A stretch of 43,211 bases of DNA from a virus, in the IMG/VR virus record IMGVR_UViG_3300031521_000134, positions 1-43,211 of that record; one strand, written 5' to 3'. Below the pieces are notes generated by a model. The model worked only from the letters and a program-made list of their open reading frames with translations. It had not been told where the DNA came from and did no database searches. Below, one piece after another: positions 1 through 43,211 of the stretch. The translations under genes were made by a program, and so were the position numbers. Within the stretch, counting starts at the first letter, position 1; each line of letters begins with the position of its first letter.

Positions 1-11
1 CTGCTGAAATA

Positions 12-43
12 TTTGGAAGTGTCGTATAAAGGTATTATATTTG
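12..43 (+). promoter_or_regulatory. Bacteroidota-type promoter for the HExxH gene
   Basis: TTTG at 12-15, a 20-nt spacer and TATATTTG at 36-43 match the -33/-7 consensus TTTG / TAnnTTTG of Bacteroidota primary-sigma promoters. Transcription should start near position 49, leaving a leader of under 20 nt before the ATG at 67. Confidence 0.7.
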
Positions 44-66
44 TGCCGCACTAATATAAAAAGAAA

Positions 67-525
67 ATGAAAAAGTTAATGATGGTTTTGGTAATGGTGT
101 TAGGGTCGGTTAGCTTGAGTGGGCAAAACAATGTTAAAAATCTTACAGAATGGAATCTTGATACATATGCATATCAATGTTTGCAAGATTTAAAAATTGA
201 TAATGTCGTAATTATCATACATCAATATAATGGTTTAATTTATGGTGTTTATCCGGCACTCGTAGAAAGATCAGGTAATATATACAATATCACTATCTCT
301 GGAACTAACGGTTATTCAGGTGCTTTAAAATGCTTAGGACACGAAATATTTCACATGTCGCAATACGAAACTGGAAGGCTTACTAATATAGACAAAAAGG
401 CAATAGTTTTTAACGGTTTAAAATACGAAGTTTCCGAAAAGTCACATTACGATGATCCACAAGAAGTCGAAGCCCGCAATGAAGGACTCCGACTATTTAA
501 ACAATATGCTTTTATTTTAAATTGA
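67..525 (+). CDS. Secreted HExxH metallopeptidase-like protein
   Basis: The 152-residue product opens with a signal peptide (about residues 1-19: two lysines, a hydrophobic stretch, then SLSG), so the mature protein should be exported. Residues 92-96 read HEIFH, the HExxH zinc motif of zincin peptidases. An acidic cluster DDPQEVEA at 129-136 could give the third zinc ligand, in the spacing seen in short DUF4157-like zincins. It is the only plus-strand gene in the first 23 kb, has its own promoter and converges on the tail operon with one base between stops. The family is not identified. A role in lysis, in altering the host envelope, or as a passenger gene is inference. Confidence 0.7.
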   Translation: MKKLMMVLVMVLGSVSLSGQNNVKNLTEWNLDTYAYQCLQDLKIDNVVIIIHQYNGLIYGVYPALVERSGNIYNITISGTNGYSGALKCLGHEIFHMSQYETGRLTNIDKKAIVFNGLKYEVSEKSHYDDPQEVEARNEGLRLFKQYAFILN

Positions 526-526
526 C

Positions 527-1522
527 CTATTCAAGTGGTGTATATTTTATATTGTTTCGTATGCTTATCGTGATGGTTTGACTAACTGAAATCATTCCCG
601 GATACGAAGCCGTGATATGCACACTAAAGTCTCCTGAATTTGGAACGCCTCCTATATTTACGAGATTTACGGCTATGTAATTAGCGAATGTATTTGCAAT
701 TGATCCATTTATGGCAGTCCATTCTGAATACTCATAATTGTATCCTGACGGGTCAATTGCGCCAACAGACACCCACTTCTTTGATCCGTCCCAGTCTAAT
801 CCTGCGCTGAAATTACAATATAAGGTAGGCGAAATAGCGGTTAATAATACCAAATAGTCTTTATTGTCGTTAGGATCTTCTATCAATTTACCATATGTAT
901 GACCGTCACCATACCCAACCAACAATGTTGCCCCAGTTGTTGATGATGCTACTCCGCTTGTATAATAGTTTTTTATATTAACAGTTGCAGTTTCTTCGCT
1001 TCCTACATTTGCCCTGAATTGAGCCGATGCGTAATTGCTTGAATTTATATTTATTGAAGCCCAAACAATAACGCCATTATAAGTGAATTTTGTTACTGCT
1101 GCGCTCCATGCTGTTTCCCCTAAGTCGGGTGCGCGTTCGCCTTTTATTACAGACAAACTAACAGTAAAGGGGAACAGTCCCGTACTGCTTTCATATGATT
1201 TCCCAGTCGTCGTTGTCATTCCAACTATTGACGAGGGAGGCAGTGCGTTGTGGTTGTATCCTGCAAAATCACCTAATCTAAAAGGCGGATTTTCATCCGG
1301 CCTAAACCTTGCAAATTGATTAATGTTTGTCATTTGACACAATCCGCCAACTGACGTAGATGACGATCCTAAAAAGTTTTTAATATCTGATACTGCTATA
1401 TTACTAACATCTAAGTGTGCTGCATCAACAACTACCACGTCATTGTTGTTTGTGGGAATACTCACACTCGACTTAAAAGAGTACGAATTAATCCAAGAAG
1501 GCATTTCTAAAATCTTTCCCAT
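527..1522 (-). CDS. Putative distal tail or fibre protein
   Basis: 331 residues, last gene of the late operon. The sequence is rich in Ser, Thr, Asn and Gly with alternating hydrophobic residues, as expected for beta-rich fibre domains, and the C-terminal 100 residues look like an Ig-type fold. The segment FARFRPDENPPFRLGDFAGY near residue 70 is the kind of module shared by Bacteroidota phage tail proteins, from memory. Its ATG overlaps the stop of the preceding gene in a TAATG, so the start is firm and translation is probably coupled. No enzyme motif is visible. Placement after the tail hub and fibre genes supports a structural role. Confidence 0.6.
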   Translation of the reverse strand: MGKILEMPSWINSYSFKSSVSIPTNNNDVVVVDAAHLDVSNIAVSDIKNFLGSSSTSVGGLCQMTNINQFARFRPDENPPFRLGDFAGYNHNALPPSSIVGMTTTTGKSYESSTGLFPFTVSLSVIKGERAPDLGETAWSAAVTKFTYNGVIVWASININSSNYASAQFRANVGSEETATVNIKNYYTSGVASSTTGATLLVGYGDGHTYGKLIEDPNDNKDYLVLLTAISPTLYCNFSAGLDWDGSKKWVSVGAIDPSGYNYEYSEWTAINGSIANTFANYIAVNLVNIGGVPNSGDFSVHITASYPGMISVSQTITISIRNNIKYTPLE

Positions 1523-4152
1523 TATATCAAACTTGAATAAGCGTTTACTTCTGTTTTTGCATGAATTTCTCCGGATTGCGTTAATACCATCTCCACCACC
1601 CCACTTGCATTTTTAAATTCCAATCTCTCTCCTGTTCCGACCGAGACCGTCCATTGAACTACTCCCCCAGCATTCTTGATCTTATAAATAGGAGCTGTAG
1701 CCGATCCTGTAAATACCGGATCAGTAAACATCGTTGCCTTTGATTCGTTCGTGACGTTGCCTAACCCAAGTTGAATAGCGGTAACTAAGTGGGGATTATC
1801 TGTTCTTCCTGAGTGAGCAAATGCAAAGTTCCATTGACCTGAGTTTCCGCCCGCTCCGGTTATGATATTGTTGGATGTTATGAATCCGTTTACTTGGACG
1901 GACGGAGCGGTAATGTTGCCGTCAAATGTTGCGTTTAAGTTATCGGAAATCTTCATCCCTCCGACCCATGCGCCATTAGCCGCAATTATTCCTATGCGTG
2001 ACCATCTATTTGTTGTTGCGTTATCTCTCAATATTTGTACCGCACCACCGTAGCCATTACCCCAAACAGTGTTAACTATACCATCACCTTTATTTAATTT
2101 AACATCATTAGAGGCTGTGATTTCAGAAAATGAAGCATTTAATCCATTTAGCGTTCCTGTCATTGTTAGGCTTCCATCCCGAAGAAAATAGTTGGCTGGG
2201 TTAAAATTACCTGTCGTGTATGGTGCATACCCATTTATATAGACGGGATTTCCAAGCGGATTTATATCTAAAGGTTGCTCGCTAAATGTCTGTAAATAAT
2301 TTCTATTTGCATATTCGCCAATAGAAAAATTACCAGTCGAAGGAGTGCTGTGATTAAGTGAAGAATAAATCAAATAATCAGAACGTCCATTTAACTGAGC
2401 TGCATTTGTGGCTGTTGCCGCATTACCCCCAGTCGCCAATTTTCCGTCTAATGCCGACTGAAGTCCGCTTATTACTGAAATGGCATGAGTATGTCCAAGC
2501 AGAGAGTATCTGCCGTTGCTGTCTGATTTCGTATAATAATTAGTTAAATCACCGCCAGTACCGCCAATTACGGTAAGTTTTCCATTAGTAAACTGAATTG
2601 TCGTGCCATCAACATATCCGCCCAATGCTTCAAATATCGTAGGAGTTGTGCCATAAGTAGACCAAGACGTAATATCTCCAGTAGATGACAATGGCAGCTT
2701 AAAGACGATTGCGCCATTTACTATTTCGAATAAATCAACTTCTGCTCCACTAACTATGGTTTTAGTATTTGTAAGTAACGCTCCGGCAATAGTTAATCTA
2801 TCCCCGTCCCAATTTACGAAGTTGAGATTATTACCAACGTGCATTTTATATTTACCATCTAAGGTATCCCTTGCCACGATAAAACCGCCATCGGTTGTTG
2901 CGTTTGGGAGCGTACTGCGCCGTCTGCCAATATACAGTAAAGGGTAAGCCGGATCAGTTCCGACATGGGTAGCCCCGAAAACATAAGGGTCGGTTGGATT
3001 TCCGGCAACCAAAGATGGATCGGCTAAGTGTAATCCATTGAAGGATGTTACTTTACCTAATGAGACTATTGTGTTTGTAGTTATCTTGCCTCCGTTTATT
3101 GTGGTGGTGTTGGCGTTTATATCAGCAGCCGCAGCTCCTATTGCCAGTTTTGACTGAGCCTCCGCCAATGCTGAAGCTGCATTACCCAAAGCTGCCGTAG
3201 CTGTTGTGTCATCCGTATATTTACTCGCCTTCTGCCAATGACTTATAGAAAATATAGCTCCGGCAACTTTTGCCGTGACGCACCGTAGCATTTCATTTAC
3301 ATAAGTCGTATTGTAAGTCGCATTAACCCACATATCTCCAATGTCGTAAGCCATCGCATTAGTTGGTTGAGCCACAAAAATCCTTCGCTTCCCATCTGCT
3401 GTATCTTTTGCCAATGACGCCAAAGCTAATGCTTGTACTGCAACTGAATCCGTAATGGCTCTCCATTGCCAAGTTCCGTCAAGAATCCACCGCCACGAGC
3501 CGCCCTCGGCTGCTGTATTTGTAAATGTATCGTTCGCGTGAGCTTGCTTCAGTTCGGGTGTCGTCCATAAAGAGGCTGGCTCATTTGTTGTGGTTGGAAC
3601 ATAAGCGTAGAACCAAGAATCAACAGACCCATCTATTTGTGATTGGAGTGCTGCCAATTCTGCCGGAAGCACTGCTGTAATATATGTGCTATTAGCATCT
3701 ATTTCTGCTTGTTTAGCTGCCCATTCATCAAACGCCTCTAAACCAGAAGCTCCAGAGCCAATTTTCAGGACTCCGGTATCTAAATCGAAATACGATCCTG
3801 CTTCACCTAATACGGATTGGATTCTTCCGGTCGTAATAAACCGTCCATTTATCCACGTCTTTCCATAATCGAAAGCCTCACCACGAACTCCATCTACAAC
3901 TTCATAAACTACGCCAATTCGGAAAAAATAGAAGTTAGCGTCACTGTCATAGCGTAGCATAGATTCAGTAGCTTCCCAAGTTGCGGTACTGTCTGTTTTT
4001 GAACACTTCGCATAGATGTAATAAACCTTGGCTGGATCAGGAAGGGTGATTATGGTTTGTGGCATATTCCACGAATAATCATCTGGCGCATTTGATATTT
4101 CCCTATGGTTTAAAACTCCTGCACTGAAAAATATTTTATTTGGATCTGCCAT
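1522..4152 (-). CDS. Large tail fibre or tail-tip protein
   Basis: 876 residues. The N-terminal third has aromatic-rich motifs typical of tail-tip attachment regions (for example a Trp-rich stretch near residues 215-235). The middle carries fibre signatures: NYYTKSDSNGRYSLLGHTH followed by a short LQSALDGKLA-type heptad and an Ala/Asn linker, a pattern common just before fibre tips. The C-terminal part repeats short beta motifs. It lies directly after the tail hub gene (1 nt gap) and overlaps the next gene by one base. The likely role is receptor contact at the distal tail. No intramolecular chaperone or peptidase motif was recognised. Confidence 0.65.
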   Translation of the reverse strand: MADPNKIFFSAGVLNHREISNAPDDYSWNMPQTIITLPDPAKVYYIYAKCSKTDSTATWEATESMLRYDSDANFYFFRIGVVYEVVDGVRGEAFDYGKTWINGRFITTGRIQSVLGEAGSYFDLDTGVLKIGSGASGLEAFDEWAAKQAEIDANSTYITAVLPAELAALQSQIDGSVDSWFYAYVPTTTNEPASLWTTPELKQAHANDTFTNTAAEGGSWRWILDGTWQWRAITDSVAVQALALASLAKDTADGKRRIFVAQPTNAMAYDIGDMWVNATYNTTYVNEMLRCVTAKVAGAIFSISHWQKASKYTDDTTATAALGNAASALAEAQSKLAIGAAAADINANTTTINGGKITTNTIVSLGKVTSFNGLHLADPSLVAGNPTDPYVFGATHVGTDPAYPLLYIGRRRSTLPNATTDGGFIVARDTLDGKYKMHVGNNLNFVNWDGDRLTIAGALLTNTKTIVSGAEVDLFEIVNGAIVFKLPLSSTGDITSWSTYGTTPTIFEALGGYVDGTTIQFTNGKLTVIGGTGGDLTNYYTKSDSNGRYSLLGHTHAISVISGLQSALDGKLATGGNAATATNAAQLNGRSDYLIYSSLNHSTPSTGNFSIGEYANRNYLQTFSEQPLDINPLGNPVYINGYAPYTTGNFNPANYFLRDGSLTMTGTLNGLNASFSEITASNDVKLNKGDGIVNTVWGNGYGGAVQILRDNATTNRWSRIGIIAANGAWVGGMKISDNLNATFDGNITAPSVQVNGFITSNNIITGAGGNSGQWNFAFAHSGRTDNPHLVTAIQLGLGNVTNESKATMFTDPVFTGSATAPIYKIKNAGGVVQWTVSVGTGERLEFKNASGVVEMVLTQSGEIHAKTEVNAYSSLI

Positions 4153-4153
4153 C

Positions 4154-5905
4154 TTAGTAATTTGTTTTTATATTTGCCAGTAGTACGAAATTCGAAGCCT
4201 TCACGCCCATTTCCAGATATAGCGCACTAATACTTCCAACTTCTATATTTTCTGTGCGGAACTTACCCGTCATTGGATCGAAAGTGTAATCCTTTAGTCT
4301 ATTAAGCGATTGGGAATTTCTTCTCGCTAATTTTTCTGCCGCTTCTCTGGTGATATTATTTACGATCTGAATTGCAGTGATATTGTCTTGAATCCTATTT
4401 AGCGTCGTGGCTATTGGCTTATCGGAAAGAACTACCTCATATATTGGGATCTGTCCTCCGTAATTTATATTTAACTGCTGGATTATGATAGGTTGATTTA
4501 TTCCCAAGTCGGTATCTCTGATCTGAAGTAGATCCCCCTCCATTACTGTTGCAGAAACAGGAGAATTCATCATATACATTTCACCAACCCCCACTGCATA
4601 CGTCGCCTTACTATGGTCGTATTCCGCCAAGTATGCCAGTCCTGCCGTTCGCAGTCTAATCTCCGCGGCCTTTACGTAAATATCCGGCATAAAAAGTCCG
4701 GTCAAAACATAATGGTCTCCGGCGGAAAGATATGTAACATCATCCGGCAGAGGGAAATTACTATCAGTGTTACGATTTACCGTTAAAGTGTAGCCTCCGA
4801 CAAATGGCACTACTTGTGTTACATCCAAGGCAACTCCACCTAATCTGCCATCTGTTATTTCAATCCTTAGCGTATCGTTACCCAGAAAGTTATTCATGTT
4901 AAATCCGATGTCTGGGATCGTTATTTGAAAGTCGGCTTGTTCTGGAGTGAGTATGGCTGTACTGCTCACGATCACATCAATCCTACCATTACTCGCCGAG
5001 CTACCACCCGCCGCGCGTATTTGCTCACCAGTCATTCCCTCAATGCTCGGCTTTATATTCTCATCCCTGAATACGCCTTCCCTGATCCCGTAGATTAGAA
5101 CTTTATCCGCAGAGGCTTGTAGATAATCTATTCCTGTCGTTTCGTAATCAGGAAGCATTAGGGACGGGATATACTGTGCTGTCGGCAATATGCTCCCTGT
5201 CCCTTTTTTGTATTTTAGTGGTAAATTATCCTTTGATCCATAACATCTAAGCCCTGTAACTACCGCTTCATCCGTTACTGATATTCTGTCAATAGAGTAA
5301 AGCCCTTTTCCTTTGCCGTACTCAAATATTGGCGTATGGACTACGCCAACTGCCCCGATGTTAATTGTCCTGTTCTTGATTGTAAAATTCAACCCGTAAG
5401 CAGTCTGCGCCTGAGCTAAGGCATCCAAGCAGTTACCGTCAGAAATGGAAATATTTTTTACGGTTGTGGGCGCACCGTTAGCAACGGTTACTGTCCACAG
5501 ATTTGGGTATAATCTGTTTAGGTTTGCCTGAATCCTATTCGCCAGCATCCGCACATCTCCAGTAAATTGCACCTCTGGAAATCCAGTGTAGTGAAGAAGA
5601 TTGTCGCCAAGTACAATGTCGAGAAAGTCACATCTCTCCAATTCGCCACGTCCGATAGAAATAAACGCAAGCTCATAAGAGAAGGCATTACCCACCGATC
5701 CAGCAGAAGCAATCTTCTTGGCGGTTGGTACGTAATCTAAAACGAAACGTTCTCCACGAAAATCTACGTAATCGTCCGGCAGAAAGTTGATCATCGTCGG
5801 AGATTCTACATTCAGACTTGCCGACCTGTCAGACATGAAAGATCCGGTATATTTGTAATCGCCCGTAGAATATAATTGCGTTCCTCCTTTTGAGTAAACT
5901 ATCAT
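4154..5905 (-). CDS. Tail hub / tail-associated lysin-like protein
   Basis: 583 residues that start MIVYSKGG and continue with a beta-rich region, a composition and gene position typical of the phage tail hub family (gp27-like or prophage endopeptidase tail proteins). Residues 1-330 would form the hub barrels and the remainder contains a long alpha region (about 500-545) ending at the fibre-attachment side. It sits between the spike gene and the large fibre gene, where the hub is expected. I see no clear catalytic motif, so the peptidase name is avoided. ATG at 5905 is the first start in the frame. Confidence 0.55.
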   Translation of the reverse strand: MIVYSKGGTQLYSTGDYKYTGSFMSDRSASLNVESPTMINFLPDDYVDFRGERFVLDYVPTAKKIASAGSVGNAFSYELAFISIGRGELERCDFLDIVLGDNLLHYTGFPEVQFTGDVRMLANRIQANLNRLYPNLWTVTVANGAPTTVKNISISDGNCLDALAQAQTAYGLNFTIKNRTINIGAVGVVHTPIFEYGKGKGLYSIDRISVTDEAVVTGLRCYGSKDNLPLKYKKGTGSILPTAQYIPSLMLPDYETTGIDYLQASADKVLIYGIREGVFRDENIKPSIEGMTGEQIRAAGGSSASNGRIDVIVSSTAILTPEQADFQITIPDIGFNMNNFLGNDTLRIEITDGRLGGVALDVTQVVPFVGGYTLTVNRNTDSNFPLPDDVTYLSAGDHYVLTGLFMPDIYVKAAEIRLRTAGLAYLAEYDHSKATYAVGVGEMYMMNSPVSATVMEGDLLQIRDTDLGINQPIIIQQLNINYGGQIPIYEVVLSDKPIATTLNRIQDNITAIQIVNNITREAAEKLARRNSQSLNRLKDYTFDPMTGKFRTENIEVGSISALYLEMGVKASNFVLLANIKTNY

Positions 5906-5928
5906 GTATTGGTGTTTATGATCTTCAT

Positions 5929-7539
5929 TTAGTATTTATATGCTCCAATATCGTTATTGACTCTGGTATTATTGATATAATCTGTTGCCACGCCTGTCGC
6001 ATACCCAGATGCTATACATGGACTTCCCGACGATAAGTGATAGTCATGTGTGGATCTACCCACAAATAACGGATCAGTTGCGGCTAAGTTATTAGAGAGC
6101 GCAACCCCATTAAGGGTACTATACACCATGAATAGTCCATTCCCGCCGTTTGCGATGTTTTTTGTGATGATCACATTTGAATATGTATACCCATCCTGAA
6201 ATAATTGCATGGCGTAATCATAGTGACCATCCATTATATTGTTTGCTATTAGTATATTACTCATGCTACTCCATAGCATGATGTGTCCGGCATAATGCTG
6301 CGGATTGCCATCTACCATTGTATTGTTTATGACAGATATATGATCATTATTGTAGGTATCACCATATAATTGTACCGCAAATCCACGATTACAATTGTAA
6401 AATATATTATTTTGTATCGTTATATAACTGCACCCACTCATATAAATAGCGTGGTCAAACGCCAAAATTCCAGTAGCGGCACTAAATCCTTCTGCGGGAC
6501 TTAGTCTGCCTATATCGTGGAATAGACATCGTTCTATTATGCTATGATTTAAGTCATGAAAGAATGTTCCTCCAACTCCTGTCTGTGCGTTTGGTGCAGA
6601 CGAATCTATGCCAACTCTACCGCAATGGTGGATATGTAAATCCCTAAAGTTTACGTATTGACATGACGCGCCTGAAGGTGTAGCCATAGAATCGCTTGCA
6701 AACCATCTGATTTCAAACCCTTCGATATTTAAATAACTTCCAGATACAGAAAGACAAAACAGCGCGGTATTTCCTCCATCCAGAATTGCTCCACCTTTAT
6801 TTCTTGCTCTGTATGTAATATAATTAGATGAGTTCCCAGAGGCAGAAAGCGTCGCCATTGTGCCGGAAGAAACTGTGTAGGTTCCATCCTCAAATATCAC
6901 CGTCTTACCTGCCGTTGCGACAGATACAGCTTTCGCAAATGTAAGGTACGGAGAGATCAGTGTTCCCGCGTTGCTATCGCTACCATTTGTTGATACGTAT
7001 ATTGAGTTGGGATCTGGCGTAGCGGGAGATGCATCTATGTATGCTTTCATGCTCTCTTTTAACCCAAGCCAAGTCCACTGATATTTAATTCCTGACTTTT
7101 CTATCCATATTAAATCATAATCAGACGGAGTATATCCAACAGCCGCATTAGACGTTAATGGTAGTGCATGATTGTGAGTTGTTATTGCCCCCGTAAGTTT
7201 TGCTTCAATTTCTGTCTTAGTAATATCACTATTCTTTTGTGCATTAGTTGGAGCATAGCTTGTGGGGATTGTGCCGACCTTCGCTTCTATCTCGGCTTTT
7301 GTAATATCTGAGTTTTTTTGTGCATTAGTGGGCGCATGAGTTGCTTGAGAGTGATTATAAGCAGTTAATCCTTGATCTCCCCTTGCTGCGGTAGTCGATG
7401 ATGTTCCGATGGTCAATGACCTACCAGCCATAATCGCGGCAGGTGTGGTGTATTGCGGATTTCCAGAACTGCCTCTAACAAGAATAGCATCCGTATCAAG
7501 CACAACACTTCTAAAGGACATTTCGCTTGGGAATTTCAT
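5929..7539 (-). CDS. Tailspike with parallel beta-helix (pectate-lyase-like) domain
   Basis: 536 residues. Residues 1-175 form an attachment region with a duplicated motif TNAQKNSDITK.EIEAK. From about residue 185 (DPNSIYVSTNGSDSNAGT) the protein has the opening of right-handed parallel beta-helix proteins, followed by repeated short strands with I, V and N ladders (for example YITIQNNIFYN, ISVINNTMVDG, ILIANNIMDG). Such folds in phage spikes bind and usually cleave host polysaccharide. Catalytic residues cannot be picked without a structure. The gene follows a consensus promoter lying inside the upstream gene, so it may be expressed separately from the rest of the tail. Confidence 0.75.
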   Translation of the reverse strand: MKFPSEMSFRSVVLDTDAILVRGSSGNPQYTTPAAIMAGRSLTIGTSSTTAARGDQGLTAYNHSQATHAPTNAQKNSDITKAEIEAKVGTIPTSYAPTNAQKNSDITKTEIEAKLTGAITTHNHALPLTSNAAVGYTPSDYDLIWIEKSGIKYQWTWLGLKESMKAYIDASPATPDPNSIYVSTNGSDSNAGTLISPYLTFAKAVSVATAGKTVIFEDGTYTVSSGTMATLSASGNSSNYITYRARNKGGAILDGGNTALFCLSVSGSYLNIEGFEIRWFASDSMATPSGASCQYVNFRDLHIHHCGRVGIDSSAPNAQTGVGGTFFHDLNHSIIERCLFHDIGRLSPAEGFSAATGILAFDHAIYMSGCSYITIQNNIFYNCNRGFAVQLYGDTYNNDHISVINNTMVDGNPQHYAGHIMLWSSMSNILIANNIMDGHYDYAMQLFQDGYTYSNVIITKNIANGGNGLFMVYSTLNGVALSNNLAATDPLFVGRSTHDYHLSSGSPCIASGYATGVATDYINNTRVNNDIGAYKY

Positions 7540-7550
7540 TCTATGTGGTA

Positions 7551-8186
7551 TTAATATGTTATGTAATCGCCATCGTCTGTCGTGATTACGTCGCCCATAT
7601 TGGTCGGTTGCTTCACGATTGTATTCAATACAAAGATAGCAAAATGATCGGGATCGGCAAATGTTTTTGATATTGGGGTATCTGCGGCAAAAGTTGCGTT
7701 AGTTCCATCATCCCAGAATACTATTGCCGGAACATCGAAAGTTGTAGTTATCGTGGTAGATGCGGTCGAAAGTACGTAGCACAAAGGATTATTAATCTTC
7801 ACCTTTACAGTAAAAACTACCGCCTCCTCTACTATCCTGTGGTGAGCCTTACTATCATAGCTGACGTAACGACATCTGATTCCACGCTGAGAATATTCAT
7901 CATACAGTGAAAATTCTGCCCCTTGCAAGTAGGTTAAGAATGTTCGGATAGCTTCAGATGCAGTTCGCAAAACCCCCTTATATACAAATTCCAAATCTTG
8001 CTCGTAGGCTTTAAAGATAGGAATAGCCGGAACGTATTCTTCGTCTCCTTGCTGATCTACCCAATCACGTTTGAACATTTCCTTCACTTCGAGCTGCCTG
8101 TCTGGAATCGACTTAGTGGTGATTCCGAAGGCGGAGAATAGGTCGAGCTTGGGAGATGTAGATTTCTGTATGTATGTTTTATTCAT
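7551..8186 (-). CDS. Tail protein of unknown function
   Basis: 211 residues. The first 140 form a compact, mixed-charge domain; the C-terminal 65 are Thr/Asp-rich and look like a short beta extension. No family was recognised with confidence. Its position between fibre and spike genes supports a baseplate or distal-tail role. The gene also contains a promoter sequence (7631-7661) that points at the downstream spike gene. Confidence 0.5.
   Translation of the reverse strand: MNKTYIQKSTSPKLDLFSAFGITTKSIPDRQLEVKEMFKRDWVDQQGDEEYVPAIPIFKAYEQDLEFVYKGVLRTASEAIRTFLTYLQGAEFSLYDEYSQRGIRCRYVSYDSKAHHRIVEEAVVFTVKVKINNPLCYVLSTASTTITTTFDVPAIVFWDDGTNATFAADTPISKTFADPDHFAIFVLNTIVKQPTNMGDVITTDDGDYITY
7631..7661 (-). 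promoter_or_regulatory. Intragenic consensus promoter ahead of the spike gene
   Basis: On the minus strand, TTTG (7661-7658), a 19-nt spacer and TATCTTTG (7638-7631) match the Bacteroidota consensus exactly. It lies inside the preceding gene, and transcription would start about 85 nt upstream of the spike ATG at 7539. Function is inferred from the match only. Confidence 0.5.
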
Positions 8187-8243
8187 GTATTTTTATTTAT
8201 AATAGAGGGGGAATGATTTTGTCAAAAAGCAGGTCTATGTGAA

Positions 8244-9158
8244 CTAAAACCCTTTGACAATTTCAATCAATAAAATTGTGCCAAAACGGTTATATCGGAT
8301 CATGTCGATTGTGTTTGCAGTTGTGCTAAGTGTATTTACACCACCTTTAAATTTAACTGTTAGTCCTGCATGTGTGAGAGCCGTTAATAATCTGCTTCCG
8401 GTTGCATCCTGTGTTAAGTATATAATCCCTTCGCCTCCGGCATACACGCTTGTCAGTTCGATAGAAATATTTCCAGTCAAGGTTATTGATTTATTAGCCG
8501 CCGCGAGGTAGCTCAGTACTAAAGATGCTGTATAAACGACAGGCTCAACAGCGGTTGTTAGAGCGTATACGATTACCGGACCCTTAAACTGAGCTAAATG
8601 TGTCACGTCATCGGCTGGATTACCAAATAAATGCCTTCCTTCAGATGTAATATAATATCTATTTTGAGTCGGAGTAAGGCCCCCTGTTCTGAACTGAAAT
8701 CCTCCGCTGCCTGCTGCTGTAATTGAATTTGCAAAAATACCCTGATAACCGCCACCCATAAACATGGCGATTACCTTTGCGGCCCCACTAAATAACCCCC
8801 ATCCGATTTTTGTACCCTGATCATCGTACCATGTATCCGGTGCAAGATCGGTATGAACCATAGCAGTCGGGTTATTGGTTCTGTTTCCAATGCACTTCCC
8901 CTTTACTGTCATTGCGTTGACCACAGCTCCTGCCTCTACAATGGTTACGGCTTTAACTCCATTTGCGGTATAACTCAGATCACCCGACCCTGCGTCCTTT
9001 GACCATAGCGCACTGTAAACGGTATCGAAGTATGTTTTTAATAAGGCTTTTAAAGTAGCAAAGGTTATCTTTTTTACCCCTGCCGTTTTTGCAACAACGA
9101 TCTTATCATCGTCAGCCAATGCGGTAATAGTTGTGTATGAATCATCTGTAATTTTCAT
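8244..9158 (-). CDS. Putative tail fibre or receptor-binding protein
   Basis: 304 residues. The N-terminal 50 (MKITDDSYTTITALADDDKI...) resembles short anchor domains that attach fibres to a tail. The rest is Gly/Ala/Thr-rich with beta-strand periodicity, and residues 220-304 look like a fibre-tip barrel. No enzymatic motif is visible. It lies between the esterase gene and the tail gene at 7.5-8.2 kb, with a 57-nt gap downstream that holds nothing recognisable. Role as a fibre is inferred from composition and context. Confidence 0.5.
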   Translation of the reverse strand: MKITDDSYTTITALADDDKIVVAKTAGVKKITFATLKALLKTYFDTVYSALWSKDAGSGDLSYTANGVKAVTIVEAGAVVNAMTVKGKCIGNRTNNPTAMVHTDLAPDTWYDDQGTKIGWGLFSGAAKVIAMFMGGGYQGIFANSITAAGSGGFQFRTGGLTPTQNRYYITSEGRHLFGNPADDVTHLAQFKGPVIVYALTTAVEPVVYTASLVLSYLAAANKSITLTGNISIELTSVYAGGEGIIYLTQDATGSRLLTALTHAGLTVKFKGGVNTLSTTANTIDMIRYNRFGTILLIEIVKGF

Positions 9159-9169
9159 ATTTTATATTT

Positions 9170-10546
9170 TTAAAGTATTGTTTCAAAATGAGGACACCAA
9201 TTATACATGTCGTGAATTGTTTCGTCCGTATCGGTTGAGATATTTTTAAACGAAAATTTAATTGATTGTGAGTCTCTTAGATTTCCATTGCTTAAATCGC
9301 TACCACCTACACCATTAATCGCATAGGTTAGTTTTTTGCCTGCCGGACTGGAAGAGCATGATATTTTAATGGTATCGGGTGCAGTTAATGTAGCGTTTGT
9401 GATAATGTCAATAAAACTGTTTTGGTTTTTATCGGACACTCCACGTATCTGAAATCCTTTAGAAACGCCTCTATCTTTAACATTAACGGTGTCAAACGTC
9501 AATGGAAGCGAAGGAGCATAGAATTTTAGGAATATATCATTGCCTACAATGTTAGATGTTAATAAATGAATTGGATTCCACCCAACCTGATCTATTACGA
9601 CTCTTTTATAAGCCAATCCACAATAGCCACCAAATAGCTTGCTTCCGGCAGCGGTAAAGTGAGTATTGTCCGCAATTTTAGGAAGATGATAAATAGGGGA
9701 AACAAGATGAACGTCATTCCTGTCAAGGCTTATCTGCAATTGTGCCAAAGAAACTTCGGGATAATGGTAACCTCCGTAAGTGTCAAAAACATGGGTTTGA
9801 TAAAGGAAAAAATTAACATTTTCAGATTGCCCTGTAATTGCCCTAATGTCCGTGTTTAGGTTGTTGAATAGCGCAACCATTGCATTGTAATAATCTATCC
9901 GTGACATTGGAACCCAGTAATCTGTTTCTCCTTGAATCCAGCTAACAGCAGGGCATGAAAATGATTTACCTGCTAAGTTTGCAAGTCTCTTACCATTTAC
10001 CACATCTCTAATTAGTCGCTGATAATAAACTCCCGACGTGTTGGATAGTGTTGCGATATTTTGACCGCCTAAACCGGGAGCGGAAACAAGCACTAGATAA
10101 GAACCAATACCGTCCTCAGATATCATTAATTCATGAATCAAATCAGCTGATCCGCAAGCAGGCGTTTCGCCTCTGTAAGTTGCGCCTACTGGAGTTTCTC
10201 CTTCAATGTAGGAGAATGCAGTTTCGATAGCCGGAACTAAGGCATCGTATATAGTTGCTTGATTTCTGTTTTCCCATACTCTCACGCCTCCGGTAAACAT
10301 CAGCGAATTATATTTTTGTATTGCAGATGCTATGTGCGACTCCCAATCTCCTTGACTCAAAGACTGACCATACTGGATAAACATGTTTATATCTGCACCG
10401 TATTTTTTTGAGGCGTTGTATATTTTCAATCCGTTTTCATCAAGTAAGAAATCGCCATTTTCATCAAGTAAAAAATCAAGGTCTTGGTTCAACAATGCCC
10501 CCTTATTAGCACCAATCACATTTGCATTTATGTTAAGTAATGCCAT
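9170..10546 (-). CDS. SGNH/SASA-type carbohydrate esterase on the tail
   Basis: 458 residues. Residues 60-62 (GQS, in IQYGQSLSQG) give the block I nucleophile serine; residues 203-209 (WIQGETD) match the third block of sialate O-acetylesterase (SASA) and related SGNH hydrolases; residues 293-296 (DNTH, in DNTHFTAAG) supply the Asp and His of the last block. Together they make a complete catalytic set. Residues 24-39 hold a duplicated DFLLDENG. The likely reaction is removal of ester groups, such as O-acetyl, from host surface glycans during adsorption. The C-terminal 140 residues look like a beta-sandwich that may bind sugar. Substrate is not shown by sequence. Confidence 0.75.
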   Translation of the reverse strand: MALLNINANVIGANKGALLNQDLDFLLDENGDFLLDENGLKIYNASKKYGADINMFIQYGQSLSQGDWESHIASAIQKYNSLMFTGGVRVWENRNQATIYDALVPAIETAFSYIEGETPVGATYRGETPACGSADLIHELMISEDGIGSYLVLVSAPGLGGQNIATLSNTSGVYYQRLIRDVVNGKRLANLAGKSFSCPAVSWIQGETDYWVPMSRIDYYNAMVALFNNLNTDIRAITGQSENVNFFLYQTHVFDTYGGYHYPEVSLAQLQISLDRNDVHLVSPIYHLPKIADNTHFTAAGSKLFGGYCGLAYKRVVIDQVGWNPIHLLTSNIVGNDIFLKFYAPSLPLTFDTVNVKDRGVSKGFQIRGVSDKNQNSFIDIITNATLTAPDTIKISCSSSPAGKKLTYAINGVGGSDLSNGNLRDSQSIKFSFKNISTDTDETIHDMYNWCPHFETIL

Positions 10547-10551
10547 GTCGG

Positions 10552-10929
10552 TTATTGTAAATAAAATAATGTTACGGCAGGACTTGGCATAGTAAATGAT
10601 TTCAGCACATATGCGTTATCGCCAGATTTAAACCTCTTCGACACGGCAGTATTCGTAGCATCATCAGCAAATATAACCGATAAGACTACGGTAGAATCGT
10701 CTGTGGTTTCATTGCACAGGCAAAATGGGTTTCCGTCCGGTGCGGTAAAAACTGCATTGGCGAGAGTTGTTATGGGCGCACCCTTTCTGCCTTGCATCGT
10801 AGATGGCAGGTCTGAAAGGGATAGAATAGTACATTTACCGAGAAGATCGGGATTATTGATAAGTCCAATAGTGTTTATGACTGTTCCGGCTGGGATTGCT
10901 CCGTATGCGACGTTTAGTTTTGCTTTCAT
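10552..10929 (-). CDS. Small tail-module protein of unknown function
   Basis: 125 residues starting MKAKLNVAYGAIPAGTVI. The product is hydrophobic-polar alternating, without long helices, and looks like a single beta domain. It sits between the collagen-like protein and the esterase, so a role as an adaptor or fibre cap in the distal tail is possible. I do not recognise a family. Confidence 0.5.
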   Translation of the reverse strand: MKAKLNVAYGAIPAGTVINTIGLINNPDLLGKCTILSLSDLPSTMQGRKGAPITTLANAVFTAPDGNPFCLCNETTDDSTVVLSVIFADDATNTAVSKRFKSGDNAYVLKSFTMPSPAVTLFYLQ

Positions 10930-10952
10930 TGCTTATGGATGATTACGAGTGA

Positions 10953-11339
10953 TTATGGATGTAGATATTTATTATATAATATTGCTAATTGGTTATGTTC
11001 TGCCTGTGTCATTAGTGACTTCCCTGCCTCTGCCGTCACGTATTGTCCGGTTGGCTGCTTATTTTTGAAAAGCAGATGATCTTGTGGCGATAGTAATCCG
11101 GCTGTCTGATCTGTGGCGTACCCGATTTTATTGATTAGGGATGATTGAGTTTCGGCGGGTGGACTTATTCCTGCATCTCCTTTATCGCCTTTATCCCCTT
11201 TGTCACCTTTAATGCCGACACCTGCATCGCCTTTATCGCCTTTATCGCCTTTAATGCCTTTATCTCCTTGGATTTCCTTAACCGTTATCGCTACGACATC
11301 GGCAGGCTGTTCTGTTATATTTAATAAAACTGTTTCCAT
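10953..11339 (-). CDS. Collagen-like Gly-X-Y repeat protein
   Basis: 128 residues from the chosen start. Residues about 22-60 are an uninterrupted run of Gly-X-Y triplets (GDKGIKGDKGDKGDAG and a further set), the mark of triple-helical phage fibres. A C-terminal domain with the HQL/HNQLAIL heptads follows. The ORF is open further upstream, but the ATG at 11339 overlaps the stop of the preceding gene (TAATG), which decides the start. The likely role is a trimeric stalk linking baseplate and receptor-binding parts. Confidence 0.65.
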   Translation of the reverse strand: METVLLNITEQPADVVAITVKEIQGDKGIKGDKGDKGDAGVGIKGDKGDKGDKGDAGISPPAETQSSLINKIGYATDQTAGLLSPQDHLLFKNKQPTGQYVTAEAGKSLMTQAEHNQLAILYNKYLHP

Positions 11340-11665
11340 TACTTGCGAGTTATTACGGGTTCTATGATCCAGCTTCCGCCTACCCAAGTTTTTTCGCGTC
11401 CGTCAAGGAAGGATATGAGTACGTCGTAGTAATATGTTCCGGCTTTTAGTTTCGCTACGAATGGCTCTAAGGAAATGGTAAATTCGTTTATATGAATCAA
11501 TTCGTAAGTAGCCAACGCCGGACTATCTGCCGTCTTTCTAACTTGCATAGTTGCGGTAGCTCCGATCAACGAGTAGCTTGGCTCGGCGGGTAATTGAAAT
11601 CTTACCCCCAAGAAGGTATTCCCATAAAAGACTGTTTGGAGATTGTAATTATTTTGAAGGCTCAT
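11339..11665 (-). CDS. BppU N-terminal-like baseplate protein
   Basis: 108 residues. The pattern of a metric beta-sandwich with ATMQVRK, then KAGTYYYDVLISF and a closing GGSWIIEP resembles the N-terminal domain of siphophage upper-baseplate proteins (BppU_N), as best I recall. It is the first gene after the tape measure, separated by 58 nt, and starts a run of distal-tail genes. A near-consensus promoter lies directly upstream, close enough that the mRNA may be leaderless. Confidence 0.5.
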   Translation of the reverse strand: MSLQNNYNLQTVFYGNTFLGVRFQLPAEPSYSLIGATATMQVRKTADSPALATYELIHINEFTISLEPFVAKLKAGTYYYDVLISFLDGREKTWVGGSWIIEPVITRK

Positions 11666-11669
11666 ATCG

Positions 11670-11700
11670 CAAAGTTAATAAAAAAATTGATTTACACAAG
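11670..11700 (-). promoter_or_regulatory. Promoter-like sequence ahead of the distal-tail genes
   Basis: CTTG (11700-11697), a 19-nt spacer and TAACTTTG (11677-11670) fit the Bacteroidota -33/-7 pattern. The predicted start of transcription falls at or next to the ATG at 11665, so a leaderless transcript is possible. It adjoins one copy of the 19-bp repeated motif (11701-11719). Confidence 0.4.
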
Positions 11701-11719
11701 CATTATTTGTTAGTAGCAA
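11701..11719. repeat. 19-bp dispersed motif, copy at 11.7 kb
   Basis: Plus-strand consensus of four copies is CAWTANTTGYTARTRGCAM, with 13 of 19 positions invariant. This copy lies in the 58-nt gap between the tape measure and the BppU-like gene, just upstream of the promoter there. Confidence 0.5.
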
Positions 11720-11723
11720 GTAA

Positions 11724-14700
11724 TTATTGAATTATCACTCGCAGCCCCATTCCAACAGATCCTTTCCCGCCCATCATACTCCTGACGTCTGACATCATGT
11801 TATAGGTATTGGATTCTATTTTCACGAGCTGCGCCAGTGAATTAGCCGTAACTGATCCTGTATTGCTCAGAATTCCCTCGATGCTCTTTAGACTAATGTT
11901 CTGAAGCGATACGTCTCCCCTGACTGCATTCAGTAATGAAGCAAGTAATTGGGCGGTATCTTCTGTGACGCCTTTTATTTCGCCTTGCAGTCCTGTTTTA
12001 GCCTTATCTGTAGTTGGTTTAAATAGATCAAAACCATACTTCTTACCTTCTTCCTGCATTGTCGCCAAGAAGTCGGATGATTGCGTCATAATTCCGCCCA
12101 GTCCTTTGTAAAACTCACTCATCAGCGCAATCGTCTCATTCCCGATCTGCTGTTGTGTAACATTTGGATCGGCATAAACCTGAGTCATTTTCTCCTGAAA
12201 CTTTTTGAAGTAGTCAGCAAGAAATAGACTGTTCATTAAGTCCTGAGTCAGCTTTTCTACTGTTGTTGTAACGCTATCTTTAAAGTCTAAAGAAGCATCT
12301 TTACCGTCACGGAAAGCCTGTACGATAGAATCAGAAAGTGATTGTCCAAGAGAGCCAAATACATTTGTGAGATATTCTGTCATCTGGGCGTAGGCTTCTT
12401 TGGCGGTCTCATCCAACTTAACCAACTGCTCCAATTGCTGTCTGGTTGCCTCGGTCAGCTTATCTCCGGCAAGTAGTGCTTTGGCGCGGTTCACATCAAG
12501 CGTTCCGTCTGCCTTTACGATGTCTTTGTATGTGCTTAATAGACTTGCATAAATCGTTTTTGTTCCCACTGTTATACCCAAAAACTTCTTCCTTTGCACC
12601 CCTGTAACTACTTCTGCGCCGTTTAATTTTTTTACCTCGTCGGAAGATTGGCGTACTGCATCCCTATAAACGCCCATCGCATTTGTGACTCTACCTATCT
12701 CGTCTGTACCGAAAATAGTAGTACCCGAAGCGAAAGCTAATTGCTCGGCCATGAGCAGATTGTTGTACTCGTACTGCATCTTAATGTTATCCATCAAGAA
12801 TTTACGCTTGGCTGTTTGATATTCCGCTTCGGCTTTTATGAGCTTAGTAGCCATCCCAATAACAGACCCAATAATCTTAGCGGGATCTCCAGAAGCAATC
12901 GCACCAACCATATCCACCAATGCTCCACCAAACTCAATGGCAATATTCATGTCATCGGCAAAGTTCTTCAATCCCGTATTGCCCGTAGCTTCACCAAGTT
13001 GCCCTAATGCATCCGCGAGAGGTGAAAACATTCCGATAACTTCAGACATGCCATCGGTAACTTTCTTAAATCCTTCTTTTGATTTTTCACCCCCCTTAGA
13101 TATGTCGGAAAATCCCTGAGAAATCTTTTCAAAAGGATTATCCTTAAGCATATCACCTTTTAGCTTCTCGATCTGCTTCCTTAGTTTCTCTATTTGCTCT
13201 TGGGTGAGCTGTACGTCTTTGCCATCAACTATAACAGAGAACTTGCCTTCTACGGCTTTTTGTCCCTCAGTCTGTTTTAACATATCCTCGGTAGCCGCCA
13301 CGATAGATTTCATTTTGGCAAGAGTATAGTATTCCATGTCAGAATACAGATCCTTATACAATTGAGTGGATGCCAATATGGTTGCGTCAACTTCGGCTAT
13401 TGCGGATGCTTCTGCGTTTTTGATGTTGATCAGCATCGCCTCCCGTTCTTCTTGGGATTTTATAGTAATGTCGTTATCTACATCGTTGAGTTGCTTTGCG
13501 AAGGTCTTATGTATTGCCAATTTCTTTGCCTCGCTCGATCCGTATTCATCCTTCAACTTCATCATGCGAGAAAGCGTGTCGGTGTAGTTGGATTGGTCGT
13601 AGGCTTTTAGGGTATCAAAAGAACTCTTCAGTAATTTTATTTCCTCTTCGCCAAAGTTTTTTAGACTGTCTTTTGGGAATAAATCCTCGAACATTTTCCC
13701 CATAAGGCTCGCTGGCATACTTACAGTCAGGTCTTTCTGAAGTGTGGATATTTGCTTCCTTAATAAATCCCTCACATCTGCCCCTTCAAAATCCACCCCA
13801 AAAGAAATCTTCATTGCCAGCTTTTTATCTCCGGTAATATCTTCGACCATTTTCGCTAAGTCAAATTTCTCTTTGTTCTGATCGAGATATTCTTGGGCAT
13901 CCTTTAGTAGCTGATCGAAAGAATCTATTATGCCATCTTTTTTGAGTCCTTCAATATCTTTCTTTACTGCGATGGTGGCTTCTTTTGCAGAGCTGCTACT
14001 TCTAACTTTTAGTTGGTTATACATTCCGGTCAGTTCTGTCAACCCAGAATCAGTCGTGCTTATCTTAACTGTCGGATACTGCTCCTGCGCAGTTGCCAAG
14101 GCCTTGTCTGTACCCATAACTTTCCGGTACTCATCAAATGCTTTCTGAGCTTCTTTGATTAGGGCGATCTGATCCTTTAACTGCTCTGCTATTGGGTCTT
14201 TTGCTTTGTCTGCATCTTTTTTCTTTTCAGTCCATCCCAATAATTGCTCGGCAATAGCACGGTAAGCCACTGATATTTTTTTTGCGTCATCAATTTCTTT
14301 TGTGGTGTAGATTCCTTTTTTGGTTTCTGCCATCAACTTATACGCCTCTTCGGTTTTTTTTACCTCGGATATAATATCGCCACTGACTTTCTCTATATCT
14401 TTGTTTTCTGGGAATACGGTATCTATACTTAACCCAGAAACCTTAAAAGCACCTAATCCCTGAACTTGTTGTTTTAATCTTCCAAGGGAATCTATCAATG
14501 GATTTAGCGATTTGGCATCGCCCTCAGCTTTCGACGCCTTATCCTCCATTCCTAATATTCTCCACGCAGCCGCTTCGTCTAACAGCCCCTTTATTTTTAT
14601 ATCGCGTATCTCAATATCCTTCTGGTTGCTGTTTGCGGAGTTTTTTACCGCATCCACAGAATCTATCGTGGCTTTTCGGATTCCCTCGATTGTGGCATAT

Positions 14701-16853
14701 GATGTTTCATTTACTTTTCCCCATATAGATATGGATTCAGATACGTCGTCTATGCCCTTTTTTGCACCTTCTGTTGCGGAGGAAAAATCTTGCAGTCCAG
14801 AAATTATCGTAGAGACCGTAAATGAGGATTTATCCATGCTGAACTCAGCCATTTTAGATTTGCCCTTCGTGATCCCCGCAATGGTGGATTCAATATATTT
14901 TGCTAATGCGTCTGAGTTTTTGAGTAGTTCGGGATTATTTTTTATGTCACCAAACATTTTCCCTATGATCAGAGATGAAAGCTCGCCCTTAACCCCGATA
15001 TTAGACAGTGCCTGTTTTATATCTTGGGTTGCAGATGTTACCCCTTTAGATAACTCATCGGTAATTTTAGTAGATGCGTTTTGATACGCCTTGGCTTTTG
15101 CGTTCTCATATATTGCGTCATTTACCCCGCTTAATGCTTTGGTTATCTCATCATACGTCATGCTCTCTGTTAAGAGGTTCTTCAGATATGGGCTGGCTAT
15201 GTTGTTTAGTTCGGTGATTATCTGCTTTCTTTGAATAGACATCATATTGGCATCCCTTAGCCTGTCCGTTAAAAGCTCTAAATGAATTATCTGGGCATCT
15301 GCGCTTCCTTTTTCCTCGTCTTTTATTTTGTTTAGTGCATTTTCAAGTTCGTGGGCATTTTGATACACATTATAAAGAACCACCCCTAACCCAACCAAAG
15401 CGGCAACTGCTGCGCCGATCCAATTAGCCTTCATTGCGGTATTTAGTCCGGTCTGTGCGGCAGTTAGTGAATTCGTAACGACAGCAGCTCTCGCCTGAGC
15501 AATTGATAACAGCGTAGAGTTTTGAGCCAATAAAACATATGAAGCTGCATTTAGCTTATTCCATGCCACCGATACCATAGTTGCGACTTTGAATGCGCCA
15601 TAGACTGCAATAACAGTTTTCAGCGTGTCGGCTATGTCTTTCCAATTAGACATGAGCTTAAACAGCGCATCTGCCCCTCCTTTCATTATTACATCATTAC
15701 CCTCGCCGATACCATTTAACATGATCATGTAGGCATCCTTTAAGTTGGCAAGTTTACCGGCTAAAGTTTCGGATTGCTTCTTCTGCATCTCAAAGAACAT
15801 TCCACCAGAAGATGTGAGCTGCGTGAAAATCTCATCCACATCCTTAAATGAAACCATCTTCTTTGAAATACGCGAAAAGACATCTCCTGCCGATACTACA
15901 GTACCTTCAAGTTTAGTAAACTTAGTAGCAAGCATATCTATGATCGGAATCCCCGCTTCGGTGAACTGCCTAAGCTCCTGACCTCTGAGTACGGTAGCAG
16001 CCTTAACCTGTCCATATGCGAGAATGATCCTATTCATATCTACGCCAAGTCCGGCAGATACATCAGCAAGTCTGGTCAGTGTACCATACAACTTATCTGT
16101 TTCAACCGAGAAGGCTGCCAACTGTTTAGTATCTCTTAGTAATTCTGCGAATGTAAATGGAGATACAACCGACAATGTTTTGACCTGAGAGAATATTTTA
16201 TCTGCGGCTTCTTTGTCTCTGGTGATGGCGCGTAAAGCCACCTGTTGTAATTCAAATTCTCCACGGACTTCTGCCATTTGCTTGATGAAAGCAGTAATAC
16301 CAACAATAGTAAATGCCCCACCAAGAGTAGACGCAAGCTGCATGGCTATTCCACGCTGGGTAATAAAAGCTCGGCTTGTGATTCCAGAATGATTCGCTAA
16401 GGTTTGCTGCGATCTGGATGCCGCATTAGCGGCAGTTGTTACGCGGGAGTGAGAAGCGGCTGCTTGGTTCTGGGCAATTATGAGTCGTTGCGCAGAAGTT
16501 AGGGCGGCGTTGTTGGATATGGCTTGAGCGTTTCCTAATGTCTGCTGTGCGGCAGTATTGCGCTGATTTATGCCTACTGCTTGCAGGTTGGTTATGTTTA
16601 GTGCGGCTTGTGATCTCGCTCTTACATCTGCTGCTTTTGCTGCGGACAGATCAGCCTTAGCCAACCTTTCAGTGGTTAGCGCATTTTTGGCTGTAATCCC
16701 CGCTGATTGACTCGCTAAAGCCAAATTCGCCTTGGTTATGGATGGATCAACCAGAGCGGCGGTTATTTTTGCTTTTGCCTTTGCCAACTGTGCGTCCAGT
16801 TGTGATTCGTCTACTCCTAACGTATAATGCAAATCGCCTAATGAGACACCCAT
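11724..16853 (-). CDS. Tape measure protein
   Basis: 1709 residues, the largest gene, in the expected place after the tail-assembly chaperones. Residues 1-190 are Ala/Gln-rich helix. Residues about 195-345 match the tape-measure N-terminal domain (VALRAITRDKEAADKIFSQV, then SPFTFAELLRDTKQL and LRGQELRQFTEAG). Hydrophobic stretches near 475-495 (AAVAALVGLGVVLYNVY) and in the Gly/Ala-rich region near 1350 could insert in membrane during DNA entry. At roughly 0.15 nm per residue it predicts a tail near 250 nm. No lytic domain was recognised inside it. Confidence 0.92.
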   Translation of the reverse strand: MGVSLGDLHYTLGVDESQLDAQLAKAKAKITAALVDPSITKANLALASQSAGITAKNALTTERLAKADLSAAKAADVRARSQAALNITNLQAVGINQRNTAAQQTLGNAQAISNNAALTSAQRLIIAQNQAAASHSRVTTAANAASRSQQTLANHSGITSRAFITQRGIAMQLASTLGGAFTIVGITAFIKQMAEVRGEFELQQVALRAITRDKEAADKIFSQVKTLSVVSPFTFAELLRDTKQLAAFSVETDKLYGTLTRLADVSAGLGVDMNRIILAYGQVKAATVLRGQELRQFTEAGIPIIDMLATKFTKLEGTVVSAGDVFSRISKKMVSFKDVDEIFTQLTSSGGMFFEMQKKQSETLAGKLANLKDAYMIMLNGIGEGNDVIMKGGADALFKLMSNWKDIADTLKTVIAVYGAFKVATMVSVAWNKLNAASYVLLAQNSTLLSIAQARAAVVTNSLTAAQTGLNTAMKANWIGAAVAALVGLGVVLYNVYQNAHELENALNKIKDEEKGSADAQIIHLELLTDRLRDANMMSIQRKQIITELNNIASPYLKNLLTESMTYDEITKALSGVNDAIYENAKAKAYQNASTKITDELSKGVTSATQDIKQALSNIGVKGELSSLIIGKMFGDIKNNPELLKNSDALAKYIESTIAGITKGKSKMAEFSMDKSSFTVSTIISGLQDFSSATEGAKKGIDDVSESISIWGKVNETSYATIEGIRKATIDSVDAVKNSANSNQKDIEIRDIKIKGLLDEAAAWRILGMEDKASKAEGDAKSLNPLIDSLGRLKQQVQGLGAFKVSGLSIDTVFPENKDIEKVSGDIISEVKKTEEAYKLMAETKKGIYTTKEIDDAKKISVAYRAIAEQLLGWTEKKKDADKAKDPIAEQLKDQIALIKEAQKAFDEYRKVMGTDKALATAQEQYPTVKISTTDSGLTELTGMYNQLKVRSSSSAKEATIAVKKDIEGLKKDGIIDSFDQLLKDAQEYLDQNKEKFDLAKMVEDITGDKKLAMKISFGVDFEGADVRDLLRKQISTLQKDLTVSMPASLMGKMFEDLFPKDSLKNFGEEEIKLLKSSFDTLKAYDQSNYTDTLSRMMKLKDEYGSSEAKKLAIHKTFAKQLNDVDNDITIKSQEEREAMLINIKNAEASAIAEVDATILASTQLYKDLYSDMEYYTLAKMKSIVAATEDMLKQTEGQKAVEGKFSVIVDGKDVQLTQEQIEKLRKQIEKLKGDMLKDNPFEKISQGFSDISKGGEKSKEGFKKVTDGMSEVIGMFSPLADALGQLGEATGNTGLKNFADDMNIAIEFGGALVDMVGAIASGDPAKIIGSVIGMATKLIKAEAEYQTAKRKFLMDNIKMQYEYNNLLMAEQLAFASGTTIFGTDEIGRVTNAMGVYRDAVRQSSDEVKKLNGAEVVTGVQRKKFLGITVGTKTIYASLLSTYKDIVKADGTLDVNRAKALLAGDKLTEATRQQLEQLVKLDETAKEAYAQMTEYLTNVFGSLGQSLSDSIVQAFRDGKDASLDFKDSVTTTVEKLTQDLMNSLFLADYFKKFQEKMTQVYADPNVTQQQIGNETIALMSEFYKGLGGIMTQSSDFLATMQEEGKKYGFDLFKPTTDKAKTGLQGEIKGVTEDTAQLLASLLNAVRGDVSLQNISLKSIEGILSNTGSVTANSLAQLVKIESNTYNMMSDVRSMMGGKGSVGMGLRVIIQ

Positions 16854-16854
16854 C

Positions 16855-17292
16855 TTATTGATTATTAAGTAGTTCGTCGCCGTTAAGCAACTTTGTTAAA
16901 TTTATTTCTTCGCCTTCCTTCTCTTTCTGGCTTGCCAAGTATCGCTGATATATCTGCTCGTTGGCAATAACGGAATCATCGTAATCCTTTTTAGTATATG
17001 GATGATCAGAGCTTTTGGTTTTCTTATAATCCATTCTGGCTATGTCAGAACCGATTATGGCTATTTTAGCGTTGCTAAGAACACACCTGTAAACATATTC
17101 TTCGATCACCACCATTCCCCAAAATAACCGCAAGGGAGCTAATACATGCGGATATTTATCACCAATCGCATACTTTATTCCAATGAAGGTACGTGCAGGT
17201 ATTGCCCTGCCTCCGTCTTGGTCATCGTCATCAATGTATCCATCATCATTGCAGAGAATCCCATACTCATGTAAAATCCTATCTCCGCCATT
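16855..17292 (-). CDS. T part of the tail-assembly chaperone, reached by -1 frameshift
   Basis: This frame stays open from the ten-A run at 17291-17300 down to 16855 without a stop, although the upstream gene ends at 17175. It is -1 relative to that gene, so slippage on the A run joins 121 codons of the G frame to 145 codons of this one, giving a fusion of about 266 residues (16855-17654). No ATG appears until about 17115, deep in the frame, which argues against independent translation. G/GT pairs made this way precede the tape measure in lambda and many other long-tailed phages. GT helps load tail-tube subunits on the tape measure and is absent from virions. Confidence 0.75.
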   Translation of the reverse strand, partial: NGGDRILHEYGILCNDDGYIDDDDQDGGRAIPARTFIGIKYAIGDKYPHVLAPLRLFWGMVVIEEYVYRCVLSNAKIAIIGSDIARMDYKKTKSSDHPYTKKDYDDSVIANEQIYQRYLASQKEKEGEEINLTKLLNGDELLNNQ

Positions 17293-17654
17293 TTTTTTTT
17301 ACCCTCAGCTATAATTGGCTGTAACTGTTCAAAGTCATATTGCTTGACGTAAAATAGCCATCTCCAATGTATTGCGTGAAAGAATTTGATAGTCCAAAAA
17401 TTATTTAAGATTACATATGACGCCACTTTTGCGGGAACTTTTATCTTGGTAGCCATAAATTTCACCAAATCCTTTGCCTCTATGTCTTTTGGTATTTCAT
17501 TGTCCAAAAACGTTTGACTGATCTTGTTGGTGGTGTACGGCTTCATCCATGTGATTTGGTAGGACTTTTTTGTTCTTGGAATCTCAACCTTCGTCGGAAG
17601 GTTTTGATCAATACTTATAAGTTCTTTTTGTGCTGATTTTGATGGCTGCTTCAT
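17175..17654 (-). CDS. Tail-assembly chaperone G
   Basis: 159 residues between the major tail protein and the tape measure, the usual place of gpG. Residues 25-115 form the main domain (PRTKKSYQITWMKPYTT at its start). Codons 119-121 are AAA AAA AAA followed by ATG, inside the ten-A run; most ribosomes stay in frame and finish at 17175 with the Met-rich segment MSMGFSAMMMDTLMTM. A fraction should shift -1 to make the longer GT form. Its own promoter-like sequence lies upstream at 17692-17723. Confidence 0.75.
   Translation of the reverse strand: MKQPSKSAQKELISIDQNLPTKVEIPRTKKSYQITWMKPYTTNKISQTFLDNEIPKDIEAKDLVKFMATKIKVPAKVASYVILNNFWTIKFFHAIHWRWLFYVKQYDFEQLQPIIAEGKKKMAEIGFYMSMGFSAMMMDTLMTMTKTEAGQYLHVPSLE
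17291..17300 (-). promoter_or_regulatory. Ten-A slippery site for -1 frameshifting
   Basis: On the coding strand GGT is followed by ten A and TGG. Runs of this length cause ribosomal -1 slippage on AAA AAA and can also cause RNA polymerase slippage; either one would feed the T frame. The site is at codons 119-122 of the G gene. Confidence 0.75.
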
Positions 17655-17671
17655 CTTTTATTTGTTATTGT

Positions 17672-17690
17672 CAATAATTGCTAATAGCAC
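17672..17690. repeat. 19-bp dispersed motif, copy at 17.7 kb
   Basis: Second copy of the motif CAWTANTTGYTARTRGCAM, two bases downstream of the -7 element of the promoter at 17692-17723 in the minus-strand sense. It continues into TAAACATA exactly as the copy at 42.77 kb does. Confidence 0.5.
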
Positions 17691-17691
17691 G

Positions 17692-17723
17692 TAAACATAC
17701 ACAAAAAAAACCACATAATCAAA
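17692..17723 (-). promoter_or_regulatory. Promoter-like sequence for chaperone and tape measure
   Basis: TTTG (17723-17720), 20-nt spacer, TATGTTTA (17699-17692); one mismatch to TAnnTTTG. It overlaps the terminator-like hairpin behind the major tail protein gene, so termination and restart seem to share the same 30 bases. Confidence 0.45.
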
Positions 17724-17763
17724 TGTGCCATAAAAGGAAGGGGCATGGCATTCACCACACCCC
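17703..17763 (-). terminator. Terminator region after the major tail protein gene
   Basis: Two hairpins occur in minus-strand sense. The first, 17763-17740, pairs GGGGTGTGGT with GCCATGCCCC around a 4-nt loop (three wobble pairs). The second, 17727-17712, pairs CACAT with ATGTG and is followed by G and eight U. The pair would limit read-through from the highly expressed tail-tube gene into the chaperone genes. Confidence 0.6.
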
Positions 17764-17795
17764 CTATTGAGAAGAAAAGAAAGTCTCCTATACTA

Positions 17796-18350
17796 CTAAA
17801 TGTTTATGGCATTCAGGATGATAAAGTCAGATTTCAATGGATCTGGATTCGCCAATACGTCAAACTTTAGCTCAATTGCGCCAGCCGTAGTAGAAGAAGG
17901 CGGAATCAATTTACGAGAAACTGAAAGGTTGTAGAATATGTACGACTGGTCTCCAGACCCCATGTCTACCTTGAACATTAAGTTTGGATCTTTCAAGTCG
18001 AGCTTCATTCCGACAGCCTCATATGATTTACCACCAACAACCAATGGGGCAAGTACTGTCGCCGTTTCAGCTACGGTATTGAAAAACATATTTAACATAG
18101 CTGTTGCCGTGTTCGGAACTTGCCATGTAGCTGTGATTTTTCCCGCTTTAGTTACGGAATAAATAGGAGCTTCAGATTGGTCGATGAAGATTTCAGTAAC
18201 CGTTCCGTCAGCTTGCTCCAGCTTAAACGTGTCCTTGATGGACTGGAAAGTCTCAACCCAAGTAGCAGAAAGTGGAGTAGTTGATTTTGTTGCGGTATAG
18301 AATTTACCTGTACCGACAGCGATAATCGAAGTTTTTGCTGTGTTTGCCAT
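17796..18350 (-). CDS. Major tail (tube) protein
   Basis: 184 residues, preceding the chaperone pair and followed by a terminator, as major tail protein genes usually are. The sequence is beta-rich with Thr/Ala enrichment (MANTAKTSIIAVGTGKFY at the start, AGKITATWQVPNTATAMLNM in the middle) and closes with a VRKL-type strand and a LKFDVLANPDP segment. It fits the tail-tube fold of siphophages by length, composition and context. Assignment is by position and fold character rather than by a named motif. Confidence 0.75.
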   Translation of the reverse strand: MANTAKTSIIAVGTGKFYTATKSTTPLSATWVETFQSIKDTFKLEQADGTVTEIFIDQSEAPIYSVTKAGKITATWQVPNTATAMLNMFFNTVAETATVLAPLVVGGKSYEAVGMKLDLKDPNLMFKVDMGSGDQSYIFYNLSVSRKLIPPSSTTAGAIELKFDVLANPDPLKSDFIILNAINI

Positions 18351-18355
18351 TTTGT

Positions 18356-18754
18356 TTAATTATTATTGTATTTTATTAAAACGTTAATATTTACTGCGTC
18401 AACGTCATAGCCTGTTCCATCAAGCCCTAACGGTATATTTGAAAGATAGGTAAATTCGTATTTATCAGTACTTATCGGTAATGCTGCCATCACATTCTTG
18501 GAATACAGAGACATTTTTGCAGAATCCTTGACTCCAGATAACTCTTTTGTGTAGATTTCAGCCCTGCAAATATTCCTGCCGTATCCTGTTTTGTCCACGA
18601 TCTCGGTAACTGACTTTACCACTACGAAAGCGGATGCTGGTTTTACCGTTGTAGTTGGTCTGCGGTTGGCGTATATAACCGGACATACATTTGCCGATTT
18701 CATTGCCTCCCATAGAGCATCTTCAATTTCACCTATGTCGTAGTTACTGTTCAC
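18356..18754 (-). CDS. Tail completion / tail terminator-like protein
   Basis: 132 residues directly upstream of the tail-tube gene (5 nt gap), where the tail terminator normally lies. The opening (YDIGEIEDALWEAMKS) is a helix, then strands ending DAVNINVLIKY, compatible with the gpU-like alpha/beta fold. It overlaps the preceding gene by 4 nt (ATGA). The expected role is to cap the tail tube where it meets the head. Assigned on context and rough secondary structure. Confidence 0.55.
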   Translation of the reverse strand: MNSNYDIGEIEDALWEAMKSANVCPVIYANRRPTTTVKPASAFVVVKSVTEIVDKTGYGRNICRAEIYTKELSGVKDSAKMSLYSKNVMAALPISTDKYEFTYLSNIPLGLDGTGYDVDAVNINVLIKYNNN

Positions 18755-19203
18755 TGTATTCTTTTAAAGTCAGATAAAAAATTCTGTTCGCTATATTGGT
18801 ATGCGCTCGTTAAGACATTTAGCTTATGAAATGTTTCCAAATCTGCTGCGTAAAACTCTCCTGCAAACACTACTAATTGCCAAGCACCTGTCGAGCTAAA
18901 CTTATCTAAAAACAAAGATCCCATTTGCGCTCCTGAGCCACCCTTTGAATCTGTGCTTGACGCCTCGGAACTATTCAGCCATTTCCTTACAAGAGAACCA
19001 TTGTGATAAATTCCGAATCCGTAAGAGTCATTCAAATTGTACGTCCTATGCGTGTATCCCCTATTTAAAATGGACACGCTTATGCTTATTTTTGCCAACT
19101 TATCCAAAGACTCCACAATCGCATCATCTGCCGTCTTTCTGATCAACGCCATCCCATCATTAAGAACTTTATCGTTAGGAATCCAATTTCGCGTTTTTGC
19201 CAT
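18751..19203 (-). CDS. HK97 gp10-like head-tail joining protein
   Basis: 150 residues with an N-terminal helix (LIRKTADDAIVESLDKLAK) followed by strands and a GFGIYHNGSLVRKW segment. Its size and place between head-closure and tail-terminator genes fit the HK97 gp10 group that completes the neck. The ATG at 19203 lies inside the 3' end of the holin gene (29 nt overlap), and the stop overlaps the next gene by 4 nt. Confidence 0.5.
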   Translation of the reverse strand: MAKTRNWIPNDKVLNDGMALIRKTADDAIVESLDKLAKISISVSILNRGYTHRTYNLNDSYGFGIYHNGSLVRKWLNSSEASSTDSKGGSGAQMGSLFLDKFSSTGAWQLVVFAGEFYAADLETFHKLNVLTSAYQYSEQNFLSDFKRIQ

Positions 19204-19768
19204 CAGCTACGGGTTTATCAACTTCATCCAAGTCTATATCTGAATTTTTCTTAATTACGCCCTTGAATATATTGTAAATCGGATCGAGTAGTTTGAAAAT
19301 CCTGAATGAATATCCCACCTTCTCAAAGTTCTCGTCAATAGATTTCATTTCCCAAAAGCAAATCTTAAAGATCACAAACAGTTTCACAACTGTAATCGCT
19401 TCGGTAATCCAAGAGTAGCCATAAACGGCAGATTCTTTTACTAAACCATTTAACACGTAAATGAAAACTGTATAAGAACCAAATTTGAAAACCCATCTCA
19501 GTCCTTTTTTGCTGGAGATGGATTCTTTCCCATCTATGATTGCCGCACTTGCCACACCAGTCACTAAATCAATGAACATTATAATGAAGATCATTAAGCA
19601 AACCCAAACTGTCATTCCTAATACTTCGTTTGCCCAATAACTAAACATTGTTGCCATCATTGCTATTGAGGTTGCTACCGTTCCTAAAAACGTCGTCTCT
19701 TTGGCTTTTTCTGTGCCTAAAGAAAACATCGGTTTCAAAAAACTATATTGTTCAAAGACTGTCCACAT
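19175..19768 (-). CDS. Holin of the phage_holin_4 type
   Basis: 197 residues. Hydrophobic spans lie near residues 27-47, 52-75 (containing FIDLVTG at 65-71) and 96-112. The D-x-V/I-TG motif after a membrane span, followed by a basic SKKGLRW loop, is the signature of the phage_holin_4 / toxin-secretion holin family. It would form the lesion that starts lysis. The odd point is its place between neck genes rather than beside an endolysin; no endolysin was found. The charged C-terminal tail (about 60 residues) is cytoplasmic in such holins. Confidence 0.75.
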   Translation of the reverse strand: MWTVFEQYSFLKPMFSLGTEKAKETTFLGTVATSIAMMATMFSYWANEVLGMTVWVCLMIFIIMFIDLVTGVASAAIIDGKESISSKKGLRWVFKFGSYTVFIYVLNGLVKESAVYGYSWITEAITVVKLFVIFKICFWEMKSIDENFEKVGYSFRIFKLLDPIYNIFKGVIKKNSDIDLDEVDKPVADGKNAKLDS

Positions 19769-19773
19769 AACTA

Positions 19774-20121
19774 TTAATTATTGACTCTGTTATGCCAAAG
19801 AGTGCATCCCATATTGCCGTTGTAGCTATTTACAAGCTCTCCGGCAAAAGTTTTAACGCGATCCGTAATCACAACCGAGTCGCCAGTCTCAAACAGAACC
19901 TCATTAAATGGCATTGATACGGTGTAGTCAGAAATAAATACTCCCTCTGTGATTCCGGTACTGCCGGATCTTGATGGGTAGTTTCTGCATTCACCTTCAA
20001 AAACATCCACATCCGAAGATGTAGGAGGATTTACATCAGTATTCACGACAACTCTCGTAACTTTTATCCAGTGAGGAAACCGAGGATTAATGCCTTGCCT
20101 GAGCATCTGACTTAACCCCAT
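19774..20121 (-). CDS. Head-closure-like protein
   Basis: 115 residues. It follows the connector gene with a 35-nt overlap and precedes the holin. The order and size fit a small beta-barrel stopper or head-closure protein. Visible features are a helical opening (MGLSQMLRQGINPRFPHW) and a strand-rich rest with DYTVSMPFNEVLFETGDSV, where a barrel seems likely. No specific family was recognised. Confidence 0.5.
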   Translation of the reverse strand: MGLSQMLRQGINPRFPHWIKVTRVVVNTDVNPPTSSDVDVFEGECRNYPSRSGSTGITEGVFISDYTVSMPFNEVLFETGDSVVITDRVKTFAGELVNSYNGNMGCTLWHNRVNN

Positions 20122-20653
20122 TTAGTGATGTAAGGATAATGGATGGCATAGTCGCTTCTCCATATTTCTTGTATATTGCATTTGCCTGCGTTCTGATCAA
20201 TCGCTTATCGGTAATAGATAATGTTCCGCTTGCTTCTTGGTGTGACCATCCGTTATCACTATCCTTTGCGCCCTGTACTTGCGAGGGAGAATTAACTCCG
20301 TACATTAAGGCGTCTGCAAGGCATAACTCCTTGGTCTGAGTAGATAAAGTAGTAACATCCAATCCAATCGCTAATCCACGATCAATTCTTATTCCCATCA
20401 GAGCCGCATCGGGCAATTCAAACCCGACACGACCCCTTAAGTACGACTCTAACGTACAGATGAAAACAGCAGAAATTACGACATCGCTGTCGGGAGCTTC
20501 AAAAACGTACGGGTTTGCAACGATAACTTCTTCGCCTCGTAGGAAACGACTGAATGAGGATGGTGTCGCTACTAACGAAACTTCGTCGCCCATGCTGTGT
20601 ATTCCTGCGCCTGTGACTACTCCATCACCTATAACTGTAACCTGTACGTTCAT
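20087..20653 (-). CDS. Head-tail connector with an N-terminal InlB-B-repeat-like domain
   Basis: 188 residues in two parts. Residues 1-60 read like the divergent InlB B-repeat: G-x-G-x-V-x-G-x-G spacing, then GDEVSLVATPS, and a closing DSDVVISAVF. Residues 65-188 look like a small helical connector protein (STQTKELCLADALMYGVNS, then ITDKRLIRTQANAIYKKYGE), the type that sits on the portal. It directly follows the capsid gene. The fusion of a surface-repeat fold to a connector is uncommon in my experience and may project from the neck. Confidence 0.55.
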   Translation of the reverse strand: MNVQVTVIGDGVVTGAGIHSMGDEVSLVATPSSFSRFLRGEEVIVANPYVFEAPDSDVVISAVFICTLESYLRGRVGFELPDAALMGIRIDRGLAIGLDVTTLSTQTKELCLADALMYGVNSPSQVQGAKDSDNGWSHQEASGTLSITDKRLIRTQANAIYKKYGEATMPSIILTSLNGVKSDAQARH

Positions 20654-20676
20654 ATCGGCTTATCTGTTTGTATTAA

Positions 20677-21822
20677 TTAAGCAGCAGTAGTGATGTCAAG
20701 CATCATAATCTCATTCGGGTTGTTCAGAACCGGAATACCTGTAAACTCAGCAATGAATTCCATTACCTTATGCTTAGCTGATACGGTCTGAAGGATGGTA
20801 ATTCTGCCATCTTCGTAAGTGTAAACAGGTTCAGCAGGGTTGTTGAATTTAATTGGAAGAGAAGACTCAACCGATCCACAAGTTCCGGCAGCACGCAGAA
20901 CAACAACGCCATCTGCGAAAGATTTCAGTGCGGTATTTACAGTTTTGCGAGTGGACACATCAAATGTCTGAGCGAAAGAAATCTCATCTACAACTTCGAT
21001 AGGGGGCAAACCGCGACCCAAAAGATAAGCACGGATCTGATCTTCAGTTACGAAGAAGGTAGAAACGTTAGCAGCAGCGATACCACCCATAGTAGCCTGA
21101 ATTGCCACAGAGTTACGGACGGTTGGATGTTGCCAGATAATATCCCAAGTGGCACGGTTCATTCGAAGTACGCCGTAAGGTTTGAAATTATCCTTTGCGT
21201 ATTTAACCAAGTTGTAAAGGTCGGTAACAACATCGGCAGTCGAATCAGACCAAACCTTTACTACTTTCTTTTTATTGGCAGCAGGAATGTTGAAGTCAAA
21301 ATCCAAGCCCTGCAAACCGTCGGGGTTATTTGTTGAATTGGTAATGAAGTGACCAGTTGATTCAATCTGGAAAGCCATATAATTCAACTGAGAGTGCATG
21401 CCCCTCAAAAGTTTGTCGGTATCGGTAGAAATGATTTTATATAAATCTTCCCATCGAGGAACAACGCCAGAGTAGTTAGTAACTAACTGAGCCTGTTGAA
21501 TGAAAGATTCCTCATTGAACTGAATTGCATGACCCATGCGGGGCATCTTGCCAGTAGAAAGAGAGAAGCTGGAAGGAGCGCGAAGTGGCTTGTCAGCGTC
21601 AAACTCGATGATAGTAGCTTTAGGGGCAACTAAAGAAGTTCCTTGAAGCTGAGTATAAGTGAAGCCTACTTTTGGAATACCCCAATCGAAAGCGGATTTC
21701 CACGAAGCGTTATCGTAGCGGTTTGCGAAGGCAGAATCAATAAATGTCTGCATAGAATCGAAACCATATTGACCCAATGCGCCATTGACGAGGTCATAGT
21801 AGCTCTTGTAATTTGTTTGCAT
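20677..21822 (-). CDS. Major capsid protein
   Basis: 381 residues, after the scaffold- and decoration-like genes and ahead of the connector genes. The order of features suits the HK97 fold of the lambda gpE type: an N-terminal helical arm, a P-loop-like strand region (MPRMGHAIQFNEESF), a spine helix (LYKIISTDTDKLLRGMHSQL), and A-domain segments with VLRMNRATWDIIWQHP and FVTEDQIRAYL. The C-terminal part (ADGVVVLRAAGTCGS) carries the usual conserved valine strand. No protease gene is evident. Confidence 0.85.
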   Translation of the reverse strand: MQTNYKSYYDLVNGALGQYGFDSMQTFIDSAFANRYDNASWKSAFDWGIPKVGFTYTQLQGTSLVAPKATIIEFDADKPLRAPSSFSLSTGKMPRMGHAIQFNEESFIQQAQLVTNYSGVVPRWEDLYKIISTDTDKLLRGMHSQLNYMAFQIESTGHFITNSTNNPDGLQGLDFDFNIPAANKKKVVKVWSDSTADVVTDLYNLVKYAKDNFKPYGVLRMNRATWDIIWQHPTVRNSVAIQATMGGIAAANVSTFFVTEDQIRAYLLGRGLPPIEVVDEISFAQTFDVSTRKTVNTALKSFADGVVVLRAAGTCGSVESSLPIKFNNPAEPVYTYEDGRITILQTVSAKHKVMEFIAEFTGIPVLNNPNEIMMLDITTAA

Positions 21823-21830
21823 GGTATGGT

Positions 21831-22469
21831 TTAGATTATATTATCAAAATAAATGTCTGTATTCAGCCGGATGTTCGCCTTCATAATAGGGGAAAGGAAT
21901 GGAATCCTTTTCTCAAAAACATAACCCTTAAATACGGGTGATGCAGTTGCGATAGTGTCGCCCGTTTCAATCAAAATCTGACTGTAAGTAAGGTGAGTTG
22001 GCTGGCAATAAAGAGCCTGAGCTGCCTGTTCTGTTGCAGATGCTGACAATGCAAGGATAGTACCTACTGCGATTGTGTCTGCGGCTGCTGTTACGATAGT
22101 GAAGGTAGACTCACCAACTACACTATTATCGACGGTGGTTACGGCAAATGCCTTACCCGTTCCGGCAATAGTCGCAGGAGCTACCATAACGATTTTACCT
22201 GCTACGATGTCGTGAAGACCATCTGCGCGATACACGGTGATTATGGTGTTTGTTCCGCCAGTTACCGATGTGGCTTTAACCTTCCATGTAGGAAGAATCT
22301 TGACGCCATTTGCAGCTTCTAAACTGCAAGGAGAACCTGCTGGATAGTTGTATCCTTCTGCGAATGCGTTGAGCAGTTTACCTACTCCAACTACACGCTC
22401 AGGTACGCCCTTCCAAACCGGAAATCCAGAATCGTAAGTGGCCGTTTTGCGACCAAATGTATTTCCCAT
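21831..22469 (-). CDS. Head decoration / head fibre-like protein
   Basis: 212 residues, placed just upstream of the capsid gene (8 nt gap). The body is Thr/Val/Ala-rich with repeated short strands (KVKATSVTGGTNTIITVY, GESTFTIVTAAADTI) and a closing KANIRLNTDIYF. This arrangement is frequent for proteins that bind the capsid surface. The function is inferred from position and beta-rich character; it may instead be a second structural head protein. Confidence 0.55.
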   Translation of the reverse strand: MGNTFGRKTATYDSGFPVWKGVPERVVGVGKLLNAFAEGYNYPAGSPCSLEAANGVKILPTWKVKATSVTGGTNTIITVYRADGLHDIVAGKIVMVAPATIAGTGKAFAVTTVDNSVVGESTFTIVTAAADTIAVGTILALSASATEQAAQALYCQPTHLTYSQILIETGDTIATASPVFKGYVFEKRIPFLSPIMKANIRLNTDIYFDNII

Positions 22470-22514
22470 TTTTTAAAAATTAAATTATAAGTACATTAAA
22501 AATTTCTTCGGCTA

Positions 22515-23150
22515 TTACGCCTTTGGCTTTCCTAAGAATTTATCAACAAGATCAACGCCTTTTTTCTGAGCGGCTTCTACCGTAGCTTTATCGCCAAGAG
22601 CAGGAATGATAGGTACTGCACCATCCTTAGAAATGGAAGACTGCAATTCATTATATTCCGAAAGAGCTAATCCAGAAATCTGTTCGGCTGTCATATCGTC
22701 TTGAATGTCGATTAGCTTGATAGCCTTTTTGAGTAGGGTTGAATTAGTTGCTCCTTGTTTTCCAGATATTTCAAGGGCTTTTGTAATTAGCTCTTGCTTG
22801 GTTGTCATCTTACGATGCTCAGCGTCTTTGTTCTCCAAACCTGTGATCTTTTCCATTAGCGTCTTTAGTAAAGCGGTTGTGGAGTCGTCGGCTGGTGCTG
22901 GAGGAGTAGGAGGTGCTGGTGGATCTGTTGGTTTTTTGATTCTTGAATCCACTTCTGATTGGATAAGTTCCACAAATGGCTCTGCGCCTTTAACTACTTC
23001 GCTTATCGCGTCTTGAAGTTTGTCCGGTTCTATAACGCCCATCGCCGTAAGTTTTGCTTCGATGATCGCTACCATTTTTTCGACACTTGCTGCTTTCAAA
23101 CCATACTTAGAGTAGGATGTTTTGACCGCTTGCGTAATTTTGTCTTTCAT
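22515..23150 (-). CDS. Scaffold-like head assembly protein
   Basis: 211 residues, first gene of the late operon. The N-terminal 75 residues are helical, followed by a Pro-rich linker (PTDPPAPPTPPAPADDS, about 77-93) and a long charged helix near 95-120. The C-terminus is basic (QKKGVDLVDKFLGKPKA), as in scaffolds that bind the capsid through a positive tail. No serine or other protease triad was seen. The promoter at 23213-23243 drives this and the following genes. Confidence 0.55.
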   Translation of the reverse strand: MKDKITQAVKTSYSKYGLKAASVEKMVAIIEAKLTAMGVIEPDKLQDAISEVVKGAEPFVELIQSEVDSRIKKPTDPPAPPTPPAPADDSTTALLKTLMEKITGLENKDAEHRKMTTKQELITKALEISGKQGATNSTLLKKAIKLIDIQDDMTAEQISGLALSEYNELQSSISKDGAVPIIPALGDKATVEAAQKKGVDLVDKFLGKPKA

Positions 23151-23180
23151 TTATTTGCTACTGTTTAAATTTATTATTAC

Positions 23181-23199
23181 CAATATTTGCTAATGGCAA
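23181..23199. repeat. 19-bp dispersed motif, copy at 23.2 kb
   Basis: Third copy of CAWTANTTGYTARTRGCAM. It lies in the leader of the late operon, between the -7 element (23213-23220) and the scaffold-like ATG at 23150. Confidence 0.5.
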
Positions 23200-23212
23200 T
23201 TATTATCACATG

Positions 23213-23243
23213 CAAAGATAATCAAATAAATTTAATTACCAAA
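23213..23243 (-). promoter_or_regulatory. Consensus promoter of the late structural operon
   Basis: TTTG (23243-23240), a 19-nt spacer and TATCTTTG (23220-23213) match the Bacteroidota promoter consensus without error. The transcript would have a leader of about 55 nt holding one copy of the repeated motif. Confidence 0.7.
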
Positions 23244-23284
23244 TGCTGATTCGGTAGCCTGATAAAAAGTGTCGTTGTCCTTAT

Positions 23285-23776
23285 TTATGTGGTGGGAGGG
23301 AAGTTTAGTTTCTTAAAGTCAGGATTGCGTTTATGTGCAATGGCATCATAGGCTCGTGCCACATCTTCTTCTATGGAAAAGTATCCAAGATTCTTTATTC
23401 TCCCGTCTACTTGTATGTTTGCCTACCATTTTTCATCTCTTTTATGCCAGCTTACCCCAATGTATTTAGATGAGCGGTTTTTTCTCTTCCTTCTGTTCAT
23501 TAGGTTTTCTTGATGTGTGCAAGGTCTCATATTCAACCTCTGATTATTTCTGCCATCTCTATCCTCGTGATCTATGTCTGATTTTCCATCACTATCTCCC
23601 ATTAGAAATCTACGCATATACTGAATGGTGTGTTCGCCATTAACCACAACTCCCCTTGCTGCATAAAATGTATTTCCCTTTTTGTCGGCGTACCACGAGC
23701 CTGCCTGTATTAAACTTTCATAATCTGCATCGTCAACCATTGCAAATTGTCCTTGTGTTAAAGGTATTAATCTCAT
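23285..23776 (-). pseudogene. HNH-AP2 endonuclease gene broken by an amber stop
   Basis: The frame encodes an N-terminal domain (LTQGQFAMVDDADYESL), an HNH core (DIDHEDRDGRNNQ, then NMRPCTHQEN) and the start of an AP2 DNA-binding domain (SSKYIGVSWHKRDEKW), then a TAG at 23423-23425. The same frame runs on for 45 codons (ANIQVDGRIKNLGYFS, then ARAYDAIAHKRN) to a TAA at 23285. The intact copy at 31743-32219 has Gln at this place, so a CAG to TAG change explains it. The start follows that homologue; the frame is open nine codons further up. The truncated product keeps the HNH part and might retain activity. Confidence 0.8.
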
Positions 23777-23885
23777 TAATTTAGTATAAAGCACAAAGCC
23801 CAAAAAGCAGTGTGAGAGACCTGCTTCCCGAGCTTCATCAGATTTTTACATCTGAAATATTTTTTCTTCGACTCTCACATCAAAT
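23777..23885 (-). promoter_or_regulatory. Attenuator-like leader of the broken HNH-AP2 gene
   Basis: In minus-strand sense TGTGAGAG (23879-23872) can pair with CTCTCACA (23818-23811). That second arm is also the loop of a hairpin AAGCAG/CTGCTT (23826-23805) followed by U residues. A small hairpin CAGAT/ATCTG (23854-23839) lies between. A terminator whose loop pairs with an upstream arm is a typical switch arrangement. A weak promoter (TTAG, 19 nt, TGTCTTTG) may lie just upstream. Confidence 0.45.
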
Positions 23886-23943
23886 TGCAAAGACAGTAAA
23901 TTATTTCTAATTTCCTAATGCAATTCTTAATTTTATTGAATCT

Positions 23944-23974
23944 ATTGCATTTGTCCCGAAAAGCATTATCTTTA
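23944..23974 (+). promoter_or_regulatory. Promoter for the terminase-portal operon
   Basis: ATTG (23944-23947), 19-nt spacer, TATCTTTA (23967-23974): one mismatch in each element to the Bacteroidota consensus. The start of transcription would be near 23980, about 18 nt before the ATG at 23998. Confidence 0.5.
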
Positions 23975-23997
23975 CGTTTTAAACTATTTTAGTGTTC

Positions 23998-25605
23998 ATG
24001 CAGGAATTTATTTTATCCCCATCTGGTAAGAAATATTATACAAATGAATTTGTTGAGTCATTGCGTGAATCCAACCTAAATATTCCGGCAGGCTTCCCGT
24101 CTTACAATAGTATTCCGATGGCAGGATTTCAGGAGGAAGTCTTAATATCCGATGCTGACGTAGTTATAATAGGAGGTCGTCGCGGGGGTGGTAAGACGGA
24201 TATAATGAATCGCAGCGCGCAATATAATCTTGATAAGCTGGGATTCTCAATGCATGGTTTCAGGAAGGAGGAAAAAGACATAACAAACGGACTGTGGAAA
24301 AATGCAACCGAGATGTATCGTGGATTTGGGGAGTTTTCAGACTCCAATTCTACAATCAAGTTTTGTAATGGAGATTCAAGGATAGTTTATGCTCACCTTC
24401 AAAATGAGAAGGAGGTAGATAGAAGGTTTAGGGGGATTGAGATGCCCCATGTTATTATAGACGAGTTACCTCAGATTGGATTTAAAACATTCTTTACGCT
24501 TCTGGCATCTAACCGTAACTCTCTTGGAATTAAGAATAAGTTTATCGCCAGTTGTAACCCTGTATCTAATAGACATTGGGTTTATAAACTAATATCGTGG
24601 TATATAAACGCTGACACTAATGAGGTAATTCACGAAAGGAGTGGGCAAATTAGGTATTTCTTCAAGTATGGAGAAGGAATCACGGACATTTCTTGGGGCT
24701 TGACCAAAGAAGAGGTTTACAATAAAGCTAAAGGATTTATAGACAATATTCACGACGATTCTTTAAATGATATGTCAAGTAAGTATGATCTTATTTCATC
24801 ATTTACATTTATCGAAGGAGAGTATAGTCAAAACAAGATATTTAGAAAGAAAGATCCATCATACTTGGGTAGGCTCGCACAGCAAGGGGGTAGGCAGTCG
24901 GTTAAGGATATAAAAGGAATTTGGGGAGATGACGACACGGGGGAGGAGCTGGTTAAGGCATCTGAATTAGACAACGCATTTGAAAATCTACAAAAAGCAG
25001 GGGCAAGATTTCGTTGTGCTTGTGCAGACGTCGCTCTTACCGGAGACTACTTCGTTCTATTCGCATTTGAAGATAAACACGTTATTGATTACGAAGCATT
25101 TACAGGAGTACTATCAGATACGGCAGTTGAATTGACACGAAAGTTTCTTGACAAAAATAACATAAGAGAAGAGTATTTTGCCTATGACAGCAATGGGCTT
25201 GGGCTATATCTGGCTGGATATTTTAAAAGAGCTAAGCAATTTAATAACAAAGAAAGAGCATCTAATCCTCAGTTGTGGAATAATCAAAAGAGTGAATGCG
25301 CTGAAAAATTCACCAAGGCACTAAAAGAGGGGGAATATAGTTTTGATGATGATGTATTAAATCACGTTATTACAAAAAAGGATTCTAAAGGAGAGATAAT
25401 AGAGCAGATGACGCTTAGGGATAGGCTTGAATCTCAGCGTCCCGCGTTTAAGCGGAAATCTGTCGATAATGGAAAGTTTGAGATAATAGGAAAATCTCAA
25501 ATGAAACAGGAATGTGGGCATTCGCCCGATGAATTCGAAGCCTTATTTATGCGAGAAGTATTCAGTAGCAAAAAAAGGGGGTTTTCAAATAGTGGATTAC
25601 TTTAA
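23998..25605 (+). CDS. terL: Terminase large subunit
   Basis: 535 residues. The ATPase half has a Walker A motif (GRRGGGKT, about residues 60-67), a Walker B with catalytic Glu (VIIDE, about 152-156) and a coupling motif SCNP (about 185-188). The nuclease half shows the acidic residues of the RNase H-like fold: D in CADVALTGDY (about 344), D in AYDSNGLG (about 397) and the late PDEFEA. It cuts and pumps DNA into the prohead with the portal. A GTG two codons earlier is in frame, but the ATG at 23998 gives a usual leader. It is on the strand opposite to the head genes. Confidence 0.93.
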   Translation: MQEFILSPSGKKYYTNEFVESLRESNLNIPAGFPSYNSIPMAGFQEEVLISDADVVIIGGRRGGGKTDIMNRSAQYNLDKLGFSMHGFRKEEKDITNGLWKNATEMYRGFGEFSDSNSTIKFCNGDSRIVYAHLQNEKEVDRRFRGIEMPHVIIDELPQIGFKTFFTLLASNRNSLGIKNKFIASCNPVSNRHWVYKLISWYINADTNEVIHERSGQIRYFFKYGEGITDISWGLTKEEVYNKAKGFIDNIHDDSLNDMSSKYDLISSFTFIEGEYSQNKIFRKKDPSYLGRLAQQGGRQSVKDIKGIWGDDDTGEELVKASELDNAFENLQKAGARFRCACADVALTGDYFVLFAFEDKHVIDYEAFTGVLSDTAVELTRKFLDKNNIREEYFAYDSNGLGLYLAGYFKRAKQFNNKERASNPQLWNNQKSECAEKFTKALKEGEYSFDDDVLNHVITKKDSKGEIIEQMTLRDRLESQRPAFKRKSVDNGKFEIIGKSQMKQECGHSPDEFEALFMREVFSSKKRGFSNSGLL

Positions 25606-25622
25606 CTAATAATATTTACAAC

Positions 25623-27122
25623 ATGGCAACAACACAAAAGACAGTTGATGAAATTCTACTGAAGAAGCCCTTTAGACGGGCGGCTCCAAACATAGCATGG
25701 CATCCGGCTTCAACGATGGGAGAATCTGCGCCAGTAATGCTTCCGAGGCAATTATGGGCGCAAGTAGATCAGTCGCAATTTCTGACTGAGTATGATCCGG
25801 CAGGACATAAAATTAATGATCAGTTCTACTATGCTGATCGGGTTAAGTCGGATTCGACCGGACAGAGGTACATTCATTTCGTAGAGCGCGTCAGTTTACC
25901 AATGCAGCAGATTATTGTTACGAAACAAATGGCGCATCTTTCTGGCAATTATATCCAATTTGTGGATAGTAACCCCCTTCCGACAGAAGAGCAGAAGAAT
26001 TCATTGATAGAATTCAAGCAAGGGTGGATTAATAAAAACATGGAGGTCGCCATGCATGAGTTCTTCGAAATGGAAAAGATCACCGGAGATTCGGCTCTGT
26101 GTGGATATATCCACGAAGGTGAATTTGGATGGCGCACATTCGGTTATAAGAATGGGGAAATACTTTATCCCCACTATGACAATATAACCGGAAAGCTCAA
26201 TCTATTTGCGAGAAGGTATATGCAGAATGAAGTTGAGTACGTTGATGTTTGGGATAGCAAAAACATGACTACCTATACCCGACAGAAAGGGTGGATGGCA
26301 AAGGTTTCGAAAGTGATCGGAGCGGATGGGTGGAATGTAGAGGCGCGCGCACCTCACGGATTCGATTTTGTTCCGATCTCTTATAAGAGGGATGATATGG
26401 GTGCTTGTTGGTCTAACATTCAGGATTGCATTGACAAATTTGAATTGGCGGTATCTCAGTTGCTTGAAAATAACAAGTCGTATGCCTTTAGAATTATGTT
26501 CATCAAAGGCGATGGGGATATTCAGAAAGATGCAGACGGGATGCCATCGGTTATTATTGGCGATGAGAATAGCGATGCAAAGTTCTTAGAGAAAGCAGAC
26601 GCATCAACATCATTCGAGCTTCAGTTGAAAATATTGGAGAAATATATTTTGATGGGGAGCTTTACGGTTCTTCCTCCCGAAATTAGTGGATCTGGAGACG
26701 TATCTGGCGTAACCATAAAACTGCTGTATTCTCCGGCAGTTGAAAAAGCTATGGAGGATTCTCAACACTGGAATCAAGCATTGGATGATGTAGTTTCTAT
26801 ATTCAAATTTGGATTCGGGGTTGAGACTAAGAAATCTGCTCAGTTCAATAATCTGCCAGTAAGAGGTGAGATTATTCCATATGTACATCAAAATCTAATG
26901 GAACAAGCAACCATACTTAGTACTGGAGTAACAATGGGAACACTGTCGGTAGAAACTGCTTCGCCACAATATCCCAATGCTGCTAATGATGAATTCGCAA
27001 GGATAACTAAGCAAAATGAAGCTAAGCTCGCACAGGAGAACGCGAAGATAGAAGCGACCGCTAAAGCGAAACAGACAGGAATGAATCAAAATAATAAAGC
27101 AAGAGAAAATGCAGGCATTTGA
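25623..27122 (+). CDS. Portal protein
   Basis: 499 residues, 17 nt after the terminase gene. Typical portal traits are the long wing region, a helix-rich crown at the C-terminus (residues 465-495: KQNEAKLAQENAKIEATAKAK) and the stem/clip region with LPPEISGSGDVSGVTIKLL, where Ser-Gly-rich turn and a following helix (SPAVEKAMEDSQHW) match SPP1-type portals. It makes the dodecameric ring used for packaging and tail joining. The gene overlaps the next one by 14 nt. Confidence 0.85.
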   Translation: MATTQKTVDEILLKKPFRRAAPNIAWHPASTMGESAPVMLPRQLWAQVDQSQFLTEYDPAGHKINDQFYYADRVKSDSTGQRYIHFVERVSLPMQQIIVTKQMAHLSGNYIQFVDSNPLPTEEQKNSLIEFKQGWINKNMEVAMHEFFEMEKITGDSALCGYIHEGEFGWRTFGYKNGEILYPHYDNITGKLNLFARRYMQNEVEYVDVWDSKNMTTYTRQKGWMAKVSKVIGADGWNVEARAPHGFDFVPISYKRDDMGACWSNIQDCIDKFELAVSQLLENNKSYAFRIMFIKGDGDIQKDADGMPSVIIGDENSDAKFLEKADASTSFELQLKILEKYILMGSFTVLPPEISGSGDVSGVTIKLLYSPAVEKAMEDSQHWNQALDDVVSIFKFGFGVETKKSAQFNNLPVRGEIIPYVHQNLMEQATILSTGVTMGTLSVETASPQYPNAANDEFARITKQNEAKLAQENAKIEATAKAKQTGMNQNNKARENAGI

Positions 27123-27570
27123 ACCTAAAGAAGCCAGATTCGTTCTGGAGCATATACAACAGGCATTTCTTGGAGAAGAAGTGCCCGTAACGTGCGCATT
27201 CAACGAATACGCTGTTGCTAAGGCTCAGCGCATTTCTGGCAGAGTAGATTACGTATGTGTTGAGTGGGATTTTTCACTATACGTACCTCGGATTATTTTT
27301 GATCCTAATTGTAGTAATGGAACTATCGTGAAGCTACTTTGCTTATACGTGTATAGTAAGGTAGCCGAAATAGTCAAACCGCCAGAACCCAAGAAGGCAG
27401 ATGCTTTTTTTACGAAGTCGCCTGCAAAAATGTCGGGCGAGGAACTTAAATTCGAGCTGAAAATGATACATGGACTTTCAGACGAGAAGGTTGCTCAGTA
27501 TAAGTCGATGCCTTCGAGGGTAGCGAAGATTATAGAAATGAGGAAGATAGCAGATGGAAACAGAAAGTAG
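27109..27570 (+). CDS. Unknown protein downstream of the portal
   Basis: 153 residues, overlapping the portal by 14 nt and the next gene by 17 nt, so tightly coupled to both. The first 95 residues form a mixed alpha/beta domain (CVEWDFSLYVPRIIFDP); the C-terminal 40 are basic and helical (KMIHGLSDEKVAQYKSMPS), suggesting nucleic acid or protein contact. I recognise no family. Its place beside terminase and portal makes an accessory packaging role reasonable, without direct evidence. Confidence 0.6.
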   Translation: MQAFEPKEARFVLEHIQQAFLGEEVPVTCAFNEYAVAKAQRISGRVDYVCVEWDFSLYVPRIIFDPNCSNGTIVKLLCLYVYSKVAEIVKPPEPKKADAFFTKSPAKMSGEELKFELKMIHGLSDEKVAQYKSMPSRVAKIIEMRKIADGNRK

Positions 27571-27934
27571 ATTTCCACCCAAAGGTGAGAAGTGCGCACC
27601 GGATCAGTTCACTACATTTACCGTAAGGATAAGTGAGGTGATTGTAAGGAACCTGTATAAGTACTCCGATAAGTATTGCAAGGGGAAAGTTAACACACTG
27701 ACTGATCAGATCATTAACGAGTACATTGACACCCATTTTGGAGACCGTATGCTCACCGATTATGTTGGTGAAAATAAAGGTGGTAAGCTCAGAGATCCTT
27801 ACTACAAATACAATCTTCAGATTCGGCAAAGCACGAGAGATCGCTTGAATGATATGGCAGACGAGTTTCAGGTCGCTCGGTCAATTATTGCAGGGATTGC
27901 GCTGAAGATTTGGATGATGGGATTAGTGGAATAG
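27554..27934 (+). CDS. Protein with two ribbon-helix-helix-like repeats
   Basis: 126 residues, last gene of the rightward operon. Residues 21-59 read as a strand (TFTVRIS), a helix (VIVRNLYKYSDKY) and a second helix (TLTDQIINEYID), the order of a ribbon-helix-helix DNA-binding motif. Residues 84-120 repeat that order: KYNLQIR, STRDRLNDMADEF, ARSIIAGIALKIW. A monomer with two such units could form the two-fold DNA-binding unit that normally needs a dimer. It might be an operon regulator or a packaging-site recognition protein; both are inference. Confidence 0.6.
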   Translation: METESRFPPKGEKCAPDQFTTFTVRISEVIVRNLYKYSDKYCKGKVNTLTDQIINEYIDTHFGDRMLTDYVGENKGGKLRDPYYKYNLQIRQSTRDRLNDMADEFQVARSIIAGIALKIWMMGLVE

Positions 27935-27940
27935 AAGAAT

Positions 27941-27989
27941 ACCTCCGTAGGCTATATATGATAGTTATATCCTGTGGAGGTTATTTTTG
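27941..27989 (+). terminator. Intrinsic terminator of the terminase-portal operon
   Basis: An 11-bp stem (ACCTCCGTAGG with CCTGTGGAGGT, two wobbles and a long AT-rich loop) is followed by TTATTTTTG. It stands 6 nt behind the last stop codon. Confidence 0.75.
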
Positions 27990-28019
27990 TCCCAATTTTA
28001 TGATATATTTGGGACAAAA
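27985..28019. repeat. 11-bp perfect inverted repeat between convergent operons
   Basis: TTTTGTCCCAA at 27985-27995 and TTGGGACAAAA at 28009-28019 with 13 nt between. It joins the rightward terminator to the leftward one. It lacks a U run behind it on either strand, so it may be a protein-binding site or an RNA hairpin. Confidence 0.6.
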
Positions 28020-28048
28020 GAAACCCCACCGTTGCAGCGATGAGGTTT
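28014..28048 (-). terminator. Terminator after the GIY-YIG/HTH gene
   Basis: In minus-strand sense AAACCTC (28048-28042) pairs with GGGGTTT (28027-28021), then CTTTTGT. The stem sequence and tail resemble the hairpins inside the leaders at 28.75 and 41.88 kb. Confidence 0.5.
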
Positions 28049-28118
28049 GAAAGGAGTAAAAATGAATGTTTCTTCGAGTTGTAAATATAGGTAAATTAAT
28101 TGAGATTACCAAATTTAA

Positions 28119-28703
28119 TCAATAATCTATAAAGTTCCTCCTTACAGGTGAATCCATGTCGCCAATGGTTAATTTTACCCTTCCGAGAAAACTCAACAAT
28201 CTAACTACTGAATCTGTATTGAAATTCGTTTTGTTGCTCTGTTCTATTTCTCTTATGAATCTTAATCCAACTCCTGATTTTTGAGACATTTCATTTTGAG
28301 ATAATTTCATTAATTTTCTTCTTGACTTTATATAAACTCTGATGTCGTACATTGGATCATTTTGATTTATGCGTTCAAATTCTAAGCTCTCGATAGTTAA
28401 TGGGGTTACAGAATTTGAGTTTAAGAGATAATGCCCCTTACTAATAAAATAGTCAATCCAAAATTTTTCCTTTGCAAGTAGTAAGCTGTTATCAAATCCG
28501 TGATCAAGTATGGCAATAATCGGCTCCTTTTCGTCTTGTTCTAATCCATAAACCCAATCATTAACTTTTGCGGAATGAGACGCCTTTTTAATGTGTTCAA
28601 GTGGACGCACCATGCCACGAGTAGTCTGGCCAACATATACTGGCTTATTTGTATATGGGCAATAGAGAGCATAAATAAAATTGTCTTCTGTACTTGTTAT
28701 CAT
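28119..28703 (-). CDS. GIY-YIG endonuclease-like domain fused to an XRE/HipB-type HTH
   Basis: 194 residues. Residues 10-37 carry a GIY-YIG start in the form YALYCPYTNK..VYVGQTTRG, with the conserved Arg further on. Residues about 115-180 are a helix-turn-helix of the HipB/XRE class (LSQNEMSQKSGVGLRFIREI, then DSVVRLLSFLG). The first part would nick or cut DNA and the second bind it or repress. It has its own promoter and a 100-nt structured leader, and is followed by a terminator, so it is a stand-alone unit. It may be a mobile homing-type gene or a regulator derived from one. Confidence 0.65.
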   Translation of the reverse strand: MITSTEDNFIYALYCPYTNKPVYVGQTTRGMVRPLEHIKKASHSAKVNDWVYGLEQDEKEPIIAILDHGFDNSLLLAKEKFWIDYFISKGHYLLNSNSVTPLTIESLEFERINQNDPMYDIRVYIKSRRKLMKLSQNEMSQKSGVGLRFIREIEQSNKTNFNTDSVVRLLSFLGRVKLTIGDMDSPVRRNFIDY

Positions 28704-28806
28704 TTTATTTTAAATGTTTTAAAACAACAAACCCTCAGACTCAGCTTGCAGACTAAGAATGAAGGTTTGTTAAAAAATATTATCAATTATGCTGCAAGAC
28801 ATGTGA
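28704..28806 (-). promoter_or_regulatory. Structured leader with terminator-like hairpin, GIY-YIG/HTH gene
   Basis: An 11-bp stem pairs AACAAACCTTC (28771-28761) with GAGGGTTTGTT (28736-28726) in minus-strand sense, one wobble, followed by GUUUU. It stands between promoter and start codon and could work as an attenuator. Its 3' part closely matches the leader at 41.85 kb (about 28 nt, TCTGRGGGTTT then TTAAAACATTT). Confidence 0.5.
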
Positions 28807-28838
28807 CAAATATACGAAATAAAACTGAGACTACCAAA
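28807..28838 (-). promoter_or_regulatory. Promoter of the GIY-YIG/HTH gene
   Basis: TTTG (28838-28835), 20-nt spacer, TATATTTG (28814-28807). It overlaps the last codons of the upstream gene. Confidence 0.65.
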
Positions 28839-30369
28839 TATAATCACCCAATAGATGCTGACATTTTCCATCCGCATTAATAATCACATCCCCCACCCCC
28901 CACGATGACAATCCTTCGTTATATCCATGATCAAGCGTCTGGCATCCAACTACTAAACTCCCATCAGTTCTGGACGGAGAGTGAGAGTGTCCTGTAATAG
29001 CTTTCGACGATAAGTTCTTGAATTGCACAGAACTGCCCCTACTTCCGTTTGCTCCTTTGTCGCCATGCATATTCAATTCTATACCACAAACCACAATGCT
29101 ATCGTCCACTTTAGTTGCATTGATGTCTATTTGCTTGACCAGATAAGGGAAAACGCCACAATCCTCTCTTAATGCAATTGGGAGTAGCTCCGCGTACTTT
29201 ACCGCGTTCGGAATATCTTTGCGCCAATCCATATTGATTATATAGCGGTCTATCATGTTATCGTGATTAGATGCGACTACTACGATATTGTCGCACAGGG
29301 CATGTAGCTCTGCAAGAAAATCTAATGTATCCTCGATCTCATTAGCCAGACTATTTCTGCCGGACTCAAATCTTTTAACTTTTAATACCGCATTTTTTTC
29401 TTCGTGAGGGTTGATGCTTTCTGCGTCCATAACATCGTGTAGCACTACCATTTTTGGATTAATAGCAATTATTCTGTTTCGTATTCTTTCGCGAGCTTCT
29501 TGATCCAATTTAGATGTGTGGATGTCACCAAGAATTAATGCTTCTACTTGCGGGGCTTCTTTCACATCCCCGTTAATTACCCGTTTGCTGTAGTCGATAA
29601 AACTACCATCATCACATGCAGTTACGTAGTACATGTCTCCTTCCGTAACTATAACAAAACCATATACATGATGAAAACTTCCCTTTTTACCAGTTTTACT
29701 ATCGGTGTAGTTCGGTAACGTACAGGCTCCAGTCGTGATCATAATTTTCGGAACGTGATTCTTGGGTACTGGCATAAACGCCATATGTACTCTCGGATGC
29801 CCAAATATACACGACTCAGATGCGCTCAACCCATTAAGTCCAGAAAGAGGCGTAACTGCTGTGGGCTGAATTTTCACATCAGACATTAATTGAATACCGT
29901 CGAAAAGATTATGCCTGTTAGCGTCCAGATATGGTAGGACTTCTGCGCACCAGACATCATTGGCGGCATCAGAAAAGACGCTATTAGGGTTCTTATATCT
30001 GGATGCAATCACATGCACCTCTGCCTCTTTATATTTGGCATAGACTAATAGATTCTCCCAAAACTGCTTATGTACAGGCGTAGAGTTTAGGGCGGTTGTG
30101 ATTATGTAGGTCTTGGAAGGGGTTAGCGTTTTATGTGAAGCCTTCTCGTATTCGTTGTTTTTGCAGAGGGCGTTCATGTAAAGGGAGTAGAGTTCCATGT
30201 TTACTCCGGCAACTAAGCGTCCATTACATCCAAGCATTTGTCTTATTGACGTGCGATAGTTCTCTAATGTTCTGGAGCTATCTTGCTTAAACATCTCCTT
30301 TGCGATTGCTCTTTTATCGGTAATTCCTTTCGCAATACACTCTCGTATAACTTTTTCAGTGAAAATCAT
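28831..30369 (-). CDS. T5 A1-like calcineurin-fold metallophosphoesterase
   Basis: 512 residues. The C-terminal half carries the metal-binding series of calcineurin-like phosphoesterases: GDIH (281-284), SNHD (367-370, in place of GNHD) and GHSH (460-463). The middle (IQPTAVTPLSGLNGLS, then FGHPRVHM and IMITTGACTLPNYTDS) resembles phage T5 A1-type proteins as I remember them; A1 is needed for host DNA degradation and for completing T5 DNA transfer. Residues 1-80 have a helical, possibly DNA-binding start. It has its own promoter upstream, as an early-acting gene would. Function here is inferred from that resemblance. Confidence 0.65.
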   Translation of the reverse strand: MIFTEKVIRECIAKGITDKRAIAKEMFKQDSSRTLENYRTSIRQMLGCNGRLVAGVNMELYSLYMNALCKNNEYEKASHKTLTPSKTYIITTALNSTPVHKQFWENLLVYAKYKEAEVHVIASRYKNPNSVFSDAANDVWCAEVLPYLDANRHNLFDGIQLMSDVKIQPTAVTPLSGLNGLSASESCIFGHPRVHMAFMPVPKNHVPKIMITTGACTLPNYTDSKTGKKGSFHHVYGFVIVTEGDMYYVTACDDGSFIDYSKRVINGDVKEAPQVEALILGDIHTSKLDQEARERIRNRIIAINPKMVVLHDVMDAESINPHEEKNAVLKVKRFESGRNSLANEIEDTLDFLAELHALCDNIVVVASNHDNMIDRYIINMDWRKDIPNAVKYAELLPIALREDCGVFPYLVKQIDINATKVDDSIVVCGIELNMHGDKGANGSRGSSVQFKNLSSKAITGHSHSPSRTDGSLVVGCQTLDHGYNEGLSSWGVGDVIINADGKCQHLLGDYIW

Positions 30370-30390
30370 GTGATGTGGTGTTGGTTAGCA

Positions 30391-30421
30391 CAAAGATAAT
30401 ATATTTATTTAGTTATGCAAT
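30391..30421 (-). promoter_or_regulatory. Promoter of the A1-like gene
   Basis: ATTG (30421-30418), 19-nt spacer, TATCTTTG (30398-30391). Confidence 0.65.
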
Positions 30422-30430
30422 AGGTAAAGT

Positions 30431-30462
30431 AAAATAAAAACCCATCCGGTAAGGGGTGGGTT
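30431..30462 (-). terminator. Terminator behind the RNA region
   Basis: AACCCA (30462-30457) pairs with TGGGTT (30444-30439) in minus-strand sense, followed by a U-rich run (30438-30431 are mostly A on the plus strand). It would end the transcript that carries the membrane-protein gene and the RNA segment, just before the next promoter. Confidence 0.65.
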
Positions 30463-30584
30463 AGTGTATTTAATGGAATTGCGGGCGAAAATCGTTCACA
30501 CTTCACGAACCCGTCGTAACTATTTTGTCTTCCATCCTTCGCGGTTCCGTACCCAGAACTGGCTTATGATCGTGGTGCTTTGTG
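30463..30584 (-). ncRNA. Transcribed structured segment without an ORF
   Basis: About 120 nt between the tRNA-like gene and the terminator. In minus-strand sense it can fold into CGGG/CCCG closing a GTTCG/TGAAC hairpin and ATGGAA/TTCCAT closing a 55-nt domain, which suggests RNA rather than spacer. No known RNA family was recognised. The plus-strand frame over this region has no support. Confidence 0.3.
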
Positions 30585-30709
30585 TAACTACAACAAGAAT
30601 CGAACTTGTATCAATCACAGAATCGAACTGCTTTGAACCTTTCGGGCTCCTGAGTACCCAGACTCAGCTCCAGTCTCCCCAGAGGCGTCTGCCATTCCGC
30701 CATGTAGTT
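30585..30709 (-). tRNA. Aberrant 125-nt tRNA-like gene, class II (Leu-like)
   Basis: AACTACA (30709-30703) pairs fully with TGTAGTT (30592-30586) as a 7-bp acceptor stem with discriminator A; no CCA is encoded. TG and a D arm GCG-GAATGGCAGA-CGC follow, as in Leu tRNAs. A possible anticodon arm CTCTG-GGGAGAC-TGGAG would give GAG (Leu), although the base before the anticodon is G where U is usual. A 6-bp variable arm follows, then two T-arm-like hairpins in a row: GCAG-TTCGATT-CTGT and ACAAG-TTCGATT-CTTGT. About 40 nt exceed a normal Leu tRNA. It may be a degenerate tRNA, a tRNA with an insertion, or another tRNA-mimic RNA. Confidence 0.5.
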
Positions 30710-30731
30710 ATCCTCGTCTTTCCGAGCGTGT

Positions 30732-30932
30732 CTACTTCGAACTAGTTGTACTGCCCTTGATTAATATTCCAGATAGAAGATTTAATCCTAACGCTTGCCA
30801 AAATCCAATCTTAATCAATCCAAATATAGGTGGCATAAGCCAATTCCAAAGCCACATAGTAGGAAGTGCCATTATAACTGCAAGCACAACCAATAATCCA
30901 ATTACTGCAAAAATCTTTACTGCTGCTTCCAT
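30732..30932 (-). CDS. Small two-span membrane protein
   Basis: 66 residues with hydrophobic segments at about 5-25 and 33-57 and a conserved aromatic turn MWLWNWLMPPIFGL between them. Proteins of this size with an LWNWLMP..FGL core are common in tailed phages; their role is unknown. It lies 24 nt from the DUF3127 gene and just upstream of the tRNA-like gene. Confidence 0.7.
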   Translation of the reverse strand: MEAAVKIFAVIGLLVVLAVIMALPTMWLWNWLMPPIFGLIKIGFWQALGLNLLSGILIKGSTTSSK

Positions 30933-30956
30933 TTTTACTGTTTATTAATATTATGT

Positions 30957-31316
30957 TTAGAATGGTAAATCCTGATTATCACCACTTTGCGAATCCATAG
31001 GAGGCAAGTCATCCGCAGGTTTTGGTTTCGCGCCAGAAGTTTTCAAAATATTCACCCTCCACGCCGTTACGTTCGAGAAATACTTACCATTATACTCGCG
31101 GGACTCGACATTAAAACCAACCTCAACTTCATCATCGACTCGCATATCTGCGATCATTTCCGGCTTGTTAAATACGGTGAAGGCCACTTGCTTAGGATAA
31201 CTACCTTCCTGCTCCTCGATTACGAAGTCTTGTTTTTTCCACGCCTTGCCTGCCGCGCTTGTGCCAGATGTCTTGGCTAAAATTGCTACTACCTTACCAC
31301 TAATTTTTAAATCCAT
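30957..31316 (-). CDS. DUF3127 single-strand-binding-like protein
   Basis: 119 residues. The opening LKISGKVVAILAKTSGTSAA and the segments GKAWKKQDFVIE, VAFTVFNK and ESREYNGKYFSN follow DUF3127, an OB-fold family common in Bacteroidota and their phages. The C-terminus is acidic and ends NQDLPF, like the tip of SSB proteins that binds replication partners. A role in coating single-stranded DNA during replication is expected. It overlaps the upstream gene by one base. Confidence 0.8.
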   Translation of the reverse strand: MDLKISGKVVAILAKTSGTSAAGKAWKKQDFVIEEQEGSYPKQVAFTVFNKPEMIADMRVDDEVEVGFNVESREYNGKYFSNVTAWRVNILKTSGAKPKPADDLPPMDSQSGDNQDLPF

Positions 31317-31714
31317 TATTCTGCTGTTTTATTGGTTTCTACTTCTGCCTGTCCCACATGCTTATTGGCTTCCTCTTTCATCTCATATAACGCCTTCTCT
31401 TCCGCAGTAATCGTTGCGTCATCTTCGGCAGGAACTTCTTTCGCTAATCCGTCAAAGTAAGAATTGTGAAATTTAATCCAATTTTCCATATACTTCGGAT
31501 TCTGCATTGCCAGAGATGTAAATATCTGAGTGGCTGCGAAAACCTGCTCAAAATAATTTCGCCAATCATCTTCTTGACAGTCCTCAAAAAATGAGGCGAT
31601 ATTTTCCGGCGTTGCTGCTAATCTAAAATTCCAGACTTTATTTTCGTGAGATACTTTCAGATAGCCGTTCTCGCGCTCAATAATATAACTTCCTAACTTA
31701 ACATTTTTTTCCAT
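31316..31714 (-). CDS. Unknown protein coupled to the DUF3127 gene
   Basis: 132 residues. It starts MEKNVKLGSYIIERENGYLK, with a beta-rich front, a helical middle (WRNYFEQVFAATQIFTSLAM), then a Glu-rich tail from about 95 on. Its stop overlaps the DUF3127 start in a TAATG. The acidic tail and coupling suggest work with the DNA-binding protein. No family recognised. Confidence 0.6.
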   Translation of the reverse strand: MEKNVKLGSYIIERENGYLKVSHENKVWNFRLAATPENIASFFEDCQEDDWRNYFEQVFAATQIFTSLAMQNPKYMENWIKFHNSYFDGLAKEVPAEDDATITAEEKALYEMKEEANKHVGQAEVETNKTAE

Positions 31715-31742
31715 GCGTGATGTCTTATTTTATTTATATTTG

Positions 31743-32219
31743 TTAAAAATTTAATAAAAAAAAATCTCCATGATATTTAACTGCCGTTACATCGTAGGCT
31801 CTGGCTGCATCTTCTTTGTTATTAAAAAATCCTAAGCTAATACGCCTCCCTTCTGTCTGTATTCGCGACTGCCATTTTTGTCTTACATTGCTATAATGTA
31901 CACCTTTATATTTTGATGATGAATTTATACCCAATCTTCTATTCATCATATTTTGTTGATGTGTGCACAGCCTTAGATTGCTTTTCTGGTTATTTACTCC
32001 ATCCCCATCCTTATGATCAATATCTAATTTTAATGGATTATCTCCCATTATAACTACATGCATTAATTGAGCAGTGCGCTTTCCATTAATTGTAATCATT
32101 CTTTTTGCATAGAATTTATTTCCGTCTTTTTGCGCATTCCATTTAAATTGATTTAGATACTCAAAATCATCGTCATCTACTAAAGCCACTTTACCCTGTG
32201 TTAATTGTATTTGTTTCAT
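31743..32219 (-). CDS. HNH-AP2 homing-type endonuclease
   Basis: 158 residues with three parts: an N-terminal domain (LTQGKVALVDDDDFEYLNQF), an HNH core (LDIDHKDGDGVNN, then NLRLCTHQQNMMN; DH and the late H/N are the catalytic set), and a C-terminal AP2 DNA-binding domain (SSKYKGVHYSNVRQKW through DAARAYDVTAVKYHG). Phage HNH-AP2 proteins of this length are free-standing homing endonucleases. It follows the upstream gene through a 4-nt ATGA overlap, so it has been fitted into the operon without breaking it. The broken relative is at 23.3 kb. Confidence 0.8.
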   Translation of the reverse strand: MKQIQLTQGKVALVDDDDFEYLNQFKWNAQKDGNKFYAKRMITINGKRTAQLMHVVIMGDNPLKLDIDHKDGDGVNNQKSNLRLCTHQQNMMNRRLGINSSSKYKGVHYSNVRQKWQSRIQTEGRRISLGFFNNKEDAARAYDVTAVKYHGDFFLLNF

Positions 32220-32434
32220 TTAAAATATTCAACGTTTCTCCCATCCTTATTTAAAAATGCCATCTTTACTTTTCCAATTCCTGTCAGCTTCTCGATTGTT
32301 TCTTTTGTGCCGACCCGATCCTTTCCGTTTATCGACACTACAAAAATGTCTGTGTCGTTAAGTTCTTGATCTAATTTTAACCCCACGTCCGGCTCTGGTT
32401 TTGGTGGTGGCTTCTTTGGTCTCGTGGGAGCCAT
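32216..32434 (-). CDS. Small unknown protein
   Basis: 72 residues, Pro/Lys-rich front (APTRPKKPPPKPEPDVG) followed by a beta-alpha domain (IFVVSINGKDRVG, then VKMAFLNKDG). The frame opens 14 codons earlier, but an ATG overlapping the previous stop (TAATG at 32434) sets the start. Confidence 0.6.
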   Translation of the reverse strand: MAPTRPKKPPPKPEPDVGLKLDQELNDTDIFVVSINGKDRVGTKETIEKLTGIGKVKMAFLNKDGRNVEYFK

Positions 32435-32664
32435 TATGATTCGAAAGTTATGGTTACTGAATCGAGGATTTGCCAATATTCTTTATTGAAGCAATTAATC
32501 CAAGTAGTGCAATGATCTCCGATAGCGTTACTGTCTCCGTTAATTACAGTTCCTGATGTTTCGTTTTTAAATAAAATTACATCCTTGCTTGCAACACCCA
32601 TAGCCACTAATGGGAACATTTCAATTAGCTCATGTTTCTTCTCTTTTACTATTTCCGTTTTCAT
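32434..32664 (-). CDS. Small unknown protein, first in its operon
   Basis: 76 residues; basic helix at the start (MKTEIVKEKKHELIEMF), then a mixed segment with CTTWINCFNKEYW. It is the first gene behind the promoter at 32691-32721 and is coupled by a TAATG to the next gene. No family recognised. Confidence 0.55.
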   Translation of the reverse strand: MKTEIVKEKKHELIEMFPLVAMGVASKDVILFKNETSGTVINGDSNAIGDHCTTWINCFNKEYWQILDSVTITFES

Positions 32665-32690
32665 CTCTTTCTCTTATTAGTTTATAAATA

Positions 32691-32721
32691 CAAAGATAAT
32701 ACATTTATTCAGACTTCCAAA
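32691..32721 (-). promoter_or_regulatory. Consensus promoter of the DUF3127-HNH operon
   Basis: TTTG (32721-32718), 19-nt spacer, TATCTTTG (32698-32691), a perfect match. It overlaps the last codons of the upstream gene (stop at 32709). Confidence 0.7.
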
Positions 32722-33206
32722 CTTTTTGGTAAATAATTATATAATTCTTTTAGGCTTATCGCGGATGTTGCATATTCCATAAATTTACTACTCCTCTTAA
32801 AATTAAACATATACTCCCTATTTCCCTGCTCCACAATCCACTCCACTTTCATACAACCATAATTGGTATTCAACTTCACAATCATTTCCCATGCTACCAA
32901 TCCGGTCAGTTGCTCCCGACATTGGAGAAAGTAAAGCATAAAGTCCACATCCAACACCCGCAGCATCCTCCCGTCTACAACCGAAATAAACTGGTCGGGT
33001 CTGTACGTTTCGGATACATTCATAAGCACATATGTAAATAGCGACACATACTCATTCTCTTCTTGCAAGTCCGGCACTTCCCTTACCTCCAATTCCCGTA
33101 CTCGCGCATCAGCTACGGCAAGAAAGCGTTTGACCGGACTGTTTCGGTTCGCATAGAAGCGGGCAAGCGAGGCTGATTCGTGGGAGTATAGGAGGGCGTA
33201 TTTCAT
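32709..33206 (-). CDS. Unknown early protein
   Basis: 165 residues. It is rich in aromatic and Leu residues, with a strand-helix mix (VSLFTYVLMNVSETYRPDQF, then VEWIVEQGNREYMF). No signal or membrane span. It overlaps the upstream gene by 4 nt. I do not recognise it. Confidence 0.6.
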   Translation of the reverse strand: MKYALLYSHESASLARFYANRNSPVKRFLAVADARVRELEVREVPDLQEENEYVSLFTYVLMNVSETYRPDQFISVVDGRMLRVLDVDFMLYFLQCREQLTGLVAWEMIVKLNTNYGCMKVEWIVEQGNREYMFNFKRSSKFMEYATSAISLKELYNYLPKSLEV

Positions 33207-33430
33207 AAAGCGGCATCGGCATGACGCAAATCACATTCATAAAAGGCCGCATAATAACCATCTTCAGCCACTATTATATTTCCCTTTTGTTTAAATATCT
33301 CAATTCCATTTTTAGACATCTCTTGACCATACCCCGTTATGGCCTTGGTTAATTCTGCGTCCTCTTTCGACATTTCAAAAACATTATCTGTGTCTATTGG
33401 TAAAAACACAATCACTATATCGTTTTTCAT
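33203..33430 (-). CDS. Small unknown protein
   Basis: 75 residues: a strand (DIVIVFLPIDTDNVF), a helix (KEDAELTKAITGYGQEM) and a second strand pair (IEIFKQKGNIIVAED). Coupled by ATGA to the next gene. It looks like a small alpha/beta domain of unknown function. Confidence 0.55.
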   Translation of the reverse strand: MKNDIVIVFLPIDTDNVFEMSKEDAELTKAITGYGQEMSKNGIEIFKQKGNIIVAEDGYYAAFYECDLRHADAAL

Positions 33431-33441
33431 CTCTTTTTGTA

Positions 33442-33609
33442 TTATAAATTACTTGCCTCTTTCGTATCGTTCTGCAACTTAATCAACGCATCCTGCATTA
33501 AATCGAAATATTCTGCCCAATCCTTTTCGCTCCGGTTTGGCGGAAACTCAACAATGCAGTTGACTACATTTGCGAGTAAGGGGTATTTGTCGTGGAAGTC
33601 TTGGTTCAT
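33442..33609 (-). CDS. Very small conserved-looking early protein
   Basis: 55 residues starting MNQDFHDKYPLLANVVNC, mostly helical and acidic. Its ATG overlaps the previous stop (ATGA), which supports translation. No family recognised. Confidence 0.5.
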   Translation of the reverse strand: MNQDFHDKYPLLANVVNCIVEFPPNRSEKDWAEYFDLMQDALIKLQNDTKEASNL

Positions 33610-33890
33610 TTCATTGCCTCCTTTTTGCCATCTTCAACCCCTTTGATATATTCTTGCATTCCGTATGTTCTCATAGCCTTTCTGATAAGACCAAGAACCG
33701 GAAATATAACCGATATATCAATCAGGTTTTTATCTGCTTCTTCTTTTAGTATTTCGTATGGTGTCATTTCTTCCCTTCTATTCGTTTCATTTTTAAATAA
33801 TTCTTCACTATCCGCATAAAATCGACTATAACCTTTCGGTCTTGCACAGATACCTTTATTCTTGGCTCGTTCATCGAAAATCAGTTGCAT
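33606..33890 (-). CDS. Small unknown protein
   Basis: 94 residues. The first 40 are a basic region with KGICARPKGYSRFYADSEEL; the rest is helical (TPYEILKEEADKN, then FPVLGLIRKAMRTYGMQEY). A second in-frame Met at about residue 42 could be the true start, because the first 20 nt overlap the upstream gene. Family unknown. Confidence 0.5.
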   Translation of the reverse strand: MQLIFDERAKNKGICARPKGYSRFYADSEELFKNETNRREEMTPYEILKEEADKNLIDISVIFPVLGLIRKAMRTYGMQEYIKGVEDGKKEAMK

Positions 33891-34110
33891 AACAATCTTC
33901 CGTTATCGTCCAATCATCCAACAGCATCTCTTCAAATGCCACATCCATAACCTTCTTATCTTTGTAATGTCCTATTACCACCCAATTGAGCGTATTACTT
34001 CTGGTTGCTTTCTGACGTTCTATTTCTAATGATCGCTTACTTTTTCTGATTATTCGGAACCCGCGCTGGACTTTCCAGGGCTGGGAGAATTTTTGAGTAT
34101 CGTCTGACAT
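33871..34110 (-). CDS. Small basic unknown protein
   Basis: 79 residues, basic in the first 40 (FRIIRKSKRSLEIERQKATR), then a strand-helix pair (NWVVIGHYKDKKVMDVAFEE). It overlaps the upstream gene by 61 nt in another frame, which is long even for this compact operon, so one of the two starts may be later. No family recognised. Confidence 0.45.
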   Translation of the reverse strand: MSDDTQKFSQPWKVQRGFRIIRKSKRSLEIERQKATRSNTLNWVVIGHYKDKKVMDVAFEEMLLDDWTITEDCYATDFR

Positions 34111-34244
34111 TTTCGTAATTTTGTTATCATCATTTTTGCTTTCCTTTTCGTATTTAGGGTTCGGTTGTCGCTGCCCTGTATTCGGTCGATCTCTGCCAGT
34201 AGGATTAGGAGTGTTGTGCGGGTTTGGTTGGAGACGGTTATCAT
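34050..34244 (-). CDS. Small helical unknown protein
   Basis: 64 residues; a leading helix TTLLILLAEIDRIQ and a basic helix RKAKMMITKLRKCQTIL, with a Ser/Pro tail. It begins one base behind the methyltransferase stop, which supports translation. Its end overlaps the next gene by 61 nt. Confidence 0.45.
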   Translation of the reverse strand: MITVSNQTRTTLLILLAEIDRIQGSDNRTLNTKRKAKMMITKLRKCQTILKNSPSPGKSSAGSE

Positions 34245-34245
34245 G

Positions 34246-34719
34246 TTAATTTTTCATAAAGCACATCCAGTGAGTATTAGATAATTTACCTGATTTATGT
34301 CCAAATAAAGGTTTATACCCAATTGTATCCAAAATATCAGATACTTTTATTTGGCTTTCATTCCATTTGAAAATCAAAGTTCCAAAGGGTTCTAAAACTC
34401 TCATACATTCATCAAATCCTTGCTTAATATCCTGTCTCCATGTTGTTTCTAAAACTCCATACTTTTTACACATCCAACTATTTTTACCAAGCTGGTTCAT
34501 ATGAGGTGGATCAAATACAACCATCTTAAATGTGTTGTCAGGAAAGTCTATATTTCTGAAGTCCATAATAACATCTGGCTCAATATCGAGCTTCCTTCCA
34601 TCACAAAGAATATGATTTTCTGTTCTTATATCAGCAAATAACACATCTGGATTAGTTTTATCAAACCAAAACATCCTACTCCCACAACATGCATCTAAAA
34701 TCTTCTTTTCTGTTTTCAT
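34246..34719 (-). CDS. Class I methyltransferase with DPPH motif
   Basis: 157 residues. Motif I is LDACCGSRMFW (residues about 8-18) and motif IV is VVFDPPH (about 67-73), the DPPY/NPPY position of amino-methyltransferases with His in the last place. The fold is short and has no target-recognition domain. Such DPPH proteins are frequent in phages and are thought to methylate DNA, perhaps to protect it. It precedes the small early genes and follows the helicase gene by 11 nt. Confidence 0.75.
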   Translation of the reverse strand: MKTEKKILDACCGSRMFWFDKTNPDVLFADIRTENHILCDGRKLDIEPDVIMDFRNIDFPDNTFKMVVFDPPHMNQLGKNSWMCKKYGVLETTWRQDIKQGFDECMRVLEPFGTLIFKWNESQIKVSDILDTIGYKPLFGHKSGKLSNTHWMCFMKN

Positions 34720-34730
34720 CTCTTCTATTT

Positions 34731-36236
34731 TTAAATTGGCGGTAAATCATATTCCAGTTCTCTCTGATTCGGTACGCTCGGCTTCACTAGTGTTTTCCCC
34801 ATACACTTATACGCCACAACCCTGCTAAATTCTTCCTTACTCATCGTCAATAATCCCTGAGAAGCTAACCGATCCCATTCCGCCAACATTGGCATGATGT
34901 AGTAGGTGTAAGTCATTCCATCCGCTTTTCGATCCTTCTGGAAATTCTTTTCTTTCAGTTTTTCGGCAAACTTGACATTCGAGAATGCATTGTAGCCAGA
35001 TGCTTTGCAATAGTCCACATACTGCTTATACAGATCCTTTGCGGTTATTTGCATCGGGGCGTGGGTCTTATAGACGGGGATGTTGTAGTATTCCTGATCT
35101 TCTATGAATTTGAGGATCGAATTTGAGTTCATCTCATACTCAATTGCACGATCCGTTATTATTTCCGGTTCTGAAACCTTATACCCATTAGCTGAAACCA
35201 TATCGAAACCATCTAATACCCAGTTTAATATAGCAGGCAATTCCTCAATTAATTCTCTGTGCAAATTAAGGTTTCTTTTCTCAATAGGAATCTTAACGTC
35301 AAATGGTATGACACTGAAACGTCTAAAATATCCGTCGCTATAATCCTGAGTGATAGGAAGTTCGTTGGCGTTTGCAATCAGTAATGGAATGTAATAGGCC
35401 GTAAAAGATTCCGAATATATCTGCCTCGCTTGCACTGGCTCTCCGCTTATTAAATTTTTAAAAACCTCTCCAGACAATTCTTTCTTTCCTAAGTCGGAGC
35501 AATAGTTTAAAATCTTCCCATTAATGGACGCTAAATTTTTCTGCTTGTCACCACCGCTTACTAAGGAACCAATATCAAAAGATGTCGTATTGCTTTTGCC
35601 AACAAGCCTTGTTATGACCTCATACACTACGCTCTTCCCGTTTGCGCCAGATCCAAGTAAAACCAATAATTTTTCGAGCTTATACCTTGATCTGTCGGCA
35701 AATAGAAGCCCACAATACTGTTGAAGCGTGATCCTGACAGACTCTAATGGTAAAACCTCTTCTAAAAATTTAATCCATTTCGGACACTTAGCGTTTGCAT
35801 CGTAATTATAATCAATGCGATTTATCACCATATGCCTCGGAGAGAATTCAGATAATTCCCTTGTTTCTGCATTAAGTATTCCGTTTTCGAAACAAAGAGA
35901 TCGGCGGTCTAGCTGGAATTCTCTTGAAGACAGCGATCTCATTACAACTTTTATCATTTGGGGAAAACTTCTTGTGAGTACCCCATTGCTGACGCCGTTT
36001 TTTCTCATACTTTCAAAGACGGCATTTTCGAGTACTTCATTCTTGGCTTCAACGTAAGAATGGCCATCAAAGTAGACAATGCCCCCATTGTGCTTATAAA
36101 TGTCAAGCACTGGTAATGCGTCGAGATAGACAAATGCGATACCGCCTATTTTCTCCTCCTTATTGTCGAGTACTACTGCGTCCCTTAGTTTGGGCTTATT
36201 GATGGCTTCCGATAGACCTTCTACCAGACTTTTCAA
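34731..36236 (-). CDS. SF3 helicase / D5-like primase-helicase
   Basis: 501 residues from the chosen start. A D5_N-like region precedes a Walker A motif GSGANGKS (about 195-202); the block LISGEPVQARQIYSESFTAY and the NANELP / GYFRRF motifs complete the superfamily 3 helicase core. Residues from about 405 form a C-terminal winged-helix-like domain (DLYKQYVDYCKASGY, then KDRKADGMTYTYY). No primase domain is present, so priming may come from elsewhere. The start is uncertain: an ATG at 36341 opens the frame, but it lies inside the small HTH gene; a TTG at 36236, one base behind that gene's stop, is preferred. Confidence 0.85.
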   Translation of the reverse strand: MKSLVEGLSEAINKPKLRDAVVLDNKEEKIGGIAFVYLDALPVLDIYKHNGGIVYFDGHSYVEAKNEVLENAVFESMRKNGVSNGVLTRSFPQMIKVVMRSLSSREFQLDRRSLCFENGILNAETRELSEFSPRHMVINRIDYNYDANAKCPKWIKFLEEVLPLESVRITLQQYCGLLFADRSRYKLEKLLVLLGSGANGKSVVYEVITRLVGKSNTTSFDIGSLVSGGDKQKNLASINGKILNYCSDLGKKELSGEVFKNLISGEPVQARQIYSESFTAYYIPLLIANANELPITQDYSDGYFRRFSVIPFDVKIPIEKRNLNLHRELIEELPAILNWVLDGFDMVSANGYKVSEPEIITDRAIEYEMNSNSILKFIEDQEYYNIPVYKTHAPMQITAKDLYKQYVDYCKASGYNAFSNVKFAEKLKEKNFQKDRKADGMTYTYYIMPMLAEWDRLASQGLLTMSKEEFSRVVAYKCMGKTLVKPSVPNQRELEYDLPPI

Positions 36237-36237
36237 T

Positions 36238-36456
36238 TTAGATAACTCTAAAAAAAGAAGTTGAGAAAAAGTTAAACTGCGCGGCTTTCCCGTTTCGCAC
36301 GTGACTGTAAGGTGACCCCAAGGAATTTTTAGAAAGCCCAAGGCTTCTTGAGTAAGCTAATCTCGTGAGCCATACGTGTCCATCACAAATTACTGAGTCT
36401 TCCGAAATCTGGATGACTGTTTTAAACTCCCCTGCTGTATCATTCTGTTTTTTCAT
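36238..36456 (-). CDS. Small helix-turn-helix-like protein ahead of the helicase
   Basis: 72 residues. A short strand region (TVIQISEDSVICDGHVW) precedes a likely helix-turn-helix (LTRLAYSRSLGLSKNS, then HVRNGKAAQF). It could bind DNA at the replication start or control the operon. Its 3' end includes seven T (CTTCTTTTTTTAG), and a +1 shift there would fuse it to the helicase frame; this may be a real fusion, a split gene or chance. Confidence 0.55.
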   Translation of the reverse strand: MKKQNDTAGEFKTVIQISEDSVICDGHVWLTRLAYSRSLGLSKNSLGSPYSHVRNGKAAQFNFFSTSFFRVI

Positions 36457-36477
36457 CGTTGTATTTTTTGGTGGCTG

Positions 36478-36508
36478 TAAAGATAATACATTTATTTGAA
36501 TTACCAAA
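36478..36508 (-). promoter_or_regulatory. Promoter of the helicase operon
   Basis: TTTG (36508-36505), 19-nt spacer, TATCTTTA (36485-36478). It lies directly behind the upstream stop at 36511. Confidence 0.6.
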
Positions 36509-36510
36509 CA

Positions 36511-36837
36511 TTAATCAATTTCAAATAGGTCCTCGTGTAGGTATGGCTCCTCCCTTACCATCTTAAGCAATATCCCATAGTTCACTAAGTCAATAATACT
36601 ATTGTCAATCGACTCATTATTCGGCACTTTACTTCCCTGAAGATTCCCTATCCTGACTGCTTTGGTCGCTATGAAAACCAGAAGAACTTGCTCCGGCGTA
36701 ATCCCAACCATAGAAGCGACTATTTTGAAATTTGATAGGCGATCCTCATTAACATAGTCATCCCCCTTGCTGTCCTGTATTTTACTTAGCTCGTCAAATA
36801 TGGCAGTGAATGCTGCGGCTTGCTGTGTTTTGGTCAT
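36511..36837 (-). CDS. DUF1599-like (nucleotide-modification-associated) protein
   Basis: 108 residues, helical. The series SKGDDYVNEDRLSNF, VFIATKAVRIGNLQ, and NSIIDLVNYGILL has the order seen in DUF1599 / Nmad1: a K-x-DY motif, a KA-x-RI helix and a closing D-LVNY helix. Such proteins are linked to modified-nucleotide pathways, although no reaction is proven. It overlaps the broken DUF4406 gene by 4 nt, another nucleotide-linked family, which fits a shared context. Confidence 0.6.
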   Translation of the reverse strand: MTKTQQAAAFTAIFDELSKIQDSKGDDYVNEDRLSNFKIVASMVGITPEQVLLVFIATKAVRIGNLQGSKVPNNESIDNSIIDLVNYGILLKMVREEPYLHEDLFEID

Positions 36838-37151
36838 TTGTAAAATTGTTTTAGTTGTTTAATATAATAAAATACTGGTAGTAATAGTTCCTGCACATAC
36901 CTGACTTCCCCATCTGCGCCGGAAGATTCGCCTCCAAGCCGGAGAACGCAATCACATACGCTCACCCATTCCAAATTCAACCTGATCCAATCGTGGTAGT
37001 CTCTCGGATGCGCCATATGCTGAAAGTGGCTATAAAGCGGTGCAAATAGTGCGAATCCGCCATTTATAAGCTCGTCAACTGTGTCAATTTACAGTTTTAC
37101 GTTTACTGCGATGTCGCCTAAAGTATATGGCGATGCTATGTAGACTTTTAT
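36834..37151 (-). pseudogene. DUF4406 gene with ochre stop and lost start
   Basis: The frame reads KVYIASPYTLGD..VNVKL, then TAA at 37089-37091, then IDTVDELINGGFA, FAPLYSHFQHMAHP and LRLGGESSGADGE, the full set of a DUF4406 nucleoside-deoxyribosyltransferase-like protein of 105 residues. A Gln codon CAA is expected at the stop. At the expected start, 37151, the codon is ATA in TTATAAAAG; one G would restore an ATGA overlap with the methyltransferase stop. Two G:C to A:T changes therefore explain both losses. A residual ORF from 37016 could still make the C-terminal 60 residues, though it lacks the binding site. Confidence 0.8.
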
Positions 37152-37711
37152 AATTTTATTGGCTTTAATAATGGAATATATTTGCAATCCACATTTCCCT
37201 TAATCCAAACCGTCCAAATAATTTCTAATGTTGGGGATCCGGTCTTTCCACCTTTTACTCTTTCCTGATATAGAAAATCTGGTCTCCATGTAAGCGGAAG
37301 TATGTACGATGGTGGGTTCCTGAAAAATAGATTGGCTCTCTTCTTTGCGTGCCAATACTGGCTTTTTAAAACCATCGCGACAATGTCAGCCTCCCCTAAT
37401 GCCTTTTCAATAAACTCGGCAGATAAGTTGAAGGGTGGATTTGTAATAATAACATTGCAATCTTCTTTCGCTGTCAGGTAATCCGTTCCCGTGCTTAAGT
37501 CTGTTTCGATAACGTTGTGCCCGTAAGATTTCATCACATCTGCCATCGCGCCATTACCTGATGCGCACTCCCATATCTTACATGGTTTCAATTTCAAAAA
37601 ATCCATTAGCACAATCGTCACATCTGGTGGTGTAGGATAAAAATCCAATTCTCTCCTATCCTCTTTTCTGCCGCCTCCTGTTAATTGCAGTTGTTTCTGT
37701 GTTGGTGTCAT
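37148..37711 (-). CDS. N6-adenine DNA methyltransferase-like protein
   Basis: 187 residues. A YPTPPDVT motif (about 25-32) is followed by motif I WECASGNGAMADVM and motif IV VIITNPPFN (about 88-96), the signature of gamma-type amino-methyltransferases on adenine. The rest includes the aromatic PLTWRPDFLY segment. There is no restriction enzyme nearby, so an anti-restriction role is likely. Its start overlaps the upstream gene by 4 nt. Confidence 0.8.
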   Translation of the reverse strand: MTPTQKQLQLTGGGRKEDRRELDFYPTPPDVTIVLMDFLKLKPCKIWECASGNGAMADVMKSYGHNVIETDLSTGTDYLTAKEDCNVIITNPPFNLSAEFIEKALGEADIVAMVLKSQYWHAKKRANLFFRNPPSYILPLTWRPDFLYQERVKGGKTGSPTLEIIWTVWIKGNVDCKYIPLLKPIKL

Positions 37712-38031
37712 ACCCGTTTCATCTTTTCTACGATTTGTACTCCTTTAAAATAATTAAAAAACCTCTCCTCAATCCCCCTAACTTCTAATCCGTTCCCGAA
37801 GATCAACCCCACATCGGTTCGCTTCCGTTCGACTAACCACCCTTCATTATCGCAGGAGCCAGTCGGTCGGCCTATATTGGAGAAGTATTCAACTCTTGTT
37901 ACCACTTTCTCGGTTTCTGAAAGTTCCCAGAGGCTTCGGTTCTTTGAGGGTGTGTGAATCCAGATACGTTTCATTTCCTCGATTCGCTTGAGGCGTATAA
38001 CATCTGCCTTTACTGTTTCTGGAGTCTTCAT
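37708..38031 (-). CDS. Unknown early protein
   Basis: 107 residues, basic front half (VKADVIRLKRIEEMKRIWIH) then a beta-rich half (DVGLIFGNGLEVRGIEERFF). Coupled by ATGA on both sides. Not recognised. Confidence 0.6.
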   Translation of the reverse strand: MKTPETVKADVIRLKRIEEMKRIWIHTPSKNRSLWELSETEKVVTRVEYFSNIGRPTGSCDNEGWLVERKRTDVGLIFGNGLEVRGIEERFFNYFKGVQIVEKMKRV

Positions 38032-38258
38032 AATCTCGTTAATTGTATTATTTTACTTTTAACATCAAAGACGTATCTCTTATCAAATTCAGAGCTTCCT
38101 TTCGGGTATAACTGCATTGCGGAATGTTTTACACCTTCATTGTAGGACTCTTTTTGGGATAACTCAATCAGATTTAATACTGTTTGTAACCCGTAAAAAT
38201 AATCAAACCCGTGTGCCTCGTTTGGGGCGTTACTAATTATTTCTCTTGCTGTTCTCAT
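38028..38258 (-). CDS. Small unknown early protein
   Basis: 76 residues, helical (MRTAREIISNAPNEAHGF, then VLNLIELSQKESYNEGV), with a basic end. A strong GGAGG lies 6 nt ahead of its start, rare in this genome, and is supplied by the end of the peptide gene just upstream. Confidence 0.6.
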   Translation of the reverse strand: MRTAREIISNAPNEAHGFDYFYGLQTVLNLIELSQKESYNEGVKHSAMQLYPKGSSEFDKRYVFDVKSKIIQLTRL

Positions 38259-38261
38259 ATT

Positions 38262-38327
38262 TTACCTCCACTCCTCCGGCTCATCTGTGTAGTCGGTTTC
38301 TTCAATTAACTCATTTTCAGTAGCCAT
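38262..38327 (-). CDS. Possible 21-residue acidic peptide
   Basis: ATG overlaps the end of the zinc-ribbon gene; the product begins MATENELIEETDYTDEPE and its last codons contain the GGAGG for the next gene. It may be a coupling peptide or not be translated on its own. Confidence 0.3.
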   Translation of the reverse strand: MATENELIEETDYTDEPEEWR

Positions 38328-38517
38328 GATAGCTTTCCTCGTCTTTAGTTTCTGGAATAAACCTCTCAATATTAGACTCATGTCCACAGAAATTGCAACG
38401 ACACATATCATTCATTCTCGTTACGTTCGTAGCCCCACAACCCTCTCTTGGGCAGGTCAGGACGAGTGCGGTATATCCGTCATCGTCTTCTGGTTGGTAT
38501 CCAGTGGGTGTTCTCAT
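38317..38517 (-). CDS. Small zinc-ribbon protein
   Basis: 66 residues. Cysteine pairs C-x4-C (CPREGC) and C-x-C-x2-C (CRCNFC) in one small domain suit a zinc ribbon that binds nucleic acid or protein. The start used (38517) overlaps the previous stop in ATGA; twelve further upstream codons are also open. The acidic C-terminus (ETKDEESYHGY) is typical of regulators that dock on larger partners. Not further assigned. Confidence 0.65.
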   Translation of the reverse strand: MRTPTGYQPEDDDGYTALVLTCPREGCGATNVTRMNDMCRCNFCGHESNIERFIPETKDEESYHGY

Positions 38518-38807
38518 TTCTTTTTCTTTATTGGTGAATTGTGGTGTATGCATCCAAAATATTCATCTGTCACAAAACAATACTGACTTTTATCGGTAGC
38601 TCCAAATGGAACTTCATTCTTTTGACTTTCGAATCTTTGGACACCCATATGCTTTCCGCTTCTATTGTTCCTATCGAGTACTTTTACATCTCCAGAGTTC
38701 GATGTTGTAAAATACCATTTGTGGCAGGTGCATATTCCGTTAAATTTAGAATATTCTAATTCTGCCTGTTGATTCTTCCAGCTCGCGCATGTTTTACATA
38801 GCTTCAT
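38514..38807 (-). CDS. Cysteine-rich small protein
   Basis: 97 residues with C-x2-C (CKTC), a second pair CTCH and later CFV/CIHH positions, so one or two metal sites are likely. It ends in four lysines. Overlaps the next gene by ATGA and the previous gene by 14 nt. Similar small cysteine proteins occur in many phage early regions; function unknown. Confidence 0.6.
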   Translation of the reverse strand: MKLCKTCASWKNQQAELEYSKFNGICTCHKWYFTTSNSGDVKVLDRNNRSGKHMGVQRFESQKNEVPFGATDKSQYCFVTDEYFGCIHHNSPIKKKK

Positions 38808-38970
38808 CAGTTACCTCCTTCCAAATCATTCCGCAACATCCAATTTCGCCCAGCTCCTTACATAATTCGTCGGCTTCTTCGGTGCAGGGATAACCCGCGC
38901 ATCCGTGGCATAATCCACTATCTGACTCTTCTTGCTGCTCGTAAGTAATTCCTTTGTGTTCTGTTTTCAT
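38794..38970 (-). CDS. Small cysteine-rich early protein
   Basis: 58 residues: MKTEHKGITYEQQEESD, then a C-x2-C-x4-C unit (CHGCAGYPC), a further C and a CC pair before GMIWKEV. The arrangement suggests zinc binding. The start is the first ATG behind the DUF7736-like gene (6 nt), and the stop overlaps the next gene. Confidence 0.55.
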   Translation of the reverse strand: MKTEHKGITYEQQEESDSGLCHGCAGYPCTEEADELCKELGEIGCCGMIWKEVTDEAM

Positions 38971-38976
38971 CTTTTA

Positions 38977-39312
38977 TTATTTAGTATTAGGTGATTCAAG
39001 TCCTGCTATAAAATTTATTTGAAAATCAATTTTTTCAAGCTCTATCTCATAATCAGAGTAGTCATCATCAATAAGTTTCATTAATTCCCTGAAATCATTA
39101 GTTCGATAAACGGCTTTAATTTTGCCCAAAACACTAACCCCATCCGCAAACCATTTGGGATTGACTTCCTTTATTTTTCTCATTCCGGTCGGCAGTTGAT
39201 GTGTCATTAAATTATCTGAGAAGACAAAATTTAACATCTCATACACATCACCAATGTCGGTTGATAATCTGCCATCTAATAGCGAGAAGGCTTTTTTAAG
39301 TGATACTTTCAT
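38977..39312 (-). CDS. DUF7736-like phage protein
   Basis: 111 residues. The segment DIGDVYEMLNFVFSDNLMTH, with HQLPTGMRK, matches the LEDVY..LN...D.LFTHQLPR pattern that I associate with DUF7736 of phages. The C-terminal half is helical (IKAVYRTNDFRELMKLIDDD). No activity is known for the family. It is downstream of the opal-broken gene in the same operon. Confidence 0.6.
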   Translation of the reverse strand: MKVSLKKAFSLLDGRLSTDIGDVYEMLNFVFSDNLMTHQLPTGMRKIKEVNPKWFADGVSVLGKIKAVYRTNDFRELMKLIDDDYSDYEIELEKIDFQINFIAGLESPNTK

Positions 39313-39326
39313 CTTTCCTGTTATTA

Positions 39327-39506
39327 TTAAATTTCTACTGGCTTATCTCCCCACTTCAGTTCCCGTCCAATTAGTTTCTGGATTGATCCAGATGGGAGGT
39401 GTATATACACATCATCGGAATCGCTAAAATATCTAATCACACCCTTTACTGGTTTATCTTGGTAAATTCATTCCGACTTATCCTCATCAACTGCTAAATA
39501 TGCCAT
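39327..39506 (-). pseudogene. Small phage gene broken by an opal stop
   Basis: The frame reads MAYLAVDEDKSE, TGA at 39468-39470, then IYQDKPVKGVIRYFSD and LPSGSIQKLIGRELKW to a TAA at 39327 (59 codons). Relatives of this small family, as I remember them, have Trp where the stop lies (E-W-I pattern), so TGG to TGA explains it. The start follows the promoter at 39533-39563 with a leader near 20 nt. Confidence 0.65.
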
Positions 39507-39532
39507 ACGTTTTTGTTTTGGTTTGCATGATG

Positions 39533-39563
39533 CAAAGATAATATATTTATTCGGATTCACAAC
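39533..39563 (-). promoter_or_regulatory. Promoter of the 36.5-39.5 kb early operon
   Basis: GTTG (39563-39560), 19-nt spacer, TATCTTTG (39540-39533). Confidence 0.6.
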
Positions 39564-39595
39564 TATTTTTAGGGTTTATTTTGGATTATTTTTAT

Positions 39596-39784
39596 TTATC
39601 TAATTAATCCAACTTTAGTCATCCACTCCCGCTCCTTTTCTTCCGATTCGAATTGAACCCAGAGAACCTTATGCACATAAGACCAGCACTTAACGAATAC
39701 GCCATCTAATTCCGCTTGCTCACAGATTCTCCCGTATTGCCCATCTCTACAAGCCCGTGTAAATGTTATTCTTCTTTGGATCAT
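39596..39784 (-). CDS. Small unknown early protein
   Basis: 62 residues, Trp-rich (CWSYVHKVLWVQFE), with a likely beta sheet and a helical end (EEKEREWMTKVGL). It overlaps the upstream gene by 4 nt and is the last gene of that operon. Confidence 0.55.
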   Translation of the reverse strand: MIQRRITFTRACRDGQYGRICEQAELDGVFVKCWSYVHKVLWVQFESEEKEREWMTKVGLIR

Positions 39785-40329
39785 TTTGTTGAAATTAAAA
39801 TAAACGGTCTCCTAACTCCCAATGCTAAAAATTCAGCGGCTTCCAGTGCTTTTAACGCCTTTTCTTCAACCGCGCCATCCAATTCAAATAATGAATATAA
39901 AGCTCCAAGCGCAAAATTATCGCCACATCCAACAGAATCTATTCCATTAAGGTTTTCTCCGACCTGAAAATCACCTTCGACTCTAAATAATCTGTCCTTG
40001 TATCCAACCAAAAAGAATCCACCTCTCTCTTGACCGTCGTCATCTTTTTGCATGTATCCACCCTCTCTGTAGCACCTCCTGACCTCATCAATAAAATCAG
40101 TGCACATATATTCGTAAAGATCCTTATCTTTTATTTCTGGTTGCTTAAACGAAAATTTAAGCAGTTGCATCATTCGCCACGAAGACGTACATCCAAAGAC
40201 AAAATCGCCATTCTTGAAAACTTTCGGATCTTTCCTTATGAAAATATTTAATCCGCCAGATGACGCTGAATCTCCGCCAATTACAACCGCCTTTGATTTC
40301 TTATCTACTATTCCTACTATGCAAGTCAT
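39781..40329 (-). CDS. Proteasome/HslV-like Ntn-hydrolase fold protein
   Basis: 182 residues. It begins MTCIVGIVDKKSKAVVIGGD: the N-terminal Thr after Met, the strand CIVGIV and the GGDSAS turn follow proteasome beta-type subunits and HslV, whose nucleophile is an N-terminal Thr. FGCTSSWRMMQLLKF matches the later G-x-x-x-x-R helix. Lys at the usual place (about 40, in KDPKVF) is present. Phage proteins of this type may cut host or phage proteins or act on amide bonds; the substrate is unknown. It is coupled by ATGA on both sides. Confidence 0.65.
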   Translation of the reverse strand: MTCIVGIVDKKSKAVVIGGDSASSGGLNIFIRKDPKVFKNGDFVFGCTSSWRMMQLLKFSFKQPEIKDKDLYEYMCTDFIDEVRRCYREGGYMQKDDDGQERGGFFLVGYKDRLFRVEGDFQVGENLNGIDSVGCGDNFALGALYSLFELDGAVEEKALKALEAAEFLALGVRRPFILISTK

Positions 40330-40490
40330 TTCTCCCCCTCCTTTTCGATTCGTTCCAATTCGGTTATGAATGTGCGGTAACAGTTAAGCTCAGTTCCGAG
40401 CACTGTTAATTGAATGCAGTTGCCGCCTTTCTTTATCAGCTTCATTTGTTCTTTTATTTTGGCTTGGTACTCTTCTATTAACTCTCTCAT
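40326..40490 (-). CDS. Small coiled-coil-like early protein
   Basis: 54 residues: helix (MRELIEEYQAKIKEQMKLI), a GGNCIQLTVLGTEL turn and a closing helix (ELERIEKEGEK). ATGA overlaps at both ends support it as a gene. The pattern is common in small phage proteins of unknown role. Confidence 0.6.
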   Translation of the reverse strand: MRELIEEYQAKIKEQMKLIKKGGNCIQLTVLGTELNCYRTFITELERIEKEGEK

Positions 40491-40945
40491 CTCGCTTTCT
40501 TTAATATTCGTGTATATTTCTGCATTTCTACCTTATCCCCATCTTTCAGGATTGCTTCGGCGCGCTCGATCTTATCCCTGAGCTTCCCTGACTGCCCCGT
40601 AGCTATTCCACTCCACATCTCCAGTTCCAGTACGTTCTCTCTGAGCCTTTCTATTTCTTTCAGTAGCTCTCCGGTCACTTTCGCTATTGGCATCCCCTCT
40701 TGTGTCTCGCCTCTTTTGGTGGTTAGGTTAAATCTCCGGCAATCTAGTTTATTTCCGTTCTTGCAAAAGATTCGCACCTTCGGATCTTTCTTACATAGGA
40801 CGTATTGGGGCAGAGTCCACCGCTTCCCGTCGATCAGCGCATTTGGGAATTTATCCATCCCCCACTTATGCGTCGATGCTCTGAGAAAATCGCGGTCATC
40901 CATGATGGCGCATTGGCCGTTATTGAGTTCGAGGAGTTGGCTCAT
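40487..40945 (-). CDS. Degenerate HNH-family protein with coiled-coil tail
   Basis: 152 residues. Residues 1-45 (LELNNGQCAIMDDRDFLRAS) match the N-terminal domain of the HNH-AP2 proteins in this window. The following segment FCKNGNKLDCRRFNLTT is the HNH core with Lys where His is expected, so catalysis is probably lost. From about residue 90 the protein is a coiled coil (ELLKEIERLRENVLELE). It may act as a DNA-binding or regulatory protein derived from an endonuclease. The next upstream gene encodes an AP2 domain. Confidence 0.6.
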   Translation of the reverse strand: MSQLLELNNGQCAIMDDRDFLRASTHKWGMDKFPNALIDGKRWTLPQYVLCKKDPKVRIFCKNGNKLDCRRFNLTTKRGETQEGMPIAKVTGELLKEIERLRENVLELEMWSGIATGQSGKLRDKIERAEAILKDGDKVEMQKYTRILKKAR

Positions 40946-41376
40946 AACTTTACGACTCCAGAATCAATTCCGTAACTCTCACATATTTCTATTATATCAT
41001 CCGGCACGACACCGGATGGATAAAACAGATCGCAGAATGTAACCCAATTTGGCACATTAAGCTTGTATTTTTTAGATTTAGTGGTGTAATATACCTTTAC
41101 TGCATTCCTGACCATTTCTGTCGAAATTAGCACGTCCTTGTCCTCGTATACGCGTTCTGGTTCCGGCTCTGGTATTTCATATTCGCTCACAGGAAAATTA
41201 GTCCATGTATCTATGCCCCGATATTTTATTGCCAGCTTGTCATATTCTCTGGCTGCTCCGATTTCCGTTTCAAAATATTTCACGTGCCTATCACCAGCGA
41301 TCTTAATGCACATAACCCAATTGCCATTTTCCTTATGTTTGGAAACGCCTTTATATTGGCTACTTTTTTCTTTCAT
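40942..41376 (-). CDS. AP2-domain DNA-binding protein
   Basis: 144 residues from the chosen start. Residues about 4-55 are an AP2 domain (SSQYKGVSKHKENGNW through AAREYDKLAIKYRG), alike to the C-terminal domain of the HNH-AP2 endonucleases here but with no HNH part. A Pro/Glu linker (EIPEPEPERVYED) and an unknown C-terminal domain follow. The gene overlaps the upstream gene by 17 nt; an ATG at 41409 opens the frame eleven codons earlier. Together with the next gene it makes a split form of the HNH-AP2 layout. Confidence 0.65.
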   Translation of the reverse strand: MKEKSSQYKGVSKHKENGNWVMCIKIAGDRHVKYFETEIGAAREYDKLAIKYRGIDTWTNFPVSEYEIPEPEPERVYEDKDVLISTEMVRNAVKVYYTTKSKKYKLNVPNWVTFCDLFYPSGVVPDDIIEICESYGIDSGVVKL

Positions 41377-41842
41377 CTCGCGTGGTGTATAAAGTATAGG
41401 TTTGACCATCGGCTTTTCTTTCCTTTAAAAATCCAAGATCGCGCATAGCATACGCAAATTTAACTACCGATAACGGAGTTAATTTTTCAGCAATACAATA
41501 TTCAAGATATACCCGATAAAATATCTTTGCTGTCTTTTCAACCTTAACACTAAAAATATCGGACGCAACCGGACTATACCCCAATATTTCCATTAAACTA
41601 TCAGCATTTAATTTCCGGTTCGATTCTGGATTGACTGGTTTTTTATTTACTAATTTAACTTCAGTGCCAGAAATTGCGTCTGGCAACTTAGATAATCTCA
41701 AAATCTCCTCGGACATGATGCGAAAATCAATATCGTTGTATTTCTGATCGTCTGGCCTCTGACTATTACTTGCCTTCATTCCGTCCACATAAGCCTGTGC
41801 CGCTAATACCAATGCCAATTTTGTTGTGTTATAAAACTTCAT
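41360..41842 (-). CDS. Stand-alone copy of the helicase C-terminal domain
   Basis: 160 residues. Residues 110-155 (IFYRVYLEYCIAEKLT, then RDLGFLKERKADGQTYTLY) align with the last domain of the SF3 helicase in this window (DLYKQYVDYCKASGY, then KDRKADGMTYTYY). The N-terminal 100 residues (KLALVLAAQAYVDGMKAS) are unrelated and helical. It may compete with, or recruit, the helicase at the origin. It is the first gene of its operon; the ATG at 41842 is preferred over the earlier Met at 41983, which would lie upstream of the promoter. Confidence 0.7.
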   Translation of the reverse strand: MKFYNTTKLALVLAAQAYVDGMKASNSQRPDDQKYNDIDFRIMSEEILRLSKLPDAISGTEVKLVNKKPVNPESNRKLNADSLMEILGYSPVASDIFSVKVEKTAKIFYRVYLEYCIAEKLTPLSVVKFAYAMRDLGFLKERKADGQTYTLYTTRDERKK

Positions 41843-41945
41843 TGTAAAATGTTTTAAATAACAAAACCCCCAGAGAGGCAGGTCGAGAACTGCACACCCA
41901 AGAGGTTTCATAAAATGTTTTGAATGGATCTCGACTTCCATGATG
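41843..41945 (-). promoter_or_regulatory. Structured leader with terminator-like hairpin, 41.4 kb gene
   Basis: AAACCTC (41908-41902) pairs with GGGGTTT (41870-41864) in minus-strand sense, with GCAG/CTGC inside, followed by UGUUAUUU. It lies between promoter and start codon. Its 3' part resembles the leader at 28.73 kb. Confidence 0.5.
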
Positions 41946-41976
41946 CAAATATAAGAAACTTTTCCGAATAAACAAC
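41946..41976 (-). promoter_or_regulatory. Promoter of the first early operon
   Basis: GTTG (41976-41973), 19-nt spacer, TATATTTG (41953-41946). Confidence 0.6.
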
Positions 41977-42065
41977 ACCCCACGTAAAGAAAAACAAAAG
42001 GTGTTTATGGCGGAAGCTGATTAAGGGGCGATTTTTGGCCGATTTTTAGCTTTTTTCGATGATTT

Positions 42066-42099
42066 TCATGTGTACTTTTGCGTGATCATGTGTACTTTT
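42066..42099. repeat. Tandem 14-bp repeat with 20-bp period
   Basis: TCATGTGTACTTTT occurs at 42066-42079 and 42086-42099; a looser copy (ATGTGTGTACTTTA) is near 42354. Iteron-like arrangement. Confidence 0.6.
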
Positions 42100-42570
42100 T
42101 TGGGTGTTTTGGTCGTTATTTTTTGGAAAATTTTCACAGCTACATCTTTTACTGTTAAATAGAAGCGTTAATCTACTGATTTACTTATAAATAGAAAATG
42201 AAGCAGTGAAGTAATTGAAATATAAAACTACATTACATTAATCGTATTTGATTATCAGTTTATTAAGTCTAAAAAATGAAGCTGTCCGTACTGTAAGGGA
42301 TAAACGGCAAAAGTGTTCTACTATTATGTACTACTAAATGTACACAGTATATATGTGTGTACTTTATATGGTACATTATATATTTCTATTTATATATATA
42401 TGTCTTACAGTAACACCAGTTACATTATTTAGCTCTAATCCATTGATTATTAACAAAAAAAATGCAATGTAGTTGTATTTTGTCGATACTTCGCAGCTTC
42501 ATCAGCTACATCCACCCCGATCAGAGGCATAATTTACAAATCACAAACACCGCAGTTAAGGAGTACTTGA

Positions 42571-42595
42571 TATTATTAAGGCACACTTAATAATA
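42571..42595. repeat. 10-bp perfect inverted repeat
   Basis: TATTATTAAG at 42571-42580 and CTTAATAATA at 42586-42595, 5 nt apart. Confidence 0.6.
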
Positions 42596-42734
42596 CACAC
42601 AAAATACGGGAATAGTGTTACTGATGGGAATCAGATAATTAAAAAAAATTTAAAAATTTTAAAATAAAAAATAATTCTTGTGAAAGGGAAGGCGCGCCCT
42701 GCTAAAATTTTATAGGGGGGGTGTACCCTCCAGC

Positions 42735-42763
42735 CAATTCTCCGCCAGTACTGGAGTTAATTG
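42735..42763. repeat. Hairpin with palindromic CCAGTACTGG
   Basis: CAATT and CTCC (42735-42743) pair with GGAG and AATTG (42753-42763, two bases bulged). The loop side contains the 10-bp palindrome CCAGTACTGG (42745-42754). Confidence 0.5.
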
Positions 42764-42770
42764 CCACGTG

Positions 42771-42789
42771 CATTAGTTGTTAGTAGCAC
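42771..42789. repeat. 19-bp dispersed motif, copy at 42.8 kb
   Basis: Fourth copy of CAWTANTTGYTARTRGCAM, followed by CATAAACATA as in the 17.7 kb copy. It sits in the non-coding region, not next to a known gene start. Confidence 0.5.
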
Positions 42790-42871
42790 ATAAACATATT
42801 ATATCTATAGATATGATATAAGTGTATGTGTGTTAGATGGTTAAGTGTGTGTAGGTGGCTAAACGCGTATT

Positions 42872-43210
42872 TTAAATGTTAAAATTGTTTTTAAAATCGC
42901 ATGATTCACACCTTTGAGGGAGATAGTATCGGATTGTTTCGTTATCCTGTTTAGGTTGCTCTTTATTAAAGCCTTGTAGTGTTGAAAGTTTAATAAGTAG
43001 GTCTGCTTTTAATTTTGGTTCATTCGTTACGCGTATCAACTGAGTAATAGCCTCAATTATGGCCGTTTTACTTAAAATGTCATTATCATTATGTTCAATG
43101 CTTTCGCTTTCCGAGTCAATTACAATCCTCCTATTTTTTGTTAAATAGGCTTTTACTGACTTGTTATTAATCCAATTATTAGCGCGCTGTTGTAGTAGTG
43201 ATTGATCAAT
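42872..43210 (-). CDS. Partial gene, perhaps terminase small subunit (C-terminal part)
   Basis: 112 codons run from the right edge of the window to a TAA at 42872; the start is outside. The product is helical (SKTAIIEAITQLIRVTNEPK, then ADLLIKLSTLQGFNKEQ) and ends with a YYLPQRCESCDF segment. Helices of the form ADLL-KLS-LQ and a Cys-containing end are features I associate with small terminases of Bacteroidota phages, from memory. If right, it would recognise the packaging site and load the large terminase encoded at 24 kb. If the two window ends are joined, the frame stays open 17 codons more without a start codon. Confidence 0.4.
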   Translation of the reverse strand: MDQSLLQQRANNWINNKSVKAYLTKNRRIVIDSESESIEHNDNDILSKTAIIEAITQLIRVTNEPKLKADLLIKLSTLQGFNKEQPKQDNETIRYYLPQRCESCDFKNNFNI

Positions 43211-43211
43211 T

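Follow-up and report, generated by a model that had tools for sequence, protein, structure and literature searches.

Phage genes that join an HNH nuclease domain to an AP2 domain are known to lie beside terminase genes and known to decay (PMC10448857, PMC2248197). Decay of AP2-type HNH genes in phages has been described (PMC2248197), as has the case of gp115-gp116 in ICP1 (PMC10448857). Here we analyzed a phage record in which such a gene next to a terminase gene is broken by one nonsense codon, together with two further genes, a DUF4406/DUF7768 gene and a small gene of a family that we call MAYLAV. Our preferred reading, with a probability of about 0.86, is that dispensable genes of a tailed phage have undergone recent, independent and ordinary pseudogenisation.

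The window, meaning the whole stretch of DNA analyzed, is the IMG/VR record IMGVR_UViG_3300031521_000134, a linear, metagenome-derived contig of 43,211 bases. The record is that of a tailed phage, whose host is probably a member of Bacteroidota, judging from promoter-like sequences and from the gut-phage relatives of one gene. Its nearest relative is IMGVR_UViG_3300022561_000008 (hereafter G001), with which most of the window is colinear; the relatives used for comparison show 75-85% identity to the window. Because the search of phage records for near DNA matches returned no close relative and the portal protein had no match in host genomes, the most recent private mutations could not be listed.

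Reading of the frames confirmed that three genes, all on the minus strand, each contain a single in-frame stop and then stay open to the natural end, as an earlier note on this DNA had observed. The homologues compared are open at all three stop positions, and none ends there. Apart from these three frames, 57 of 57 genes are open, and none of the long structural genes is interrupted; the open genes comprise a 1709-residue tape measure gene as well as those for head, tail, portal, terminase and primase, which does not fit the earlier proposal of a defective element. The 57 genes end in TAA (32), TGA (17) and TAG (8), and extensions past gene ends are mostly short, with further stops within a few codons. 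Coordinates are collected in the table.

Table. Broken genes, their stop codons and related features in the window.
Feature	Position	Strand	Basis
HNH-AP2 (IPA-HNH type), free-standing predicted homing-endonuclease gene, broken	23285..23776	-	frame, Pfam AP2 and HNH_3, sister gene in G001
TAG in HNH-AP2 frame, codon 118 from the ATG at 23776	23425-23423	-	homologues open there
Unbroken HNH-AP2 paralogue of this genome, with CAG at the matching codon	31743..32219	-	Pfam, codon comparison
DUF4406/DUF7768 (nucleoside 2-deoxyribosyltransferase-like) remnant without start codon	~37154-36834	-	Pfam, phrog_355, 17 homologous loci
TAA in DUF4406 frame, CAA in G001	37091-37089	-	alignment with homologues
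DNA methyltransferase-like gene (phrog_799), flanked by gene 37708-38031 and DUF4406	37148..37711	-	absent here in G001
Small accessory gene of MAYLAV type with 59 codons, interrupted at codon 13	39327..39506	-	family of 31 further loci
TGA in MAYLAV frame	39470-39468	-	column variable in homologues

In the HNH-AP2 frame, Pfam places HNH_3 ahead of the TAG and AP2 across it, and the expected order of the two domains is obtained only with the TAG treated as a sense codon, with 25.3 and 19.2 bits, under the curated cut-offs; the intact paralogue clears the HNH_3 cut-off (32.7 bits). The stop spares the HNH part and takes away most of the AP2 domain. A total of 71 distinct homologues align over the full length, none with a stop at the TAG position (0/71), and the residue in this column varies (R16, Q14, E5 and others). 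Two of these homologues from other viral contigs, L140 and L152, have one internal stop of their own with the frame kept. The earlier note had derived the TAG from CAG, which the phylogeny does not bear out: in a maximum-likelihood tree the sister of the broken gene is a G001 copy with GAG (support 99/95), the next closest pair likewise has GAG, and CAG occurs only in the paralogue within the window. Because the best-supported sister has GAG at this site, the TAG may plausibly have arisen by a G-to-T transversion, which by codon comparison appears as likely as a transition or likelier. Weighting by the codons of the family, with transition weights of 2-6 and the sister left out, the chance that this stop was a transition is 0.30-0.56.

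The broken HNH-AP2 gene sits between the gene at 22515-23150 and the terminase gene at 23992, in a spacer of 842 nt; the corresponding spacer is shorter in G001 (about 150 nt) and in a further relative, L021 (about 350 nt). No HNH gene was found in this terminase-side spacer in either relative, and the insertion site is empty there; G001 does carry HNH-AP2 genes, but at other sites. The remnant has Val in a column where 70/71 homologues have Ala, and Arg replaces a conserved His (67/71 homologues), while the region past the TAG has not yet degenerated. Elsewhere in the window, the product of 28119-28703 (-) may be a homing endonuclease of GIY-YIG type joined to a helix-turn-helix (phrog_314, HTH_3), and G001 has an HNH-AP2 gene at that place.

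The DUF4406/DUF7768 remnant passes the DUF7768 profile (29.6 bits against a cut-off of 26), the match spanning the TAA, and falls just under the DUF4406 cut-off (20.2 against 22 bits); the match to phrog_355 reaches 56 bits, and the copy in G001 shows 89% amino-acid identity. Because Gln occupies the TAA position in 15 of 15 aligned homologues from viral contigs, all of them open, and the codon in the nearest (G001) is CAA, a C-to-T change at this stop is secure. The start codon has also been lost, a loss that the earlier note ascribed to a change of ATG to ATA. In the start region, ATG ATC AAG GTA of G001 lies opposite ATT ATA AAA GTC of the window, and the gapless alignment pairs the ATG with ATT, ATA being the next codon, so the proposed change needs another alignment. 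Homology to G001 ends exactly at the start codon, and the 3' end of the methyltransferase gene coincides with the lost start. The upstream gene overlaps DUF4406 in G001 and overlaps the methyltransferase gene in the window; among the methyltransferase homologues fetched for the ancestral junction, none adjoins DUF4406. The start may therefore have disappeared through ATG to ATA (if stop and start overlapped as ATGA), through ATG to ATT, or together with sequence lost at the junction.

Compared with G001, the dN/dS of the DUF4406 remnant is 0.14, equal to that of its intact neighbours (0.15 and 0.13), and for this reason the break is recent. The remnant deviates at 2 of 36 columns that are invariant in the 15 other homologues (P to L and A to V); both changes, like that of Q to stop, are C to T. 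We read these two deviations, with the Ala to Val change in the HNH-AP2 remnant, as early decay on the basis of the alignments. Neighbour-like dN/dS thus stands alongside deviations at invariant columns, the break being too recent for a contrast in constraint.

Homologues of the MAYLAV-type gene were found with an alignment that included gut-phage relatives; a single-sequence search gave none. All 32 homologues are open at the TGA position, where the column is variable (Y8, W3, M3, F3, H3 and others). The TGG ancestor assumed in the earlier note is accordingly one option in a mixed column, Trp being a plausible ancestral residue, and with the same family-codon weighting and transition weights of 2-6 the chance that this stop was a transition is 0.57-0.80. 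The gene was looked for in G001 and was not found. Among the homologues, L073/L074 have TAG at codon 56; the near-identical L070 reads GAG at this codon, so that the change is a transversion.

Other elements of the window deserve mention. A tRNA-Leu(GAG)-like element, whose anticodon loop carries 37 inserted nt, lies at 30709-30584 (-) of the window and at L033:8145-8218 (-). It was called by ARAGORN with introns allowed (0 calls in 400 shuffles) and was not picked up by default ARAGORN or Rfam; G001 carries an intact tRNA-Thr at its place. The element may be a decayed tRNA and a fourth broken gene. On its 3' side, about 100 nt at 30592-30483 (-) are kept in G001 and hold a possible hairpin in which the stems differ, a candidate RNA or regulatory element. 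Finally, the stretch of about 0.9 kb at 41984-42870 has no clear genes; parts of it are conserved in G001 (~81%), and it holds an inverted repeat at 42198-42239/42461-42502.

Could one mutational process have produced all three stops? The earlier note had assigned each of them to a G:C to A:T change, an assignment that stands for the DUF4406 stop (CAA), is doubtful for the HNH-AP2 stop (sister GAG) and is unproven for the MAYLAV stop (variable column). In the genetic code, G:C to A:T changes are the only transitions that convert a sense codon into a stop, so that a uniform direction among transition-made stops adds nothing beyond their being transitions. We polarised substitutions between the window and G001 lineages with L021 as the outgroup. 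The window lineage showed 128 G:C to A:T changes, 171 A:T to G:C changes and 250 transversions (549 changes), and the G001 lineage 103, 128 and 183 (414 changes). No excess of G:C to A:T was seen on the window lineage, either overall (128/549 vs 103/414; Fisher p = 0.59) or at codon positions 1 and 2 (p = 0.59), and no sequence context is common to the three stop sites.

Intact genes contain 814 transition paths and 4753 transversion paths to a stop. For per-path ratios of 2-6, three nonsense changes would thus all be transitions with a chance of 0.02-0.13; fourfold sites give a transition ratio of about 1.9, although they are saturated. Such odds would be mildly suggestive if all three changes were in fact transitions, which is secure for one of them. 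That three G:C to A:T nonsense changes should all fall in genes of at most 165 codons has a chance of about 0.04 if placed at random; this confinement agrees with selection, although not strongly.

Taken together, a common process such as deamination of the sequenced DNA, a mutator host or a cytosine deaminase is largely refuted, and we regard it as improbable. It would account for the fact that all three stops are reachable by G:C to A:T transitions and that the changes at otherwise invariant DUF4406 columns are uniformly C to T, but the polarised counts lack the excess that it predicts, the HNH-AP2 stop may well be a transversion, the long genes are untouched, and G:C to A:T is the most frequent mutation in bacteria regardless (PMC2936535). 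A very recent C-to-T burst, for example through attack on the phage DNA by a cytosine deaminase of the host, could have left traces only where selection was relaxed, and would be too recent to register against relatives of 75-85% identity; we consider such a burst very unlikely. In a metagenome-derived contig, any of the sites could conceivably reflect a base-call or assembly error, or a minority allele that entered the consensus. However, about 840 codons could become stops by one G:C to A:T step; two thirds of these codons lie in larger genes, where none was hit; nor would single errors be expected to yield the unusual missense changes in the remnants or the missing DUF4406 start, and we hold this explanation, too, to be improbable. 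Damage, a mutator, widespread error and a defective element, all raised in the earlier note, are thus opposed by the lack of a mutational excess and by the 57 open genes.

Two explanations would leave the genes in use. The frames are open and conserved past their stops, which would fit readthrough by recoding or a suppressor tRNA, but all three stop codons are involved and each also serves as a gene end, so none is generally reassigned; moreover, a default tRNA search of the window finds no tRNA, and DUF4406 has no start codon. In agreement with the earlier note, we consider readthrough practically out of the question. A truncated product might still act, for example the 117-residue HNH part without AP2, since phages have HNH-only and AP2-truncated forms (PMC2248197). 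The loss of the conserved His and the undegenerated state of the region past the stop, which indicates a recent truncation, make this a most unlikely outcome.

Recent and independent pseudogenisation, with relaxed selection as its background, remains the best of the readings, including those listed in the earlier note, since the genes are broken by nonsense codons and their homologues are intact. The internal stops of the HNH-AP2 homologues L140 and L152 and of the MAYLAV homologues L073/L074 show this kind of decay in other contigs as well. For one phage record of about 60 genes, three broken ones are a fair number, which we counted against decay. The empty HNH site, the methyltransferase junction and the absence of the MAYLAV gene from G001 suggest that each gene was dispensable or disturbed by an insertion. 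A mobile homing-type gene would have entered beside the terminase gene without use to the phage; a nonsense mutation would then have cost it the DNA-binding AP2 half, in the cycle usual for homing genes, which are gained, decay and are lost. The start of the DUF4406 gene was lost next to the methyltransferase gene, which separates DUF4406 from its usual upstream neighbour, and the gene carries a C-to-T nonsense codon as well; the small MAYLAV gene was hit close to its start. The sequence in which this happened is inferred, as is a lack of function in the truncated products.

What the locus contributes, one HNH-AP2 gene broken by a nonsense codon and compared with its empty site in relatives, has little significance alone. 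It also carries a caution: as stop-making transitions are uniform in direction, the ancestry of a codon should be taken from homologues. A shared deamination process, if true, would bear on phage mutagenesis; the present tests oppose it.

The three genes compare differently with known families. MAYLAV proteins, which have no Pfam or PHROGs name, are about 55-90 residues long and occur in viral contigs and human-gut phage records; the gene in the window matches them over its whole length and differs in its TGA at codon 13. The DUF4406/DUF7768 frame matches its family at full length across the stop, but has no start, one TAA and two substitutions at invariant columns. The HNH-AP2 gene, with a predicted N-terminal HNH and C-terminal AP2 in a free-standing gene, resembles those of the Xanthomonas phages Xop411, Xp10 and OP1, hegG/hegJ of T5 and gp115-gp116 of ICP1. 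It further shares with these HNH-AP2 (IPA-HNH / HNN-AP2) genes the occurrence in several copies at differing sites of one genome, the terminase neighbour and the broken copies. Whereas the T5 and ICP1 cases involve indels or frameshifts, the gene in the window is broken by a single nonsense codon.
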